Below, in pieces: positions 1 to 64,000 of a stretch of 64,000 bases of DNA. A model generated the notes under the pieces. It saw only the letters and a list, made by a program, of their open reading frames with translations. It did not search any database and was not told the origin of the DNA. Position 1 is the first letter of the stretch. Each line of letters begins with the position of its first letter. Position numbers and translations under genes: made by a program. Origin of the DNA: Apilactobacillus kunkeei DSM 12361 = ATCC 700308 (GTDB lineage: Bacteria; Bacillota; Bacilli; Lactobacillales; Lactobacillaceae); NCBI RefSeq assembly GCF_001281265.1, contig NZ_JXDB01000002.1, positions 186,001 through 250,000 on the forward strand, given 5' to 3'.

Positions 1-3000
1 ATGCTAACGATAAATCACCTGTATATGCGGTTGCGAACTCACAAGCATTAGCTAAGAAGGATGCAATGGATGCAATTAAAGCAGCCAACACTTCTGCTAA
101 TGGTACTGATCCACAACCAATTACTAGCGACAATGACCCAAGACTTGCAAATACTCCTGCAACTGATAAGGAATCATACAAGAATGCATTTAACGATGCT
201 ATCAAGGGTTACAACGCTGGTAAGAACAATGATTCAAGCGCTACACCAACTAACTCTGATCCAGCTGACCAACAAGCATTTAACGATGCTAAGGTTGCTG
301 GTGAAGCTGCTCGTGGTGCAAATGATGCATTGAACGGTAAGAAGGAAAATGCAGATGTTGCTTCTGATTTAAACAGCACTGATCCAGCTAAAAAGTCATA
401 CGCTCAAGGTGTTACTGATGCTAACAATGGTTACGCACAAGGTCTAAATGACGCAACTCCAATGAGTAGTGACCAATTAGCTAAGAAGACTCCTGCTTTC
501 CAAAAGGCCTACGCTCAAGGACAAGCTGACAAGGCCGGTGTTGATGCTGCTAAGTCACAATCAACTCCAGATGCTAACAACGTGCCAGATAACATCAAGA
601 ATAACCAACAAGCTGCTGACGCATACAAGGGTTACGCTGCTGCCGTTGCTGCAGTGAAAGCTGCAAAGGGTGACGCTACTAAGGCTTACCGTCCAAGTGA
701 CTTTGACTCACAAACCCCAGACTTCAAGGCTGCTTACCAAAAGGCAATCCAAGATGCTGTAGATGCTAACAAGGCTGGTCAAGATTCAATTGCTAACCCA
801 AGTTCAGCTGCTGCTCGTCCAAGTGACCCAGCATTAGCTGCTGTATATGATGCTGCTAAGCACGATACTAACAAGGGTATGGCTGAAGTATTAAGTGGTA
901 AGCAAGGTAATTCAGATTCTTCAAATCAAAACGAACAAGCCGGTATTCAAGCTGGTACCCAACTACAAGCTGCATACCAAGCTGCCGCTAAGGACTTTGC
1001 TGCTGGAATTACTGACCCAACTAATGCAACTCAAAAATTCAGTGATCCTGATCAAGTTCAAGCTTACAAGGATGCATTGGCTGGTATGAAGGATGGTTCA
1101 CAAACACCTGCTTCAGACCAAAATGATCCTAAGAGCAATTCACCAATTTATGCTATTGCTAAACAACAAGCACAAAACGTTCAAAACGCTGTCGCTGCTG
1201 CTCAAGGTAGTCAAAATGTTGCTGACGGTCATCCTAACCAGGATGCTGACCTAGCAAAAGCAACTGGTTACGACAACGATGACAATAAGCCTGACATGAA
1301 TGATGCATACACTGCTGCAGCTAACGCATACAGCGATGCAATCAACCATACAAATGGTGACAATCCTACAGATCAAAGCAAGTACAGTCCTGCTGATCAA
1401 ATGGCTTATGCTCAAGCTTACAAGGCTGCTAAGGATGCTGCTGCTAAGGGATTAACTGACTTTGGTAATGGTAACAAGGATCAACAACCAAATAACCCAG
1501 CTGATAAGGCTGCTTACAACAAGGCTCAAAGTGATGCTCTTGATGGTTTGAATGATGGATTAGCAAACAATGTCGATACTAATAAACAAGGTAACAACCC
1601 TGCATACAAGCAAGGTGTTGACGATGCTGCCGCAATCAAGAAAGCCGCTGAAGATGCCGTAAATGGTACTCCAGATGCTGGTAAGTCAAGCTTAGTTTCA
1701 GATGCTCAAAAGGCTGCTTACGATGCCATCAAACCTGCTGCTGACGCTGGTCAATCTGAATACACAAATAACCCAGATAAGTACGCTGGTAAGACTGGTG
1801 ACGCCTTGAAGACCGCCGCTAACCAAGCAGCACAAGATAAGTATCCAAACGATCCATTGAAGCAAGCTGCATTTGCTCAAGCAATTGAATCTGCTGGTGA
1901 CGCATTTGGTAACGGTGCTAGCGCATTCGGTAATGGTGAACAACAACCAACTGGTATTGCTGCTGCTGGTTACCAAGCTGCTCAACAAGCATACAATGCT
2001 GCAACTGACGGTACTGGTAAACCTGAAAAGGTAAACGGTCACTACCCAACTCCACAAGGTGTTACTCCTTCTGATCAATACGACAAGACATTTGATGCCG
2101 CATACGACAAGTACAAGGCAGCTGTAGATAACGCTGCTCAAGATACTGCTGCAAACGGTGGTACTGCTACTAAGGCTGATGACTCAAATGTTTACAAGAA
2201 CGCTACACCTAAGGAACAAGCTGCTTACAACGATGCTGCTACTAAGGCTGCTAAAGGTATTGCAGATGCTAAGTTAGACGACCCAACCAAGGATGCCCAA
2301 TACGGTACTACCAAGGATGGTAAGTTCGTTCCTAACGATGACACTGCTGCTCAAGCATACGCTGGTGCTAAGGCAGGTTATGCTGACGGTAAGACTGGTG
2401 CTACTAACGAACCAACCAACGTAAGTCCTGCTTACAAGGCTGCTTACGACAAGGCTAATGCAGATGCTAAGGCTGCTGCACATGCTGGTGTTGAAGACTT
2501 TGCACAAGGTTTACCTGCAGCTAAACCAACTGAAGATTCTCAAGCTGCTAGTGATGCTCACAGCAATGGTTTCAACCAAGCTGCTGCTGGTTACCAAGCT
2601 GCTATTAATAACCCATCAGGTGACTTCTCAAGTAACCCAGATGCAAGTTACCAAAAGGGTGTTGATATGGCTAAGGCTGCTGCCGCTGCTCGTGACAACG
2701 TTCTAAACAATGGTGACAACGCTCAACCTACTCAAGGTGAAACATCAACTGATCCAGATGTACAAGGAGCCGCTAAAGCTGCTGCTGCTGCCGCTAAGGC
2801 TGCATTAGCAGATGGTAAGAATGGTTTAGATAAGGTTACAAATACTGATCAAGTTCCTGATGAATTCAAACCATATGCTAAAATTTATGCGGATGCCTAC
2901 GCAACCGTTCAAGATGCTGCTACAAAGGCTGCTCAAAATGGTGCTTTAAACTTTGCTTCAGATGGTAAAGAAGGTAGTCATAACACTGATAATAACGATA

Positions 3001-5912
3001 AGTCAGTTGATGCTGTTGCTAACCAAAAAGGTTACGATGACGCTAATAAAGGTTACCAAGCTGCACAATCTAACCCAGATGAAGCTGCAAGTTCAAATTC
3101 AGGTTCTGTAAATGAAGATGAAGCTGCCAAGGGTGCTGCCGCCGCATTTAACGATGTTGCCGGTAAGGACAATGCTAAGCCAGGAGATCATGCAACTTCT
3201 GATAACAACCCTGTATACAAAGCTGCTTACCAAAAGGCATTAGCTGAAGGTAAGGAAAATGCTTCTGATGGTGCTGAAGCATTGTTCAACAATAACCCTA
3301 ATAACTCAACTGCAAACGCTTCAACATTAGCTAAGCCAAACGCAACTACTGCTGCAGATAAGGCATTTAACAAGGGTCTAGAAAATGCTAAGAACGCTCT
3401 AGCTGATGCTCAAGCAAACGATCCTTCTAAGGATGCTCAATACGCTGGTAACAATGCTGATACAGATGCTGGTAACGTATACCACGCAACTCAAGATGCA
3501 TACAACGCTGTATTGAATGGTCAACAACCATTAACAGCAAGTCAACTAGCTTCTAAGGATCCTGTATATGCTGCCGCATACAAGAACGCATTATCACATG
3601 CTCAAACTGCTTCAACTAATGGTGCTACTGACACTAACGATAACGGTTCATCATATGATCCAAATGTTTTTGCTAAAGCTGTTTACGAAAAGGCAAGAAC
3701 TGACGCAAACAAGGCATATAACGATGCTCTTGCAAACAAGGATCCAGAATTAAAGGATCACAATGGTATTGATAAGGGTTCAGTTGCTTACCAAGCCACT
3801 CAAAACGCTATCAATGACTACTTGAAGAACAACGGTAATGCTAAGGAGGATCCAACCGCTGCAGGCATGGATCCAGCTAATGCTCAAGCTTACAAAGCTT
3901 ACTATGAAAAAGCTAAGGCTGCAGTTGCCCAAGCTGCAACTGATGGTGTTAATGCTTACCTTGGGGGTAAAGCTATTGACGACGTTCCATCTGTTGAAGG
4001 TGACAATACTGGTTTAGGTCAAGTTGCTAAGGAAGCTGCAGAACGTGCTGAAAAGGGTCATGAAGATGCTGTTAACAACGATGGTCGTGTCAGCGATGCT
4101 AACCAACCAATCGCAACAGACCCATCTTACCTAACTGGTTTGAAGGGTGCCCAAGATGCTGCTAAAGGTGTTGCAGAAGCTAAGGCTGACGCAACTAAAC
4201 AACCTGATGTAGCTGCTCCTCAAGCTGAAAAGGACGGATTCAACGGTACTGTCGATGGATACAACAAGGCTGCAACTGATGGAAGTATCAAGCCTCAAGA
4301 TATCGATGCATATATCGCTGCTAACCTAGGTAACAAGTCAATTGCTTACCGTGACGCCTTCAAGAACGCATACCTAGATGGTCTAAAAGTTGCTAAGGCT
4401 GGTGCTGACGCTGCAAACGCAAACGAACCAGACGCAACTAACGGTCAAAATGGTGCAGCTCAAAAGGCTCAATCACAAGGTTACAAGGATGCAACTAACG
4501 CATTCCTAGACAAGCTACATGGTGTCGACGACAAGGACGCAACTTCAAATACTCCATCTTCTGTTGCTGGACGTCAAAGAGCTAGCCAATATCTACTAGC
4601 CCTACAAGATGTTGCTGAAGGTCATCCAAATACTGGTAGCACTGATCCTGATTACCAAAAGGGACTAGCTACTGCTCAAGCTGCTGTTGCTCAAGCTGTT
4701 GCTGATGCAAAGGCTAACAAGCAATTACCAGCTGACCTAAGTCAAATCCCAGTTCCAGATGGTTCAGACCCCGTTGCTTACCGTGATGCTTACGCTGGAA
4801 TTCTAAGTGGTTTCTACAACGGTTACAACAGTAAGTCAACTGATTCTGGTTCAACTGATGCTTACTACAACATCGCATTTGGTATCGGATATGCTAAGGG
4901 TAAAGCAAGTATCCCAACTGATACTTCAGCTCCTAGCGACTTCTTGAACAACAGAAAGATGCCAACAATCACAGATCCAGCTGTTGCTAAGGCATACAAG
5001 CAACAATATGACGAAGCTAAGTCTGGTTTCTATGATGCTCTTTACAAGAGAGGTTCTAAGTCAAATAATGCATACTACAAGGCAAGTTACAAGCTTGCTC
5101 AAGATGGTTTAGCTGGTATGAAACTAGCTGCTAAGGGTGATACCAAGGCCAACCGTGATCTTCTAAAGACCAAGGACGCTTCATTCGTCAATGGTTACAA
5201 CGGTTACCTAAAGGGTGTCGCTGCTGCTAAGAGAACTCTTAAGAAGAACAAGAAGCTTTCTGCTAAGGATCTTCTAAACAAGGATAAGCTATACAGCTAC
5301 ACCTTCAAGGAAGGTTTGAAACATGAAATCAGGATTCAAAGAAAGCATGGTAAGAAGTTCGGAACTAGAAGAGCGCTAGAACGCTTCGCAATTCCTAAGA
5401 ACATCTACACTCATCATTCTGAAAGCTATGCTCGCACATACGTTGCAACATACAAGAAGGAAATGAAGAGACACATGCCAAGATACATCTACAATGTAGG
5501 TACTATCTTTACGCATAACCATGTTAAATTCACTCGTCATACTCGAATCAGAAAATATGCTTACTCAGCAAGATACAATTCAACTGTATTCAGAGTAGTC
5601 GGCGTGAAGTACTACAAGAACCGTATCCCAAGATACCGTTTAAGCAATGGCGCTGTAGTAACTGCAAGTCAAGCAGTACAAAACGCTTACTACAAGAAAC
5701 ACTTTAAGAAGTATCGTGTAATCAAGCCTACGGGTGTGTTGATCCATACTGGTAAGACTTTCACTAAACGTAATTCAGTAAGAAGATTGTACAGAGGAGA
5801 AGTATTCCATGTACGTAAAGTGGTTAAATTCCATGGTATTACTCGTCTATACGTTGGTAAGAGTGCTTACATTACTTCTAACAAGACATTTGTCAAAGCA
5901 ATTATCAAATAA
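1..5912 (+). CDS. Giant secreted repeat protein, 3' part only (Ala/Tyr-rich stalk, basic wall-binding C-terminus)
   Basis: The reading frame is open from the first bases of the window (codons start at base 3), so the gene begins upstream; the first ATG, at 66, sits inside the repeats and has no ribosome site. At least 1,969 residues are visible. Bases 3 to about 5100 encode degenerate Ala/Asp/Gly/Tyr-rich repeats with AY, GY and GAAAAFNDV-like motifs, probably helical. From about 4745 to the stop the protein aligns by eye with the end of the next gene, sharing an IPVPDG-x-DP-x-AYR motif and the step into a Lys/Arg/Tyr-rich tail. The last about 150 residues hold two SLAP/DUF5776-like modules, the second ending GITRLYVG...YITSNKTFV. 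There is no LPXTG motif or C-terminal membrane helix, so I infer non-covalent wall attachment. No enzymatic motif was seen. Probably an adhesin or surface-coat protein paralogous to gene 2. Confidence 0.85.
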   Translation, partial: ANDKSPVYAVANSQALAKKDAMDAIKAANTSANGTDPQPITSDNDPRLANTPATDKESYKNAFNDAIKGYNAGKNNDSSATPTNSDPADQQAFNDAKVAGEAARGANDALNGKKENADVASDLNSTDPAKKSYAQGVTDANNGYAQGLNDATPMSSDQLAKKTPAFQKAYAQGQADKAGVDAAKSQSTPDANNVPDNIKNNQQAADAYKGYAAAVAAVKAAKGDATKAYRPSDFDSQTPDFKAAYQKAIQDAVDANKAGQDSIANPSSAAARPSDPALAAVYDAAKHDTNKGMAEVLSGKQGNSDSSNQNEQAGIQAGTQLQAAYQAAAKDFAAGITDPTNATQKFSDPDQVQAYKDALAGMKDGSQTPASDQNDPKSNSPIYAIAKQQAQNVQNAVAAAQGSQNVADGHPNQDADLAKATGYDNDDNKPDMNDAYTAAANAYSDAINHTNGDNPTDQSKYSPADQMAYAQAYKAAKDAAAKGLTDFGNGNKDQQPNNPADKAAYNKAQSDALDGLNDGLANNVDTNKQGNNPAYKQGVDDAAAIKKAAEDAVNGTPDAGKSSLVSDAQKAAYDAIKPAADAGQSEYTNNPDKYAGKTGDALKTAANQAAQDKYPNDPLKQAAFAQAIESAGDAFGNGASAFGNGEQQPTGIAAAGYQAAQQAYNAATDGTGKPEKVNGHYPTPQGVTPSDQYDKTFDAAYDKYKAAVDNAAQDTAANGGTATKADDSNVYKNATPKEQAAYNDAATKAAKGIADAKLDDPTKDAQYGTTKDGKFVPNDDTAAQAYAGAKAGYADGKTGATNEPTNVSPAYKAAYDKANADAKAAAHAGVEDFAQGLPAAKPTEDSQAASDAHSNGFNQAAAGYQAAINNPSGDFSSNPDASYQKGVDMAKAAAAARDNVLNNGDNAQPTQGETSTDPDVQGAAKAAAAAAKAALADGKNGLDKVTNTDQVPDEFKPYAKIYADAYATVQDAATKAAQNGALNFASDGKEGSHNTDNNDKSVDAVANQKGYDDANKGYQAAQSNPDEAASSNSGSVNEDEAAKGAAAAFNDVAGKDNAKPGDHATSDNNPVYKAAYQKALAEGKENASDGAEALFNNNPNNSTANASTLAKPNATTAADKAFNKGLENAKNALADAQANDPSKDAQYAGNNADTDAGNVYHATQDAYNAVLNGQQPLTASQLASKDPVYAAAYKNALSHAQTASTNGATDTNDNGSSYDPNVFAKAVYEKARTDANKAYNDALANKDPELKDHNGIDKGSVAYQATQNAINDYLKNNGNAKEDPTAAGMDPANAQAYKAYYEKAKAAVAQAATDGVNAYLGGKAIDDVPSVEGDNTGLGQVAKEAAERAEKGHEDAVNNDGRVSDANQPIATDPSYLTGLKGAQDAAKGVAEAKADATKQPDVAAPQAEKDGFNGTVDGYNKAATDGSIKPQDIDAYIAANLGNKSIAYRDAFKNAYLDGLKVAKAGADAANANEPDATNGQNGAAQKAQSQGYKDATNAFLDKLHGVDDKDATSNTPSSVAGRQRASQYLLALQDVAEGHPNTGSTDPDYQKGLATAQAAVAQAVADAKANKQLPADLSQIPVPDGSDPVAYRDAYAGILSGFYNGYNSKSTDSGSTDAYYNIAFGIGYAKGKASIPTDTSAPSDFLNNRKMPTITDPAVAKAYKQQYDEAKSGFYDALYKRGSKSNNAYYKASYKLAQDGLAGMKLAAKGDTKANRDLLKTKDASFVNGYNGYLKGVAAAKRTLKKNKKLSAKDLLNKDKLYSYTFKEGLKHEIRIQRKHGKKFGTRRALERFAIPKNIYTHHSESYARTYVATYKKEMKRHMPRYIYNVGTIFTHNHVKFTRHTRIRKYAYSARYNSTVFRVVGVKYYKNRIPRYRLSNGAVVTASQAVQNAYYKKHFKKYRVIKPTGVLIHTGKTFTKRNSVRRLYRGEVFHVRKVVKFHGITRLYVGKSAYITSNKTFVKAIIK

Positions 5913-5920
5913 TTGCTAAT

Positions 5921-5957
5921 AAAAAGAGCTACTGGATAATTTCAGTGGCTCTTTTTT
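5921..5957 (+). terminator. Intrinsic terminator of giant gene 1
   Basis: Eight bases after the stop codon lies a hairpin with arms AGAGCTACTG and CAGTGGCTCT (one G-T pair) around an AT-rich loop. It is preceded by an A run and followed by six T residues. It separates gene 1 from gene 2, so they are probably not one transcript. Confidence 0.85.
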
Positions 5958-5986
5958 ATATACTCATATTAAAAAGGAGAATAAAG

Positions 5987-6003
5987 TTTAAGATTTTTTT
6001 AAA
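5987..6003 (+). promoter_or_regulatory. TTTAAG-N5-TTTAAA direct repeat upstream of giant gene 2
   Basis: TTTAAG at 5987 and TTTAAA at 5998 are spaced 11 bp, one helical turn, about 120 bp before the start codon. A similar arrangement lies upstream of gene 3. The form resembles operators of OmpR-family response regulators such as streptococcal CiaR (TTTAAG-N5-TTTAAG). The region is very AT-rich, so chance is a real alternative. A possible -10 (TATAAA, 6090-6095) lies nearer the gene, without a convincing -35. Confidence 0.25.
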
Positions 6004-6103
6004 AATAAGTTTATTAAGCTTTTTTGATGAATAATAGAGTAGAATAGTGTTAAATTAAGATTAGAGTAATTAGACACTTTGTATAGTTATATAAAATCGT
6101 GAC

Positions 6104-6111
6104 AAAAGGGG
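6104..6111 (+). promoter_or_regulatory. Ribosome binding site that fixes the start of gene 2
   Basis: AAAAGGGG lies eight bases before the ATG at 6120. A GTG at 6099 in the same frame precedes this site and would add seven residues with no counterpart in the paralogs, so 6120 is the start. Confidence 0.8.
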
Positions 6112-6119
6112 CGATATGT

Positions 6120-9100
6120 ATGCAATATAACAAAAATCAATTCATAAAATCTAACGATAAAAAGATCATGAAAAAGGTAAAGAAACAATGGGTAGTAGTA
6201 TCTATTGCGACTTTGTCTGTTTTGGGTGCATCAGCATATGGCATGAATAGTATTTCTGCTAAAGCTGATGACAATACACAACAAGTGGTGCAATCACCTA
6301 ATAACATTTCTAATGATTCAGGGGATAAGTCTACCCAAAATAAGGATAATTCTAATAATGATCAACAATCTGATGATAATCAATTAAGTTACCGTGATGG
6401 AGATAATTCATCATCAAGTAATGTTGATAATACTGATAACTCAGCACAATTTAGCCAACAAATTAATCAAGGTGCTAATGATGCATACAATAAAAAGGGC
6501 GATAATTCAATTAATTATAGTGGCCAAGCAAAAGATTATTACCAAGCTGGATATGCTGGGGCTATTAGCGCAATGAATGCATACAACACCGATACTAAGG
6601 GTCAAGGTACAGGTACGCAAGATACAACATACTATGGTAATACACCAAATAAACCACAGGGTTACACTGGTAACACCTCAGATGGTGCTAAAGGTGACAG
6701 TGGTGGTGTTAACAATACTACTAATCAGGATACTGGATCTGGCAATAATACATCATCTACCAATTTACCAACTGATGGAACTCCCATTAACTATGGAACC
6801 CCAAGTAATCCTAACCAGGGTGGTGCAGATGATACCAAGTCAGGATATGCTTCTTCTCAAAAGTATCAAGACACTCTTTTGGGTAGATTAAATAGTGTTA
6901 ACAACCATAGTGTGCAATTTACTAATGGATTTACTATTAATGTTCCAGCCGCTAACGATGTTTTAATTACCAATGACAGGAACAAGTACGCCCAAAAAGC
7001 AGGATTAGCTACTGCTTTTGATCAAGGGGTGAACTACGCTTTAACCCAACAAGGTTATGCTGATGCTGAGGCCGGTAAGTGGACTGGTGTCAGAGGAGAT
7101 GGGACTACTACGTCATATGACTTCTATGATAATGGTAGTACGGATTTACACACATCTAAAAATCCATATGACTTGGCATATATTGGTGCTAAGGATGCTA
7201 TTAATGCACAATATGATGGCAGTAATAACTACCTAAAGAATAACTTGCCAAGGGCAATCACTTCATCTCAATATGGTTCAGCATATGTAACTGGTTACAA
7301 TGATGTTGTTTCAAACATTAACCAAGGAGTAGCTTATGTTACTAATTCAAACCAATTTATTGCGGTAATGACAAATGGAAAAGCTAGTTATTCATCTGGT
7401 GGTAGTACTCCTGGAAACGTTACTACCGTTAAATTAGCTGCCGATGTTGATTTTACGGGTGCTCCATTCGTAGGTGAATCTAATAACATTTACACAGGTA
7501 ATAACGGTCCATTCACTGTTGACGGTCAATTCCATATGTTGGATATGCATGGTGTTAGTTATAAAATCACTAACGCAAGCCAAATTAATTTACAAAACTT
7601 CCAAGCATTGTATGGATATAATTTCTATGGGCCTTTTGCCCCTGTAAATAGTTCTCAAACGCTTCACTATAAGAACTTAAATTATATTGGGTCTCAATTA
7701 TTAAGTGCTACTAGCAATGACACATATTTTGCTGGTAATGTTAACGTGCTAGTACCACAAGATTTAGTGACTCCAACTTATTATTCGCCTTTTACAGGAT
7801 CTAATGGTGTAGCAGTAGAAGGTGGCGGAAATCAAGAAAACCTTGAAATTAACAACTTTATCCTCGAACCAAATGCTAACTATTTCGGTACTGTTGCAAG
7901 ATCAATTGGTGCTACTATAATTAACGCAAACGGGAACGTTACCTTAGGACAAGGTTCTAAGATGACTTTAATTCCACGAGGCCAAAATAATGGTAATAGT
8001 ACTTTTGATGGTGGAGACTGGGGTATCTATTTCTCCGGTGGAGGTCAATTAAATGTTAATAAAGATGCCACTTTGAATATTATTCCAAGTTATTCACAAT
8101 ATGGTGGTAGTAATTTCGCCGGTGGGGGTATCTCAACAGCTGCACCTACAACAATTAATGTTAATGGTGGTGCCATTAATTATATTGTTGATTCCATGCA
8201 ACCAAACATCTATAACCAAGTACTTGATTTTAAGTCTCGTACAGTAGTTAATGTCTTAAATGGTGGATTAATCCAAATTAAGTTAACTAATAACCCTGGT
8301 CAAGCACCTTCGTACAACGGTATTATCAACTTTGCTGCTGGTGGAGGAATGAATGTTGGAAACCGTGGTAATTTAATCGTTGAAACCGATAGTACTGGTC
8401 AAAAAATGACACCATTCTTTGGTACTCTAAACATCAATAACGTTGGTGCGAGTCATGTTGTTTTAGCAAAGAACCCTAATACAGGTTCATTTAGTAATAA
8501 CGCAATTAGTGCATATACAGTTTCTGTAGATAATAAATTATTCTATTATTTCAACTTACCTTCTGGTTCTACTAACTATACAGGTATTGATAGCACTGGT
8601 AAAAGTGTCTCTGGAAAAATTACAGACCCTAATAGACTTGAAATTGGGGATGTTCCCTCAGTTTCGTTTGTTGGTCCTATTAGTAAAACCATTAATAGTG
8701 ATGGAACTGGCACGGTGACCGCTTACGCTAAAGTTGCAAAATATGACCCATCAAATGGTCCAATCTATGTTGGTGTCTACACTGGCTTTAGTTCTTCGGT
8801 TGTAACAGTACCAAATAGAATGCTTAATAATCCAAGTAGTGGATCTACCATTACTAATGGTAATGCTCCTGCTGATCCAAATAGTTATTCAGATACTAAG
8901 GCACTACCTTCTAATTATCAAGATGGACAAGTTGTTCCTATTACATTTACTATTCCTAAATCATTGGTAAATAATCCATTTACTGGAATTAGACTTACTT
9001 ATGGAATTAGTACTGTTACACAAACCACCGATGGTAAGACCTATACAAATGTTACCGAAGGGTATAACAAGGGATCTAACGGTAAAGTTCAATATGATAG

Positions 9101-12100
9101 TAATGGAACTATGCAAACCGACCAAGGTAGTGTGGCTCAAATGAATCAAGGTATTGTTGATGGAATAAATGATTCTATCAATGGAAATGGAAACGCTAAG
9201 GCAGCACAAAGCTTTAACGTACAGACCAGTCCTGACTACTTAGGTGGATATGATAGTGCTGTAGCCGGTTACAAGGCTTTTAATCCATCTAATCCAGATG
9301 CAGACTATACTCAATTAAGTAGTTATAATAACTCATCTAATCCAGCAGCGTTCATTAGAGGATATCAAGAAGCTTCATATCGTGCTGGTCTTAACGATTC
9401 AAGAAATCAAAAAGATTTTTCTAAATATACTAATGCTAGCTATCAACAAGGAGCTACTGATTACATTTATACACTTTCGGGTCAAAATAAAAAAACATCT
9501 TTTGATCCTAAAAAAGATTTGAATTTAGATGGATTTCCTGCCATCGGTATTCAAATTGGTCTTGCTGATAAAAATGCTATTGAGGCATTTAAGAAAGATG
9601 AAAAAGCTGGTACTTCCTTTACTATCGGTAGTTTTAACGGTGACGGATGGAACAGTATTAAAAATGATCCGAATGCAGCTGCAGCATATTTATCAGCTGT
9701 AATTGGTTTCAATAATGCAATCACTATGCCGGATTCTACTGCTGATAATCCGGATGCTAATTCTAATCGTCCAGAGACTAATGGTTTCCTAATCGGTAAA
9801 TCATTAGTTAATGGTGCTAAGTCTAAGACTTTACCACCATTGCAACCATCATCTGATATTCCAATTCCTCCAGCAGGAATTGCAGGATATTACTCAGCAC
9901 AAGCAGGTTTTGCTGCCGTTCATGCTGCGGTGGATGCTGTATCTGGTAAAGATGTTACCAAGATTAAGGAATCTCAATATAGTGATCCAAGTCAATTGAG
10001 TGGAACTACTCAAAAGAACCCGGATGGGTCTAATATTGACCAAATGGTTTATAAACAAGCTAAGTATGGTGCATATCAAGCACTTTTAGGTAAACCAGAA
10101 ACGGGTCTGAACCAACTTCAGTTGGCCGGTTATGTTAATACGATAGGACCAATTGCAAGTGCCAACGGAATTAGTGATTTTAAGAATGGCTTACCACAAG
10201 CATATGCACAGAATGATAATTCTATTCGTGCAACTGCATACCGCAGTGCATATAACCAAGCGCAATCTGCATTTACTAAAGGGCAACAAGATGGTCTTGC
10301 TGCTGTTTTAGCGAACGCTAATGCTAGTCATACTGCCAGTGATAGTGCCGCTAATCAAAGTGGAGAAGCTAGTTCATATAAGATTGGTTATCAAGCAGCA
10401 GTGGATGGATATAAAGATGGTTCTGCAGGAACCAATCCATCAACAACTAATAAGGACAACAGCCAACCAGCCAGTTACAATTCTGGCTATCAATATGGTA
10501 TGAATGAAGGACGTCGTACAGCTGGTGCCAATGACTATGTAGCTAAGTCAATTAATTCTAGTATGCAAACTAGTGATGCTAAGTACGCTGATGGTATTGC
10601 AGCAGCTACACAAGGTTTCAATGATGCATACAACCAAGCACAAGTTATACAAAATCCAACTACGACAAGTACTGATCACTCGTACGTAATTGGTTTTAAT
10701 GCTGGTATTCAAAAGTATGCAGCAGACGTTCAAGCTCAAAAGGATGCTCAAGGATACATTGATGGTGCTAATGCATTCATTAATAATAAACAATTAACGC
10801 TTCCTTCTGGACAAACAGCTGCTTATCAAAATAATTACTCAACAGGATTTAAATCTGCTCAGGTGGGATTAGCGCTTGCATTAAATAATTTAGGTAGCAA
10901 TAATCAAAATCTGGGTATTGAGGACTATGGTAATTATACTGCTGATGTATCAGGAGCTAAGTCTATTGGTTACTATGCATTCAATGCTCCTAATACAGGT
11001 GCAAAACAAGCCTTTTTAGTCCTAGATGCACAAGGTCAAAATATTTCTTCACAAAATAATCCAACAGTTGCATATGGAGCTGCCGTAGATGCATTCTACG
11101 GTTCTTTGGCAAACCTTCAACATGCCACATATAATGCTACAAATGATACAACCGCGCCACTTTATACAGCATTACGTCAATTTATTGATAATCGCGGTAG
11201 TAAAGAATATTCAGATGGGTACAATGCTTATCTTAAAGGTAATGCTACACCAACTAATGGATTCGGTATTGCTGGATATAATGATGCGAGTGATGGTTTT
11301 AATCAAAAATCTGCACAAAATGGTGCCAATGTTAATTCTGATGGGTACAAAGCAGGTTTGAAACAATATCAAAATTATCAAGCAGGGGTAAGCGCTGCTA
11401 ATAATGATGCAAGTACAGAACCATCAAACGTTAAAAATAGCCAAGATGCTGATGATGCATTTAATGCGACTATTCAAGGATACAGTGACGGTGCATACAA
11501 CCCTAAGTCACAACAACAAACTACTACTCTTACTAATAAGAGCAAGATTTATAAACTGGCCTACAACCAAGCATTAACCATTGGTCAACAACTTGGTAAC
11601 CAAGCCTATAATGACTTAGTTTATGGCAAAGTTACTGCGTCAACCACGCCACAAGATAAAGGTGGGAAAACCTTAGTATACTATGCTGTTATTAACGCCA
11701 TTATTCAAGGTTTCAACGATGGTCTTGGAGGAACAGATAAGAATTATTCTCCTCAATATGAAAATGGTTATCAATTAGGTCAAATCACTTACCAATCAGC
11801 GATTAACACAGCTGCTAGTCTTTCAACAGCTTCCCGTGTTAACAATGATAAAAATTTACCAACTAGCACTTATGCCTCTAACGATGCCAATAATGCTGTT
11901 ATTGATGCATACAACGATATGTTACGTGGAACAGGCCAAAACCAAAGTGATTTGGATAAAGATAGTCTTGTCTATAACACCTTCTACAATATATTGTTTA
12001 GCCAACTACAAACTGAATATAACAATGGTCAAAATGATTTCAATAATCAGACCACTTATACTGGTAGTTTTAAATATGATCATACTCCAGCATATAGTGA

Positions 12101-15100
12101 AGGTTATTTGAACCGCGCAATGGGATTCCAAGCTGGGATTACAGGAGCTACTTCAGATACAGATATGACCAATTATAAGAACCAAGGTTTTATTACTAAT
12201 GGTCCTGCATTCCAAGCTGGTCTAGCAGTTGGTAGTGTTCAAGCGAAAACTTTCCAAAATGCTAATAATCAATCATCTCCTGCAACCACAGCAAGTGACG
12301 ATGTTACACAGGCCGTTTTCGATGCCTTTAACGATGTTAAGAGTAGTGGTGTAACTAAGGAACCAACTGGTGACAAATCTAGCTTGTACAAGAAGACATA
12401 CTACATTGCGGCGCAAGACGCAGTAACTTCTTATATCAACGGAGCAGTTGGATACGTTAATGGAACGGCTAGAACAGACACTAACAATCCTAATAACCTT
12501 GATGGATTTGCCTTTGCTAATGGTTGGGACAAAGCAAGATCAGGTCTATTAACTGCATTTAAATCTAGTAACGCTAAGCCAAGCGAAAATGCACAAAGTA
12601 CAGGATATATATATGGTCAAAGCATATACGCGGGAGTAATGTCCTCAAGTGAACCTTCTGATAAATCAACTAATATTTATAAAGGATATGTTGCTGCACA
12701 AGCGGCGTTGGTTCAAGCTAAAAAGGATTTTGATGACTCAACGCAGGTAGATATTAATAACCTAACAATTCCTGCTGGTTATGATAATGGTCAAACAGAA
12801 GCATATAAAGCCGTATATCAAGGTGCTTACTATCAATACAAACAACAACCTATTCCAACTAATCTAGATAATGATTTAAGTGAAAATGCTTATAAACTTT
12901 CAAGAGAAAGTAATCAAAGTAATATTGGTGCAAATGACTTTGTTAATGGTAAGGCTCAACAAAGTGATAACAGCGAATATGTGGACGGTTATAACATTGC
13001 TAAGGCTGGTTACAAGGATGGTTTGATTAATGGAACTAGTCAACAAGTGCAAATGGAAAGTGGAAAGTCTAATGCATATAAGACTGGATACACAGCAGGA
13101 GCTAATAACCATGATAGTTATGTCAAAGCAGTAAATGATGAAAACTCCGATGGAAGTCAAACTTATGCTGGTGCTAAACAAGCATTAGATGATTACAATG
13201 CGGCAACAAGTGATGCTGCTAAAAATGCCATCGCTGATAAACAAATTGGTAGTGGAATTAACGCTGAGTACGCTAATGCATACAACACTGCATTAGGTCA
13301 AGCTCGAAGCAGCGCCACACAAGGTGCTAATGATTTTGTTAGTTCACAAGGCCATGCAACCCTTGCATTTAAAGAGACACAAAAGATATATGATCAAGCA
13401 TACAAGGACGCTCAAATTGGTTTCCAAGCAGGATTGACTAATCCAAATGCTGTTGGTGCTAATGCCAGTCAAACAGTAGGGATTCAAGCTGCCCAAACTT
13501 ATGCAGCGGGTTATCAACAAGCAGTAGCAGATGCTAAAAATAACACATTGAATCCATCTGCTCACCCTGAATTAGTAGGTTATAAGGACACAATTCAGGC
13601 GATTATTGATGCTAATAAGAATCAAGTAAACAAGCAAAGCACATCACCAATTTATGCAATTGTTGCTTCTCAACAATTGGGGATTAATGATGCCTTGGCA
13701 CAATTGAGTCAATCAGCATCTAATGCTAAAAAATTAGGACCAACTGATGCCGTTAATAATGGACAATCTATCAGTGATAGTTCCTACAAGACGGGATACA
13801 ACGCTGTATTAGATGGATACCTTGATGGTAAGTCAAGTACACAAGGTTCTAACACAAACTTTAACGCATCTTCAGAAAACAGTAATCCAGCATATAAATC
13901 TGGATACGCACAAGGTAACGTAATTGGTAGAAGAGAAATTGGTGCTACTGATTTCTTAAATGGGATGCCAATGGGCGCTAGCGATAATAATTACGAAGAT
14001 GGATATGGTGACGCTCAAACTGGATATGCTGATGGAATTAGTGGATTAACAAACGCTAATATTTCGAAAGAATACAATCGTGGTTATGAAGTGGGTCAAC
14101 AAGCTAAAGCTGATTATCAAGCAGCAGAAGCCAAAGCATCCCCAAGCGCCAGTGATTCTAATTCTGACACTTATAAAGGTGTTGCTGATGCAATCGCTTC
14201 AGTAAAACAAAATGGTAGTGTCTCAACACTAATTGCAGTCGATTCCACTCATACAGCCGCATACGTTATGGCTTATAACAAGGCGGTAGAAGATGCTAAT
14301 GCTGCTAGTGAAGCTGGTTTATCAGACTTTAAAGCTGGATTAGTCGCTAACCCAAATAGTCAATCAACAGTCGCTAATCAAGCAGTATATGACCAAGCAT
14401 ATAACGATGCCACCGCTGGATTTAAGCAAGGACTAAGTGCTAATCCTTCATCAGAACCTACTAATCAAAACGCTAAGGCCGGGTATGATATGGCTAAAGC
14501 GGTGCAAAAAGGTTACCAAGATGCGATGAATGACTTCTTAGCCGGCAAGAGAGATATAAATGCCAATACCGAAGCTGGATATCAGGATACAATGGGCGCA
14601 TTAGTCGATGCTCAGACTAATACAAGAAACGTAACTAATACGTCACCACTTTATGCTGTTACTTATTCACAAGAAGTAGGTGCTAATGATGGGATTAACG
14701 CTGTTAAGCAAGATCCAAATACTTCTAGTGATACATCTGTTCCTGCTTCACGTCAAAATAGTGTTAATTCCAATGCTTACCAATCTGGTTATAAAGGTGC
14801 CGTTGATGGTTATAAGGATGGTGCTGCAAGCACTAAAGGTGATTCAACTAACAAGAATGCTAACCAATCTACAGAAGGAAACAATGCAGTTTACCAAAAT
14901 GCATATAACCAAGGAAATGCTTCAGGTCGGCAACAAGCAGGTGCTAATGACTACACCAAGGGAACTGTTGATCAACAAGTCAAAAAAGATGATAACAACT
15001 ATGCAACGGGTGTAAACACAGCTGCTAGTGGTTTCTCTGATGGTAAACAAGCTGGTCAAACTTCTAGTACGGTTAAGCCAACTAATACTGATAAGCCTTA

Positions 15101-18100
15101 TGTAACAGGATTTAATCAAGGGGTTGCAACTGCTAGTGGTTCAAATGCGGCAGTTCAACCTGGTAACAAGGATGACTCAGGACTAACTGGCGATGCTAAA
15201 AACGCTTATTACGGTACCAAAGATGGATACCTACAAGGTGCTAATGCTGGTAATACAATAACTAATAAGCCTTCTGATAATAAGGGAGCAGATACCCAAT
15301 CTAATTCTTACACAACGGCTCAACAAGATGCTTACAATGATGCGGTTGCTAAAGCAAACTTAGGTGCACAAAATGCATTTAATAATAACAAGCCGTCAGC
15401 ATATGCAACTTGGAATCCTGAACAACAAATGGCATATGACACTGGTGTCCAAAACGCTCAAAATGGTTATAAAGAAGCCCAAGATAATATCAACGCAACT
15501 AGTCCAAGCAATAATGGGACTAATATGCTTAACACCTTTAATGGTGCAAAAGCTGGTTTTGCAGATGGGACTATTGGTGCCATTCGTAATATTGCTAATC
15601 AACCAGCTGAATATCAAGCTTCATACAATAAGGCTAGAGCAGCTGCAATTTTAGCCGCACAACAAGGTGTTGCTGACTTTGCTTCTGATAGTGGAAACAA
15701 GCAACAAGGTTCAACTGATGCTTTAGGTAATGCTGAAAGTCATGGATACCAAACAGCATCTCAAGGTTACAGTGATGAGGATAGTGGATCAACAACTTCT
15801 AACAACGATCCTTCATACATTGCAGGAATTAAGTTATCTACCGATAAAGCTCAAGGTGTAAACGACGCTATTAATTCACCAAACCAAGGTAGTTCTTATA
15901 ATGGTAGAGATGCTGCTCAAAAAGCTGCATATGCTGCCACTGTTAGTGGTTACAAAGATGGTGCAAATGCGGTAAATGATAATAGTCAACCAACAGATTC
16001 AACTCAAGCCAAAGTCTACGCAGATGCATATAGAGATGCATACAAACAAGGTAGATTGCAATCAAGTCTGGGTGCTAGATCTTACACTCGTAACAGACCA
16101 ATGAATTCAGATGATGCATTGAGTGCTGAAGCACAACAAATTGGTTACAACAAAGCGCAAGATGGATTTAGCGATGGACTAAAGGGTCAAACTAATAGTG
16201 ATAATCCATCTTACGTAACTGGTAATGATGCTGCCAAATCAGCTCAAACTGGTTTATCAGAAGCAGAAGCCGGTAACAAGAATTCACAAAATTCAGTTGC
16301 TGATACCGCATCATATGCAGATGCTCAAACTGCTTACAATGACGCAAGCACAGCTCTTGCAAGTAACCCAGATGATGTTTCTGTTAGTCAAACTAACAAC
16401 ACTCCAGCTTACCAATACGCATACAACCAAGCTAAGCAAGATCTAAATGCTCAATACAACGCTGGTAAGCAACAATTCTTGAATAAGTACGCATTAGGTA
16501 CATCTAAGGCTGATACAAGTTCTGCTAAGTCAAACCAAGGAATTAATGCAATTAATCAAGGTTTCAATGAAGCTGTTAAAGGTTTCAAAGATGGTATGAA
16601 TGGGGCAAATACTCCGACATTATCAACAAGTGCTGCCGCTGCAGGATTTGCTGAAGGACAACAAGCTCTAAATGCTGTTAATGAAGTAACTGGTGGCCAA
16701 ACTACTCCAGATTCTGGTAATAATGATTCAGCATATCAAAAAGCATTTGCTGCAGCTGTTGCTGCAAAGACTGCATTTGATATGAACCCAGACATCCTAA
16801 GTATGGTTCCATCAACTGATGCTAACGCAAACAACCCAGTATATTCACAAGCATACAGTGCAACTGTTTACACACTTTCAACAGCTTACTCAAATGGGGT
16901 ACAACAACTTCTAAGTGGTCAACCACTTCCAGCTAACTCCTCAACTGAATACACTGCAGGTTTCAACGATGCCAACAATGGTTTCGATAACGCATTAAAT
17001 GGTCCTAACTATCCAGATACTAATGCATATGGATACGTTACTTCCGGTGCTCAACAAGGTCTAGCAGTAGGTCAAAGAGCATTGTCTGGTTACAACGCCG
17101 CAATGCAAAACAACACCACACCAACAGCAGATTCAGTTCAAAATGACGCTAACAGTGGTGCTACTGCCGGATATAAGGATGCAATTTCAGGTTCTAAGCA
17201 AACTGATGCACAATTAGCACAAACTAGTTTGGCATACAGAAAGTCATACGCTAAGGCTTACGATGACGTTAAGAATGCTGTTCTAACAGGTTCAACTAAC
17301 TTCGTAAGAGGACAAACTCCTGATAAGTCAAACAGTCAATACTCCAAGATCATGGAAGGATATAACTATGCTTCCCAAGGTTTTGAATACGCTAAGAGTC
17401 ATCAAAGCAAGGACACAACCGGTTTAACAGATGATCAAAAGAACAACTCTTCATACATGAGAGGGTTCTATGCTTATGTTGACGCTGTAATTGGTTACAA
17501 CGATGCACAAAATGCAACATCAGATATTGCTCCATACAACGCTGCCTACAAGGAACAACAACGTGGTTACGAAGGGGCAATTGATGGATACAGAGATGGT
17601 AAGAACGGAACTGCTCAATACACTAACAATGAAGTCTTCCCATCCTCACGTGTTGCATACGACCTTGCGTACCAAGATGCCAAAGCTAAGGCAACTCAAG
17701 GTGCAATTGATGCAATGTCAACCAATCCAACAACTGATACTTCTCCATTCAAAGCAAAACAATTAGATGCATATCAAACAGGTAAGAACAATGCGGTTAC
17801 TGGATATAACCAAGCTAAGTCAGACCTATCCGTTTCAAATACAAACCCATACAGTGCTGGAACCGACTCATACAACACCTTCAACGGTGCTCACGATGGT
17901 TTCGTAGCCGGAATCAGTGGAAATGCTACACCAGAATCAACCAATCCAGTCTACACAGCCGCTTACAACAAGGCTCAATCAGAAGCTAGTGCCAATGTGA
18001 CAAATGGTGTGGCGGACTTCGCAAAGAATGCTGACGATACCAGCAAGCAAAGTCAAACTGACGCTACTAACCAAGCAATATACACTGGTTACAACAACGC

Positions 18101-21100
18101 TAGTGAAGGTTATGCTGCACAAATTAGTGGAACTGCTGATAGCACTAACACCAACGTCGCATACGTTGCTGGTGTTCAAATGGCAGTCGACAGAGCTAAC
18201 GGTATTGCTGCAGCAATCTCAAATCCTAATGCAACTGCATCAGGATCAGCCTCAGAAGTTGCCGCATTTAACGCAACTATCGCAGGATACAAGGATGTTA
18301 TTAACGGTACAACTACTGGCCAAACTCCAGATTCCAACGATACAGCTCAAACTAAGGTTTACTTGGATTCATACGGTCAAGCTCAATCAACTGCTTTAAC
18401 TAGTGCTTCAAACGGTGCGCAAGCATTCGTTCAAAACACTGGTAAACCAGCAAGTGGTAGTGACTACAATTCAATCGCTACACTAGCCGGTTACAACCAA
18501 GCTAAGAGTGGTCATGATGACTTTGTTGAAAACAAGTCTGCTCAATCATCAACCGCTGCTTACATGACTGGTTACAATGCTGCCAAGTCAGCAGCTAGTG
18601 GTTTAGCCGATGCACAAAACGCAACTAACAGTGGTCAAGGGGACGCAATAGACGTAACTGCATATGGGGATGCTCAAACAGCTTATATTGATGCATTCAA
18701 CTATGTAACTGCTCACCCACAAGATACAGCAGCTCAATCATTTGCTAACAAGTCAACTGCATACAATGATTCATACAATGCAGCTAAGACATACCTACAA
18801 GGTCAATATGTTGCAGGCCAAGACCAATTTGTAAATCAATACGCAAATGGTAATGGTTCTGCTAGTCTAAATGTTGTGGCATCAACTCAAGCCCAAGCAC
18901 TGGTTAACCAAGGATTTAATGACATGTTAAGTGGATATAACGAATCCATTAATGGCAATAATCTAAACGGTATTGCTAGTTCATCAGATAACCCAGTCCA
19001 AAAAGCTGGTTTTGCTGAAGGGCAATTAGTATTGAAAGCAGCAAATCAAGTTGCTAACGGTAATACAACAGGTGATCAGAATAGCGATGCAATTTATCAA
19101 AAAGCATTAGCTGCAGCAAATGCGGCCAAAATAGCTTTTGATGCTAATCCTGATGTATCAGATGTCGTTGTTGCTAGTGACAGTAACGCTTCTGTTGTTC
19201 CATATGTTAATGCTTACAAGTCGGCTGTGGATCAAATGAAGTCTAACTATCAATTAGGTGGTTCACAATATCTAAGCGGGCAAACAGCTTCATCTACTGC
19301 ACCTAGTGAATTAATCCAAGGCTATAATGATGCTAAGTCAGGATATACCTCTGCAATGAGTGGTTCTCTTATTGCTGCTAATTCCACAAGTGGAGTTCAA
19401 AGCGGTTTCAATCAAGGACAGCTTGTTTATGCGGGATATCAAAATGCGATGAATAGTCAAGGAAGCGCAGGAAGTCAAAATCAACATCAAATTGATGGAT
19501 ACGATGGGGCAAATGCTGGTGTTGAAGCTGTAATGACAGCCAGTGGAAGTGTTCAAAATGATAATCAATTAAGAGCTGCCGGTAAGTCGTTTGACTATAT
19601 TCAAGCTTATGATAAAGCAGTGAATGAAGCTCAAAATTCCAGATCTATCGGTGCTAGTGAATATCTAGCTGGTCAAAGTAAGCCAACTGGAACCACACAA
19701 ATTGAACAATCTAAAGCAAATGGTTTTACTGATGCAAACAATGGTCATGATGCAGCTGCCAACGGAACTACAAATGATCAATTAACTCCAGCACAAAAGG
19801 CTAATAAAGAATTTATGCTTGGATTCAATTCCTACTCAGATAGTATGAGTGGATATAACACCTATGAACAAGGTGGTAATTTAGGTTCCAGTGCAACGCA
19901 AGGTCAAAAGGACTCCTTTGACGGTGCAAAAGATGGATATTTGGCTGGCCCTAATGGTGGATCGATTCCTGACATGACAGGGAAATCACCAGCTTATATT
20001 GATGCTTATAAGAAGGCGTTTGAAAAAGCTAAAGAAATTGCTAACCAAGGTGCACAAGATGCAATGACTGGTCAAAATAACAGTCAAAGCAATTGGAGTG
20101 CCCCACAAAAGGCGGCATATAATGCTGGAAAGACAAATGCTACAAATGCTTACAATGCAATTAAGGGTAATGTTAAGGCAGATAATAAGTATGCTGCATC
20201 AACAGATGCCTCTGAAGCTTTTGAGGGTGCTAAAGCTGGATTCAGTGCAGGAACTATTGGTTCTAATGATGACAGTATCTTAAACGGAAAATCAGAAGTC
20301 TTTAAAGATGCATATAAAAAGGCTAAAGCTGAAGCTCTTAATGCTGTAAATCAAGGTCAAGCTGATTTCCAAGCTGGAAACATTAACAACGCACCATCTG
20401 GTAAGGATGCACTAAGTGTCGCTAGAGCTAATGCTTTCAATCAAATGCAAAAAGGTTTTAATGATGCTAATGCTAACCCTCAAACTATTGATGCTAATAA
20501 TCATGATGCCTCATATCTAGCTGGAAAGAACATGTCTGACCAAGTAAAACAAGGGATTGCCGATGCTAATACCAATGGTTCAATTACTGACTATGGTAAA
20601 GACGGTTCAAAAACACCAGCTCAAGTTGCTGCATACAATGCTGCCGTTAATGGATACTATGCATCAGTTAATGGCTACAAAGATGGTGCTAATGGTGACA
20701 AAGAACACAGTAATCCAATTAATCCATCCCAAGCTGCTGCCTATAACTATGTATATCAATTAGCATGGAATAATGGTGGTCGACAAGCTATGACGGGTGC
20801 TAATAACTATGAGAATGGTATTGCACGATCAAGTGATGAAGGAATTAAATCACTTGCTCAAAACATTGGTTATGATGATGCCAAACGTGGTCATGATGAC
20901 TTCTTAAATAATCGTCAACCAACTGGTAATGTTACTCAGGCTTATACTATGGGTCGTGACATGGCCAAGGCTGCTCAAGATGGATTAACAGATGCTATCA
21001 ATGGTCAAAACAACGCAAGTGCTTCTAAGCAACCAAGTGCATACAATGATGCACAACAAGCATACATGGATGCTGCTAACGCTGTTTCATCCTACCCAGA

Positions 21101-24100
21101 TAATCCAGCAGGACTACCAGCAGGCAAGTCTGTTTCATATCAAGACGTTTACAACAAGGCTGTCTCAGCTCTACAAACTCAATACCAAAACGGTGCTAGC
21201 CAATTTGGCTCACAATACTCAAATGGTAATACTTCTGTCGATGAAACTTCAGTTAATTCCAATCAATCCAAGCAATTGCTACAACAAGGATTTAACGAGG
21301 CTAAATCTGGTTATCAAGAAGCATTACAATCAGCTACCAATGCTGACGGTTCATTGAACCTAAACGTTCAACCATCTGCTAATGATAGTAGTGCTAAGAA
21401 GATTGGATTCAACCAAGCATTGACCTCATTATCTGCAGCTCAAAATGTTGCTAATGGTGAAATTCAACAATCACAAACAGGTCCAATGTATAATACAGCG
21501 TTTGAAGCAGCAATGGCTGCTAAGCAAGCATTGCATAACAATCCTGATGCACCTAATACACTTTCACCATCAGATCCTAATAATAATAATCAAGTTTACA
21601 AGGATGCTTATAGTGCTGCAATTACACTAATTAAACAACATTATGTAACTGGATTTAATGACTTTATGAGCGGTAAGTCTCTACCAACTGGTGATACTCA
21701 AGCAGATATTGATGGTTACAACAATGCTAAAGCTGCTTATGCTCAAGCAGTGAATGGTCAATCTTTCAGTGGTTTGACTTACCAAGATGCTAAGAGTCAA
21801 GAAGCATTTGCTGCAGGACAAAAGGTTGTGAATGGATACAACGATGCTTTCAACAAGCGAAGCGAAGATACCACTAATGATTCAAGCGATGCTTACCAAG
21901 CAACCAAGGATGCTTACAATGACGCAAATGCCAATACCACACGTGATTTAAGTACTTCATCATTAGACTATGTTACTGCTTACAACTACGCTATGAAGAT
22001 GGCAAAAGATGCAAGAAATGATGGTGCTTCTCAATTCGTATCCCATGGAACTACTGATTTTGGCAGTCAAACATTGGCCAATGATGCTCAAAGCAATGGT
22101 GCTGCTGCAGCTGAAAATGGTAAGAATGACGCTAAGAACAATAAGTCAACTAATGATTCAACTGATAGTGCTTATCTAATTGGTTTCAATTCACTTTCAG
22201 GTGCTAGTGATGGTTCTGAAGATGCCAAAAATGGTAATGGAATTAAGAGTGCTGATGAACTATCTAAGGATGGCAAGGATCAAAACTACATCAATGCTTA
22301 CACTGATGGTTATAACGGTACTAAAGCCGGATACATTGATGGCCAAGATGACAAGCAAAAAGCTGACTTGAGTAAACAAAGTCAATCCTACAAGGATGCT
22401 TACAACAACGCTTACAATGATGCTAAGTCAATCGCTAACCAGGGTGCATTGAATCAACTTGCTGGAAAGAATAACCCAAGTGGTTACAACACTTTACAAC
22501 AAGCTGCTTACAATACAGGTCAAACCAATGCTCAAAATGCTTATTCATGGGCACATGACGACGTTAATAACAAGAACAAGTTTATCAATAACTCCGATGC
22601 TTCAGACATCTTTAACGGTGCTCAAGCCGGATTCTCTGATGGAAAACTAGGAAATGTTGCTAATGTTACTTCACAAACCGCTGTTTACCAAGCTGCATAC
22701 AACAACGCTAGAAGCCAAGCGGGAGCTCAAACAGTTCAAGCTATTAAGGACTTCAAAGCAGTTAAGGATACAATTTACAATGCAGACCAAGGTAAAAATG
22801 ATGCAGAATCAATTGCTTACACTAACGCATATGATCATATCAAGGCTGGTTTCAATGACCAAATCAACCAAAATGCATTAGTTGACACTACTGGTAAGGA
22901 TTCGTCATACAAGGCTGGTATCCTTATGGCTAAGAATGTTCAACTTGGAATCTCAGATGCTTCTAACAACCCAAGTCGTACAGATTACGTTGGTACTGAT
23001 ACCCAAAAGGCTGCCTACGCAGCAACCCGTGATGGATACCATGACGGTAGTTACAACAGCAATACCACAATGGACTCATCATTAGCTCCACAAAAGTACG
23101 CATACGATTATGCTTACAAGTTGGCTAAGGCTAGTGGTTTGAATTCAGCAATTAACGGTGCCAATGTTTACATCCAAGCAGATGCTCAAGTTCCCGCTGT
23201 TAGCGCAGATGGCATAGCACAACAAAAAGGTTATAATGATGCGCAATCTGGATACCAAGCATACTTGGATAATCCAAGTGGTAGTCTTGATAATAGTCAA
23301 ACACAAGCATATAAATTAGGTTATGCTGCCGCTAAAGAATCGAGACAAGGTATTACAACATTTAATGGTTTAACTAGTCCAAATTCGGCAACTACCGATC
23401 CAAATACTAGTGCAACGGCTAATGAACAAGATGGTTTCAACGGTACCCGTGATGGTTATTTTGCTGGAATCTCACGTTTGCCTAAGCAAGTATTTGATAC
23501 TAGTTCTAGCCAGTCTCGTGCTTATCAAGATGCATATAATGCATCATATGATGCAGCAAGAAGTAAAGCTCAGTCTGGTGCCATTGATCAATTGAGTGGT
23601 GCAAATAATGTACAAACTAGTTGGGTTCAAGCTGATCAAAACGCATATGCTTATGGACAACAAATTGCATCTAAAGCGTACACTGATGCAAATAGCAATC
23701 CTAACAACACTAACTACACAACTGTCAATGATGCCAGCGATGCATTAAGTGGTGCGAATGCCGGATTTGCGGATGGTACATTAGGAAACAACAATTATCC
23801 AAGTGATACATCTGCTAAACCAGTATACTGGGCAGCTTATAAGAAGGCCCAACAAGCTGCAATTAAGGCGGCAATTAAGGGTGTTCAACAATTTGCAGCC
23901 GGCAATTCTCTACCTGATAGTTCAGGTCAAAGTGATCAAGTATCTAACGCTGAAAACTATGGATTTAATCAAGCTCAATCTGGATACCAAGACTTCTTTA
24001 ATGATGGAACAGCTAATAGTACAAATGTTTCATATATGTCAGGATATAAGTTAGCTAATGATCAACAAAATGGTATGAATGATGCTTTATCTTCAAACCC

Positions 24101-27100
24101 AACATATGATGATTCTAAAGCTCAATACAGTAAGGATGCTTATAAAGCAGCCTTTGATGGAACTAAGAATGGTTTTGTTGATGGAAGTCAAGGTAATACA
24201 GCACACATCAATCCTGAAAATTCAGGCCAAAGTTTAATTTATAATTCAACTTATGGACTTGCTATTACTAGCGGTAAGTATTGGTCTCAACAAGGGGTAA
24301 GCGGCTTTATTAATGGATCTCCTGATGATCTAAATAATAATGTTCAATCTAATGCATACCATCAAGGTTTTGTTGATGCATCTAATGCTAAACGCGATGC
24401 ATTTGCTAACTACCCAGGCGCTAGTTCCTCTGGAAATACCAATTACCAACAAGTATATGCTGGATACCATGATGCAATTGATGATGTTGTAAATGGTAGA
24501 GCACAAAAGCAAATCTCTTCACTAGATATGTACTACCCAGCGTACGTAAATTGCTATAGATATGCTACTAAGTTAGCTACTCAAGGGGCAAAAGACTTCT
24601 TGACTACTGGAACACAAAGTAATCAAGCTTCTGCTGCTGAAAATGCGGTATATCAAAAGGGATATCAAGATGCATCCAATGCTTACACAGCTGCGGTAAC
24701 TGATCCTAACCAAACTGAACCTGCATCATATGTTGCAGGTGGTAACGCTGATAATACATTCAATGGTGCGGCTCTAGCATTTAATGAAATAGCTATCGGA
24801 AGTACTGACTTAGGTACAAATGGCAACACAAATCCAATATTCATCGCTGCTTATAATAAGGCATTTAGTGAGGCTAAAACTTATTCAGATAAAGGTGCGA
24901 TTGCGTTTGGTAATTTGACTAAACTAAATGATGTAGTTAATACAGTTCATAATCAAATTGCATTTAGTAATGCTTTAGTAAGTGGATATATCACTGCTCA
25001 AAGTGCATATGCTGAAGCTCAAGCTAACTTGAATGAAAATCACAGCACTGATAGTACTTATGATCAAACCTATCAGGGTGCTACAGCAGCATTTAAAGCC
25101 GTCATTGATGGCAATGAAAGTGACTCGCATGCTAAAGATAACAAATCTGCAGTATTTAGTGCCATTTATGATCGAGCACTTAGTCATGGTATTTCCCAAT
25201 CTAAGAAGGGTGCCATTGCATTTGCTAAAGACAAGAAACAATCGGATAACGATGCTGCTAACGCAGCAATGTATAACAAGGGATACACCGATGCACAATC
25301 AGCTTATGCATCTGCGCAAACTAATCCTAACCAAGCTGCACAACATACTAATAACACTAATGTGGACAATGCATACAACGGTGCCGCTGCAGCATTTAAT
25401 GATGTAGCAAAAGATACGCCAAATGCTCACCGAGATAATGATAGTGCTGTTTACAAAGCTGTTTATGATAAGGCAATAGTTGAAGCGCAACAAAATGCCC
25501 TTGCCGGAGCTAATGCTAGACTAACTGGCGTAAACCTTAATGATGGAATTAAGAACATGAGTACTGCTTCTGCTCAAAACGCTTATACCACCGGTTTCCA
25601 GGATGCTGATAAAGGTTATGTAGCTGCTCAAAATGATATGACACAGGCTAATGCTCATGGAACTACAAGTAATGTTGATAGTTCATACCGTGGATCTGCA
25701 GCAGCATTTAATGATGTTGTTAATAACACCATTAATGCTGGTAAGAATGCCGACAGTAGTTCGGTATATCAAAACGCTTACAAGATGGCTTTATCTGAAG
25801 CGGTTTCTCACGCTAACGATGGTGCTCAAGCCTTCTCTAAAGGCCATGTTTTAACTGATGATTTGAAGAACCTACCAAACGATTCTGCTAAACGAGCATA
25901 TACTACTGGCTTTAAAGATGCTAAGAATGCTTATGCCGCAGCAACTACTAATCCTACAGATACCACCCATACTAGTCAAAGCAACTTTGACGAAACATTC
26001 CGTGGAACTGTTGATGCATATAAAGCTGTAGTAGGTCATAAGTCGTCAGACGCTGGTAAGGCATCTGATAATAATAATGCCTATACTGCTGCATATGATA
26101 AGGCATTCGCTGAAGCTACTCAGTTTGCTCAAGCTGGTGCAATTGACTTTGGTAAAAATGTTGATGCAACTCTTGGACGTACACAGTTTGGTAACAATCA
26201 ATCTGCTAAGACAGCCTACACGACAGGATACAACGACGCAAAGGTAAGTTATGCCAAAGCACAAGCTAACCCAAGTGACCAAGGTAACCACACTAGTCAA
26301 AGTAATGCTGATGAAGCATATAAGGGTGCTGCCGCTGCATTTAACGATGTTACTAATAATCAAGCAGGCAAGAATGCGACTGATGGTAATCCAGTTTATG
26401 CATCAACATATAGTCGAGCATTAAATGAAGGACAGGCCATCGCAAGTAAGGGTGCTCAAACAGCACCACTAGGAACGGATGCTGTCAACCAAGCATTGGC
26501 TATTTACAAGAACAATCCTGCGGCTCAAAAGATGTTTAACACTGGTGTAAGTAATGCTAATGCTGCTTACGCCGCTGCAAGAATTAACCCTAATAATTCA
26601 ATTGATCATACATCAACAAGTGATTACGATGAAGCTTACAAGGGTGCTGCTGCTGGATTCAATGATGTCGCAAGTGATCAATTCAACAGTCAATTTGCTA
26701 ACGATACCAATCCTGTTTACCAAAACGCTTACACTAAGGCTGCAAACGAAGCAACTGCTTATGCAACTCAAGGTGCAATCCTAGGTAACACTGGTAAGCA
26801 AATATCTGATGGTTGGAATGGTTCAACTGACCAAGCTGTAATCAACGCTGTAACATCTGGTTACAATGATTCTTACACTGGTTACGTTGCGGCTATTCAA
26901 GATCCAAGTAAGAACTTCAACCATACTTCAAACAGTAATATCGATAAATCATACAACGGTGCTGCCGCTGCATTTAACGATATTGCCGGAAATAATGGTA
27001 AGGCTAGTCGTTCAATTAGTTCGGATACTGTATATACCACTGCATACGACAAGGCATACGCAGTTGGTTTACATTACCAAAACCAAGGTGCTGCGGATGC

Positions 27101-30100
27101 TGCTAACAATGTCGATGAACAAACTGGTATCAACGCATTGAACGGTTACCAAGGTTTGATTGACGTATATGACCGTGGTTACAAGGATTCTGGCGATGGT
27201 TACAAGCTTGCTCAACAAAATAGAAACGACCATGCTAACCACACTTCAGACAGTAATTCCGATGTATCATACAACGGTGCTGCTGCCGGATTCACCGATA
27301 CAGTCAACGGTGAAGTGGGTAAACATCAAAACGATAACCAAACACCAACTTATCAAAACGCATACACTCGTGCCGTTAAGGAAGCCCAAGCACAAATCCA
27401 TCAAGCAACACTTGATTTCAATAACAACTTGAATAGAGATACTCAAGCTCAACAAATCATTGCTGGTTCTGACAAGGATGCTTACGTAACTGGTTACAAC
27501 AATGCTAGTGACGTATACAAGAGCGTCCAAGACTCAGGTGAGAACGATGGTAAGCACACATCAGACAGTGTCAACGATGAACAATACCGTGGTGCAATGA
27601 ACGCATTCACAGATGTCATCAACGGCACTCCTGGAGCAAACGCTTTAACTGATAGTGTGGCTGTTTCTGAAAAGGAAAACACAAGTGACGTCTACACTAG
27701 TGCTTACGCTAAGGCTCAAGTCGAAGCCACTCAAGATGCCTTGAATGGTGCAACTAACTTCATTTCACCAAACACCGCTGGTAATGCGCCAACAGCTACT
27801 GGTAAGTTAAAGGCTTATAACAAGGGTGCAAGTGATGCACAAGGTGCTTATGAATTAGCTCAAGACGATAGAACTCAAGGTTCGACTCATTCAACTAATA
27901 GTAACTTTGATGTTGTTTACACCAATGCTATTGCTGGTTTCAATGATGCAATCGATAACCCATTAGCACCTGCTAAAGAAGGAAACGACCTAGCTACATT
28001 GACCTACAATAAGGCATTGGCACAAGCTAAGCAATCAGCCCTAAATGGTGTATTGGCATTCAACAACGATAACCATGATGATGCATTTGCTAAGGAAGCT
28101 AAGCCAAGTGATAGGGATGCATTCAATGTTGGTTACAACCAAGCACAAAGTGGTTTCACTGCTGCTGAAATCAACTATTTGGATGCTGCTCATCACGACA
28201 CAAACTCCTATTCTGATCAAGTTTACACCAATGCTGCAAAGGCATTTAAGGATGTAAACGACAGAACTGGTCAAGTTAAGGACAATGTCACAAATGATGT
28301 TGCGGGTTCAGCTTACAACAAGGCCTTCAACGAAGCATTCAACATCGCAAACAACGGTGCTGATGATTCAGTTAAGGGTGCATCACAATCTACCAACGTT
28401 GCTCAATACGCTGGCAAGAAGGCATTAACCGATGCTTACAATGCTGGATACGTTGATGCAACTAAGGCTTACTCAGATGCTGAAAACGACCACAGCAAGG
28501 CAAATGACCATACTAGTGATAGTAACTACGACCGTGTCTACCGTGGTGCCGCACTTGGATTTGCTGATATTATCAACCATCAACCTGGTCAAAATGCTAA
28601 GGTTGATTCCAATAAGGCGTTCGTTGATGCTTACAGCAGAGCATCACAACAGGCGTTTGCACAAGCTCATGATGGTGCTATTGATGCCAATGGTTCAAAG
28701 CAAGTTCGTCAATTGAATACCAATGCTGACAAGCAAGCTTACCAAGTTGGTTTCAATGATGCTACAAACGGATACAGTGAAGCTCAAGATAATCCTGATG
28801 ACAAAGCCAAAGCTGATCAAACAACTAATGCAGGGTTAGCATATGCTGGTGCTGCTGCAGCATTTAACGATGTTGCAGATGGTAAACCAGGTGAACATGG
28901 TCAAACAATTGCTGATCTTGTTTACCAAAATGCTTACAACAAGGCATTGCTTGAAGGTAAAGCTAACGCAAATCAAGGAGCAACAGCATTTGGCCAAGGA
29001 AACACACTAAGTGATGATATTAAGCAATTTGCAACTTCTGGTGCTAAGGTTAAGGACTACACCAAGGGTTACAATGATGCCCAAGCTGCATTTGCCGCAG
29101 CGCAAAGTGATACTAGTCAAGCCGACCAACACAGAAGTGGCAGTGATTACGATGAAGTTTACTCCGGTGCTGCAAACGCCTTTAACGACGTTTCAAACCA
29201 TACAGTTGGTCAACACAGAAATGACTCAAATAATCCTGCATACGTTGCCGCATACGACAAGGCATTAACTTCTGGTCAATCAAACACCCAAGATGGTGCT
29301 TTGACATACTTGACTGACAGCCAAGACTACGACAAGAAGATGGATTCATTCTCCACTCAAGCTGAAAAGAACTCATTTGCAACTGGATTTAATGATGCTA
29401 AGAAGGGTTATGAATTAGCACAACAAAATCCAATGCTTCAAAGTCATATCGATCAAAATGATCTAGATAACACTTACCGTGGAGCAGCTTCTGCATTTAA
29501 CGATGTTAAGAATGGCACTGCTGGACAACACGCTAAGACTGAAGATAATCCAATTTACCAAAAGGCATACGACAAGGCATTAACCGAAGCCATGAATTCA
29601 TTCACCGATGGTGCTAACGAATTTAATGACAACAAGCCAAACTCGGCAAGTGGTGTTGACGCAAACAGTCTAGACCACAATAAGGGTTACCAAGATGCTA
29701 AGGAACAATATGAAAAAGTCTTGGTAAACGGTGATGATAACCTACCTGACGATGCAAACCCTGCACAAAAGATTGGTTACCAAAAGGCTAAGTCAGTTGT
29801 TGCCGGCATTATCGACGCAACTAGTGGCAACAAGCAACAATCAAATGATCCAAACTATGTATTGGGTTACAATTCTGCTCAAGCTGCATTGCGTGATGGT
29901 CAAGCTTTTGCCCAAGCAAACGGTAAGATTGATAATGTAAATGACATTCCTGTTCCTGATGGATTAGATCCAGATGCATATCGTCAAGTATTTGCTGGTG
30001 CTTACGAAGGTTACAAGACTGGTGCTGGACTACATCCTAAGAACCCAAGTCAAACTAACCCAGCGTTCGTAAATGCATACAATAATGGTTACAACAAGGC

Positions 30101-31148
30101 AGCAAACGATATTCCAGCCCAAGAAGATTACCTATACAACGGTAAGAAGACTAACTTCAACAGTAGAACCGACAAGAACTCGTATGAACAAGCATACAAG
30201 CAAACTGGTGATGGTTTCACTGATGGAATTAAGAATATCGCAATGCAAAATCCTGATTCTGGTTACTACGTAAATGGTTACAAGGCTGCTAAGATTGCAC
30301 TTGCTGCAATGAAGAAGGCTAAGACTAAGGCACAATTAACCAATGCACAACTAAATGCATTAGGTGGTCAGACCTACGTCAACGCATTTAACGGATACCG
30401 TCAAGGTGTTAAGGCAGCTCAAGCAAGTGCTCGTACTCACAAGAAGTTAACTGCCAAGCAATTGGCTGCTAAAGGTCAAGTATTTGCATACACTTACAAC
30501 CAAGGATTCAAGATTGAAACTGCTCATCAAACTAAGATTGGTAAGAAATACGGAAGTGCCCGCGCAATTAAGCGTAGTCCAATTCCAATGAGTATTACCA
30601 AGAACCACTCAGCAGCATATGCTAAGGCATATATTGCAGAGTATAAACGTCAATTCAAGGCTCACATGCCAAGATATATTTACAACGTTAAGACTATCTA
30701 TACTCACAGAAGAACTAAGTTCTCTCATGGGTCAAGAGTTGTTAAGTACAAGTACTCAAGAAGATATAACGCACATGTCTTTAAGGTTATCGGTATCAAG
30801 TACTACAAGAACCGTGTACCAAGATATGTTGTATCCGGTGGTCGTCTAGTAACTGCTGGTCAAATGGTCCAAGATGCATATTACCGTGGTAATACTGCTA
30901 AGGCCGCTAAGAATAGTAGTAATAAGAAGACTAAGAATAAACCAATGGTATTCCGTGTAATTAAACCTACCGGTGCATTGATCCATACAAGTAAGAAATA
31001 CACTAAGCACAATGTAATCAGAAGAGTTCGTCAAGGACAGTTGATTCACGTTGTTAAGGTTGTTAAATACTATGGATTAACAAGACTATACCTAGGACAC
31101 AACAGATACTTTACTTCAAACAAGACCTTTGTTAAGAAGGTAAGATAG
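6120..31148 (+). CDS. Giant surface protein of 8,342 residues (pectate-lyase-like tip, Ala/Tyr-rich stalk, wall-binding C-terminus)
   Basis: Residues 1-49 are an export signal with a charged front (Y3-N4-K5, N12-D13-K14-K15, K19-V-K-K), W24-V-V-V-S28, a hydrophobic stretch and a likely cut after A-K-A49. A D/N/S/Q-rich linker follows. Residues about 400-860 are Gly/Asn-rich beta repeats resembling the pectate-lyase-like adhesive domain of lactobacillar surface proteins; no lyase catalytic site is claimed. About 860-985 looks like a beta-sandwich also present in gene 3. Residues about 985-8100 are Ala/Tyr/Gly/Asp/Asn-rich repeats in which GY pairs recur seven residues apart, nested at three scales. 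About 8183-8342 are two basic SLAP/DUF5776-like modules. There is no LPXTG at the C-terminus, and I noticed one cysteine (codon 24552). The product is probably a very long extracellular fibre for adhesion or surface coating. The ATG start is fixed by its ribosome site and by alignment with the paralogs. Function is inferred. Confidence 0.88.
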   Translation: MQYNKNQFIKSNDKKIMKKVKKQWVVVSIATLSVLGASAYGMNSISAKADDNTQQVVQSPNNISNDSGDKSTQNKDNSNNDQQSDDNQLSYRDGDNSSSSNVDNTDNSAQFSQQINQGANDAYNKKGDNSINYSGQAKDYYQAGYAGAISAMNAYNTDTKGQGTGTQDTTYYGNTPNKPQGYTGNTSDGAKGDSGGVNNTTNQDTGSGNNTSSTNLPTDGTPINYGTPSNPNQGGADDTKSGYASSQKYQDTLLGRLNSVNNHSVQFTNGFTINVPAANDVLITNDRNKYAQKAGLATAFDQGVNYALTQQGYADAEAGKWTGVRGDGTTTSYDFYDNGSTDLHTSKNPYDLAYIGAKDAINAQYDGSNNYLKNNLPRAITSSQYGSAYVTGYNDVVSNINQGVAYVTNSNQFIAVMTNGKASYSSGGSTPGNVTTVKLAADVDFTGAPFVGESNNIYTGNNGPFTVDGQFHMLDMHGVSYKITNASQINLQNFQALYGYNFYGPFAPVNSSQTLHYKNLNYIGSQLLSATSNDTYFAGNVNVLVPQDLVTPTYYSPFTGSNGVAVEGGGNQENLEINNFILEPNANYFGTVARSIGATIINANGNVTLGQGSKMTLIPRGQNNGNSTFDGGDWGIYFSGGGQLNVNKDATLNIIPSYSQYGGSNFAGGGISTAAPTTINVNGGAINYIVDSMQPNIYNQVLDFKSRTVVNVLNGGLIQIKLTNNPGQAPSYNGIINFAAGGGMNVGNRGNLIVETDSTGQKMTPFFGTLNINNVGASHVVLAKNPNTGSFSNNAISAYTVSVDNKLFYYFNLPSGSTNYTGIDSTGKSVSGKITDPNRLEIGDVPSVSFVGPISKTINSDGTGTVTAYAKVAKYDPSNGPIYVGVYTGFSSSVVTVPNRMLNNPSSGSTITNGNAPADPNSYSDTKALPSNYQDGQVVPITFTIPKSLVNNPFTGIRLTYGISTVTQTTDGKTYTNVTEGYNKGSNGKVQYDSNGTMQTDQGSVAQMNQGIVDGINDSINGNGNAKAAQSFNVQTSPDYLGGYDSAVAGYKAFNPSNPDADYTQLSSYNNSSNPAAFIRGYQEASYRAGLNDSRNQKDFSKYTNASYQQGATDYIYTLSGQNKKTSFDPKKDLNLDGFPAIGIQIGLADKNAIEAFKKDEKAGTSFTIGSFNGDGWNSIKNDPNAAAAYLSAVIGFNNAITMPDSTADNPDANSNRPETNGFLIGKSLVNGAKSKTLPPLQPSSDIPIPPAGIAGYYSAQAGFAAVHAAVDAVSGKDVTKIKESQYSDPSQLSGTTQKNPDGSNIDQMVYKQAKYGAYQALLGKPETGLNQLQLAGYVNTIGPIASANGISDFKNGLPQAYAQNDNSIRATAYRSAYNQAQSAFTKGQQDGLAAVLANANASHTASDSAANQSGEASSYKIGYQAAVDGYKDGSAGTNPSTTNKDNSQPASYNSGYQYGMNEGRRTAGANDYVAKSINSSMQTSDAKYADGIAAATQGFNDAYNQAQVIQNPTTTSTDHSYVIGFNAGIQKYAADVQAQKDAQGYIDGANAFINNKQLTLPSGQTAAYQNNYSTGFKSAQVGLALALNNLGSNNQNLGIEDYGNYTADVSGAKSIGYYAFNAPNTGAKQAFLVLDAQGQNISSQNNPTVAYGAAVDAFYGSLANLQHATYNATNDTTAPLYTALRQFIDNRGSKEYSDGYNAYLKGNATPTNGFGIAGYNDASDGFNQKSAQNGANVNSDGYKAGLKQYQNYQAGVSAANNDASTEPSNVKNSQDADDAFNATIQGYSDGAYNPKSQQQTTTLTNKSKIYKLAYNQALTIGQQLGNQAYNDLVYGKVTASTTPQDKGGKTLVYYAVINAIIQGFNDGLGGTDKNYSPQYENGYQLGQITYQSAINTAASLSTASRVNNDKNLPTSTYASNDANNAVIDAYNDMLRGTGQNQSDLDKDSLVYNTFYNILFSQLQTEYNNGQNDFNNQTTYTGSFKYDHTPAYSEGYLNRAMGFQAGITGATSDTDMTNYKNQGFITNGPAFQAGLAVGSVQAKTFQNANNQSSPATTASDDVTQAVFDAFNDVKSSGVTKEPTGDKSSLYKKTYYIAAQDAVTSYINGAVGYVNGTARTDTNNPNNLDGFAFANGWDKARSGLLTAFKSSNAKPSENAQSTGYIYGQSIYAGVMSSSEPSDKSTNIYKGYVAAQAALVQAKKDFDDSTQVDINNLTIPAGYDNGQTEAYKAVYQGAYYQYKQQPIPTNLDNDLSENAYKLSRESNQSNIGANDFVNGKAQQSDNSEYVDGYNIAKAGYKDGLINGTSQQVQMESGKSNAYKTGYTAGANNHDSYVKAVNDENSDGSQTYAGAKQALDDYNAATSDAAKNAIADKQIGSGINAEYANAYNTALGQARSSATQGANDFVSSQGHATLAFKETQKIYDQAYKDAQIGFQAGLTNPNAVGANASQTVGIQAAQTYAAGYQQAVADAKNNTLNPSAHPELVGYKDTIQAIIDANKNQVNKQSTSPIYAIVASQQLGINDALAQLSQSASNAKKLGPTDAVNNGQSISDSSYKTGYNAVLDGYLDGKSSTQGSNTNFNASSENSNPAYKSGYAQGNVIGRREIGATDFLNGMPMGASDNNYEDGYGDAQTGYADGISGLTNANISKEYNRGYEVGQQAKADYQAAEAKASPSASDSNSDTYKGVADAIASVKQNGSVSTLIAVDSTHTAAYVMAYNKAVEDANAASEAGLSDFKAGLVANPNSQSTVANQAVYDQAYNDATAGFKQGLSANPSSEPTNQNAKAGYDMAKAVQKGYQDAMNDFLAGKRDINANTEAGYQDTMGALVDAQTNTRNVTNTSPLYAVTYSQEVGANDGINAVKQDPNTSSDTSVPASRQNSVNSNAYQSGYKGAVDGYKDGAASTKGDSTNKNANQSTEGNNAVYQNAYNQGNASGRQQAGANDYTKGTVDQQVKKDDNNYATGVNTAASGFSDGKQAGQTSSTVKPTNTDKPYVTGFNQGVATASGSNAAVQPGNKDDSGLTGDAKNAYYGTKDGYLQGANAGNTITNKPSDNKGADTQSNSYTTAQQDAYNDAVAKANLGAQNAFNNNKPSAYATWNPEQQMAYDTGVQNAQNGYKEAQDNINATSPSNNGTNMLNTFNGAKAGFADGTIGAIRNIANQPAEYQASYNKARAAAILAAQQGVADFASDSGNKQQGSTDALGNAESHGYQTASQGYSDEDSGSTTSNNDPSYIAGIKLSTDKAQGVNDAINSPNQGSSYNGRDAAQKAAYAATVSGYKDGANAVNDNSQPTDSTQAKVYADAYRDAYKQGRLQSSLGARSYTRNRPMNSDDALSAEAQQIGYNKAQDGFSDGLKGQTNSDNPSYVTGNDAAKSAQTGLSEAEAGNKNSQNSVADTASYADAQTAYNDASTALASNPDDVSVSQTNNTPAYQYAYNQAKQDLNAQYNAGKQQFLNKYALGTSKADTSSAKSNQGINAINQGFNEAVKGFKDGMNGANTPTLSTSAAAAGFAEGQQALNAVNEVTGGQTTPDSGNNDSAYQKAFAAAVAAKTAFDMNPDILSMVPSTDANANNPVYSQAYSATVYTLSTAYSNGVQQLLSGQPLPANSSTEYTAGFNDANNGFDNALNGPNYPDTNAYGYVTSGAQQGLAVGQRALSGYNAAMQNNTTPTADSVQNDANSGATAGYKDAISGSKQTDAQLAQTSLAYRKSYAKAYDDVKNAVLTGSTNFVRGQTPDKSNSQYSKIMEGYNYASQGFEYAKSHQSKDTTGLTDDQKNNSSYMRGFYAYVDAVIGYNDAQNATSDIAPYNAAYKEQQRGYEGAIDGYRDGKNGTAQYTNNEVFPSSRVAYDLAYQDAKAKATQGAIDAMSTNPTTDTSPFKAKQLDAYQTGKNNAVTGYNQAKSDLSVSNTNPYSAGTDSYNTFNGAHDGFVAGISGNATPESTNPVYTAAYNKAQSEASANVTNGVADFAKNADDTSKQSQTDATNQAIYTGYNNASEGYAAQISGTADSTNTNVAYVAGVQMAVDRANGIAAAISNPNATASGSASEVAAFNATIAGYKDVINGTTTGQTPDSNDTAQTKVYLDSYGQAQSTALTSASNGAQAFVQNTGKPASGSDYNSIATLAGYNQAKSGHDDFVENKSAQSSTAAYMTGYNAAKSAASGLADAQNATNSGQGDAIDVTAYGDAQTAYIDAFNYVTAHPQDTAAQSFANKSTAYNDSYNAAKTYLQGQYVAGQDQFVNQYANGNGSASLNVVASTQAQALVNQGFNDMLSGYNESINGNNLNGIASSSDNPVQKAGFAEGQLVLKAANQVANGNTTGDQNSDAIYQKALAAANAAKIAFDANPDVSDVVVASDSNASVVPYVNAYKSAVDQMKSNYQLGGSQYLSGQTASSTAPSELIQGYNDAKSGYTSAMSGSLIAANSTSGVQSGFNQGQLVYAGYQNAMNSQGSAGSQNQHQIDGYDGANAGVEAVMTASGSVQNDNQLRAAGKSFDYIQAYDKAVNEAQNSRSIGASEYLAGQSKPTGTTQIEQSKANGFTDANNGHDAAANGTTNDQLTPAQKANKEFMLGFNSYSDSMSGYNTYEQGGNLGSSATQGQKDSFDGAKDGYLAGPNGGSIPDMTGKSPAYIDAYKKAFEKAKEIANQGAQDAMTGQNNSQSNWSAPQKAAYNAGKTNATNAYNAIKGNVKADNKYAASTDASEAFEGAKAGFSAGTIGSNDDSILNGKSEVFKDAYKKAKAEALNAVNQGQADFQAGNINNAPSGKDALSVARANAFNQMQKGFNDANANPQTIDANNHDASYLAGKNMSDQVKQGIADANTNGSITDYGKDGSKTPAQVAAYNAAVNGYYASVNGYKDGANGDKEHSNPINPSQAAAYNYVYQLAWNNGGRQAMTGANNYENGIARSSDEGIKSLAQNIGYDDAKRGHDDFLNNRQPTGNVTQAYTMGRDMAKAAQDGLTDAINGQNNASASKQPSAYNDAQQAYMDAANAVSSYPDNPAGLPAGKSVSYQDVYNKAVSALQTQYQNGASQFGSQYSNGNTSVDETSVNSNQSKQLLQQGFNEAKSGYQEALQSATNADGSLNLNVQPSANDSSAKKIGFNQALTSLSAAQNVANGEIQQSQTGPMYNTAFEAAMAAKQALHNNPDAPNTLSPSDPNNNNQVYKDAYSAAITLIKQHYVTGFNDFMSGKSLPTGDTQADIDGYNNAKAAYAQAVNGQSFSGLTYQDAKSQEAFAAGQKVVNGYNDAFNKRSEDTTNDSSDAYQATKDAYNDANANTTRDLSTSSLDYVTAYNYAMKMAKDARNDGASQFVSHGTTDFGSQTLANDAQSNGAAAAENGKNDAKNNKSTNDSTDSAYLIGFNSLSGASDGSEDAKNGNGIKSADELSKDGKDQNYINAYTDGYNGTKAGYIDGQDDKQKADLSKQSQSYKDAYNNAYNDAKSIANQGALNQLAGKNNPSGYNTLQQAAYNTGQTNAQNAYSWAHDDVNNKNKFINNSDASDIFNGAQAGFSDGKLGNVANVTSQTAVYQAAYNNARSQAGAQTVQAIKDFKAVKDTIYNADQGKNDAESIAYTNAYDHIKAGFNDQINQNALVDTTGKDSSYKAGILMAKNVQLGISDASNNPSRTDYVGTDTQKAAYAATRDGYHDGSYNSNTTMDSSLAPQKYAYDYAYKLAKASGLNSAINGANVYIQADAQVPAVSADGIAQQKGYNDAQSGYQAYLDNPSGSLDNSQTQAYKLGYAAAKESRQGITTFNGLTSPNSATTDPNTSATANEQDGFNGTRDGYFAGISRLPKQVFDTSSSQSRAYQDAYNASYDAARSKAQSGAIDQLSGANNVQTSWVQADQNAYAYGQQIASKAYTDANSNPNNTNYTTVNDASDALSGANAGFADGTLGNNNYPSDTSAKPVYWAAYKKAQQAAIKAAIKGVQQFAAGNSLPDSSGQSDQVSNAENYGFNQAQSGYQDFFNDGTANSTNVSYMSGYKLANDQQNGMNDALSSNPTYDDSKAQYSKDAYKAAFDGTKNGFVDGSQGNTAHINPENSGQSLIYNSTYGLAITSGKYWSQQGVSGFINGSPDDLNNNVQSNAYHQGFVDASNAKRDAFANYPGASSSGNTNYQQVYAGYHDAIDDVVNGRAQKQISSLDMYYPAYVNCYRYATKLATQGAKDFLTTGTQSNQASAAENAVYQKGYQDASNAYTAAVTDPNQTEPASYVAGGNADNTFNGAALAFNEIAIGSTDLGTNGNTNPIFIAAYNKAFSEAKTYSDKGAIAFGNLTKLNDVVNTVHNQIAFSNALVSGYITAQSAYAEAQANLNENHSTDSTYDQTYQGATAAFKAVIDGNESDSHAKDNKSAVFSAIYDRALSHGISQSKKGAIAFAKDKKQSDNDAANAAMYNKGYTDAQSAYASAQTNPNQAAQHTNNTNVDNAYNGAAAAFNDVAKDTPNAHRDNDSAVYKAVYDKAIVEAQQNALAGANARLTGVNLNDGIKNMSTASAQNAYTTGFQDADKGYVAAQNDMTQANAHGTTSNVDSSYRGSAAAFNDVVNNTINAGKNADSSSVYQNAYKMALSEAVSHANDGAQAFSKGHVLTDDLKNLPNDSAKRAYTTGFKDAKNAYAAATTNPTDTTHTSQSNFDETFRGTVDAYKAVVGHKSSDAGKASDNNNAYTAAYDKAFAEATQFAQAGAIDFGKNVDATLGRTQFGNNQSAKTAYTTGYNDAKVSYAKAQANPSDQGNHTSQSNADEAYKGAAAAFNDVTNNQAGKNATDGNPVYASTYSRALNEGQAIASKGAQTAPLGTDAVNQALAIYKNNPAAQKMFNTGVSNANAAYAAARINPNNSIDHTSTSDYDEAYKGAAAGFNDVASDQFNSQFANDTNPVYQNAYTKAANEATAYATQGAILGNTGKQISDGWNGSTDQAVINAVTSGYNDSYTGYVAAIQDPSKNFNHTSNSNIDKSYNGAAAAFNDIAGNNGKASRSISSDTVYTTAYDKAYAVGLHYQNQGAADAANNVDEQTGINALNGYQGLIDVYDRGYKDSGDGYKLAQQNRNDHANHTSDSNSDVSYNGAAAGFTDTVNGEVGKHQNDNQTPTYQNAYTRAVKEAQAQIHQATLDFNNNLNRDTQAQQIIAGSDKDAYVTGYNNASDVYKSVQDSGENDGKHTSDSVNDEQYRGAMNAFTDVINGTPGANALTDSVAVSEKENTSDVYTSAYAKAQVEATQDALNGATNFISPNTAGNAPTATGKLKAYNKGASDAQGAYELAQDDRTQGSTHSTNSNFDVVYTNAIAGFNDAIDNPLAPAKEGNDLATLTYNKALAQAKQSALNGVLAFNNDNHDDAFAKEAKPSDRDAFNVGYNQAQSGFTAAEINYLDAAHHDTNSYSDQVYTNAAKAFKDVNDRTGQVKDNVTNDVAGSAYNKAFNEAFNIANNGADDSVKGASQSTNVAQYAGKKALTDAYNAGYVDATKAYSDAENDHSKANDHTSDSNYDRVYRGAALGFADIINHQPGQNAKVDSNKAFVDAYSRASQQAFAQAHDGAIDANGSKQVRQLNTNADKQAYQVGFNDATNGYSEAQDNPDDKAKADQTTNAGLAYAGAAAAFNDVADGKPGEHGQTIADLVYQNAYNKALLEGKANANQGATAFGQGNTLSDDIKQFATSGAKVKDYTKGYNDAQAAFAAAQSDTSQADQHRSGSDYDEVYSGAANAFNDVSNHTVGQHRNDSNNPAYVAAYDKALTSGQSNTQDGALTYLTDSQDYDKKMDSFSTQAEKNSFATGFNDAKKGYELAQQNPMLQSHIDQNDLDNTYRGAASAFNDVKNGTAGQHAKTEDNPIYQKAYDKALTEAMNSFTDGANEFNDNKPNSASGVDANSLDHNKGYQDAKEQYEKVLVNGDDNLPDDANPAQKIGYQKAKSVVAGIIDATSGNKQQSNDPNYVLGYNSAQAALRDGQAFAQANGKIDNVNDIPVPDGLDPDAYRQVFAGAYEGYKTGAGLHPKNPSQTNPAFVNAYNNGYNKAANDIPAQEDYLYNGKKTNFNSRTDKNSYEQAYKQTGDGFTDGIKNIAMQNPDSGYYVNGYKAAKIALAAMKKAKTKAQLTNAQLNALGGQTYVNAFNGYRQGVKAAQASARTHKKLTAKQLAAKGQVFAYTYNQGFKIETAHQTKIGKKYGSARAIKRSPIPMSITKNHSAAYAKAYIAEYKRQFKAHMPRYIYNVKTIYTHRRTKFSHGSRVVKYKYSRRYNAHVFKVIGIKYYKNRVPRYVVSGGRLVTAGQMVQDAYYRGNTAKAAKNSSNKKTKNKPMVFRVIKPTGALIHTSKKYTKHNVIRRVRQGQLIHVVKVVKYYGLTRLYLGHNRYFTSNKTFVKKVR
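12930..14960 (+). repeat. About 1.0-kb tandem repeat inside gene 2
   Basis: A segment of about 335 residues occurs in tandem. Landmarks are a GA(N/T)D(F/Y)xxG motif near 12935, 13950 and 14945, each followed by GYxxAxxGYxDG, and a block ending S-P-(I/L)-YA(I/V) near 13650 and 14655. Both copies stay in frame. Identity is moderate, so these are old duplications. Confidence 0.65.
15363..23576 (+). repeat. About 2.35-kb higher-order repeat inside gene 2
   Basis: A block starting with a GA-x-(D/N) motif, then x-AY-x-x-G and FxGAxAGFxxGxxG, begins at 15363, 17700, 20049, 22443 and 23577. The intervals are 2337, 2349, 2394 and 1134 bp, all multiples of three; the last step is about half a unit. 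A second landmark (GF/FxEGQ..., then NPD) recurs near 16645, 19010 and 21410. The unit is about 780-800 residues and contains several smaller repeats, so whole multi-repeat blocks were duplicated. Confidence 0.75.
24750..29600 (+). repeat. Sixteen tandem 105-residue modules in gene 2
   Basis: A (N/R/K)GAAAAFNDV-like motif recurs about every 315 bp, near 24770, 25080, 25380, 25690, 26005, 26325, 26645, 26960, 27275, 27590, 27925, 28230, 28545, 28850, 29167 and 29485. Each module runs: GYxDAxxxYxxA, an acidic/His/Thr/Ser loop, the AAFNDV motif, a Gly/Asn/Asp turn, VYxxAYxKAxxEA, then GAxxF. One offset measured exactly (25593 to 25908) is 315 bp. Helix-turn-helix packing is my inference from the Ala/Tyr spacing. 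Confidence 0.85.
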
Positions 31149-31151
31149 TCG

Positions 31152-31185
31152 AAAAAAGACCTAGCTATTTGCTAGGTCTTTTTTT
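31152..31185 (+). terminator. Intrinsic terminator of giant gene 2
   Basis: A perfect 9-bp stem, AGACCTAGC with GCTAGGTCT, closes a five-base loop just after the stop codon. It is flanked by an A run and a run of seven T. Confidence 0.9.
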
Positions 31186-31205
31186 GTACTTTTGTTTTAT
31201 CGTTT

Positions 31206-31222
31206 TTTAAGTTTTCATTAAG
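31206..31222 (+). promoter_or_regulatory. TTTAAG-N5-ATTAAG direct repeat upstream of giant gene 3
   Basis: TTTAAG at 31206-31211 and ATTAAG at 31217-31222 are separated by five bases, giving an 11-bp direct repeat. This is the best match in the window to a CiaR-like OmpR-family operator. It lies 270 bp from the start codon, far for a direct activator site unless another promoter is nearby. Confidence 0.35.
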
Positions 31223-31459
31223 GTTGAGTTGGACAGATTAACTAAAACTTATAGTGGTAGTAGAATGAAATTGTGGAGCTTAATATTGTTGATTTAATAG
31301 ACATTTAATCAAATTTATCGATAATAACCTTTGTCGTTGGAAAGATATTTAAGTGAATGCTATGTTCAAATTCAAAGAGCTTCAACTTTTAAAATTGGTT
31401 AATTTAGTTGTCCTGTTTGTATAAAACACTAAATTAAAAATCCAGAGAGTCAAAATAAC

Positions 31460-31468
31460 GGGGGAGGG
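31460..31468 (+). promoter_or_regulatory. Ribosome binding site for the TTG start of gene 3
   Basis: The purine run GGGGGAGGG ends seven bases before TTG at 31476. No ATG or GTG lies in frame between this site and the conserved signal peptide, so TTG is the start. Confidence 0.8.
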
Positions 31469-31475
31469 CTTTCTT

Positions 31476-34400
31476 TTGCAATACAATAAGAATGAAATTC
31501 AAAAGACCAATGATAAAAAGATTCTACGTAAAGTAAAGAAACAATGGGTTGTAGTCTCATTGGCTTCTTTTGCTTTCTTAGGTGGAACTTCTTTGGCATT
31601 AATGTCACACGGAGTCTCCGCGTACGCTGATGATAATGGTAAGAACACATCGGTTGTTCAAACCAATAAAAATCAGCAATCATCGACCAATAAGTCTGAT
31701 GATAATAACCAAAATGCATCAAGCAATGATCAACAAAATCAAATCAACCCAAATGATGCTAACAATGATAATGGTCAAAGTACTACTAACAATAGCACTC
31801 AAAACCAAAGCCAAAACGATATCAGTAACAACAGTAACGATGATCAACAACTATCAAATCGTTTAGGTTCTAGTGACCAATCCAACAATCAAAATCAAAC
31901 TACCGACATTGTTAACAACCAATCTGCAGATGCTGCTGCTAATTACCAAAAGCACCTACAAGGTAACACTCAAGATGCTAACGATAACAATGCCCAGTAT
32001 ACTCAAGCAATTAACCAAGGGGTTAATGACGCCTACAGTAACCGTAATGCCAATAACGATGACATAACTGATAACAACAGCAAGGAATTATACAGTGCTG
32101 CTTACCAAGGGGTTAATGCCAACCAATCAAAGAGTATTTCTGATAACATGGCTAGTTCATCAATTGATGATATCAAGAAGGCAGCTGCCAACACATCATC
32201 AATGCTATACATCGCTTACAAGTATGGTGTTGATTTCAAGAGGATTGCGGATGCTGCATTTAACGATGCTACTACATCAGGATCAGATGATTACACTCAA
32301 GGAAGCAATCGTCCTAGTTCTGATTCTGGGTTACAAGCTATGTACGATAACGCATACATGGGTGTTAGAAACGCTTTAAATCAACAATTCGATTCAAATA
32401 ACAAGTTCAATACTTCTGGATACGATGCCAATCCAGAAGATAAGAATGTACCACACAACAACACTAATACCAGTTCTTTTCAATATAAAGCAACCTTCAA
32501 CAAGATGGTTAACGACTTTAACAACGGAATTGTTTACGCCAATAACAATGCCCAATTTAATAGTGCCATGGTTGCTTCAGGAACTGCCAACATTCAAAAG
32601 ATTGTATTGACTAACAACATTAACTCAAGTGGAACTGTTACCAATCTTGGTAATTTGACTATTGATGGTCAAAACAAGTTCTCACTAAGTGGCACTTACA
32701 CTTTCAATAAGTCTGATAGTGGTTCTGTTGTTAAAATCCAAAACGTTACCAGTTTAGGAAGCCCATATGTTGTAAACGGTAATGGATTCGTTGAATACGA
32801 TAACGTTAGATACAACAGCACTTTTGATAACCTATTCAATCCAAGTAACGGAAATGGTAACTATGTATTAGGTGCCAATGTATACACTTCAGACGCAACT
32901 AACAACAACGGTATGATTACCTACAACGAAACCTACAAGAACTTAAACACTCAAGGTGGTAAGTTCGTTGTTGGTGCCAATGGTCAATACGCATTCAATT
33001 CATTGATTGCCAACTATATTGTGTTCCAAGAAGGTTCAACCGTTAACTTAAACCCAGTGGAAATTGATAATCACGTTTACCAAAAGAGCTGGGGTAAAAC
33101 AGTTCAAACTGATAATTTAGATTCAACCATTATGCCTAGCTACGGTATTATAGCCAATAACAATGTTAATGTGCATACCGGTGCCACTGTTAACATAACA
33201 TTGAGTAACAACACTAACGGTATCCGTGTTGGCAACATTAATGATCCTTCTGATACCGGATCAGGAGATAGCGGAAACGTAGTTATCAAGGGGGCTATTA
33301 ACCTAGTTGTTCCAGATGGTGTTACACCAACTGCATTGGATCCTAAGTTAGTTAATAGTTCAAAGAACACATCATCCGTTGCCGGTGGATGGAATAATAA
33401 GCGTACCGATGCCGTTGTTTGGTTAGGTCACGGCATGCAAATCCTAAGTGGCGGTACTTTCAAGGTTGATGCCAAGATTCCTACTACTGCTAATGGGGGA
33501 TTGTACAACGCCTTTATCTACGGACCATACTCAACAATGAAGAATGGTGGTCGTAGAAATCAATCAACTAGTAAGATTATCGTCCAACAAAATGGGACAT
33601 TGGACATTAATATGAACACTGGATCAAAGGATCACCCACTTCGTGTTGCCTTTCTGCCAATCGTTGCATTCAATCCAAGGAAGTTTAATTTAACATTGAA
33701 CGTTACACCAGGAACCCCATTGACCGGTGCGGCTGGTCCAAAGCTAAGTTTATCTTCCATTGATGTCTTTGGCGCCATTTTGGATAATGGAAATATTGAT
33801 AGTATTAGAACTAGCAGTGGTTACCAACTAAACCCATACATTTATCACTACCGTCGTAATGGTACTGCGTTGGGTGAAAATGATGATAACTTTAACAGTA
33901 GTGAAATTTTCCAAGATATTAACGGGGTAACTAACGGATACAAGCCAGCAGGATCTGAAAGTAGTAAGAAACGATTTAGTTTCAGTTATCCATACACATG
34001 GTCAACAGTTCCATCAACTGGCGTTACAGATAATGGGGTCAACTTTGATACCGCTTTTGATTACCTACAATACTTCGTTCAATTGTATGAAGACATTCTT
34101 GCAAATAAGCAAGATTACAATGATCAAGTTCAAAACGGTAACATTGTAACCAATGATACTAGCCGTTCAGGTGCATACAATCCTGATAAAGCTAAAAATG
34201 GTGACAATCCAACTCAAGCTGAAATTAATACAGCAATTTCTAATGTCTGGAAGAACGATGTTAACAGGGTAAATAATCAAACAGGTATCTTGAATGATAC
34301 TACCTGGGCAAGTAGCCTTAATAGTCAAAGAGCTTACTTGAACGGTCAAACATTCCAAGATGTTGCTGGAATGAGTAAGAAGGACTTCATTAATAAACTT

Positions 34401-37400
34401 AAGAACATCAATGACCCTCAACTACCTGACATTATCATTAATATTGCCAACGCACTAGGTAAGACTGTTGCAAGCATGTCTAATAATCCAAAGGTTATTA
34501 GCAGGTTCAATGAAGCTTTCAATGGTAATAATCCAAAGGTTATTTCAGGTCAAAACGCCAGAAACGATACTTCCATTGACTTCTCTGGTTCTCCTTCAAT
34601 TGAATTCGACCACAATATCGAAGTTTACCAAGATAATAATGGTCACTATCATGCCAAGTTTGACGCCACATTAAACAACCCTGGGGATGATGCTAAAGAA
34701 CATCAAGTCGAGGTTCACTACGTTACTGGTTCATTTGATGCGAAGTCAAACAATGGTGACGTCTACCGCAATATGTACAAGGCTAATAACAATAGTGAAG
34801 CGTTAGCCCAAACCATCACGCTTGATTCAAGTAATTCTACTACGCAAAGTGATGGTAGCATCAAGTTTAATGGTGATATTGATTTAGGAACTAAACCAGT
34901 CGACACTGTTGGTATTCGTTTGAATACCTTCATGGGAACTAATTTAGCTAACTGGCAAGGATCTGCATATCAACCAATTGCCAGTGTAACTAGTTCAATT
35001 CGTCCAGGTAACAACAGTTATCAAACTAACGTTGAAGGTTTTAACAGTGTATGGACTCGTCTAGATGATGGACAAGAACTTAAGTTAAAGGGTAACTATG
35101 GTCCTGACAATGACATGCACTCAATCGCTGCTATGCCTACAGCACAAGGATTCTTGAACAACATTAGTGGTATTTTGAGTCACTTAAACGATAGTGACCA
35201 AAGTCAGTCTCAATACTATACAAACAAGACTTCAAGTAATCCATTAGCAAGTCCTGAATATCGTGAATATTTAATTAATAACCAAAACATCACACCATTT
35301 GATGATTCATCATACAGTGGTGCTGATAGTAATAATAAAGATACAAGCTACGCCACAGTCAGAGTTATCGCTTCTAATGGTGCCAAGACTAGGCTAGTTG
35401 GTATTACCAAGTTACCAACTTCAACAATCCTAGGAAATGGTACTTTAGATACTTCTAATTACGATGCTAAGACTGCCTTTACCAAGCTATCCAGTGATGT
35501 ATCTAACAATAACAAGGGTTACGCACTTGATTTATCTAAGACTCCAATGAAGCAATACGATAAGTCAACTTACGACATCTACGTTCCAGATGTTCAATTC
35601 ATGCAAGATGGTACATTATTACCAATCGATACCCCTTCTGGAAGCAGAATTCCATTTAAGGGGATTGCAAAGGTTGATAAGAATACTGGTAACGTGATTT
35701 CAGTAACTCCACAACTACCTGGTTTCGCTGTTGTACAAAATAATACAGGTCTAAACCCTGATAGTTATGGTATGTACACTGTGCAGCCAGCTGTTGGTAC
35801 TGCCACTATTTATCTAGATGATGCCAATGGTAATCCAACTGGATTAACCGCATCAGTTCAAGTTAAGGGTAACAGTGATGGTTCAGTTAATGCTGTTAAA
35901 CCAGTAACCATTTCATCAGGTAAGAACGACGGATTACAATATGTCATCGATAACAAGACAAAGATTGGTATTGTTACTGATGCCAACGGGAACCCAACTT
36001 ATCATGTTCAATTAACAGCAACTAGTGACAAGAAGTACGTTAACGTTGTTACTACTTCAGGAAGCCCAGTTGATCAAGGTGGTTACAGACGCCAAGATGC
36101 CGATGGTAGTTTGCACACCGTAACATACCTACCAGGTTTCGATTCATCATCAAGTACTCAAACCACTGGTTCAGGATCTAACCAAAAAGATATTGTTAGT
36201 CCTTCTGCTACACCAGTAACCGTTAAAGTACCGGTATATCAACCAAACTCAACAACTCCATTAACTGTTAACGGTCAACCTGTCTACGTTGAGGTTTCCG
36301 CTCAAGGGCAAAATGACGGGACTTCTAAGATTACCGATGTGAAGGGTAGAAAAGTGTTCAAAACTGATTCTGGTAAGTACAAGGTTATTGTTGGTGATAA
36401 TGTGAAGGCATACACTGACAACTCAGGAAACGTCATCACATATATCGAAGGACAAGTCGATAAAGACGTCATCACCAAGACTCCAGCCGTTCTAGCTGAC
36501 GGTACAAGTGTTGATGGTGGTGCTACCGTTACCAATAGTGATGGTACATTGACTATCAAGCCAGGGATGCCAGGTTTTGATGGTACTAACCCTGGTCAAA
36601 TGAAGGGTAACAGTGCTGTTGTGGCACCATCTTCTAACCCAGTTAAGGTTACTGTTCCAGTAATCAGCAGTGTTGATGGTAGTCACGTTGGTGACGTTGA
36701 TGTGGATGTTCAAGGTAGAACCGATGGTCATTCATACGTTACAAACGTGGACTCACAAAATAGTTTTACAGACAGTAATGGTAATACCTATACCGTTAAT
36801 ACGGGATCAGTATTAACTCCTCAATACAATGGTGGCAAGGTAACTCCAACAATTGTAGTTACTCCAGAAACACCAGCAGATATCGATTTAGGAGCGGTTA
36901 CTGACAAGGGTAACCCAATCGCTGCAGGTGCAACTATCCATACTGAAAACGGTGTAAAGCAATCAATCTCTAAGATGCCAGGTTTCGATGGCAGCGTTCC
37001 AGCTAATATCGATGCAAACAACCACGCTGTATTGACTCCATCAAAGAGTCCAGTTCAAACAACTATCAATGTATATGATGCTCAATCAGGTAAGAACATT
37101 GGTACCATGACGGTTCATGTCCAAGGTAACTCTGATGGTAATTCATACATTACATCTGTAGATACTCCAAGCAATGCTACATTGACTGATGGACACAACG
37201 GATACAACGTAACAACCGGAACTGCAATCAGCGTTGACCCTAATGATTCAAGCAAGTTCAGCGTATCAGTTAACTCAACTTATGTTGGTACTGAACAAGT
37301 CAACGCTGTTACCGATTCATGTAATACAATCAAGGGTGGTGCTACCATCTCAGCTAACGCTTCAGGTGGTAAACAAGCTACTGCTAATATCCCTGGATTT

Positions 37401-40400
37401 GCTACAGCAACCAATGCTCAATTTGACAACAACGGTAACGCTGTCTTAGTACCGGCTACCGCACCAGTTCAAACTAACGTTGATATTGTCGATCCTGCAA
37501 CCGGCCAAAAGGTTGGTACATCGACAGTAATGGTACAAGGTAACGAAGACGGTAATTCATACATTACCAGTGTCGTTAGTGGTGGCTTCGTTGGAACTAA
37601 AGACTCTGATGGTAAGCACTACAGCTACACCGTTACTCCCGGTACTGCACTTGAATTAAATAAGGATAGTCAAGGTAACTACACACCAATTGTTAATGTA
37701 ACCAAACAAGCATTTAATTATCAAACAGGTGATAAGGTTCCTATCCAACGTGAAGATGGAACAACACTTCCATTCCCAGGAACAATCAGTTATGACAATA
37801 ATGGTCACATGATTGTAACTCCTGATTTACCTGGATACAGTCCTGCCCAAAATGATCAGGATGACTCATTCAATGTTACAACTAACCAAACACCCCAAAC
37901 TGTCAATATTCATATTTACAATGCTTTGACTGGTAAGGATACTAACAAGGCTGTTAATGTTTTAATCACTGGTCACAGTAATGCAAGCAAGTTAGATACA
38001 AAACCTGTTTACATTGATATTACAGCTCTATCAGACCAACAAGCGGGAGGGGTCACTGCAGATAACAGAGATACAAGTAAACCAGTTGCTCATATTACCG
38101 ATAATGATGGTAACAAGTACACAATCAGTAATGTTCTAACAGTTAATAAGAATGTCTTAGTTCACGTTGCCGCAAATAGTTCTGATTCAAACTACTACTA
38201 TCTATCATTGCTACCAGATGGAACTCCAGTTGACCAACAAACAGTTGATGTTGTTACTGCAAACGGTTCAAGCGTAGGTAAGGGTACTTACAACGCCAAT
38301 ACTGGAAACGGTGCACCATTTGTAACTCCAGATAATCCTGGTTTTACATCATCAAATGCTAAGAAGTACAACGGTCAAGATAAGTACATCGTTTCACCAA
38401 CTACAGCTCAAACTAACATCTCTGTTACTGATGGTAACGGAAATATCATTGCGCAAAACGTCAATATAACAGTAAGTGGTGATAATAACGGTAATACTAC
38501 AATTACCAAGGTACCAAACAACGGTACTATTACCGGCTCTGACGGTAACACTTACCAAATCAGTACTGGTCAAACCATTCAACCAAACAAACCAAACACT
38601 GTTGGTAATGGTTACAACACCACCGGTCAACTAGTGGGAATGGCTAATGTTCCGGTAACTTCTGATGGTCAAAAGACTAACTCAACTATCAGTAATCTTC
38701 CAGTGACAACTGATGCTGATGGTAATCAAGTGGTTACAAAGAACACGGCTAGTGCAGATGGTTCATACATTATCCCTGCAGGTACTGTTGTAACTAAGGA
38801 TGCTAACAACAAACCAAGTGTTGATGGTTTTGCATACAACCCAACTGATCAAACCGTTACAATCAGCAATGTTCACTTCATGCACAGAAAGGAAGACACT
38901 GGCCTAACTTCAGATATCAAGGGTGTACTTGGACCAGATGGTACTATTACTGTTCAAAAAGATACTACATTAGTCGGAAATGACAACAATGCTTACACCG
39001 CTAAAGCTAAGACAGTAATCAAAAAGGTTGTTAATGACCAAGGTAAGATTGAATACCATGTTGAAACTGTTACTCACAAGATTAAGCAAGATGTTCCAGC
39101 AACTGCCGGAGCAAACGGTCCAGTTGTTCAAGGTGGTGCAACCGTTAACTACGATCCAAATACAGGTGTAAAGACAGTTACTTCAAACGTTCCTGGATTT
39201 GGTTTGGATAACGGTCAAAAGACAGAAACAGTTCCAGCAAACACTGACACTACTCAATTCAAACTAACACCAATCAAGGAAACAATTGATGGTGTTCACA
39301 ACGACCAAAACGGTACAGATACCGGTTCAACTACAGACCAACTACCAATACAAGGTCATGATGATGGTACTGTCACTGTTGTATCCAACACCACTTCAAG
39401 GGATGGAAAATACGTCGTTCCAGCAGGTGCTAAGGTCACCAAGAATGCTGACGGGACTTACCATGCTGAATCATTGTCAAGAAACCCAGACGGCACTGTT
39501 ACTATCAACAATGCCTCATACGATGGAACTAACGGTACAAGTGTTGTTAAACCAGTTGTGGCTCATCTAAACGATGATGGTTCATTAACTGTTAACAGCG
39601 ATACTGCCGTTGAAGATGGTAATGGTAATGTTTACGTTGCCAAGAAGGGTAGCAGCATTACTCCAGTAGTTAACCCAGACGGATCAACTACTTACCACAT
39701 TGCCAGTCAAGTTCAACAACAAGACCAAGTCGTTCTAGCCAAGGCTGGTAAGAACGGTCAAACTGTTCAAGGTGGCGCAACCATCCACACTAATGCTGAT
39801 GGTACTAAGACAATTACATCAAATGTACCTGGATTTGTTGGTACCCAAAATGTTCCAATGGATACAGATACCGGTCTTCCAGTTCTAACTCCAGGTGTTA
39901 CTACATTACCAACTACTCATGCTGATGATGACAAGAGTAATTATACTGGAAAGATTATTTCCAACATGAGTGTTCAAGGACACGATGATGGTTCAATTAC
40001 CGTTGTTAAGAACACCAAGACTGATGATGGTGCTAATGTTGCTATGGCCAATTCACCAGTTACAATCAACAAAGATGGTAGTTACCATGTTCAAACTCTT
40101 CCAATGAATCAAAATGGTAACGTAACGATTAGTCAATCTACAATTACCGATCAAAATGGTAACAAGATTAACAGTCAAGATGTTACTGCTAAGTTAAACG
40201 ATGATGGTTCATTAACATTGAATCAACCATCAAATAGTGGAATTCACACCATTACTCAAGATGGTTACGCATACCAAGCAAATAATGGTACGCCAGTAGT
40301 TAAGACCGGTAATGGTTATCAAGTCAAGAGTGAAGACGATACCGCAAGAATTACCAACGCTACATTGAAAGATGAACATGGTAATACAATTGACGGAACT

Positions 40401-43400
40401 GGATTAATCAACGTTGATAAATCAACCGGTAAGATTTTACCAAGTTCTGATTTATCAAATGTTGCTAATCTAGGTGGTAACAATGAAGGGTACCACATTA
40501 AGTCTCCTGATACTCAAACCGTTGAATGGAGTGACGGTAAGGGGGGCGTTAACGCTAATGCTACCGTTCAAGTCGTTGAAAACTATCCATATGATTTCGT
40601 TCATGATGTTAAGTTGAAAAACTCATACACAGGCGCAATCATTAACTATCATACTGATGGTCAAGGTAAGGATAACTTCATATTGAAGGTCACTCATTCT
40701 GATGGATTGCCAGTTAACTCTGGTACTAAGGATGCTGCCAAGGCGGTTATGCAATTACCTGATGGTTATTTATACGATTCCAACAAGAGCATTACTGTTA
40801 ACAAGAATTCTGACGGTAGTTTTGAATATGTAATTCCAGTTGTTCCAACACAAGCTCAACTACCAACAGCCGTTATTGATGGTAAGGATAATCAAGAAAA
40901 AGCAATTACCAAGTTGCCTGTAAACACTGCTAGTGATGGCTCAATCACCACTTCAGAAGATCACGTTGCTAAGGGAATGAACGATGATCCTAACTACTAC
41001 TTCGTTCCAAAGGGTTCAAGCGTTCGTCATGAAGCAGACGGCACATACCATGCTGACGGATACACCATCCCCGCAAATCCAGATGGTACATTTAACATTA
41101 CCAATGGACAATACGATAAGGATGAAAATACTTCATACCCAGGTAAGATTACCGTAAACGTCGATCCAAATACTGGGAAGATTACCATCGCCAAGGCCTC
41201 AGTAACAAAGGCTCCAGATGGCAAAATCTACCAAGTTGATGCCGGCGCAGCAGTAACTCCTAAGTATGAAAACGACGACGTTCAATACCACGTACCCGCA
41301 CATGCCGTTGACGCTTCTCAAAACATTCCTGCTAAGACCGGTACTAACGGTCAACGCTTCGATAATGCTGCCACAGTCATTATCAATCCAGATAATGGTA
41401 CTAAGACAATTCAATCTAATATCCCAGGATTTGCTGGCCAAACTAATGTCCCAGTGGATCAAGATACTGGAAACGTTGTCCTAATACCAACTAACGATGT
41501 AGCTAAGGGTGTTCACTTTAACGCTGACGGACAAGACACTGGTTCAACCGGTGACGTTCCTGTTAAGGGTAACCAAAACGGTGATATTGTCGTTACTAAG
41601 AACACTAAGTCAAGCGATGGCAAGTACATGGTTCCAGCTGGTTCTACTGTAACCAAGGGAACTGATGGTAATTACCACGCTGAATCATTCCCAATAACCC
41701 CCGATGGAACTATTAACATTCCAAATGGTAACTATGATGCTTCCGACAACACATCACAACAAGGTAATCTAATTGCTAAGGTTGACGACAATGGAAACAT
41801 GACCGTCGCTAAGGCAACTGTTGCTAAGGATGATAAGGGTAATGTTTACATCGCCCACACCAATGCACCAATTACAAAGGAAGTTGGCCCAGACGGCACC
41901 ATTTCATACAACGTTAACGCTGAAAAGGTTACTCAAGATCAACCAGTTCCTGCAAAGGCTGGTCAAAACGGAACAATGGCCGATGGTGCCGCTAAGATTC
42001 ATGTAAATGATGACGGTAGCAAGACTGTGATTTCAAACGTTCCTGGTTTTAAGGGTTACGATATTCCAGAAGGTCAACCAGTACCAAAAACAGTGGTATT
42101 AACACCAAGTTCAAGTACTATTAATGAAGTTCACATGGATGATATTAATGGTAACGACACTGGTTCAACCACCGACAATGTTTTCGTAATTGGACAAGAT
42201 GATGGTTCAATCAAGACTACCAAGTCAATCACAACTCCGGACGGTAAGATTATCCTTGCTAACACAACTCTTACTAAGGATAAAGATGGTAATTGGCACG
42301 CTCAATCATACCCATACGATGCCGGAAACAGACAGGTAACATTGTCACAACTTCCAATCAAGGATGACAAAGGAAATGTTATCGATCACCAAGACGTAGT
42401 CGCAAACGTCGACCTAGCAAGTGGAACACTTTCAGTTGCTAATCCACAAGGAGTTCACGCAACCACAAGTACCGACGCATACCAAGCTGATGCTGGAACT
42501 CCAATCGTTTCAGACAACAACCACTTGTATGTAAACACCAAAAACGATACAGCCGTTATTCACAACGCCACATTGATTGACGTTCTAAATAATGCCAATG
42601 TCGGAAATGGTGAAGTTAGAGTTGATAAGACTACTGGTAACGTCTTAACCGCAAACCTACCAACCACTGGTGGTAACCAAAACGCAGGATTCCATGTTTA
42701 TGACCCAACCGGTCAAATCGTTCACTGGAGCGATGCAAGTGGTAACGTTGATGACAACGCAATTGTTAGAGTTACCGACAATGCTCCATACCACGAAAAC
42801 AACCATGTTAAGTTCCTAAACGTATACAACAACCAAGTATTTACCGATAACACTAACAACCCATCAATTAAGGTTAACGATGATGACTTACTACCAATCT
42901 TTGCTGGTAGTTCAAACGCTGCTGAAGCCGTAACTGGTATCCCAAGTGGATACAGCTACGCTAAGGGTAAGCAAATCATCGTTCAACAAACTAATAATGA
43001 TGATGACAGTGATAAAGACAAGCGTACCTACATTGTTCCAGTCGTCCCAGCACAAGGTGAAATCACCAATGCTAGTGTCTTGAATCAAAAGGGTGACGTT
43101 AAGGTCGACCACAGTCAAACATTACCAGTTCAAACCAACGATGATGGTTCAATCAACACTACCAAGGATGTTATTTCCAAGGGTACGGATGGCAACTACT
43201 ACGTCATCACTAAGAATACCTCAGTTGTCCCAAACAGTTCTGGCGATGGCAGTTACACCGCTCAAGGTAGCAAGTTAGTTGCTAACCCAGATGGTACTGT
43301 TGATATCGATAAGGCTCATCTAGACGACAAGACTGATCCTTCCAAGTCAGTAATTGGAAAGGTTTCAGTAAACATCGATCCATCAAACGGCACAATGACT

Positions 43401-46400
43401 GTCAACAAGACAACTGTCGTAACTGATCCAAACGACCCAACTAAGGCATACCAAGTAAATCCTGGGGACCCAATCACTATCACTAAGGATGACAATGGTG
43501 AACCTGAATATCACATTCCAGCTACGATTATTGAACAAGATAAGAAGGTTCCTGCCCAAACCGGTCAAAACGGTACAGTTCAAGACAATGCTGCTACAAT
43601 TCATGTAAATAATGATGGTAGTAAGACAATCATTTCAAACGTTCCTGGATTTACCGGTGACACCATTCCAAATGGTGAACCACTACCAACTAACCCAGTA
43701 TTGAAACCAACTACTGGTACCATCGATAATGTTCATATCCTAGACAACGATGATAAGGATACTGGATCAACCATTGATAAACTTCCAATCCAAGGTCAAA
43801 GCGATGGCACAATTAAGGTAACTCAACCTGTAACCACTCCAAACGGGAGAATCATTCTACCTGGTAGTGAAGTCACCAAGGATAGCAATGGCAACTGGAC
43901 AGTTCCATCATATCCATATGATGCAGGTACTCGTCAGGTAACATTGCCAAACGTTGCTGTAAAGGATGAACAAGGTAACGTTATTGGCGTTCGTGATGTC
44001 CACGCTAACATCGACTTGAACAAGGGTACAATGACCCTTGCTGATGAAAACGGTGTTCACATTGTTAAGGGTAAGCAAGCATATCAAGCAAATGCTGGTA
44101 TAGAAATTAACAATGACAATGGGGCATTCTCATTGACCGCCAAGGATGACACCGCTGTAATCAATAATGCTACATTCATTGATAACAACGATGGTGCATC
44201 TAAGGGTAACGGTCAGGTTATCATCGATAAGACCACAGGTCATGTTCTAGACGCTAACTTACCTAGTGGTGGATATAATGAAAAAGGATTCCACGTTTAC
44301 AACCCAGATTCACAAGTGGTTGATTGGATGGATAACAATGAAAACGTTGATCCAAATGCTAAGGTTGTAATTGCTGATAACTCACCTTACTCATCAAGAA
44401 GTAACGTTCAATTCATCGATATCTACACCAACAAGCCAGTTTCAGCTGACACTACTAAGTACTTCATCTACGCAAACGATAAGGATAATACTCCTATTTA
44501 TGCAGGTGGTACTGACGCCTACAAGGCTGTTTCAGCAATTCCAGATGGCTACAAGTACGCAACTGGTAGACAAATTCAAATGATTACTGATCCAACTGAT
44601 AAAACTAAGACTTTATACCAAGTACCAATTTACCCATCTAATGGTCAAATTGATAACGCTTCGGTATATGACCAAATTGGTAATGTTCAAGTTGATCACG
44701 GTCAAACACTACCAGTAAACACCGATGACAATGGAAACATCACCACAAACGATAATGTCATTGCTAAGGGTAAGGATGGTAACTACTACATCATTCCTAG
44801 TGGTTCCAACGTCAACATGAACCCATCTGACAACTCATATCAAGTTGTTGGTGATAAGTTGAAGTCACCAAGCGATGGAATCGTTAATATTCCAAACGCT
44901 CACTTTGATGACAAAGAAGATAAGACAAGGTCATTGGTTGGACCAGTAACCGCTAAGGTTGATCCTGAAAAGGGCACAATGACAGTTGATAAGACAACCG
45001 TTGTCAACGACCCAACCAACCCAAGCAGAGCTTACCAAGTTAATGCCGGGAACCCAATTACCATCAAACCTGATGGAAAGGGTGGCGTTGAATACCACAT
45101 GGATGCCACTCCAATTGACCAAGATAAGTCAATCGATGCTCAATTAGGTGACAATGGTAAGACTCAATCAAACGGTGCCAAGGTTCATTACAATAGTGAT
45201 GGTACTAAGGATATCGTTTCAAATATCCCTGGATACACTGGTCAAACTGGACTACCAAATAATTCTGATACCAGTCATGCTAAGTTAACTCCAGTTAATG
45301 ATGTTGCTCACGACGTATCATTTGATACTGACAAGAAGGCCACTGGATCAACTGGTGATGTTCCAGTTAAGGGTGATAACGATGGTAATATTGTTGTAAC
45401 TCAAAACACTAAGTCAACCGATGGTAAGTACATGATTCCAAAGGGAAGCAACATTACGAAGGGTGACGATGGTAAGTACCATGGTGAGTCACTACCAGTT
45501 AACGAAGATGGTACCGTGACTATCAATAACGCTAACGTTAACGATAGTAAGGGTGATACTAAGGCTCACAAGGACTTAGTAGCCAAAGTTGACGATCAAG
45601 GTAACATCACAACAGCCAAGGATGAAATTGCTAAGGGTGATGATGGCAATGATTACATCATCCCTGCCGGTTCGCCTGTAACCAAGAATCCAGCAACTGG
45701 ACAATATCAAGTAGCCGGAAATCAGCTACCAATTAAGGATGGCAAGGTTACAATCGACAATGCCCACTATGATGACAAACTAGAACCAGGTAAGGGTGTC
45801 ATTAACAGTATCGTGGCAAACGTTGATGAAAACACTGGTAAGCTAACCGCAAGTCAAGACACAGTTGTACCTGATCCAAGCGATTCAAGTCGTGTCTACA
45901 AAGCAACTGCCGGTGACCCAATTACCATCAAGTCAGATGGTAAGGGTGGTGTTGAATACCACGTTGATGCAACTCCAATCGTTCAAGACGAAAAGGTTCC
46001 AGCACAACCTGGTAAGAATGGTAAGGCGCAACCAGATGGCGCAACCATCCACTACAACAGTGATGGTACTAAGAATGTTATCTCAAACATCCCTGGCTAC
46101 GCTGGTCAAACTAACGTACCATTTAGTCAAGACACTACTAAACCAGTATTGACTCCAACTCAAGGTACTGCTTCTGATGTCCACTTCGATAACGGTGGTA
46201 AGGATACCGGTTCTAAGTCTTACCTACCTGTTAAGGGTGATGACAATGGAAACATCATCGTAACTAAGACTACTAAGTCAACCGATGGGAAGTACGTAAT
46301 TCCTGCTGGAACTACTATTACAAAGAACGATGACGGAACTTATCATGGTGATTCACTACCAATCGATGCAAACGGTGATGTTGATATCGCCAACGCTAAC

Positions 46401-48467
46401 ATCGTTGACGATAGTGGCCATCTACAAGCCCAAGCTGACTTTAAGGCTAGAGTTGATGACGATGGAAACATCGTGACAACGAAGACCAAGGTTGTTAAGG
46501 GTAACGATGGTAACTACTACATTGTTCCTGCTGGTTCATCAATCACCAAGAACAAAGACACTGGAGCTTACCAAGTAAACGGTACTAAGATGTCAACCAA
46601 TGCTGATGGTACTCTAAACATCGATAATGCATTCTACGATGATAAGAATGACAATACTAAGTCAGTCATTGGACCATTGGTTGCTAAGGTTGATCCAAAT
46701 ACCGGTGACTTAACAGTTGCTAAGACATCCGTTGTAAATGATCCAACTATTCCACACCGTGCTTACCAAGCCGATGCTGGTGAATCAATTACAATTGAGG
46801 TTGATAAGAACAACAATGTTTCATATCACGTTGCTGCAACTCCAATTCAACAAGATGAACAGAAACCAGCTCGTCTAAGTGACAATGCAAAACCTGTTGA
46901 TGATGCGGTAATCATTCACACTAATAACGATGGTTCAAAAACAATTGAATCCAATGTCCCTGGTTACGCTGGAACAACTATTCCAGAAGGTCAACCAGTA
47001 CCAAGTGATCCGGTATTAACACCTGTTGATGATGAAATTGAACATGTTCACTTCAACCACGGGGGTCAAGATACTCAATCAATTGGTAACATCCCAGTTA
47101 AGGGTGACGTTAATGGAGCAATTATCGTAACTAAGCCAACTCGTTCAAACGATAACAGGTACTTGGTACCTGCCGGATCAACAGTTACCAAGAGTCAAGA
47201 TGGAAGCTACCATGTTGAATCATTCCCAATCAACGCTGACGGCACAATTACAATTGACAATGCGCACCTCGATGCCAGTGATAAAACCTATGTAATTGGA
47301 AGAGTGATTGCCAAGCTTGATGGCAATGGCAACTTGATTGTTCAACACAAATCAGTTGTTAATAATGGTCATGGTTACAATTACACTTCTAATGAAAATA
47401 CAATCATTAAGGTAGTTGTTAATAGCGATGGTACAACAACCATGCATGTAGTTGCGGTTAAGATTCGTGTAGGTGAATCCCCTGAATCTGCAGGTAGAAA
47501 CCGTGCTGCTAAGCTATTACCAGTTGAAAACTTGAAGCACAAGGATGCCGACTATGTATCTAGATACATGAAAGCATACAAGGCCGAATTGAAGAGAAAG
47601 GCTCCTTCATATGTATACAGTGTGAAGGGACTATACCTACACAGTTCAGCTCACTTCACAATCAAGAATCGTGTGAAGGGTTATGCTAAGAAACCAAGAA
47701 GATTAGCACATGTCTTCAAGGTTAGAGGCGTTGTTCTAGATCATAACAAGTACCCACGTCTAAAGGTTAATGGTGGTTACATCTACTTCAACAAGAACAT
47801 TAGGGATGCATACTACCGTACTAATCATCCACTATTCCGTGTCATCAGAAATACTGGAGTATTGGTTCACACAGACAAGAAGTTCCATTACGGCAAGAGA
47901 CGTGTAATTAGACTTCGTCGTGGTGCATTAATCCACGTTAAGAAGGTTGTTAAGTACTACAGCATTACTCGTCTATACATTGGTAATGGCCAATATGTCA
48001 CCTCTAACAAGACTTATGTTGCGCTTGCTAAGAAGAAGAGAGCACCACTTTACGTATACTGGACAAACAAACGTGGAGTTTACGTAAATACTCACTTCAC
48101 TCGCAAGAATGCCGTTAAGTACTTCTCCAAGAGACCAAGAAATAAAGCTAACGCATACAAGGTATTGAGAATAGTCAAGACTAAGAACGGTACTAAGTAC
48201 CTCATCAAGCACGGCTACATCAATGCTAAGGGCACAATTCCAGCATATTACGTTCGTCGTACTAAGCTAATTCGTGTCATCAGAAATAGGGGAATTTTAG
48301 TACACAATGCTAAGAAGTTCACTAAGCGTAATGCGATTAAGCATTTCAGAAAGAACGCATTGATCCGAGTACAAAGCGTAGCAAGATTCTACGGAATTAC
48401 CAGATTCTACATTGGACATGGTGAATACATCACTGCTAATAAGACCTGGGTTAACAGAATTAAATAG
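31476..48467 (+). CDS. Giant surface protein of 5,663 residues (pectate-lyase-like tip, beta-repeat stalk, four wall-binding modules)
   Basis: The start is TTG, fixed by a strong ribosome site and a signal nearly identical to gene 2 (Y3-N4-K5, N12-D13-K14-K15, W24-V-V-V-S28; likely cut after Y-A51). A long N/Q/S/D linker contains an INQG(V/A)NDAY motif also found in gene 2. Residues about 348-785 resemble the pectate-lyase-like adhesive region. About 1030-1170 match the beta-sandwich of gene 2. From about 1370 the stalk is beta-rich: first repeats of 135-170 residues ending in a PGF/PGY motif, then larger units with DGKYxVPAGSxVTK, DGTYHAES and VPGFxG motifs. Residues about 5375-5663 hold four basic SLAP/DUF5776-like modules. 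An internal LPTTG is not at the C-terminus. I noticed one cysteine (codon 37320), where sister repeats have Gly. Probably a long adhesin; ligand unknown. Confidence 0.88.
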   Translation: MQYNKNEIQKTNDKKILRKVKKQWVVVSLASFAFLGGTSLALMSHGVSAYADDNGKNTSVVQTNKNQQSSTNKSDDNNQNASSNDQQNQINPNDANNDNGQSTTNNSTQNQSQNDISNNSNDDQQLSNRLGSSDQSNNQNQTTDIVNNQSADAAANYQKHLQGNTQDANDNNAQYTQAINQGVNDAYSNRNANNDDITDNNSKELYSAAYQGVNANQSKSISDNMASSSIDDIKKAAANTSSMLYIAYKYGVDFKRIADAAFNDATTSGSDDYTQGSNRPSSDSGLQAMYDNAYMGVRNALNQQFDSNNKFNTSGYDANPEDKNVPHNNTNTSSFQYKATFNKMVNDFNNGIVYANNNAQFNSAMVASGTANIQKIVLTNNINSSGTVTNLGNLTIDGQNKFSLSGTYTFNKSDSGSVVKIQNVTSLGSPYVVNGNGFVEYDNVRYNSTFDNLFNPSNGNGNYVLGANVYTSDATNNNGMITYNETYKNLNTQGGKFVVGANGQYAFNSLIANYIVFQEGSTVNLNPVEIDNHVYQKSWGKTVQTDNLDSTIMPSYGIIANNNVNVHTGATVNITLSNNTNGIRVGNINDPSDTGSGDSGNVVIKGAINLVVPDGVTPTALDPKLVNSSKNTSSVAGGWNNKRTDAVVWLGHGMQILSGGTFKVDAKIPTTANGGLYNAFIYGPYSTMKNGGRRNQSTSKIIVQQNGTLDINMNTGSKDHPLRVAFLPIVAFNPRKFNLTLNVTPGTPLTGAAGPKLSLSSIDVFGAILDNGNIDSIRTSSGYQLNPYIYHYRRNGTALGENDDNFNSSEIFQDINGVTNGYKPAGSESSKKRFSFSYPYTWSTVPSTGVTDNGVNFDTAFDYLQYFVQLYEDILANKQDYNDQVQNGNIVTNDTSRSGAYNPDKAKNGDNPTQAEINTAISNVWKNDVNRVNNQTGILNDTTWASSLNSQRAYLNGQTFQDVAGMSKKDFINKLKNINDPQLPDIIINIANALGKTVASMSNNPKVISRFNEAFNGNNPKVISGQNARNDTSIDFSGSPSIEFDHNIEVYQDNNGHYHAKFDATLNNPGDDAKEHQVEVHYVTGSFDAKSNNGDVYRNMYKANNNSEALAQTITLDSSNSTTQSDGSIKFNGDIDLGTKPVDTVGIRLNTFMGTNLANWQGSAYQPIASVTSSIRPGNNSYQTNVEGFNSVWTRLDDGQELKLKGNYGPDNDMHSIAAMPTAQGFLNNISGILSHLNDSDQSQSQYYTNKTSSNPLASPEYREYLINNQNITPFDDSSYSGADSNNKDTSYATVRVIASNGAKTRLVGITKLPTSTILGNGTLDTSNYDAKTAFTKLSSDVSNNNKGYALDLSKTPMKQYDKSTYDIYVPDVQFMQDGTLLPIDTPSGSRIPFKGIAKVDKNTGNVISVTPQLPGFAVVQNNTGLNPDSYGMYTVQPAVGTATIYLDDANGNPTGLTASVQVKGNSDGSVNAVKPVTISSGKNDGLQYVIDNKTKIGIVTDANGNPTYHVQLTATSDKKYVNVVTTSGSPVDQGGYRRQDADGSLHTVTYLPGFDSSSSTQTTGSGSNQKDIVSPSATPVTVKVPVYQPNSTTPLTVNGQPVYVEVSAQGQNDGTSKITDVKGRKVFKTDSGKYKVIVGDNVKAYTDNSGNVITYIEGQVDKDVITKTPAVLADGTSVDGGATVTNSDGTLTIKPGMPGFDGTNPGQMKGNSAVVAPSSNPVKVTVPVISSVDGSHVGDVDVDVQGRTDGHSYVTNVDSQNSFTDSNGNTYTVNTGSVLTPQYNGGKVTPTIVVTPETPADIDLGAVTDKGNPIAAGATIHTENGVKQSISKMPGFDGSVPANIDANNHAVLTPSKSPVQTTINVYDAQSGKNIGTMTVHVQGNSDGNSYITSVDTPSNATLTDGHNGYNVTTGTAISVDPNDSSKFSVSVNSTYVGTEQVNAVTDSCNTIKGGATISANASGGKQATANIPGFATATNAQFDNNGNAVLVPATAPVQTNVDIVDPATGQKVGTSTVMVQGNEDGNSYITSVVSGGFVGTKDSDGKHYSYTVTPGTALELNKDSQGNYTPIVNVTKQAFNYQTGDKVPIQREDGTTLPFPGTISYDNNGHMIVTPDLPGYSPAQNDQDDSFNVTTNQTPQTVNIHIYNALTGKDTNKAVNVLITGHSNASKLDTKPVYIDITALSDQQAGGVTADNRDTSKPVAHITDNDGNKYTISNVLTVNKNVLVHVAANSSDSNYYYLSLLPDGTPVDQQTVDVVTANGSSVGKGTYNANTGNGAPFVTPDNPGFTSSNAKKYNGQDKYIVSPTTAQTNISVTDGNGNIIAQNVNITVSGDNNGNTTITKVPNNGTITGSDGNTYQISTGQTIQPNKPNTVGNGYNTTGQLVGMANVPVTSDGQKTNSTISNLPVTTDADGNQVVTKNTASADGSYIIPAGTVVTKDANNKPSVDGFAYNPTDQTVTISNVHFMHRKEDTGLTSDIKGVLGPDGTITVQKDTTLVGNDNNAYTAKAKTVIKKVVNDQGKIEYHVETVTHKIKQDVPATAGANGPVVQGGATVNYDPNTGVKTVTSNVPGFGLDNGQKTETVPANTDTTQFKLTPIKETIDGVHNDQNGTDTGSTTDQLPIQGHDDGTVTVVSNTTSRDGKYVVPAGAKVTKNADGTYHAESLSRNPDGTVTINNASYDGTNGTSVVKPVVAHLNDDGSLTVNSDTAVEDGNGNVYVAKKGSSITPVVNPDGSTTYHIASQVQQQDQVVLAKAGKNGQTVQGGATIHTNADGTKTITSNVPGFVGTQNVPMDTDTGLPVLTPGVTTLPTTHADDDKSNYTGKIISNMSVQGHDDGSITVVKNTKTDDGANVAMANSPVTINKDGSYHVQTLPMNQNGNVTISQSTITDQNGNKINSQDVTAKLNDDGSLTLNQPSNSGIHTITQDGYAYQANNGTPVVKTGNGYQVKSEDDTARITNATLKDEHGNTIDGTGLINVDKSTGKILPSSDLSNVANLGGNNEGYHIKSPDTQTVEWSDGKGGVNANATVQVVENYPYDFVHDVKLKNSYTGAIINYHTDGQGKDNFILKVTHSDGLPVNSGTKDAAKAVMQLPDGYLYDSNKSITVNKNSDGSFEYVIPVVPTQAQLPTAVIDGKDNQEKAITKLPVNTASDGSITTSEDHVAKGMNDDPNYYFVPKGSSVRHEADGTYHADGYTIPANPDGTFNITNGQYDKDENTSYPGKITVNVDPNTGKITIAKASVTKAPDGKIYQVDAGAAVTPKYENDDVQYHVPAHAVDASQNIPAKTGTNGQRFDNAATVIINPDNGTKTIQSNIPGFAGQTNVPVDQDTGNVVLIPTNDVAKGVHFNADGQDTGSTGDVPVKGNQNGDIVVTKNTKSSDGKYMVPAGSTVTKGTDGNYHAESFPITPDGTINIPNGNYDASDNTSQQGNLIAKVDDNGNMTVAKATVAKDDKGNVYIAHTNAPITKEVGPDGTISYNVNAEKVTQDQPVPAKAGQNGTMADGAAKIHVNDDGSKTVISNVPGFKGYDIPEGQPVPKTVVLTPSSSTINEVHMDDINGNDTGSTTDNVFVIGQDDGSIKTTKSITTPDGKIILANTTLTKDKDGNWHAQSYPYDAGNRQVTLSQLPIKDDKGNVIDHQDVVANVDLASGTLSVANPQGVHATTSTDAYQADAGTPIVSDNNHLYVNTKNDTAVIHNATLIDVLNNANVGNGEVRVDKTTGNVLTANLPTTGGNQNAGFHVYDPTGQIVHWSDASGNVDDNAIVRVTDNAPYHENNHVKFLNVYNNQVFTDNTNNPSIKVNDDDLLPIFAGSSNAAEAVTGIPSGYSYAKGKQIIVQQTNNDDDSDKDKRTYIVPVVPAQGEITNASVLNQKGDVKVDHSQTLPVQTNDDGSINTTKDVISKGTDGNYYVITKNTSVVPNSSGDGSYTAQGSKLVANPDGTVDIDKAHLDDKTDPSKSVIGKVSVNIDPSNGTMTVNKTTVVTDPNDPTKAYQVNPGDPITITKDDNGEPEYHIPATIIEQDKKVPAQTGQNGTVQDNAATIHVNNDGSKTIISNVPGFTGDTIPNGEPLPTNPVLKPTTGTIDNVHILDNDDKDTGSTIDKLPIQGQSDGTIKVTQPVTTPNGRIILPGSEVTKDSNGNWTVPSYPYDAGTRQVTLPNVAVKDEQGNVIGVRDVHANIDLNKGTMTLADENGVHIVKGKQAYQANAGIEINNDNGAFSLTAKDDTAVINNATFIDNNDGASKGNGQVIIDKTTGHVLDANLPSGGYNEKGFHVYNPDSQVVDWMDNNENVDPNAKVVIADNSPYSSRSNVQFIDIYTNKPVSADTTKYFIYANDKDNTPIYAGGTDAYKAVSAIPDGYKYATGRQIQMITDPTDKTKTLYQVPIYPSNGQIDNASVYDQIGNVQVDHGQTLPVNTDDNGNITTNDNVIAKGKDGNYYIIPSGSNVNMNPSDNSYQVVGDKLKSPSDGIVNIPNAHFDDKEDKTRSLVGPVTAKVDPEKGTMTVDKTTVVNDPTNPSRAYQVNAGNPITIKPDGKGGVEYHMDATPIDQDKSIDAQLGDNGKTQSNGAKVHYNSDGTKDIVSNIPGYTGQTGLPNNSDTSHAKLTPVNDVAHDVSFDTDKKATGSTGDVPVKGDNDGNIVVTQNTKSTDGKYMIPKGSNITKGDDGKYHGESLPVNEDGTVTINNANVNDSKGDTKAHKDLVAKVDDQGNITTAKDEIAKGDDGNDYIIPAGSPVTKNPATGQYQVAGNQLPIKDGKVTIDNAHYDDKLEPGKGVINSIVANVDENTGKLTASQDTVVPDPSDSSRVYKATAGDPITIKSDGKGGVEYHVDATPIVQDEKVPAQPGKNGKAQPDGATIHYNSDGTKNVISNIPGYAGQTNVPFSQDTTKPVLTPTQGTASDVHFDNGGKDTGSKSYLPVKGDDNGNIIVTKTTKSTDGKYVIPAGTTITKNDDGTYHGDSLPIDANGDVDIANANIVDDSGHLQAQADFKARVDDDGNIVTTKTKVVKGNDGNYYIVPAGSSITKNKDTGAYQVNGTKMSTNADGTLNIDNAFYDDKNDNTKSVIGPLVAKVDPNTGDLTVAKTSVVNDPTIPHRAYQADAGESITIEVDKNNNVSYHVAATPIQQDEQKPARLSDNAKPVDDAVIIHTNNDGSKTIESNVPGYAGTTIPEGQPVPSDPVLTPVDDEIEHVHFNHGGQDTQSIGNIPVKGDVNGAIIVTKPTRSNDNRYLVPAGSTVTKSQDGSYHVESFPINADGTITIDNAHLDASDKTYVIGRVIAKLDGNGNLIVQHKSVVNNGHGYNYTSNENTIIKVVVNSDGTTTMHVVAVKIRVGESPESAGRNRAAKLLPVENLKHKDADYVSRYMKAYKAELKRKAPSYVYSVKGLYLHSSAHFTIKNRVKGYAKKPRRLAHVFKVRGVVLDHNKYPRLKVNGGYIYFNKNIRDAYYRTNHPLFRVIRNTGVLVHTDKKFHYGKRRVIRLRRGALIHVKKVVKYYSITRLYIGNGQYVTSNKTYVALAKKKRAPLYVYWTNKRGVYVNTHFTRKNAVKYFSKRPRNKANAYKVLRIVKTKNGTKYLIKHGYINAKGTIPAYYVRRTKLIRVIRNRGILVHNAKKFTKRNAIKHFRKNALIRVQSVARFYGITRFYIGHGEYITANKTWVNRIK
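36128..38350 (+). repeat. PGF-type beta repeats of 135-170 residues in gene 3
   Basis: A (M/L/I/N)PG(F/Y) motif occurs at about 36128, 36568, 36976, 37390, 37827 and 38335, spaced about 405-510 bp. It is followed by AVLxPSxxPVQTxVxV, then V(Q)GNxDGNSYITSV and a GxxYxVxxGT strand pair. The pattern suggests tandem extracellular beta-sandwich domains. I cannot assign it to MucBP, Big or another named family without a profile search. Confidence 0.7.
39290..47060 (+). repeat. Second-level beta repeats in gene 3 with 0.86-kb and 1.6- to 2.2-kb periods
   Basis: A VHxxxxGxDTGST landmark falls near 39292, 41507, 42128, 43730, 45312, 46176 and 47043. The last two steps are 864 and 867 bp. A different landmark (V-x-W-x-D...V-D-x-N-A...PY) falls near 40515, 42711 and 44313 and is absent from the last 3 kb. 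The stalk is therefore built from two unit types, a short one and one with an inserted block of about 250 residues. Confidence 0.7.
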
Positions 48468-48472
48468 AATCT

Positions 48473-48512
48473 AAAAATACCCGTTAGGAAAAATCCTAAC
48501 GGGTATTTTTTT
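48473..48512 (+). terminator. Intrinsic terminator of giant gene 3
   Basis: A long perfect stem, AAAAATACCCGTTAGGA with its complement, closes an AAAA loop and ends in a T run. It starts six bases after the stop codon. Confidence 0.92.
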
Positions 48513-48572
48513 ATACTTTTGTCTAAAATCAGCAATTTTATACAGGAAAATAAGAAGGAATCTCAGTGAAAT

Positions 48573-48608
48573 GTTAAGAAATTATTTACTTTTTTAAGAT
48601 TTTTTAAA
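48573..48608 (+). promoter_or_regulatory. Phased TTAAG motifs upstream of giant gene 4
   Basis: GTTAAG at 48573, TTTAAG at 48593 and TTTAAA at 48603 lie 20 and 10 bp apart, on one helical face, about 110-145 bp before the start. Further down, TTGAGA (48622-48627) with GATATT (48645-48650) could be a weak promoter, and TATAAA occurs at 48661. The spacing differs from the 11 bp seen upstream of genes 2 and 3, so the link is tentative. Confidence 0.22.
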
Positions 48609-48700
48609 ATCAATGTTTCGTTTGAGAAATCGCGATGTTAATAGGATATTATATTCGGTGTATAAAAACGATTTTATAAGTTTGTCACTGAAATTTTAAA

Positions 48701-48709
48701 GAGGAGGTG
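48701..48709 (+). promoter_or_regulatory. Ribosome binding site for the TTG start of gene 4
   Basis: GAGGAGGTG lies eight bases before TTG at 48718. This is the strongest Shine-Dalgarno sequence among the giant genes and fixes a TTG start, as in gene 3. Confidence 0.85.
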
Positions 48710-48717
48710 CCTTTTCA

Positions 48718-51700
48718 TTGAAATACAATAAGAGAAAAATAAGAAAGCTAAACGACAAAAAGATGTTGAAAAAAGTAAAGAAAAACTGGGTTGTAGTCTC
48801 TGTTTCTTCTTTTGCACTTTTTGGTGTGGCAGGTCTTACTTTGATGACAACTCAAGTTAGCGCAAATGCTGATGGTACTACTAAAGGACAAGCAGCCACA
48901 ATTATGGATCAAAGTACTTATTCAAGCAGTCAATCAAAGAGCCCAGTAGTAACAAGTAACACCAGTTCAACATCTTCATCTCAAGGCAGTTCGAATAGCA
49001 TTCAAGACAGTAGTTCTGCATTAAGTGAGAATACATCGGTAACTAGTAGTTCAAATGTGCAATCGAATTTGGACACTAATAATAGTCAAAGTAGCAATTC
49101 TAATAATTCACTAACAGGGGTTAGTCTGTCTGAGGCTCAAGCCATCATTGATCAAATGGCTTCATCTGCGCAAAGCAACATTGATAGCAATGCTGCTGTG
49201 TATCGTGACAACTTAGCTCAGGGACTAAGTTATCGTGATAACTTTAGCGCAAATCCCATCTCTGTATACTTTAATGATGTCAATGGAAATCAACCGCTTG
49301 GCGGAGGTGCTTCATATGCATATGTTGCTAATAATACCAATCCAAATAATTTTCAAATTCTTAACTCTGCAACACCAAATGCAAATGGAGTCAACCAATT
49401 AAATAATGTCAATAATGTTACCAATCCAGGCTTCACTTACGTTTTAAATTCCAGTATAGCACCTGGGAAGAATAATTTAGGCACTCCACAACTTATCGTT
49501 GAAACTAAGGGAACTAATCCAACTTTCCTAACACCAGTCTCTTTTGTTGATGCAAACGGAAACGCAATCACGGGGACAAATGGAAATCCAGCCATTGGGA
49601 TGGCAATTCTAAATAGTTCCAACAATGCTTTGCAAAAAGTAACAAACTATTACAATATTAACGGTAATAGCTACGTAGCAAACGTTGGATCACAATTGAG
49701 TATGAACTCAAACTACAACTACGTAGTGACATTGGTACCTGCTGCAAAACCAAAGCCATTGAATTTCTATAACACCAATGGCCAATTGGTAGCAACTGGT
49801 ACAGTAAACATCAATAATGATGGAAGCATTTCCAACACATACACATTGGGTAACTTGCAAAATCAATACTACTATGTGCCAAATGCTTCAACCCCAAACG
49901 TTACTGCTGATGCTAACAACAGCGGTCAATATGCGGTTACTGTTAACCAACAAACTGCAACATTGAACTTTGTAACTCCAAATAATCAAATCCTAACAGA
50001 CAGTAGCAATAACCAATTGACTGGTTCTGTTTACCTAAATTCAGATGGATCAACAACCATCAACGATACTACCAGCATTAACGGTAGTGGATACCACGTT
50101 GCACCAAATGCTAAAGTGGTAGCTAAAGGTAATGGAACTTACTCAATTGCTGTCCTAAAAAATGCTAGAACATCAACAGTAACATTCACTAGCAAGGGTG
50201 TACCGGTAGTCGATAACAGCGGAAACACTGTGATAGGTCAAGTTAACGTTAACGGCAACAACGTGCCACAACTAGTTGACTACGGTAACTTAGCAAATAG
50301 TAATTACCACATCAGTCCTAACGGTCAATTGATTAAGGACGCAAATGATGACAACTTCACTATGGAAGTTGTTTTAAACAAGCTAAGCAACTTTGCCAAC
50401 GCAACATTTGTTGATGGCAATGGAGTCAGTCATGGTCAAGGAACCATTACCTTTGATTCCAACAACAATTCTAAATTAATCGATAATGGTAGCTTAGATA
50501 TCAACAACTACTACGTCGTAAATGGTCAAGTTACCAATGTTAATGGTCAATACCAAGTACTGGTAAATCCTGACGTTGTTAATAAACAAGCATCATTAAC
50601 ATTCGTTGATGCAAATGGAAACGCACATGGTACTGGATTGGTTGCATTTGATGCTAACAACAATCCAAAGATTGCTAGTGTTGGAACATTCGACAGTAAC
50701 AACTACTACATGATTAATGGCCAAGTGGTAACAGTAAATGGCCAATACCAAGTAGTCGTTAACCCATACTCAATTAGTAGTACTTTACCTGTATACTTCG
50801 TTGATAGTAATGGCGTTAACCATGGACAAGGATCCATCGTTTTAAACGCAAATAACACACCTAGATTGGTTGATAACGGAACTTTCGATAGTAATAACTA
50901 TTACATGACAACCGGTCAAATTATCAACAATAATGGTCAATACCAAATTAATGTTTCACCAACAGTAAATGTTGTCTACTATCCAATTCAATTCATGGAT
51001 TCCACGGGTAAAAGTATCAATGGACAAGGTCAAGTTGCTGTATTTAACGGTAACACCAACAATCCTGTTATTACATCAGTTACATCGTTAGATAATAACT
51101 ATTATCTAAATAATCAAAATATCACTGGACATGTTTTACCCCAATTGTGGAAAGGAACAGCATATGTTTATGTACTTCCTAAACCACAATTTGCTGATTC
51201 ATTAGCTGCATCAAGCAGTTCATCAGCTGCTGCTTACATTCAAAGCTCACAAGCTGCACTTAGCCAATCAATCACAAACGCAATTAATTCAGCATCAAGT
51301 CAAGCTAATTCAATTGCCAACAGTATTGCAGCATCCAATTCTGCAATCGCTAGTGCCAACTACCAAAAATCACTAACAACACTTCAAAACCAATCATTGC
51401 AAGAATCACAACAAGCTTCAAGTTATGCTCAATCATTGATTGCCTCAGCCAATAGTGCATTGCAAAGTTTGAGTAGTTCAGCTTCAATTGATAAGGATAA
51501 TGCAATTAGTCAGACATTGACTTCTGTTCAATCATCAGCTCAATCAGTTCAAGATTCATTGAACTCACGAAATGCACAACAATTGGCACAACTACAAAGT
51601 CAATACAACAACAGTTTGGCTGCCGCATCAAACCAAGCAGTCATCGATAAAAGTAATGCGGTTCAATCAGCAACCGATTCAATTAATGCTGTTAGCCGTC

Positions 51701-54700
51701 AAAAGATTAGTGACATTAACGCACAAAATCAACAAATTCTAAACTCATTGAACCAAAAATCCATCGCTGATTCACAAGCTGCCCAAACGCTTGCTGATTC
51801 ACTAAGATCAAGCGCAGTCGCAAGTGTTCAACAATCAGCTGCTGATGTAATGACTCAATTAACTAGTCAAAATCAAAGCTTAACTAATAGCTTGAATACC
51901 AGCTACCAAACTGCTCTACAAACGTTGAGTGACTCTGCCAACACTGCAATCAACAGTGCCGCTACATCAGCAGCTAACTCAATTAGCGCATCAGCAGAGG
52001 GTGTTTTGACTAGCACAATTGCTTCACTACAAGCTCAATATGCGCAAAGTAGTTCAGCACAACAAGCACAATACCAAGCAGCTTCAACTGCTGCTTCACA
52101 AGCTGCCCAAACTGCTATAAACAGTGCGATTACAAGTATCACCAGCTCAGCTAACGATACTTTTGCTAAGCAAAGTGCGAACAATTCTTCAGAAATTCAA
52201 AGCTTACTAAACAAGAGTACTGCCGATTCAAAGGCAGCATCACAACAAGCAGCCCAAAATCTAGCTGATGCATTGTCTGCAGCTAGTGAGACAGCAAAAC
52301 AAAACGCTGATAGTTTGGTAAAATCAATTACTGATTCTAACAACGCAGCAATTGCCGCACTTCAACAAAAGGGTGAATCTGACTCAAAGGCAGCATCCGA
52401 CAGTGCAACTGCTGCCATCAATAGTGCCGTTCAATCAGCTATTGAAGACGCTAACGCTAAATCCACAGCAACATCAATTGCCAATTCACAAGCAGTGGAC
52501 CAATTGAAGGCAAAGTATAAATCAGACTCTATTCAAGCATCTAATGATGCCCAATCACAAATGAGTAGCGCAGTTAAATCAGCACAAGATTCAGCCAACT
52601 CACTTGCCCAATCGAAAGCTCAACAAAACCAAAGTGCAATCGATAGTCTACAATCAAAGGCGACCCAAGATTCAATTAACGCATCTAACAGTGCTGACGC
52701 AGCTATTTCTCAAGCTGCTGATAACGCCAAATCATTAGCTGAAAGCAAAGCAGCAGAAGATTCAAAGGCTGTTTCTTTAGCTAATTCCCAAAAGATTAAC
52801 GACCTTCAAAGTCAATACAACAGCAGTATGCAATCAGCACAAAGTTCTGCTACCGATGCGATGAACAGTGCGGTTAAATCAGCGCAAGACTCAGCCAACT
52901 CACTTGCCCAATCAGTTGCCCAACAAAAACAAAGTGTAATTGATAGTTTGCAATCAAGGGCGATCCAAGATTCAATTAATGCATCTAGTAGTGCTCAATC
53001 AGCAATTTTTCAAGCTGTTCAACAAGCCCAAATCGATGCTCAAGCAAAGGCTGATGCAGATTCAAAGGCCGTTTCTCTAGCCAATTCACAAGCTATTGTT
53101 GATCTACAAAGCAAGGCCCAAGACGATTTAAACAATGCATCACAACAAGCAAATAGCGCAATGAGAAGTGCTATCAAGTCAGCGCAAGACTCCGCAAGTA
53201 GTGAAGCTGCACAACTATCTTTAGCTAATGCTAAATCAATTGAAGATTTAACAAATAAATCAATTGCTGATTCAAAATCCGCAGCTCAGAAGGCTCAAGA
53301 CGAATTAAATTCAGCGGTAGCCTCAGCTATTTCATCAGTTCAAAATGATGCTGATTCAAAGATAGCTTCATTATCAGCTGAAAATAGTAAGGCAATTGAT
53401 GCTATCAATGCTCAAAAGAGCTACGAATTGAATCAAGCCCAAAGCAGTGCCAATACTGCGATTAGTGACGCTGTTTCAAAAGCATCAAGTAAAGCATCTA
53501 GTCAAGCTTCAACAGAATTCTCTGCTCAAAGTAGTGCCAACTCTGTTGCCATCGATGACTTAAACAAGAAGAAAGAACAAGATCTTTCAAATGCAGCCGA
53601 CAGTGCTCAATCAGCAATTTCCAGTGCTGTTAAGTCAGCTCAAGACATTGCATCACAACAAGCTTCTGAACAAATTCAATCAATTGCGGATGATAATGCA
53701 AGGACAATTAGTTCATTGAACCAAAAGGTCATTGATGATTCAAACGCTGCCGTTTCACTAATGAACTCAACCGTGAACGCTGCCGTTTTACAAGCTAAGA
53801 GCCAAGCTCAATCAATTGCAGCAGCCCAATCAACTGCAACTTCAATTGCTAACTCAAAAGCCATTGAAGATTTGATTGCAAAGTCACAATCTGAATCTTC
53901 TGCCGCGTCAGTTAATGCTGAAAACGACAAGAACAGTGCGGTGTCTTCAGCACAACAAGTTCTAAACGATTCGTACCAAGCTCAAATTACTAGTTTAAAC
54001 ACTGACTACGATAAGATTATCAATGAATTGCGCAATGAAATTAGTAAGGCTAACCAATCACTTGCCGACTTGGAATCAAGTGCAAGTGCGCAAAACAGCT
54101 TGAATTCATCAGCAATCACTAGTCTATCTTCAGCTAGTTCAGCTGCATCTAGCCAAGCTACCTACGATAGTTCTGTGGCTGCTAGTTCCTATGGATCAGT
54201 TGTAGCATCATACGAAGCAGTCATTAACAGTCTAGAAGCTGATAAGGACAATGCTTCTAATGAAGTAATTAAGTACCAACAACAACTAAGCAGTATGCAA
54301 AATAATTTCAATGCGACAATCTCAGCAGCTCAAAGTGCTGCTCAAGAGGCGGCATTGCAATCATCAGCAGCCATTTCACAAGCAGCTTCTAAAGCTTCAT
54401 CCATTGCTGCCGAACAATCAAAGAACTCATACGAACAAAGTGTTGCTGTTGAAGCAGCCAGAAGTTCAGCAATTGCCGAAAGACAATCAATTGCCAACTC
54501 ATACAGTGACTACATTAGTAATCTACAAAATGAATCACAAGCTAGTTCAGCCGCAGCGCAAGCTAAGATTGATAGTGCAACTTCACAAATGAACAGCTAC
54601 TCAAACAAGATTACTAGTTTGATGGCTGATAGTTTGGCCGCCGCACTTAAGAATAGTTTAGCGATTACTGAAGCCAACCATAAGGCAGATAGCATTGCTA

Positions 54701-57700
54701 GTTCATATGCTAAAGAAGTAATTTATCTAAATAATAAGTACCAACAAGGTTCACAAACTGCTGCCAACAGCATCAGCGCACTTCAAAGTTATGCAAGCAG
54801 CTTATCTTCAGCTAACGCTAACTTAATTAGTTCATTGAACAGTTCTTATGCAACTAAGCAAAATCAACTTGCTCAATCATATGAAGCAGCGCAATCAGAT
54901 GCAGTTAAGGAGGCTGTCGATGCCGCCAACAGTTTGGCAGCGCAACAATCAACAGCTGCTTCAATTGCTAACTCACAAGCTCTAGATGCTGCCAGAAGCA
55001 AGGCATCTGCTGATAGTCAAAATGCTTCATCATCAGCACAAGCAGCTATCCAAAAGGCTGTTGACGATGCAATTGCTCAAGCTCAATCAGTCGCTGCTGC
55101 ACAATCTAGTGCAACATCAACTGCTAACTCACAAGCATTATCTGCAGCAATCTCAAAGGCAAATGCTGATAGTTTACAAGCATCATCACTTGCTAAGTCC
55201 ATCATGGATTCAGCAATCGCTTCAGCCCAAAAATCAGCGCAAGATTCAGCCAACTCAGTCTTTGCTCAACAATCATCTGCAAACTCTCAATCATTGTCTG
55301 ATGCACAATCAAAGGCTGTAGAGGATAGTATTTCTGCTTCAAATTATGCAAACTCACTAATGAGTCAAGCCATTGCTTCAGCACAATCAGCTGCCAAATG
55401 GGTGACTGATGCGCAAATTAAGCAAATCGAAGATTCATACGCTAAGATGCTAAATGAACAGACTAATCAATACCAAGAAAATCTAAATGAAGCAAGCAAA
55501 GCAGCTGTCTTAGAAAGAGATACAGCGGTATCATCAGCACAATCATTTGCTAGAAGTATCGCGGAACAACAATCAATTGCGGTTGCAGCTGCAAACTCGC
55601 AAGCATTAGTCGATGCCCAAAGTAAGGCTAAACAAGATAGCTTGATGGCTGATAGTCTATACAACATCAAGATAAGTGCCGCTAGCATTGCTGCTCAACA
55701 ATCAATTGCAGCAGCATTGGATAGTCAATCAGTTGCCAACTCAATAGCATTGAGTTCTGCTCAAAAAAAGGCAATCGATGATAGTTCAGCTGCATCGAGT
55801 CGTGCCGAATCCGTTAAGAATTCGGCATTGGATTCCGCAAGACAATCAGCGCAAGATTCAGCCAACTCTTTGATTTCTTCACTAAACAGTGCCAACCAAG
55901 CTGCAATTTCAGCCGCTCAACAAAAGGCTCAACAAGATAGCTTAGCTGCACTACAAAGTGCACAAAGTGCAATCGATTCTGTTCGTGAAGCACAAGGAAG
56001 TTTAGCTGCTTCACAAATCGCTTCACTACAAGCTAAGTATGAAGATGAATTGAGTTCAGCAAGACAACAATCAACTGCTGACAGTATCGCAGCGAAAAAG
56101 AAGGCAGAAAGCGATATTGCAGACGCCATTTCAGCTGCCAAGAGTTTAACTTCATCACAAGCTCAAGCAACAATTGATTCAATCAATGCTGAGAACTCAC
56201 AAGCTAAAAGTGAAGCAAGAGCTAAGTCAGTTGCGGACAGTATTGCAGCATCTAATAGTGCTCAAGATGCCATTTCAGCTGCTAAATCATTGGCAGAAAG
56301 TATTGCTAACTCAAACATTGCTTCATTGAATGCTGCCAACTCACAAGCATTGGTCGATGCTCAACAAAAGGCATACAACGACAGCGTTTATGCTTCAAAC
56401 AATGCTGACTCAATCCGCAGTTCAGCAGTTTCAGTCGCTAAATCAGCTGCAGAAAGTCTAGCAAGTTCACAATCAACTGCAACTTCAATTGAAAACTCAC
56501 TAGCATTATCAAGTGCTAACTCAAAGGCTAAAGCTGATAGTGAAGCCGCTTCATCAATTGCTCAATCCGTAATGAATTCCGCAATTAACTCAGCTTCAAG
56601 TCATGCTGCTAGCGTTGCGAAGTCTATCGCAGATTCATACACTGACTCATATGCAAAACAAGTTCAGGCATTGAATGATCAAACTTCATCTCAATCATTA
56701 GCTGCTAGTCAAGCAATTGAAGATGTGAGAAATGCGATGAACATTTCAGCTCAGGCTCAATTAGATCGTTTGGCGCAATCAAATGCTTCAGCTCAACAAG
56801 CTATCAAGAGCAACTACGATAGCTTAGTTGCAAATGAACGTAGTAAGGCTCAATCAGTAATCGACAGCGCTGCATCAAGTGCAGCCAGCGTTGCTAAGAG
56901 TATCGCTGACAATGACATGAACGCTCAAAAGGCTTCACTAGAAAGTCAATACTACGCTTCATCAAATGCTGCTAACTCAACATTTGCTAGTCAAATGGCA
57001 TCATTGAGTTCACAAGTTGAAAGCGATAAGCAATTAGCAATAGCTCAAGCTAACTCACAAGCAGACAGTATGATGGCTGAAAAGAGAGCTGAATACTCAA
57101 GTAGAGTTGCTTCATTGAACGCCCAAAGAGATGCCGAATTGAGTTCTCAAGCTAAAGCTAACGAGGAATCAATGAGAAGTGCACAAAGTGTTGCAGCTAG
57201 TCAAGCTGACTCACAAGCTCAAGTAATTAGAGATTCACTTGCAAACAAGTATGAAAATGCGATTAACATTATCAAGGCACAACAAGAAACAATGTCCATT
57301 GCTGCCATGAATAATGAAGAATCGAAGCTAGGTAGCCAAGCTGCTTCATTGAACGCCCAATATCAAGCTCAATTGGCAGAAGTAACCAAGTCATTAAACG
57401 ATAAAAATGCTGGTAACGAGTCGTTGATTAACCAATACAAAGCACAAATTGATCAACTAAATGCTCAATTGAACGATGTGAAGGCAAACAACAGTAAGTA
57501 CTACTCAACTAACGAACCTACAAATGACTACATTGTTTCGGACCATAATGGTGTTTGGGTTTACGGTAGTAAAGAATTCAACAAACACGAACGCAAACGT
57601 TTCATGCGCTATGGTTCTGAATTCAAGGTTGAAAATGTAGTTGAACGCAATGGAATTACTAGACTATATCTAGGTAATGGTGAATACGTCACTTCAAACA

Positions 57701-58107
57701 AGAAGTACGTTGCACTAAGAAATGACTTTGATAATGTTCCTAAGTATGTTTATAGCTTAAATGCTGATAGAAGACATACATCAGTCCACAAAGTTTCAGC
57801 TTACAGATATGCAAATGGTCATTTGCAATTGAAAATTCGTGGTAAGTATGTGGATAATACTGATTATGCAGATGGTTATTATGCTGTTGAACCACAAAAC
57901 AATGACAGATACTATCGCGTAATTAGACACCAAGGAATTGTTATCTATAACAGTCCAGTTTTCGCCAAGAAGCATTCCGTTGGAAAGATTAGTTCCAACA
58001 GAAGAATAAAAGTCGAAAAAGTCGTTCACTACAAGGGCATCACCAGACTATACATTGGTCATGGTAAGTACATTACTGCTAATAAAACTTGGGTTAAAAA
58101 AGAATAA
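48718..58107 (+). CDS. Giant Ser-rich surface protein of 3,129 residues (beta-repeat head, coiled-coil stalk, wall-binding C-terminus)
   Basis: The start is TTG behind GAGGAGGTG. The signal matches genes 2 and 3 (Y3-N4-K5, N12-D13-K14-K15, W24-V-V-V-S28; likely cut after N-A51). Residues about 55-135 are a Ser/Thr/Asn linker. About 180-822 are beta modules (VxFVDxNG...HGxG...NNYY...NGQYQVxVNP), the last four on an exact 65-residue period. About 825-2925 are Ser/Ala/Gln/Asn/Asp-rich with regular hydrophobic residues and few Gly or Pro, which predicts a long coiled coil; QDSANSLAQS, ATSIANSQA and IDSLQSKA motifs recur. Residues about 2937-3129 hold three basic modules ending GITRLYIGHGKYITANKTWV. 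There is no LPXTG, and I noticed no cysteine. The composition recalls Ser-rich repeat glycoproteins but lacks the simple SASxSAS dipeptide pattern. The convergent glycosyltransferase pair makes it a likely O-glycosylation substrate, by inference. Confidence 0.88.
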   Translation: MKYNKRKIRKLNDKKMLKKVKKNWVVVSVSSFALFGVAGLTLMTTQVSANADGTTKGQAATIMDQSTYSSSQSKSPVVTSNTSSTSSSQGSSNSIQDSSSALSENTSVTSSSNVQSNLDTNNSQSSNSNNSLTGVSLSEAQAIIDQMASSAQSNIDSNAAVYRDNLAQGLSYRDNFSANPISVYFNDVNGNQPLGGGASYAYVANNTNPNNFQILNSATPNANGVNQLNNVNNVTNPGFTYVLNSSIAPGKNNLGTPQLIVETKGTNPTFLTPVSFVDANGNAITGTNGNPAIGMAILNSSNNALQKVTNYYNINGNSYVANVGSQLSMNSNYNYVVTLVPAAKPKPLNFYNTNGQLVATGTVNINNDGSISNTYTLGNLQNQYYYVPNASTPNVTADANNSGQYAVTVNQQTATLNFVTPNNQILTDSSNNQLTGSVYLNSDGSTTINDTTSINGSGYHVAPNAKVVAKGNGTYSIAVLKNARTSTVTFTSKGVPVVDNSGNTVIGQVNVNGNNVPQLVDYGNLANSNYHISPNGQLIKDANDDNFTMEVVLNKLSNFANATFVDGNGVSHGQGTITFDSNNNSKLIDNGSLDINNYYVVNGQVTNVNGQYQVLVNPDVVNKQASLTFVDANGNAHGTGLVAFDANNNPKIASVGTFDSNNYYMINGQVVTVNGQYQVVVNPYSISSTLPVYFVDSNGVNHGQGSIVLNANNTPRLVDNGTFDSNNYYMTTGQIINNNGQYQINVSPTVNVVYYPIQFMDSTGKSINGQGQVAVFNGNTNNPVITSVTSLDNNYYLNNQNITGHVLPQLWKGTAYVYVLPKPQFADSLAASSSSSAAAYIQSSQAALSQSITNAINSASSQANSIANSIAASNSAIASANYQKSLTTLQNQSLQESQQASSYAQSLIASANSALQSLSSSASIDKDNAISQTLTSVQSSAQSVQDSLNSRNAQQLAQLQSQYNNSLAAASNQAVIDKSNAVQSATDSINAVSRQKISDINAQNQQILNSLNQKSIADSQAAQTLADSLRSSAVASVQQSAADVMTQLTSQNQSLTNSLNTSYQTALQTLSDSANTAINSAATSAANSISASAEGVLTSTIASLQAQYAQSSSAQQAQYQAASTAASQAAQTAINSAITSITSSANDTFAKQSANNSSEIQSLLNKSTADSKAASQQAAQNLADALSAASETAKQNADSLVKSITDSNNAAIAALQQKGESDSKAASDSATAAINSAVQSAIEDANAKSTATSIANSQAVDQLKAKYKSDSIQASNDAQSQMSSAVKSAQDSANSLAQSKAQQNQSAIDSLQSKATQDSINASNSADAAISQAADNAKSLAESKAAEDSKAVSLANSQKINDLQSQYNSSMQSAQSSATDAMNSAVKSAQDSANSLAQSVAQQKQSVIDSLQSRAIQDSINASSSAQSAIFQAVQQAQIDAQAKADADSKAVSLANSQAIVDLQSKAQDDLNNASQQANSAMRSAIKSAQDSASSEAAQLSLANAKSIEDLTNKSIADSKSAAQKAQDELNSAVASAISSVQNDADSKIASLSAENSKAIDAINAQKSYELNQAQSSANTAISDAVSKASSKASSQASTEFSAQSSANSVAIDDLNKKKEQDLSNAADSAQSAISSAVKSAQDIASQQASEQIQSIADDNARTISSLNQKVIDDSNAAVSLMNSTVNAAVLQAKSQAQSIAAAQSTATSIANSKAIEDLIAKSQSESSAASVNAENDKNSAVSSAQQVLNDSYQAQITSLNTDYDKIINELRNEISKANQSLADLESSASAQNSLNSSAITSLSSASSAASSQATYDSSVAASSYGSVVASYEAVINSLEADKDNASNEVIKYQQQLSSMQNNFNATISAAQSAAQEAALQSSAAISQAASKASSIAAEQSKNSYEQSVAVEAARSSAIAERQSIANSYSDYISNLQNESQASSAAAQAKIDSATSQMNSYSNKITSLMADSLAAALKNSLAITEANHKADSIASSYAKEVIYLNNKYQQGSQTAANSISALQSYASSLSSANANLISSLNSSYATKQNQLAQSYEAAQSDAVKEAVDAANSLAAQQSTAASIANSQALDAARSKASADSQNASSSAQAAIQKAVDDAIAQAQSVAAAQSSATSTANSQALSAAISKANADSLQASSLAKSIMDSAIASAQKSAQDSANSVFAQQSSANSQSLSDAQSKAVEDSISASNYANSLMSQAIASAQSAAKWVTDAQIKQIEDSYAKMLNEQTNQYQENLNEASKAAVLERDTAVSSAQSFARSIAEQQSIAVAAANSQALVDAQSKAKQDSLMADSLYNIKISAASIAAQQSIAAALDSQSVANSIALSSAQKKAIDDSSAASSRAESVKNSALDSARQSAQDSANSLISSLNSANQAAISAAQQKAQQDSLAALQSAQSAIDSVREAQGSLAASQIASLQAKYEDELSSARQQSTADSIAAKKKAESDIADAISAAKSLTSSQAQATIDSINAENSQAKSEARAKSVADSIAASNSAQDAISAAKSLAESIANSNIASLNAANSQALVDAQQKAYNDSVYASNNADSIRSSAVSVAKSAAESLASSQSTATSIENSLALSSANSKAKADSEAASSIAQSVMNSAINSASSHAASVAKSIADSYTDSYAKQVQALNDQTSSQSLAASQAIEDVRNAMNISAQAQLDRLAQSNASAQQAIKSNYDSLVANERSKAQSVIDSAASSAASVAKSIADNDMNAQKASLESQYYASSNAANSTFASQMASLSSQVESDKQLAIAQANSQADSMMAEKRAEYSSRVASLNAQRDAELSSQAKANEESMRSAQSVAASQADSQAQVIRDSLANKYENAINIIKAQQETMSIAAMNNEESKLGSQAASLNAQYQAQLAEVTKSLNDKNAGNESLINQYKAQIDQLNAQLNDVKANNSKYYSTNEPTNDYIVSDHNGVWVYGSKEFNKHERKRFMRYGSEFKVENVVERNGITRLYLGNGEYVTSNKKYVALRNDFDNVPKYVYSLNADRRHTSVHKVSAYRYANGHLQLKIRGKYVDNTDYADGYYAVEPQNNDRYYRVIRHQGIVIYNSPVFAKKHSVGKISSNRRIKVEKVVHYKGITRLYIGHGKYITANKTWVKKE
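50404..51180 (+). repeat. Four 65-residue beta repeats in gene 4
   Basis: Copies begin at about 50404, 50599, 50794 and 50988, spaced 194-195 bp. Each has (T/Y)FVDxNG, (H)GxG, NNxx(K/R), NNYY and GQYQ landmarks; the fourth is diverged. More degenerate relatives fill 49255-50400. Confidence 0.85.
51190..57490 (+). repeat. Ser/Ala/Gln-rich coiled-coil repeat region of gene 4
   Basis: About 2,100 residues of imperfect repeats. The clearest period is 300 bp: the blocks starting at 52561 and 52861 differ at 19 of their first 120 bases by hand count, and a third related block starts at 53161. A second marker (GATTCAAAGGC, then GTTTCT) recurs at 52760 and 53060, again 300 bp apart. The QDSANS motif reappears near 55240 and 55850. 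Confidence 0.75.
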
Positions 58108-58109
58108 TA

Positions 58110-58143
58110 AAAAAGCTCCTATCGACTAGATAGGGGCTTTTTA
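58110..58143. terminator. Bidirectional terminator between giant gene 4 and the glycosyltransferase operon
   Basis: A hairpin of about 14 bp (AAAAAGCTCCTATC paired with GATAGGGGCTTTTT, one mismatch-type pair) closes a five-base loop. It has A/T runs on both sides, so it works in either direction. Two convergent units end here: the stop of gene 4 at 58107 and the stop of the glycosyltransferase at 58150. Confidence 0.88.
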
Positions 58144-58149
58144 TTTGGT

Positions 58150-59664
58150 TTAAATAGTTTCAAAGAATTGATTCCATTGTTTCATGACATTGTCAGCGCT
58201 GAACTTATCAGCTTTTTCAATGGCGTGTTCACTTTGTTGCTTGTGTTTTTCATCGTTAGTTAGGATATCGATGACTTGACTAGCAAACCTACCTAGGTCA
58301 CCTGATTCAACTAGTGATCCGTTCTTGTCGTTATCGATAATTTCGTTTGGACCATAGTTAACATCGTAGGCAATCTCAGGAATTCCGTAAGCTAGACCTT
58401 CGATTAGTGCCATACTTAGTCCTTCACCTTTGGATGATTGAACTAGGACACGCGTCTTTTCTAAGATATTTTGTTTGTCTTGACCTGTTTTGTAATCAAT
58501 CATCGAGACGTTGTCAGCAACATCTAGTTGTTTGATAATTTCATCTAATTCGTTCTTGAATTGACCAGATTCGAAGTATCCCATCATGGTTAAGTGGACA
58601 TCTGGAATGGTTTGCTTAACGGCGGGGATGATTGAGATTAATTCGGCAACGTTCTTGTCTCTAAAGACACGACCCATATAAGTGATTTCATGGTTGGTAA
58701 CGTCTGAAGCTGGCTTATGCATTTCAAAGATGGCGGCATCAAAGATGTTGTAAAAGTTCATCTTTGGATAGCGTTTTTGTAAATCAATTTTTTGGGCTTC
58801 AGTAGGGGTGATAACACCTTCGTAACTTTTTTGATAGTTATCAAATAGTGGATTTAAGTTGTCGAATAACTTCGCATTTGGATTACCAGCTTGTGTGGGA
58901 TCTTCTGTATGTTCGTTATGCATGATTTGATATTTATGTTTGGTAGCTTTAACTTCACCAACGGCAACTGTTAATGAAGGACGATCATTGATAATGATAG
59001 TATCTTTATCAGATATTTCGTTTAGGAAAAATGTGAATAGTTCGTCTTCAGTATTGAAACGGAGAGTTTTACCCTTGTAGTTAAGTAGCTTGTACATGGT
59101 AGGCATTAGTTGTTCACCAATGTTCATGTGGGTGATTTCCATGACCGGATCACCATCCTTGTTTAAAACTAGTTCGTGTCCGATGTTGCCATCCGGATGC
59201 ATGTAGATGGTTTTTGATTTGAAACCACGGTAGTCAAAGACGTCTCGACTGGAGACATTAGCGAAGTTATCGTAGTAATCGACGTTTCCAATTTCACCAA
59301 TAGTAAGAGGGAAGATGGAAACCTTGGCCACACGTTGACCTAATTTTTCGATGTATGACTTGTTGTTGTCGACACCGTTAATTTTGTATTCATGCTTGTC
59401 GACAAGGTTGGAATATCTTAGGTATTCATGGTGTCTTTTAGGACCCATTTCACCTTGGAAGTAGTCGTACATATTGATGATATCGCCATCTGCGATACCG
59501 TATTTTTGAATTTCTTGATGCAACGAAGGGTTGTAATTTCTGGTAACAATCTTGGCATCAACGTTATTTTTTTTAAACAGTTTGATTCGGTTCATGGCTG
59601 AAAATTCAGTTCCCGAATTGAATGTAAAAATATTTTCATTCACGAATAAAAATTTCTTGCTCAT
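58150..59664 (-). CDS. Glycosyltransferase, family GT4, TagE/GtfA type (second gene of pair)
   Basis: 504 residues, full length for the family. The N-terminal half carries the TagE-like opening (a Ser-Gly-x-E motif near residue 20, then NPSLH, GIADGD and MYDYFQG). An extended beta-meander follows at about 140-200 (FDYRGF, then YxxPDGNI). The C-terminal half is a GT-B fold donor domain with E414-G-x6-E422 (the EX7E motif) and DVNYGPNEI, which bind the sugar nucleotide. Family members act in the cytoplasm as poly(glycerol-phosphate) glucosyltransferases (TagE) or as protein O-GlcNAc transferases (GtfA; in Lactobacillus plantarum the former TagE5/TagE6 pair acts in protein O-glycosylation). It starts two bases after the upstream gene's stop, with its GAGGAGG site inside that gene's last codons, so translation is coupled. 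Next to the giant genes, protein glycosylation is the better guess; wall teichoic acid glucosylation remains possible. Confidence 0.85.
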   Translation of the reverse strand: MSKKFLFVNENIFTFNSGTEFSAMNRIKLFKKNNVDAKIVTRNYNPSLHQEIQKYGIADGDIINMYDYFQGEMGPKRHHEYLRYSNLVDKHEYKINGVDNNKSYIEKLGQRVAKVSIFPLTIGEIGNVDYYDNFANVSSRDVFDYRGFKSKTIYMHPDGNIGHELVLNKDGDPVMEITHMNIGEQLMPTMYKLLNYKGKTLRFNTEDELFTFFLNEISDKDTIIINDRPSLTVAVGEVKATKHKYQIMHNEHTEDPTQAGNPNAKLFDNLNPLFDNYQKSYEGVITPTEAQKIDLQKRYPKMNFYNIFDAAIFEMHKPASDVTNHEITYMGRVFRDKNVAELISIIPAVKQTIPDVHLTMMGYFESGQFKNELDEIIKQLDVADNVSMIDYKTGQDKQNILEKTRVLVQSSKGEGLSMALIEGLAYGIPEIAYDVNYGPNEIIDNDKNGSLVESGDLGRFASQVIDILTNDEKHKQQSEHAIEKADKFSADNVMKQWNQFFETI

Positions 59665-59666
59665 GA

Positions 59667-61301
59667 TTAGACCTCCTCAGTGTGTTCCATATCACTTAGA
59701 CCTTTTTTGATATCGAAGTGGTATGTCTTTAGTTTGTCTTGCCAGGTCTTCTTAGCAGAATCGATTAGTCGTTTCCAATCTGCCCAAACACTGTCTTCTG
59801 AGAAACGGTTTGATAATTCATAAGCTTGATCTGACATCTTTTGTAGTAATTCATCATCGGTAAATAGTTTGACCATTCTGTCTGATAGGGCCTTGGTGTC
59901 GTCGTAATCAACGACGTAACCATTTTCGTTATCGACGATTAGTTCGTTTGGACCGTAGTTGGTATCAAAGGTAACACCAACGTCACCTTGTGCTTGAGCT
60001 TCCATTAAAGCAAGGTTGAAACCTTCCATGACAGAGGCTAGGGCGTATAGTTGAGCATTTCTTTGCACACCAGTAACGTCATTGGTGTAGCTGTGTAGGT
60101 GAACAGCATCCTTTAAATCATATTCGTCTAATGATGCGTTAATGCGCTTCATTGCGATATCGTCGTTGGAGTGGTCAACATATCCGTAGACATCCATGTT
60201 GATGTCGGGAACTTCTTTTTTGGCCATTCCCATGGCGTCGATAATTTTGTTGATTTGTTTTTCAGGAGCAACTCTGGCAGTTACTACGATACTGTGTTTC
60301 TTACGATCCTTCATTGGGATGCGTTGACCTTGTAGATCTTCGTTTTTAATTACACCAACGGGGATGGTAAACATATCGACTGCTGGGTCGAAACGACGTT
60401 TAACGTCTTTAGTTTGTTTTTCGGTAGCAGAAACAATCGCGTCGTATCTGTTAGCGTCGGTTAGTGAGTATTCGTAGTTGTTGTTCATGATTGAAGTATC
60501 GGGTTCTTGAGCGTCACCGGCATGTGAGTTATGTAGATGCAAGACGGTGTAGGTAGGAGAACTCAAGTTTTCCAGGATTTCTTCAAAGTAATCAGAACGA
60601 TCCATCACGTAGATGTTTGGATGGTCTTTGTCCATGAATTCAACGTTAACGTCTTCAAGGAATTCTTGAAGTAATCCCACAATGTTGTTGTGAGTACGAA
60701 CAGTGCCGTTTTCATCGATGGTCTTAAAACCAGATTTTTCCATTTTACCTTGGGCGTTTAATCTGAAGTAGTCTTCGATAGCGGGACGACCTTCAGGGGT
60801 GTACCAAGTTTCAGTCGCAATCTTGTTGTCAGGAGTATACCATTGTGCCATTGATAGAAAACCACGGTAGTCGTAGAAATCAACACGGTAAAGGTTAGCG
60901 AATCCATCGAATAGTTCGACAGACTTAACTATGTGATCATTGGTAACATCCTTATCGAATAGGTTGATACGAGCGACGATTTGGTTCTTGCTGTAGACAA
61001 TCACACGGTTATGATTTATTTCTTCTTCGTATCTTAGATTAGAGACACCAAAGTTAATGTCTTTTGGACGGATTGTCTTCTTTTGTACATCGGTAGCTTT
61101 TTGGAAATAATCGAAAATATTTAGGATATATTTATCCGCAATGCCGTTATTGTTTAAATGGAAGTGTAGTAGTGGGTTCCATTCACGAAAGACTAATCGG
61201 TAGTCTTCGCCGAATTTTTCGAATAGTTTTGCGCGTTTTAACTGGGCGTGTTCAATCCCGGAGTTTTTTGCATTAAAGCTAGAATTTAAGAAAAAATTCA
61301 T
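59667..61301 (-). CDS. Glycosyltransferase, family GT4, TagE/GtfA type (first gene of pair)
   Basis: 544 residues, related to its downstream partner throughout. Landmarks are SGIEHAQLKRAKLF near residue 15, NPLLH, GIAD and IFDYFQ in the first 70 residues; a beta-meander domain at about 145-195 (FYDYRGFLS, then YTPDNK and YTPEGRP); a linker with LHLHNSH near 280; VTARVAPEKQ opening the donor domain; and E426-G-F-x5-E434 (EX7E) followed by TNYGPNEL. Both partners keep EX7E, unlike classical GtfB, which usually lacks it, so both may be catalytic. AAAGGAG (61310-61316) lies eight bases before the ATG. A possible -10 TATAAT is at 61333-61338 on this strand. No SecA2/SecY2 or other accessory Sec genes lie in the window. 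The substrate is not shown by sequence; the giant proteins are the nearest candidates. Confidence 0.85.
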   Translation of the reverse strand: MNFFLNSSFNAKNSGIEHAQLKRAKLFEKFGEDYRLVFREWNPLLHFHLNNNGIADKYILNIFDYFQKATDVQKKTIRPKDINFGVSNLRYEEEINHNRVIVYSKNQIVARINLFDKDVTNDHIVKSVELFDGFANLYRVDFYDYRGFLSMAQWYTPDNKIATETWYTPEGRPAIEDYFRLNAQGKMEKSGFKTIDENGTVRTHNNIVGLLQEFLEDVNVEFMDKDHPNIYVMDRSDYFEEILENLSSPTYTVLHLHNSHAGDAQEPDTSIMNNNYEYSLTDANRYDAIVSATEKQTKDVKRRFDPAVDMFTIPVGVIKNEDLQGQRIPMKDRKKHSIVVTARVAPEKQINKIIDAMGMAKKEVPDINMDVYGYVDHSNDDIAMKRINASLDEYDLKDAVHLHSYTNDVTGVQRNAQLYALASVMEGFNLALMEAQAQGDVGVTFDTNYGPNELIVDNENGYVVDYDDTKALSDRMVKLFTDDELLQKMSDQAYELSNRFSEDSVWADWKRLIDSAKKTWQDKLKTYHFDIKKGLSDMEHTEEV

Positions 61302-61332
61302 ATCGGATACTCCTTTATATGTAGTTATAATT

Positions 61333-61338
61333 ATTATA
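61333..61338 (-). promoter_or_regulatory. Possible -10 of the glycosyltransferase operon
   Basis: TATAAT reads on the - strand about 30 bp upstream of the first glycosyltransferase start. The -35 region 17 bp upstream is poor (CTCAAA). A CTTAAG-containing palindrome, TCTTAAGA, lies at 61371-61378. Confidence 0.35.
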
Positions 61339-61397
61339 ACGCAGTGAGAGTTAAATTTGAGTAAAGAAAATCTTAAGAAAGATTTTTACATGATTTT

Positions 61398-61426
61398 TTA
61401 ACAAAAGTCTAAATTAGTTTTACAAT
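61398..61426 (+). promoter_or_regulatory. Promoter of the 76-residue protein gene
   Basis: TTAACA (61398-61403) and TACAAT (61421-61426) are separated by exactly 17 bp, close to the sigma-A consensus. The start codon is 30 bp beyond the -10. It points away from the glycosyltransferase promoter in the same 155-bp gap. Confidence 0.6.
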
Positions 61427-61456
61427 AAATAGTGAAGTATTATTGGGAGGATAACT

Positions 61457-61687
61457 ATGACAGAAAGACAATTAATTCAAGAAATTCTAAACACAGTGGA
61501 TGTGGAATACAATTTCGAAAACGTTGACTCAGATAATTCAGCATACGATATCAAAGTATTTCAACAAAAAGAAGATCGACGTCCACTAAAAAATGTGAAT
61601 GATGAATTAAAGAAATACTTCAATGAAGCTGGATTTAATTACACCGAACACATTGGTGATGATTTAGACTTAAAGATTAGCAAATAA
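61457..61687 (+). CDS. Small acidic cytoplasmic protein, unknown function
   Basis: 76 residues from ATG 61457, with GGGAGG (61445-61450) six bases before it and a good promoter upstream, so this is a real gene. No signal peptide or membrane segment is visible. The sequence is acidic (D/E/N-rich) with an N-terminal helix-like stretch (ERQLIQEILNTV), a Tyr/Phe/Val stretch and a C-terminal DDLDLKI. I do not recognise the family. It is a single-gene unit ending at the shared terminator 61711-61745, and nothing ties it to the surface proteins. Confidence 0.75.
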   Translation: MTERQLIQEILNTVDVEYNFENVDSDNSAYDIKVFQQKEDRRPLKNVNDELKKYFNEAGFNYTEHIGDDLDLKISK

Positions 61688-61710
61688 TACTAATAAAAAT
61701 CTGAAATGAA

Positions 61711-61745
61711 AAAGACTCAAGAATAATTCTTGAGTCTTTCTTTTT
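61711..61745. terminator. Bidirectional terminator, 61457 gene and RlmCD operon
   Basis: A perfect 13-bp stem (AAAGACTCAAGAA with its complement) closes a three-base loop. T-rich runs occur on both sides, and convergent genes end at 61687 and 61744. Confidence 0.9.
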
Positions 61746-62181
61746 AAAGTGTTGGTCCTTGATGATTAATTTCATCTGGAGTCATGTCAGTTAGTTCACA
61801 GTCAATGCGATGTTGTTTTAAAACGTTTTGAGAATCAACATCAATTGGTTTGAATCCTTTATTCACTAAGCGTTTGATATACATAGTATTGTAACCTAAT
61901 CCCCAAATAACAGCACCTACAAAATAGGTAATGTTTGCGGCATTACTAGGGTCGATGTTTAGCACTAGTTGTAAGAACATGTGGACAGCCATATAGATAC
62001 AAGCATCAACACCAACGATACAAGCAGTGTTGTAGTAGTCAGAACGCAAGATGGAAGGAATCCAATGCAACAAGAATGATAGAATTGAAAATCCAAAACG
62101 ACCAAACTTGATGCGATCATCGCGCTTAATCATGAATACGAAGTTTTGCTTGAAATCTGGTGGTTTAGGGAAGTTATTCAT
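61744..62181 (-). CDS. Small integral membrane protein, possibly DUF2628-like
   Basis: 145 residues. A short charged cytoplasmic-looking front (FKQNFVFMIKRDDRIKFGRFG) is followed by hydrophobic stretches at about 28-45, 51-77 and 82-102, then a polar acidic tail of about 40 residues. WGLGYNTMYIKRLVNKGFKP at the end of the last membrane stretch recalls DUF2628-type membrane proteins, but I give this only as a resemblance. No catalytic motif is visible. AGTAGG (62189-62194) is seven bases before the ATG. The gene follows the rRNA methyltransferase by 22 bases on the same strand, so the two are probably cotranscribed, without implying related function. Confidence 0.75.
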   Translation of the reverse strand: MNNFPKPPDFKQNFVFMIKRDDRIKFGRFGFSILSFLLHWIPSILRSDYYNTACIVGVDACIYMAVHMFLQLVLNIDPSNAANITYFVGAVIWGLGYNTMYIKRLVNKGFKPIDVDSQNVLKQHRIDCELTDMTPDEINHQGPTL

Positions 62182-62203
62182 TTGAATACCTACTTTCTAT
62201 CGA

Positions 62204-63607
62204 TTATTTTCTAGTAAATTTAACGACCGCTTCACAACGTGGTGTTTGTGGCATCATATCGATTGGTTGAATGAAGTCCACCTTGTACTTACGAGTTAGT
62301 TGGACTAAGTCAGCAGCCATTGTTGAAGGGTTACATGATACATATACGAATTTTTCTGGCGCACTCTTTAAAATAGCGTCAATTAATTTATCGTCTAGAC
62401 CAGTACGTGGTGGATCGACGATGATGGCGTCTGGTTTGAAGCCTTCTTCTAACCATTCTGGTAGTAGGTCTTCGGCCTTACCAACTTCGTAGTATGCGTT
62501 TCTAATCTTGTTGATGATGGCATTGTGGTTAGCATCTTCAACGGCTTCTGGAATAATATCCATTCCTCGAATTTCTTCAGCGTGTTTGGCTAAAGGTAAA
62601 CCGATGGTACCAACACCAGAGTATGCGTCAACGATTTTTTCGTTTCCAGTAAGTTCTAGTGCGGAGATGGCAACTTCATATAGACGAGGAAGCATGATTG
62701 AATTCAATTGTAGGAAAGCACGAGCTGATAGTTCGAAGCTTAGTCCCTTAATCTTTTCAACGATGGTATCCTTACCAGCTAAGTGCAATGTCTTGTCACC
62801 CCATATAAGAGGGGAGTCACCAGGATTGATGTTTTGCATAACAGAAGTTACTTCTGGTAATTCCATCATAATCTTCTTTAGCATGAAACCTTTTTTAACG
62901 AATTTAGGAGTGTTGGTAACGAATACCACTTGAACATCGTCGGTGTTTAAAGCAGCACGGACGATTACGGTTTTGATGATTCCAGAATTATTGGATTCGT
63001 CAAAAACGGGAATTTCTAGTTCTTGAATGAATTCAACAATCTTTCTCATTACCTTCATGGTAGCAGGGTATTGCACTGAACATTCTGGAAGATCGACTAA
63101 ATCATGTGTTCCCTCCTTGAATAGTCCTGCAATTACCTTTCCGTCTTTCATTCGAACTGGGAATTGAGCCTTGTTACGGTATTCGTAAGGGTCTTCCATT
63201 CCCATAGTAGAACGGATTTTAAAGTTCTTGTAACCTTGGGGTTGGAACTTTTCTAGTGCTTGTTTGATTAGATCTCGTTTGAAACGAAGTTGTGCGGGAT
63301 ATGATAGTGATTCAAGTTCGAATCCACCAACAGTGCCGGCATAACTATCACGAGGTTCAACACGATCTTCTGAGACACGGTTAATCTTGACGGCCTTTGC
63401 CTTGATGTAATTAGGGTAGACCTTAGTTACTTCAGCGACGACTTTTTCATCGGTAAAAGCACCGGTAACAAACACTAATTTGTGTTCGTAAAAACCAATT
63501 CCTTCACCGTTAATGCCCATTCTTTTGATGGTCATTTTAAATTGTTGGCCAACTTCGACTTCGACGTCGTTATAGTTGGAACGATTATTGCGATTTTGGT
63601 ATGCCAT
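62204..63607 (-). CDS. rlmCD: 23S rRNA (uracil-C5)-methyltransferase, RlmCD/RlmD (RumA) family
   Basis: 467 residues with the start chosen here. It methylates C5 of uridines in 23S rRNA using S-adenosylmethionine; single enzymes in streptococci and bacilli modify U747 and U1939. Visible parts are a TRAM-like RNA-binding domain at about 17-78, SAM-binding motif DAYSGVGTIGLPLA at 327-340, DPPRTG from 398, and the SCNPST loop with nucleophile C425. The iron-sulfur cluster cysteines of RumA are missing: the usual CGGC-type site reads VGGFELESLSY at about 93-103, as in other cluster-less Gram-positive homologs. ATG 63607 is preferred to ATG 63625 because AAAGGACG lies six bases before it and a 63625 start would have no ribosome site. 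Housekeeping; not linked to the surface locus. Confidence 0.9.
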   Translation of the reverse strand: MAYQNRNNRSNYNDVEVEVGQQFKMTIKRMGINGEGIGFYEHKLVFVTGAFTDEKVVAEVTKVYPNYIKAKAVKINRVSEDRVEPRDSYAGTVGGFELESLSYPAQLRFKRDLIKQALEKFQPQGYKNFKIRSTMGMEDPYEYRNKAQFPVRMKDGKVIAGLFKEGTHDLVDLPECSVQYPATMKVMRKIVEFIQELEIPVFDESNNSGIIKTVIVRAALNTDDVQVVFVTNTPKFVKKGFMLKKIMMELPEVTSVMQNINPGDSPLIWGDKTLHLAGKDTIVEKIKGLSFELSARAFLQLNSIMLPRLYEVAISALELTGNEKIVDAYSGVGTIGLPLAKHAEEIRGMDIIPEAVEDANHNAIINKIRNAYYEVGKAEDLLPEWLEEGFKPDAIIVDPPRTGLDDKLIDAILKSAPEKFVYVSCNPSTMAADLVQLTRKYKVDFIQPIDMMPQTPRCEAVVKFTRK

Positions 63608-63613
63608 TAAAAA

Positions 63614-63621
63614 CGTCCTTT
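63614..63621 (-). promoter_or_regulatory. Ribosome binding site deciding the rlmCD start
   Basis: AAAGGACG on the - strand sits six bases before ATG 63607 and would lie inside the coding sequence if translation began at 63625. Confidence 0.75.
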
Positions 63622-63643
63622 TCATTTTACAATATTAATTTAC

Positions 63644-63652
63644 ATTATATCA
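63644..63652 (-). promoter_or_regulatory. Extended -10 promoter of rlmCD
   Basis: TGATATAAT on the - strand is a perfect extended -10 (TGnTATAAT) about 37 bp before ATG 63607. The region 17 bp further up is AT-rich with no clear -35, which an extended -10 can tolerate. Confidence 0.55.
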
Positions 63653-63701
63653 TGTTAAAAATGTTTTTAAATTATCAGTGTATTATTTGGCGATTATTTT
63701 A

Positions 63702-63730
63702 TTGCAAAACGGCGTGTAAAGGGGTTAAAT
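63702..63730 (+). promoter_or_regulatory. Possible promoter of the secreted protein gene at the right edge
   Basis: TTGCAA (63702-63707) and TTAAAT (63725-63730) are 17 bp apart, 38 bp before ATG 63769. The fit to consensus is moderate. Confidence 0.4.
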
Positions 63731-63768
63731 AGAAACAGCGAATAAATTTGAGAGGGGCGATTTTTGAC

Positions 63769-64000
63769 ATGAAAAAGTTAAGAAATCTATTCTTACTTTT
63801 GACAATTATTGCAATGTTAATTTCGTTACCTTCAATTGACTTTGGAATTAAGGTATCCGCAGATGCCAATAATAGCTCAAACGTCATTGATGACAAGGAT
63901 TCAGAATCCATCGATGGGGATGCAGCAAAGCCAAACGAGGGGACACAAAAGACTGGTGATAAGTTCAACGACAACAAGACCATCAGTGATTCTATCAACA
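63769..64000 (+). CDS. Secreted protein, 5' part only
   Basis: The frame from ATG 63769 is open to the window edge (77 codons), so the gene continues outside. GAGAGGGG lies about 11 bases upstream of the start. Residues 1-33 form an ordinary Sec signal peptide: MKK-x-R, a Leu/Ile-rich core, then KVSADA, with a probable cut after S-A or D-A. The following 44 residues are Asp/Asn/Ser/Lys-rich and look like a linker rather than a folded domain. This signal is of the plain type, not the long W-VVVS type of the giant genes, so it belongs to another class of surface or secreted protein. It is divergent from rlmCD. Function cannot be told from this fragment. Confidence 0.75.
   Translation, partial: MKKLRNLFLLLTIIAMLISLPSIDFGIKVSADANNSSNVIDDKDSESIDGDAAKPNEGTQKTGDKFNDNKTISDSIN

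Follow-up and report, generated by a model that had tools for sequence, protein, structure and literature searches.

The tandem genes gt2 and gt1, which lie beside a cluster of giant surface-protein genes in Apilactobacillus kunkeei, probably encode a cytoplasmic two-subunit system for protein O-glycosylation, of the GtfA/GtfB-SdgB type, with the Ser-rich Giant5 as its main substrate and not the whole set of giants. Giant5 itself would leave the cell via ordinary Sec and be docked on the wall by DUF5776 modules. This explanation builds on homology, gene order, residue conservation, and periodicity. It keeps the narrower part of a glycosyltransferase link proposed in a preliminary description of the locus, namely the tie of the pair to the Ser-rich giant, while the platform-wide form of that link is disfavoured.

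The window (G000:C2:186001-250000, the whole stretch of 64,000 nucleotides that was analysed) contains the end of Giant2, the whole of Giant3, Giant4, and Giant5, and the tandem glycosyltransferase pair:

3..5912, + strand: Giant2 C-terminal part, Ala-rich stalk and DUF5776 end (1,969 aa, open at the window start; the full ORF of 4,579 aa begins upstream)
5493..5894, + strand: two Giant2 DUF5776 modules, one above cut-off and one just below
6099..31148, + strand: Giant3 (ORF of 8,349 aa listed from GTG; conserved MQYNK start at ~6120)
30666..31133, + strand: two Giant3 DUF5776 modules, one above cut-off and one below
31476..48467, + strand: Giant4 (ORF of 5,663 aa starting with TTG; PMC12863079 assigns it a beta-domain stalk)
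47601..48452, + strand: three Giant4 DUF5776 modules, two above cut-off and one just below
48718..58107, + strand: Giant5 (ORF of 3,129 aa starting with TTG, rich in Ser/Ala and ending in DUF5776; the pair's proposed main substrate)
51418..57267, + strand: Giant5 stalk, residues 901-2850, used for composition and periodicity
57499..58095, + strand: two Giant5 DUF5776 modules, both above the Pfam cut-off
58110..58142, unstranded: hairpin of 14 pairs between the convergent Giant5 and gt1 stop codons, with an A-run on one side and a T-run on the other
58150..59664, - strand: gt1 (504 aa, GT group 1; the faster evolving of the two, proposed as a GtfB-like partner subunit)
59667..61301, - strand: gt2 (544 aa, GT group 1; proposed as the catalytic subunit, GtfA/SdgB-like)

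This locus is the A. kunkeei giant1-5 cluster, largely in print already (passages of PMC4494060 and PMC12863079), and agrees with the published one in position, order, sizes, signal, DUF5776/SH3b ends, stalk types, and the downstream tarM/gtfA and rlmD genes. Its array of >3,000-aa ORFs with a common signal, DUF5776 ends, and an adjoining rlmD places it in the A. kunkeei giant-protein family. The locus noted in the preliminary description is real, but its count of four giants needs correcting, since the array comprises five: the gene cut by the window start is Giant2, and Giant1 (7,522 aa from the first start codon, in an open frame of 7,535 aa) lies entirely upstream of the window. A sixth DUF5776 giant (3,363 aa) was seen at C2:58984-69075, ~86 kb upstream of the array. 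According to PMC12863079, the giants represent ~6% of the genome of this honeybee symbiont and Giant1-4 carry a beta-solenoid close to the N-terminus; the helical and beta stalk assignments used here are taken from the same source. Both glycosyltransferase genes are convergent with Giant5, gt2 being transcribed ahead of gt1 with a gap of 2 bases. The fold of positions 58095-58165 reached a z of -4.5 versus shuffles, and the hairpin between Giant5 and gt1 is likely a terminator shared by both.

Much of the original picture of the giants stood. Basic C-terminal modules were found in all four giants of the window as DUF5776 (PF19087; E 7.5e-14, 6.4e-11, 3e-29, and 3.3e-27 for Giant2, 3, 4, and 5, respectively), and the stalks differ in composition as described, being Ala-rich (20.0% Ala in the Giant2 part, 14.5% in Giant3), N/T/V-rich (Giant4), or Ser-rich (Giant5, 17.6% Ser). 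The giants are secreted surface proteins that share an export signal and basic ends, as claimed at the outset and as already published (passages of PMC4494060 and PMC12863079), and they are probably docked on the wall. The export signal, initially termed almost invariant, deserves this description in its core only: Giant3, Giant4, and Giant5 agree at 13 of the 17 positions of NDKKxxxKVKKxWVVVS, but the N-terminal 52 aa of these three complete giants share just 38-62% identity. Scores for the TIGR03715 signal model were 19.1 bits (Giant4), 17.1 (Giant3), and 15.8 (Giant5), with only Giant4 above the cut-off of 18, and PF19258 on Giant5 scored 18.0 bits, below its cut-off of 23.6.

The same description had envisaged stalks exchanged between constant ends, and this was not upheld. 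At the same array position, C-terminal modules from different genomes share 75.6% identity, versus 35.9% for different positions within one genome; the same comparison gives 83.5% versus 54.2% for the N-terminal signals, and both trees cluster mainly by array position, not by genome. This comparison covered 50 C-terminal and 33 N-terminal ends from 10 genomes, to which we assigned positions by gene order and ORF size; it excludes ends from G002, G006, G008, G009, and G012, as well as short DUF5776 proteins, for which the array position could not be assigned. Ongoing exchange, in which the ends of one genome's giants would undergo gene conversion, would fit the shared signal core and DUF5776 family of all giants, as well as the short intragenic recombination reported in the A. 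kunkeei population (PMC12863079, in part). However, the end trees disfavour it, PMC4494060 already notes that giants are closer to their positional homologues, and we regard it as highly improbable.

Both glycosyltransferases find their best solved-structure match in one PDB sequence group (7ec1, 7vfk, 7vfm, 7vfn, with the near-identical 7ec3/7vfl and 7ec7/7vfo), at E-values of 5.9e-43 for gt1 and 1.9e-53 for gt2; entries 7vfk-7vfo are S. aureus SdgB (PMC8561734, in part). SdgB is the closest solved relative of both enzymes, with TarM well behind (1.5e-21 for gt1, 4.7e-20 for gt2) and GtfA (Gtf1) above TarM for gt2 and below it for gt1. The SdgB alignment spans the full length of gt1 and gt2, and the Pfam scan (E<=1e-3) returned no row for DUF1975, the inserted beta-domain looked for in such pairs. 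NCBIfam bit scores for gt1/gt2 were 211.8/247.3 (SdgA), 190.3/223.4 (SdgB), and 81.2/171.7 (GtfA), none reaching the respective cut-offs of 800, 800, and 574.6; for SdgA and SdgB, these models are of the narrow "exception" type. Across 74 pair loci, the catalytic R, K, E, and E (E-x7-E) of gt2 are invariant (74/74 each), and the corresponding gt1 positions are relaxed (R 74, K 66, E 64, and E 66 of 74). The gt1 subunit is less conserved than gt2 in 2,648 of 2,701 comparisons, and the order gt2>gt1 holds in 71 of the 74 loci.

The genes are named tarM and gtfA in PMC12863079, gt1 being one of the two as matched by position, and are called "glycosyl hydrolases" there, a label corrected by this analysis; the "glycosyl" passages of that paper give no role. 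The name tarM suggests a TarM-like glycosylation of wall teichoic acid, which the homology to TarM (E about 1e-20) and the presence of PF04464 (teichoic acid polymerase) genes in 16/16 Apilactobacillus genomes would support. We nevertheless consider this role very unlikely, given the greater closeness of SdgB to both subunits, the two-subunit organisation, and the linkage to Ser-rich proteins. Moreover, the pair-less G002 and G006 also carry PF04464 genes, so that the pair is not required wherever that polymer is made.

The Giant5 stalk (residues 901-2850) includes 421 Ser (22%), 58 Thr, 5 Gly, and 0 Pro, with Ser and hydrophobic residues both recurring at 11/3 residues and ~157 degrees apart, a hendecad periodicity whose coherence was reached in 0 of 1,000 shuffles; at period 3.70, coherence was 0.61, under the largest of 300 shuffles (0.67). 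From this periodicity, with Ser opposite the hydrophobics, a one-sidedly glycosylated helix is predicted for Giant5, the one stalk of the array examined in this way; if truly glycosylated, its surface would be missed by glycan-blind structure predictions. Ser spacing in Giant5 peaks at lag 4 with a period of 3.7; the five other stalks measured gave lags 3, 4, and 7 and periods of 3.4-3.7, not the same, and weak hydrophobic periodicity. Alternating SxS is depleted (35 versus 91 expected), and a search of Giant5 for an LPXTG anchor found none; on these two grounds, Giant5 was rejected as a classical SRRP.

The distribution of the pair separates it from the giants as a group. The preliminary description had named a pair regularly found without giant genes as grounds for refutation, and for the platform-wide link this is what was observed: DUF5776 is absent in 44 of 54 pair-bearing genomes outside Apilactobacillus. 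Conversely, 2 of 16 Apilactobacillus genomes (G002 and G006) have giants but no pair. This distribution disfavours the pair as an accessory of all giants. Pair and giants do share a locus in several Apilactobacillus species, and downstream of the signal the giants enter Asn/Ser/Gln-rich stretches, both points in favour of platform-wide glycosylation of every giant. Against it, Ser over any 150 aa stays at or below 16% in Giant3 and 15% in Giant4, the giant next to the pair in the A. kunkeei group is the Ser-rich one, and one G003 pair locus contains the Ser-rich giant and no other giant within the 24 kb read; we judge such modification very improbable.

Adjacency to Ser-rich proteins, in turn, is frequent. 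With neighbours scored as Ser-rich at >=400 aa and >=18% Ser in a 150-aa stretch, thresholds picked after inspecting the data, 27 of 72 loci have one on the gt1 side, versus a mean of 7.3 and a maximum of 16 in 10,000 draws of a random non-GT ORF (>=150 aa) of the same locus, and 2 have one on the gt2 side; the loci are phylogenetically non-independent, with 7 of 17 genus groups positive. The 400-aa minimum was added because the criterion without a length limit (30/72) took in L069 and L070, short proteins of 176-179 aa, and L102, a fragment of 225 aa. Outside the genus, 58 of 66 gt1 rows were taken (left out: G017, G081, G087, G113, G183, G197, G199, and the partial G227:C13); the gt2-only loci L127 and L128 have no pair, and in L083 and L088 the contig ends before the gt1-side neighbour, hence 72 of 74. 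A. ozensis (G008) adds one case to the 27 once its 5,919-aa neighbour is read whole. A large Ser-rich gt1-side neighbour occurs at 14/16 Apilactobacillus pair loci versus 14/56 elsewhere. The suggested tie of the pair to the Ser-rich giant is one of gene order, not biochemistry.

Within the genus, three of the 14 cases are only partly Ser-rich (11% Ser for the neighbour of the second G003 pair, 9% for the G009 pair, and 11% for the first G012 pair). Both G003 pairs adjoin their own DUF5776 gene (16-17% Ala, 11-15% Ser). No giant lies alongside the second A. timberlakei (G012) pair or adjoins that of A. xinyiensis (G014), where an 808-aa DUF5776 fragment with 15% Ser sits at the edge of another contig. 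Maximum Ser over 400 aa in the giants is 19% for G002 and 17% for G006, the two genomes that constitute the pair-less class, versus 22-27% for the pair-bearing G000, G003, G008, G009, and G012; in one G002 giant, a patch of 150 aa reaches 33% Ser, and this genome also carries a single distant GT homologue. Ser alone was used because Ser+Ala does not cleanly separate Giant5-like from Ala-rich stalks (Giant2 0.38 over 400 aa).

Since 42 of the 56 loci outside the genus lack a large Ser-rich gt1-side neighbour, the pair often has other substrates. The pair could accordingly be a general O-glycosylation system acting on several exported low-complexity proteins, including N-terminal Ser-rich segments of Giant1 and Giant2 and Ser-rich tails of A. 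kunkeei GH70 glucansucrases, with its adjacency to Giant5 largely historical. Giant1 and Giant2 have Ser-rich stretches near the signal (20% and 25% Ser in 150 aa, from residues 26 and 76), and A. kunkeei GH70 enzymes with Ser-rich C-terminal repeats (PMC12849098, in part) and with KxYKxGKxW signals (PMC10496945, in part) are described. In L. plantarum, Gtf1/Gtf2 modify many proteins, and the SH3b autolysin Acm2 carries HexNAc in its Ala/Ser/Thr-rich domain (PMC5796085, in part). Yet Ser-rich adjacency is far above the within-locus expectation, and Apilactobacillus keeps it despite changes in orientation and place, as at both G003 pairs; a general system thus appears possible but doubtful.

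Beyond the genus, the Ser-rich gt1-side neighbours resemble, by their sequence motifs, KxYKxGKxW/LPXTG adhesins. N-termini scanned for 9 of the 14 (all but L091, L092, L106, L110, and L119) carry KxYKxGKxW in eight cases and YSIRK in one, and LPXTG lies within the neighbours at L091, L118, and L119 and on the next ORF at L092 and L110; in nine of the 14 the ORF continues beyond the sequence retrieved, and the C-termini of those were not seen. We tentatively suggest, as an idea with less in its favour than against it, that a "glycohelix" class unites Giant5 with the Ser/Ala-rich proteins found next to gt2-gt1 in other lactobacillar genera, i.e., very long single or coiled helices with one continuous Ser face, which a dedicated GtfA/GtfB-like pair would O-glycosylate in the cytoplasm and which would be exported without accessory Sec, at least in Apilactobacillus. 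The differing Ser spacing and weak hydrophobic periodicity of the five other stalks lowered our estimate of this idea slightly. If true, this stalk architecture would be unlike both extended SRR glycoproteins and bare coiled-coil fibres.

Export of Giant5 by accessory Sec was set aside, with SecA2 (TIGR03714) above cut-off in 0/16 Apilactobacillus genomes. Each genome has one match of 912-922 bits, just below the cut-off of 930, which was read as housekeeping SecA because it is the sole match; the model also has matches in 10 of 14 control genomes.

Our preferred explanation, a two-subunit system dedicated mainly to Giant5, would work as follows, with catalysis, sugar, substrate, timing before export, and direction of evolutionary change being what we infer. 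The gt2 protein would be the catalytic subunit and gt1 its acceptor-binding partner, together adding HexNAc (probably GlcNAc) to Ser on one face of the long helical Giant5 stalk before export. Modified Giant5 would then exit through ordinary SecA/SecYEG by its degenerate KxYKxGKxW-type signal and dock on the wall through its basic DUF5776/SH3b-like modules. It would represent the Apilactobacillus version of a wider lactobacillar set, in which gt2 and gt1 are followed by a Ser/Ala-rich adhesin (typically KxYKxGKxW and LPXTG); in this version, DUF5776 modules would replace the sortase anchor and the gene would have turned to face the pair in most species. Passages of PMC12863079, a 2026 study, report only close orthologues of Giant5 (strong matches in A. 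apinorum and A. bombintestini only, elsewhere only the SH3b-like end), and the present analysis places it next to that wider class of adhesins. A single testable prediction follows: O-HexNAc on Giant5, largely absent from the other giants. The literature passages searched contain no report of a glycan on any giant.

Among known systems, the staphylococcal O-GlcNAc transferases SdgA/SdgB, which act on SD-repeat adhesins, provide the nearest solved relative and a similar arrangement, in which a Ser-rich surface protein is encoded next to a linked pair of enzymes. They differ in that gt1 and gt2 score far below the NCBIfam cut-offs, that one subunit here has relaxed catalytic residues in some lineages, and that the Giant5 stalk lacks the DSD motif (0 in residues 901-2850). 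GtfA/GtfB and the serine-rich repeat proteins offer a catalytic and a partner subunit (predicted here), a Ser-rich stalk, and a KxYKxGKxW-like signal, but come with accessory Sec, for which no SecA2 passes the cut-off here, and with LPXTG and alternating Ser, in place of which Giant5 has helical Ser spacing. L. plantarum Gtf1/Gtf2 with Acm2 appear alike in that two proteins are needed for intracellular HexNAc transfer to Ala/Ser/Thr-rich domains, Acm2 also being an SH3b protein, and unlike in being described, in passages of PMC5796085, as a general system.

The window (C2:186001-250000 of a 1.5 Mb genome) and its upstream flank hold an array of giant surface-protein genes in which the position of a gene is its rank, followed by a tandem glycosyltransferase (GT) pair:

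Giant1, 7,522 aa: wholly upstream of the window
Giant2: C-terminal part (1,969 aa) in the window, remainder upstream
Giant3, Giant4, Giant5: complete ORFs of 8,349, 5,663 and 3,129 aa
gt1 (504 aa) and gt2 (544 aa): convergent with the giants
61457-61687 (+): small ORF of ~76 codons between gt2 and the 145-aa ORF, opposite in orientation to its neighbours, with a ribosome-binding site that looks good by eye and a terminator-like hairpin (61711-61739) after it
145-aa ORF, then rlmD: beyond the pair

The preliminary description of a giant surface-protein locus with common ends was confirmed, and both cluster and features are largely in print. PMC4494060 reports that every giant begins with a signal peptide and ends in 60 conserved residues. 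PMC12863079 describes a Sec/SPI signal and positively charged DUF5776/SH3b-like ends; it assigns alpha-helical repeats to Giant1-3, beta domains to Giant4 and a predicted single helix of 2,000 aa to Giant5, and it places tarM and gtfA downstream of the cluster. Proteomics of A0901 identified all five giants (PMC10496945). In Giant4 (31476) and Giant5 (48718) the conserved QYNK/KYNK signal appears to follow immediately on a TTG start codon. Some 86 kb upstream of the array (L063 6985-17076 = G000:C2:58984-69075) is a sixth DUF5776 giant, 3,363 aa long, with a similar export signal; its C-terminus is 21-34% identical to those of the other five, and related C-termini occur in four sampled genomes (G004, G007, G013, G015).

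The stalks had also been read as swapped between constant ends. Comparison across ten Apilactobacillus genomes, with 50 C-terminal and 33 N-terminal segments, does not support this view. C-termini from one position in different genomes share a mean identity of 75.6% (141 pairs), versus 35.9% between positions within one genome (113 pairs) and 36.1% between positions of different genomes (971 pairs); the corresponding values for signals are 83.5% (79 pairs), 54.2% (49) and 55.1% (400). Trees of the ends group mainly by position, with a few Giant1/2-type ends (G003, G005, G007, G001) falling between position groups, and closer similarity to positional homologues is already noted in PMC4494060. 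These identities and trees argue that each giant inherits its own ends with its own stalk. The ends are a shared ancestral kit with a strongly constrained signal core, and not a fixed frame for exchanged stalks.

The giants' common N-terminus appears to be a degenerate relative of the KxYKxGKxW signal, a term that occurs nowhere in the main text of PMC12863079. Giant4 passes the TIGR03715 cut-off of 18 bits with 19.1; Giant3 scores 17.1 and Giant5 15.8, and PF19258 gives 18.0 bits on Giant5 (cut-off 23.6). A giant-like N-terminus is also found on a 1,139-aa LPXTG protein encoded in this genome (L063 655-4074 = G000:C2:52654-56073; TIGR03715 13.5 bits, below cut-off), so the signal extends beyond the giants and could also be used by sortase-anchored proteins. 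No SecA2 match rises above cut-off in the 16 Apilactobacillus genomes, and each genome has one SecA-like match (912-922 bits, just below the cut-off of 930) which, if the sole copy, must be the housekeeping SecA; the ordinary Sec machinery would then be the default export route for the giants.

DUF5776 is present in all 16 Apilactobacillus genomes and the tandem pair in 14, at 16 loci (two each in G003 and G012, A. timberlakei). Without a pair are G002, where a single distant GT homologue occurs, and G006, whose only GT match is weak and generic. Among 301 sampled family genomes, 132 have gt2 relatives (E<=1e-70), 74 gt1 relatives and 83 DUF5776 (E<=1e-6). The best 80 of 204 gt2 relatives come from, among others, Weissella, Pediococcus, Oenococcus, Leuconostoc, Lacticaseibacillus, Secundilactobacillus, Ligilactobacillus, Limosilactobacillus, Periweissella and Lactococcus. 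Only 10 of 54 pair-bearing genomes outside Apilactobacillus have DUF5776, so the proposed link of the pair to the whole giant set fails by the refuting condition given in the preliminary description (the pair regularly present without giants), and we regard platform-wide modification of the giants as very improbable. One G003 pair lies with a Ser/Ala-rich DUF5776 gene away from the giant array (L047 2298-8759 = G003:C1:140297-146758); the second, more divergent pair adjoins a relative of 1,367 aa at the array. Separately, an open frame with two teichoic acid polymerase domains (PF04464), ~1,680 aa long (G000:C7:239765-242047 and relatives), occurs in 15 of 16 Apilactobacillus genomes and is broken into 1,448 + 272 aa in G006.

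Of 72 loci whose neighbour could be read, 27 have a Ser-rich protein (at least 400 aa, at least 18% Ser over a 150-aa stretch) on the gt1 side (13/16 in Apilactobacillus, 14/56 outside), spanning 7 of 17 genus groups; random non-GT ORFs of the same loci give a mean of 7.3 and a maximum of 16 in 10,000 draws, and the gt2 side gives 2. A. ozensis (G008) becomes a 14th genus case on the full-length sequence of its neighbour, which has 5,919 aa, 19% Ser and 20% Ala and carries a full KxYKxGKxW signal (39.6 bits). Three genus neighbours are Ser-rich only over part of their length (9-11% Ser overall): those of the second G003 pair, of G009 and of the first G012 pair. The remaining eleven have 15-19% Ser and 16-22% Ala. 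Outside the genus, all 14 neighbours follow gt1 in the same orientation, versus 12 of 13 convergent within it. Nine of the 14 outside N-termini were scanned, eight carrying KxYKxGKxW (35-42 bits) and one YSIRK. LPXTG matches lie at the C-terminus of the neighbour in L091, L118 and L119, and in L092 and L110 on the ORF after it; nine of the 14 neighbours extend past the sequence covered. L102, L072 and L128, three loci outside the 14, match as well. In the simplest history, the ancestral order would have been gt2-gt1-adhesin, which A. ozensis and one A. timberlakei pair still show; in the A. kunkeei group the adhesin would then have been inverted and would have exchanged its sortase anchor for DUF5776 modules. 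At L072 (2153-8197), a 2,014-aa LPXTG protein with a 45% Ser stretch lies just upstream of gt2; its N-terminus (YNRNQF...KAGKGW), the tenth scanned, matched neither KxYKxGKxW nor YSIRK, and looks by eye intermediate between the giant signal and KxYKxGKxW, although a TIGR03715 search at E<=0.01 did not hit it.

A strict link is weakened by the 42 of 56 outside loci that lack a Ser-rich gt1-side neighbour, and by G014 (A. xinyiensis) and one G012 pair, which have none adjacent either. Giants of the two pair-less genomes reach at most 19% Ser over 400 aa, yet G002 has a patch of 33% over 150 aa. The second-ranked reading, which we consider unlikely, is that the pair O-glycosylates a range of proteins as a general system, among them GH70 glucansucrases that have Ser-rich tails (PMC12849098; PMC10496945).

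Both gt1 and gt2 contain GT group 1 domains (PF00534, PF13692), and their best solved relative is the sequence group 7ec1/7vfk/7vfm/7vfn (with 7ec3/7vfl and 7ec7/7vfo), whose 7vf entries PMC8561734 names as S. aureus SdgB. E-values are 5.9e-43 (gt1) and 1.9e-53 (gt2) against this group, versus 1.5e-21 and 4.7e-20 against TarM. Since both score well under the NCBIfam cut-offs for SdgA, SdgB and GtfA, they are relatives of those named groups and not members. With SdgB E-values far better than those for TarM, 'tarM' is not the closest label, and we give teichoic acid as target very little credence; 'glycosyl hydrolases', as printed in PMC12863079, is wrong for these genes. The window gt2 is 98% identical to those of A. 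kunkeei LMbo and A. waqarii HBW1.

Across 74 tandem pairs from 68 genomes, the four catalytic positions are invariant in gt2, while gt1, the less conserved partner in 2,648 of 2,701 comparisons, keeps R in 74, K in 66 and the two E in 64 and 66; the window gt1 has all four. This pattern fits a division of labour between gt2 and gt1 like that of GtfA/GtfB, for which part of PMC5796085 describes a catalytic subunit and an acceptor-binding partner. The two genes are transcribed in the order gt2 to gt1, two bases apart. A 14-pair hairpin with A and T runs between the Giant5 and gt1 stops (58110-58142, z -4.5) and a 17-pair hairpin between Giant4 and Giant5 (48473-48510) suggest that Giant5 and the pair are probably transcribed separately and towards each other.

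On the most likely reading, which we think rather probable, gt2 and gt1 together attach HexNAc to serines of Giant5 while it is still in the cytoplasm, and the modified protein would leave through SecA/SecYEG and dock by its basic modules; no report of a glycan on any giant was found in the open PMC full-text literature. Residues 901-2850 of Giant5 comprise 421 Ser, 5 Gly and no Pro. At a period of 11/3 residues, Ser power is 3.1 (shuffle maximum 2.0) and hydrophobic power 4.0 (shuffle maximum 1.9), with phases 157 degrees apart at a coherence of 0.70 (0/1,000 shuffles as high, shuffle mean 0.25). These opposed phases suggest a long helix whose serine side is the predicted acceptor and whose other side, weakly hydrophobic, could pair with a second helix; the AlphaFold models of PMC12863079 presumably represent protein alone. 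Helix-like Ser spacing also marks the Ser/Ala-rich neighbours measured in five further loci (depletion at lag 2, enrichment at lags 3, 4 and 7), where hydrophobic periodicity is weak, whereas Giant5 is enriched at lag 4 but not at lags 3 or 7. Alternating serines are typical of classical SRR stalks, as part of PMC6973325 describes; in the Giant5 stalk, by contrast, SxS is depleted (35 versus 91 expected) and SxxxS enriched (179).
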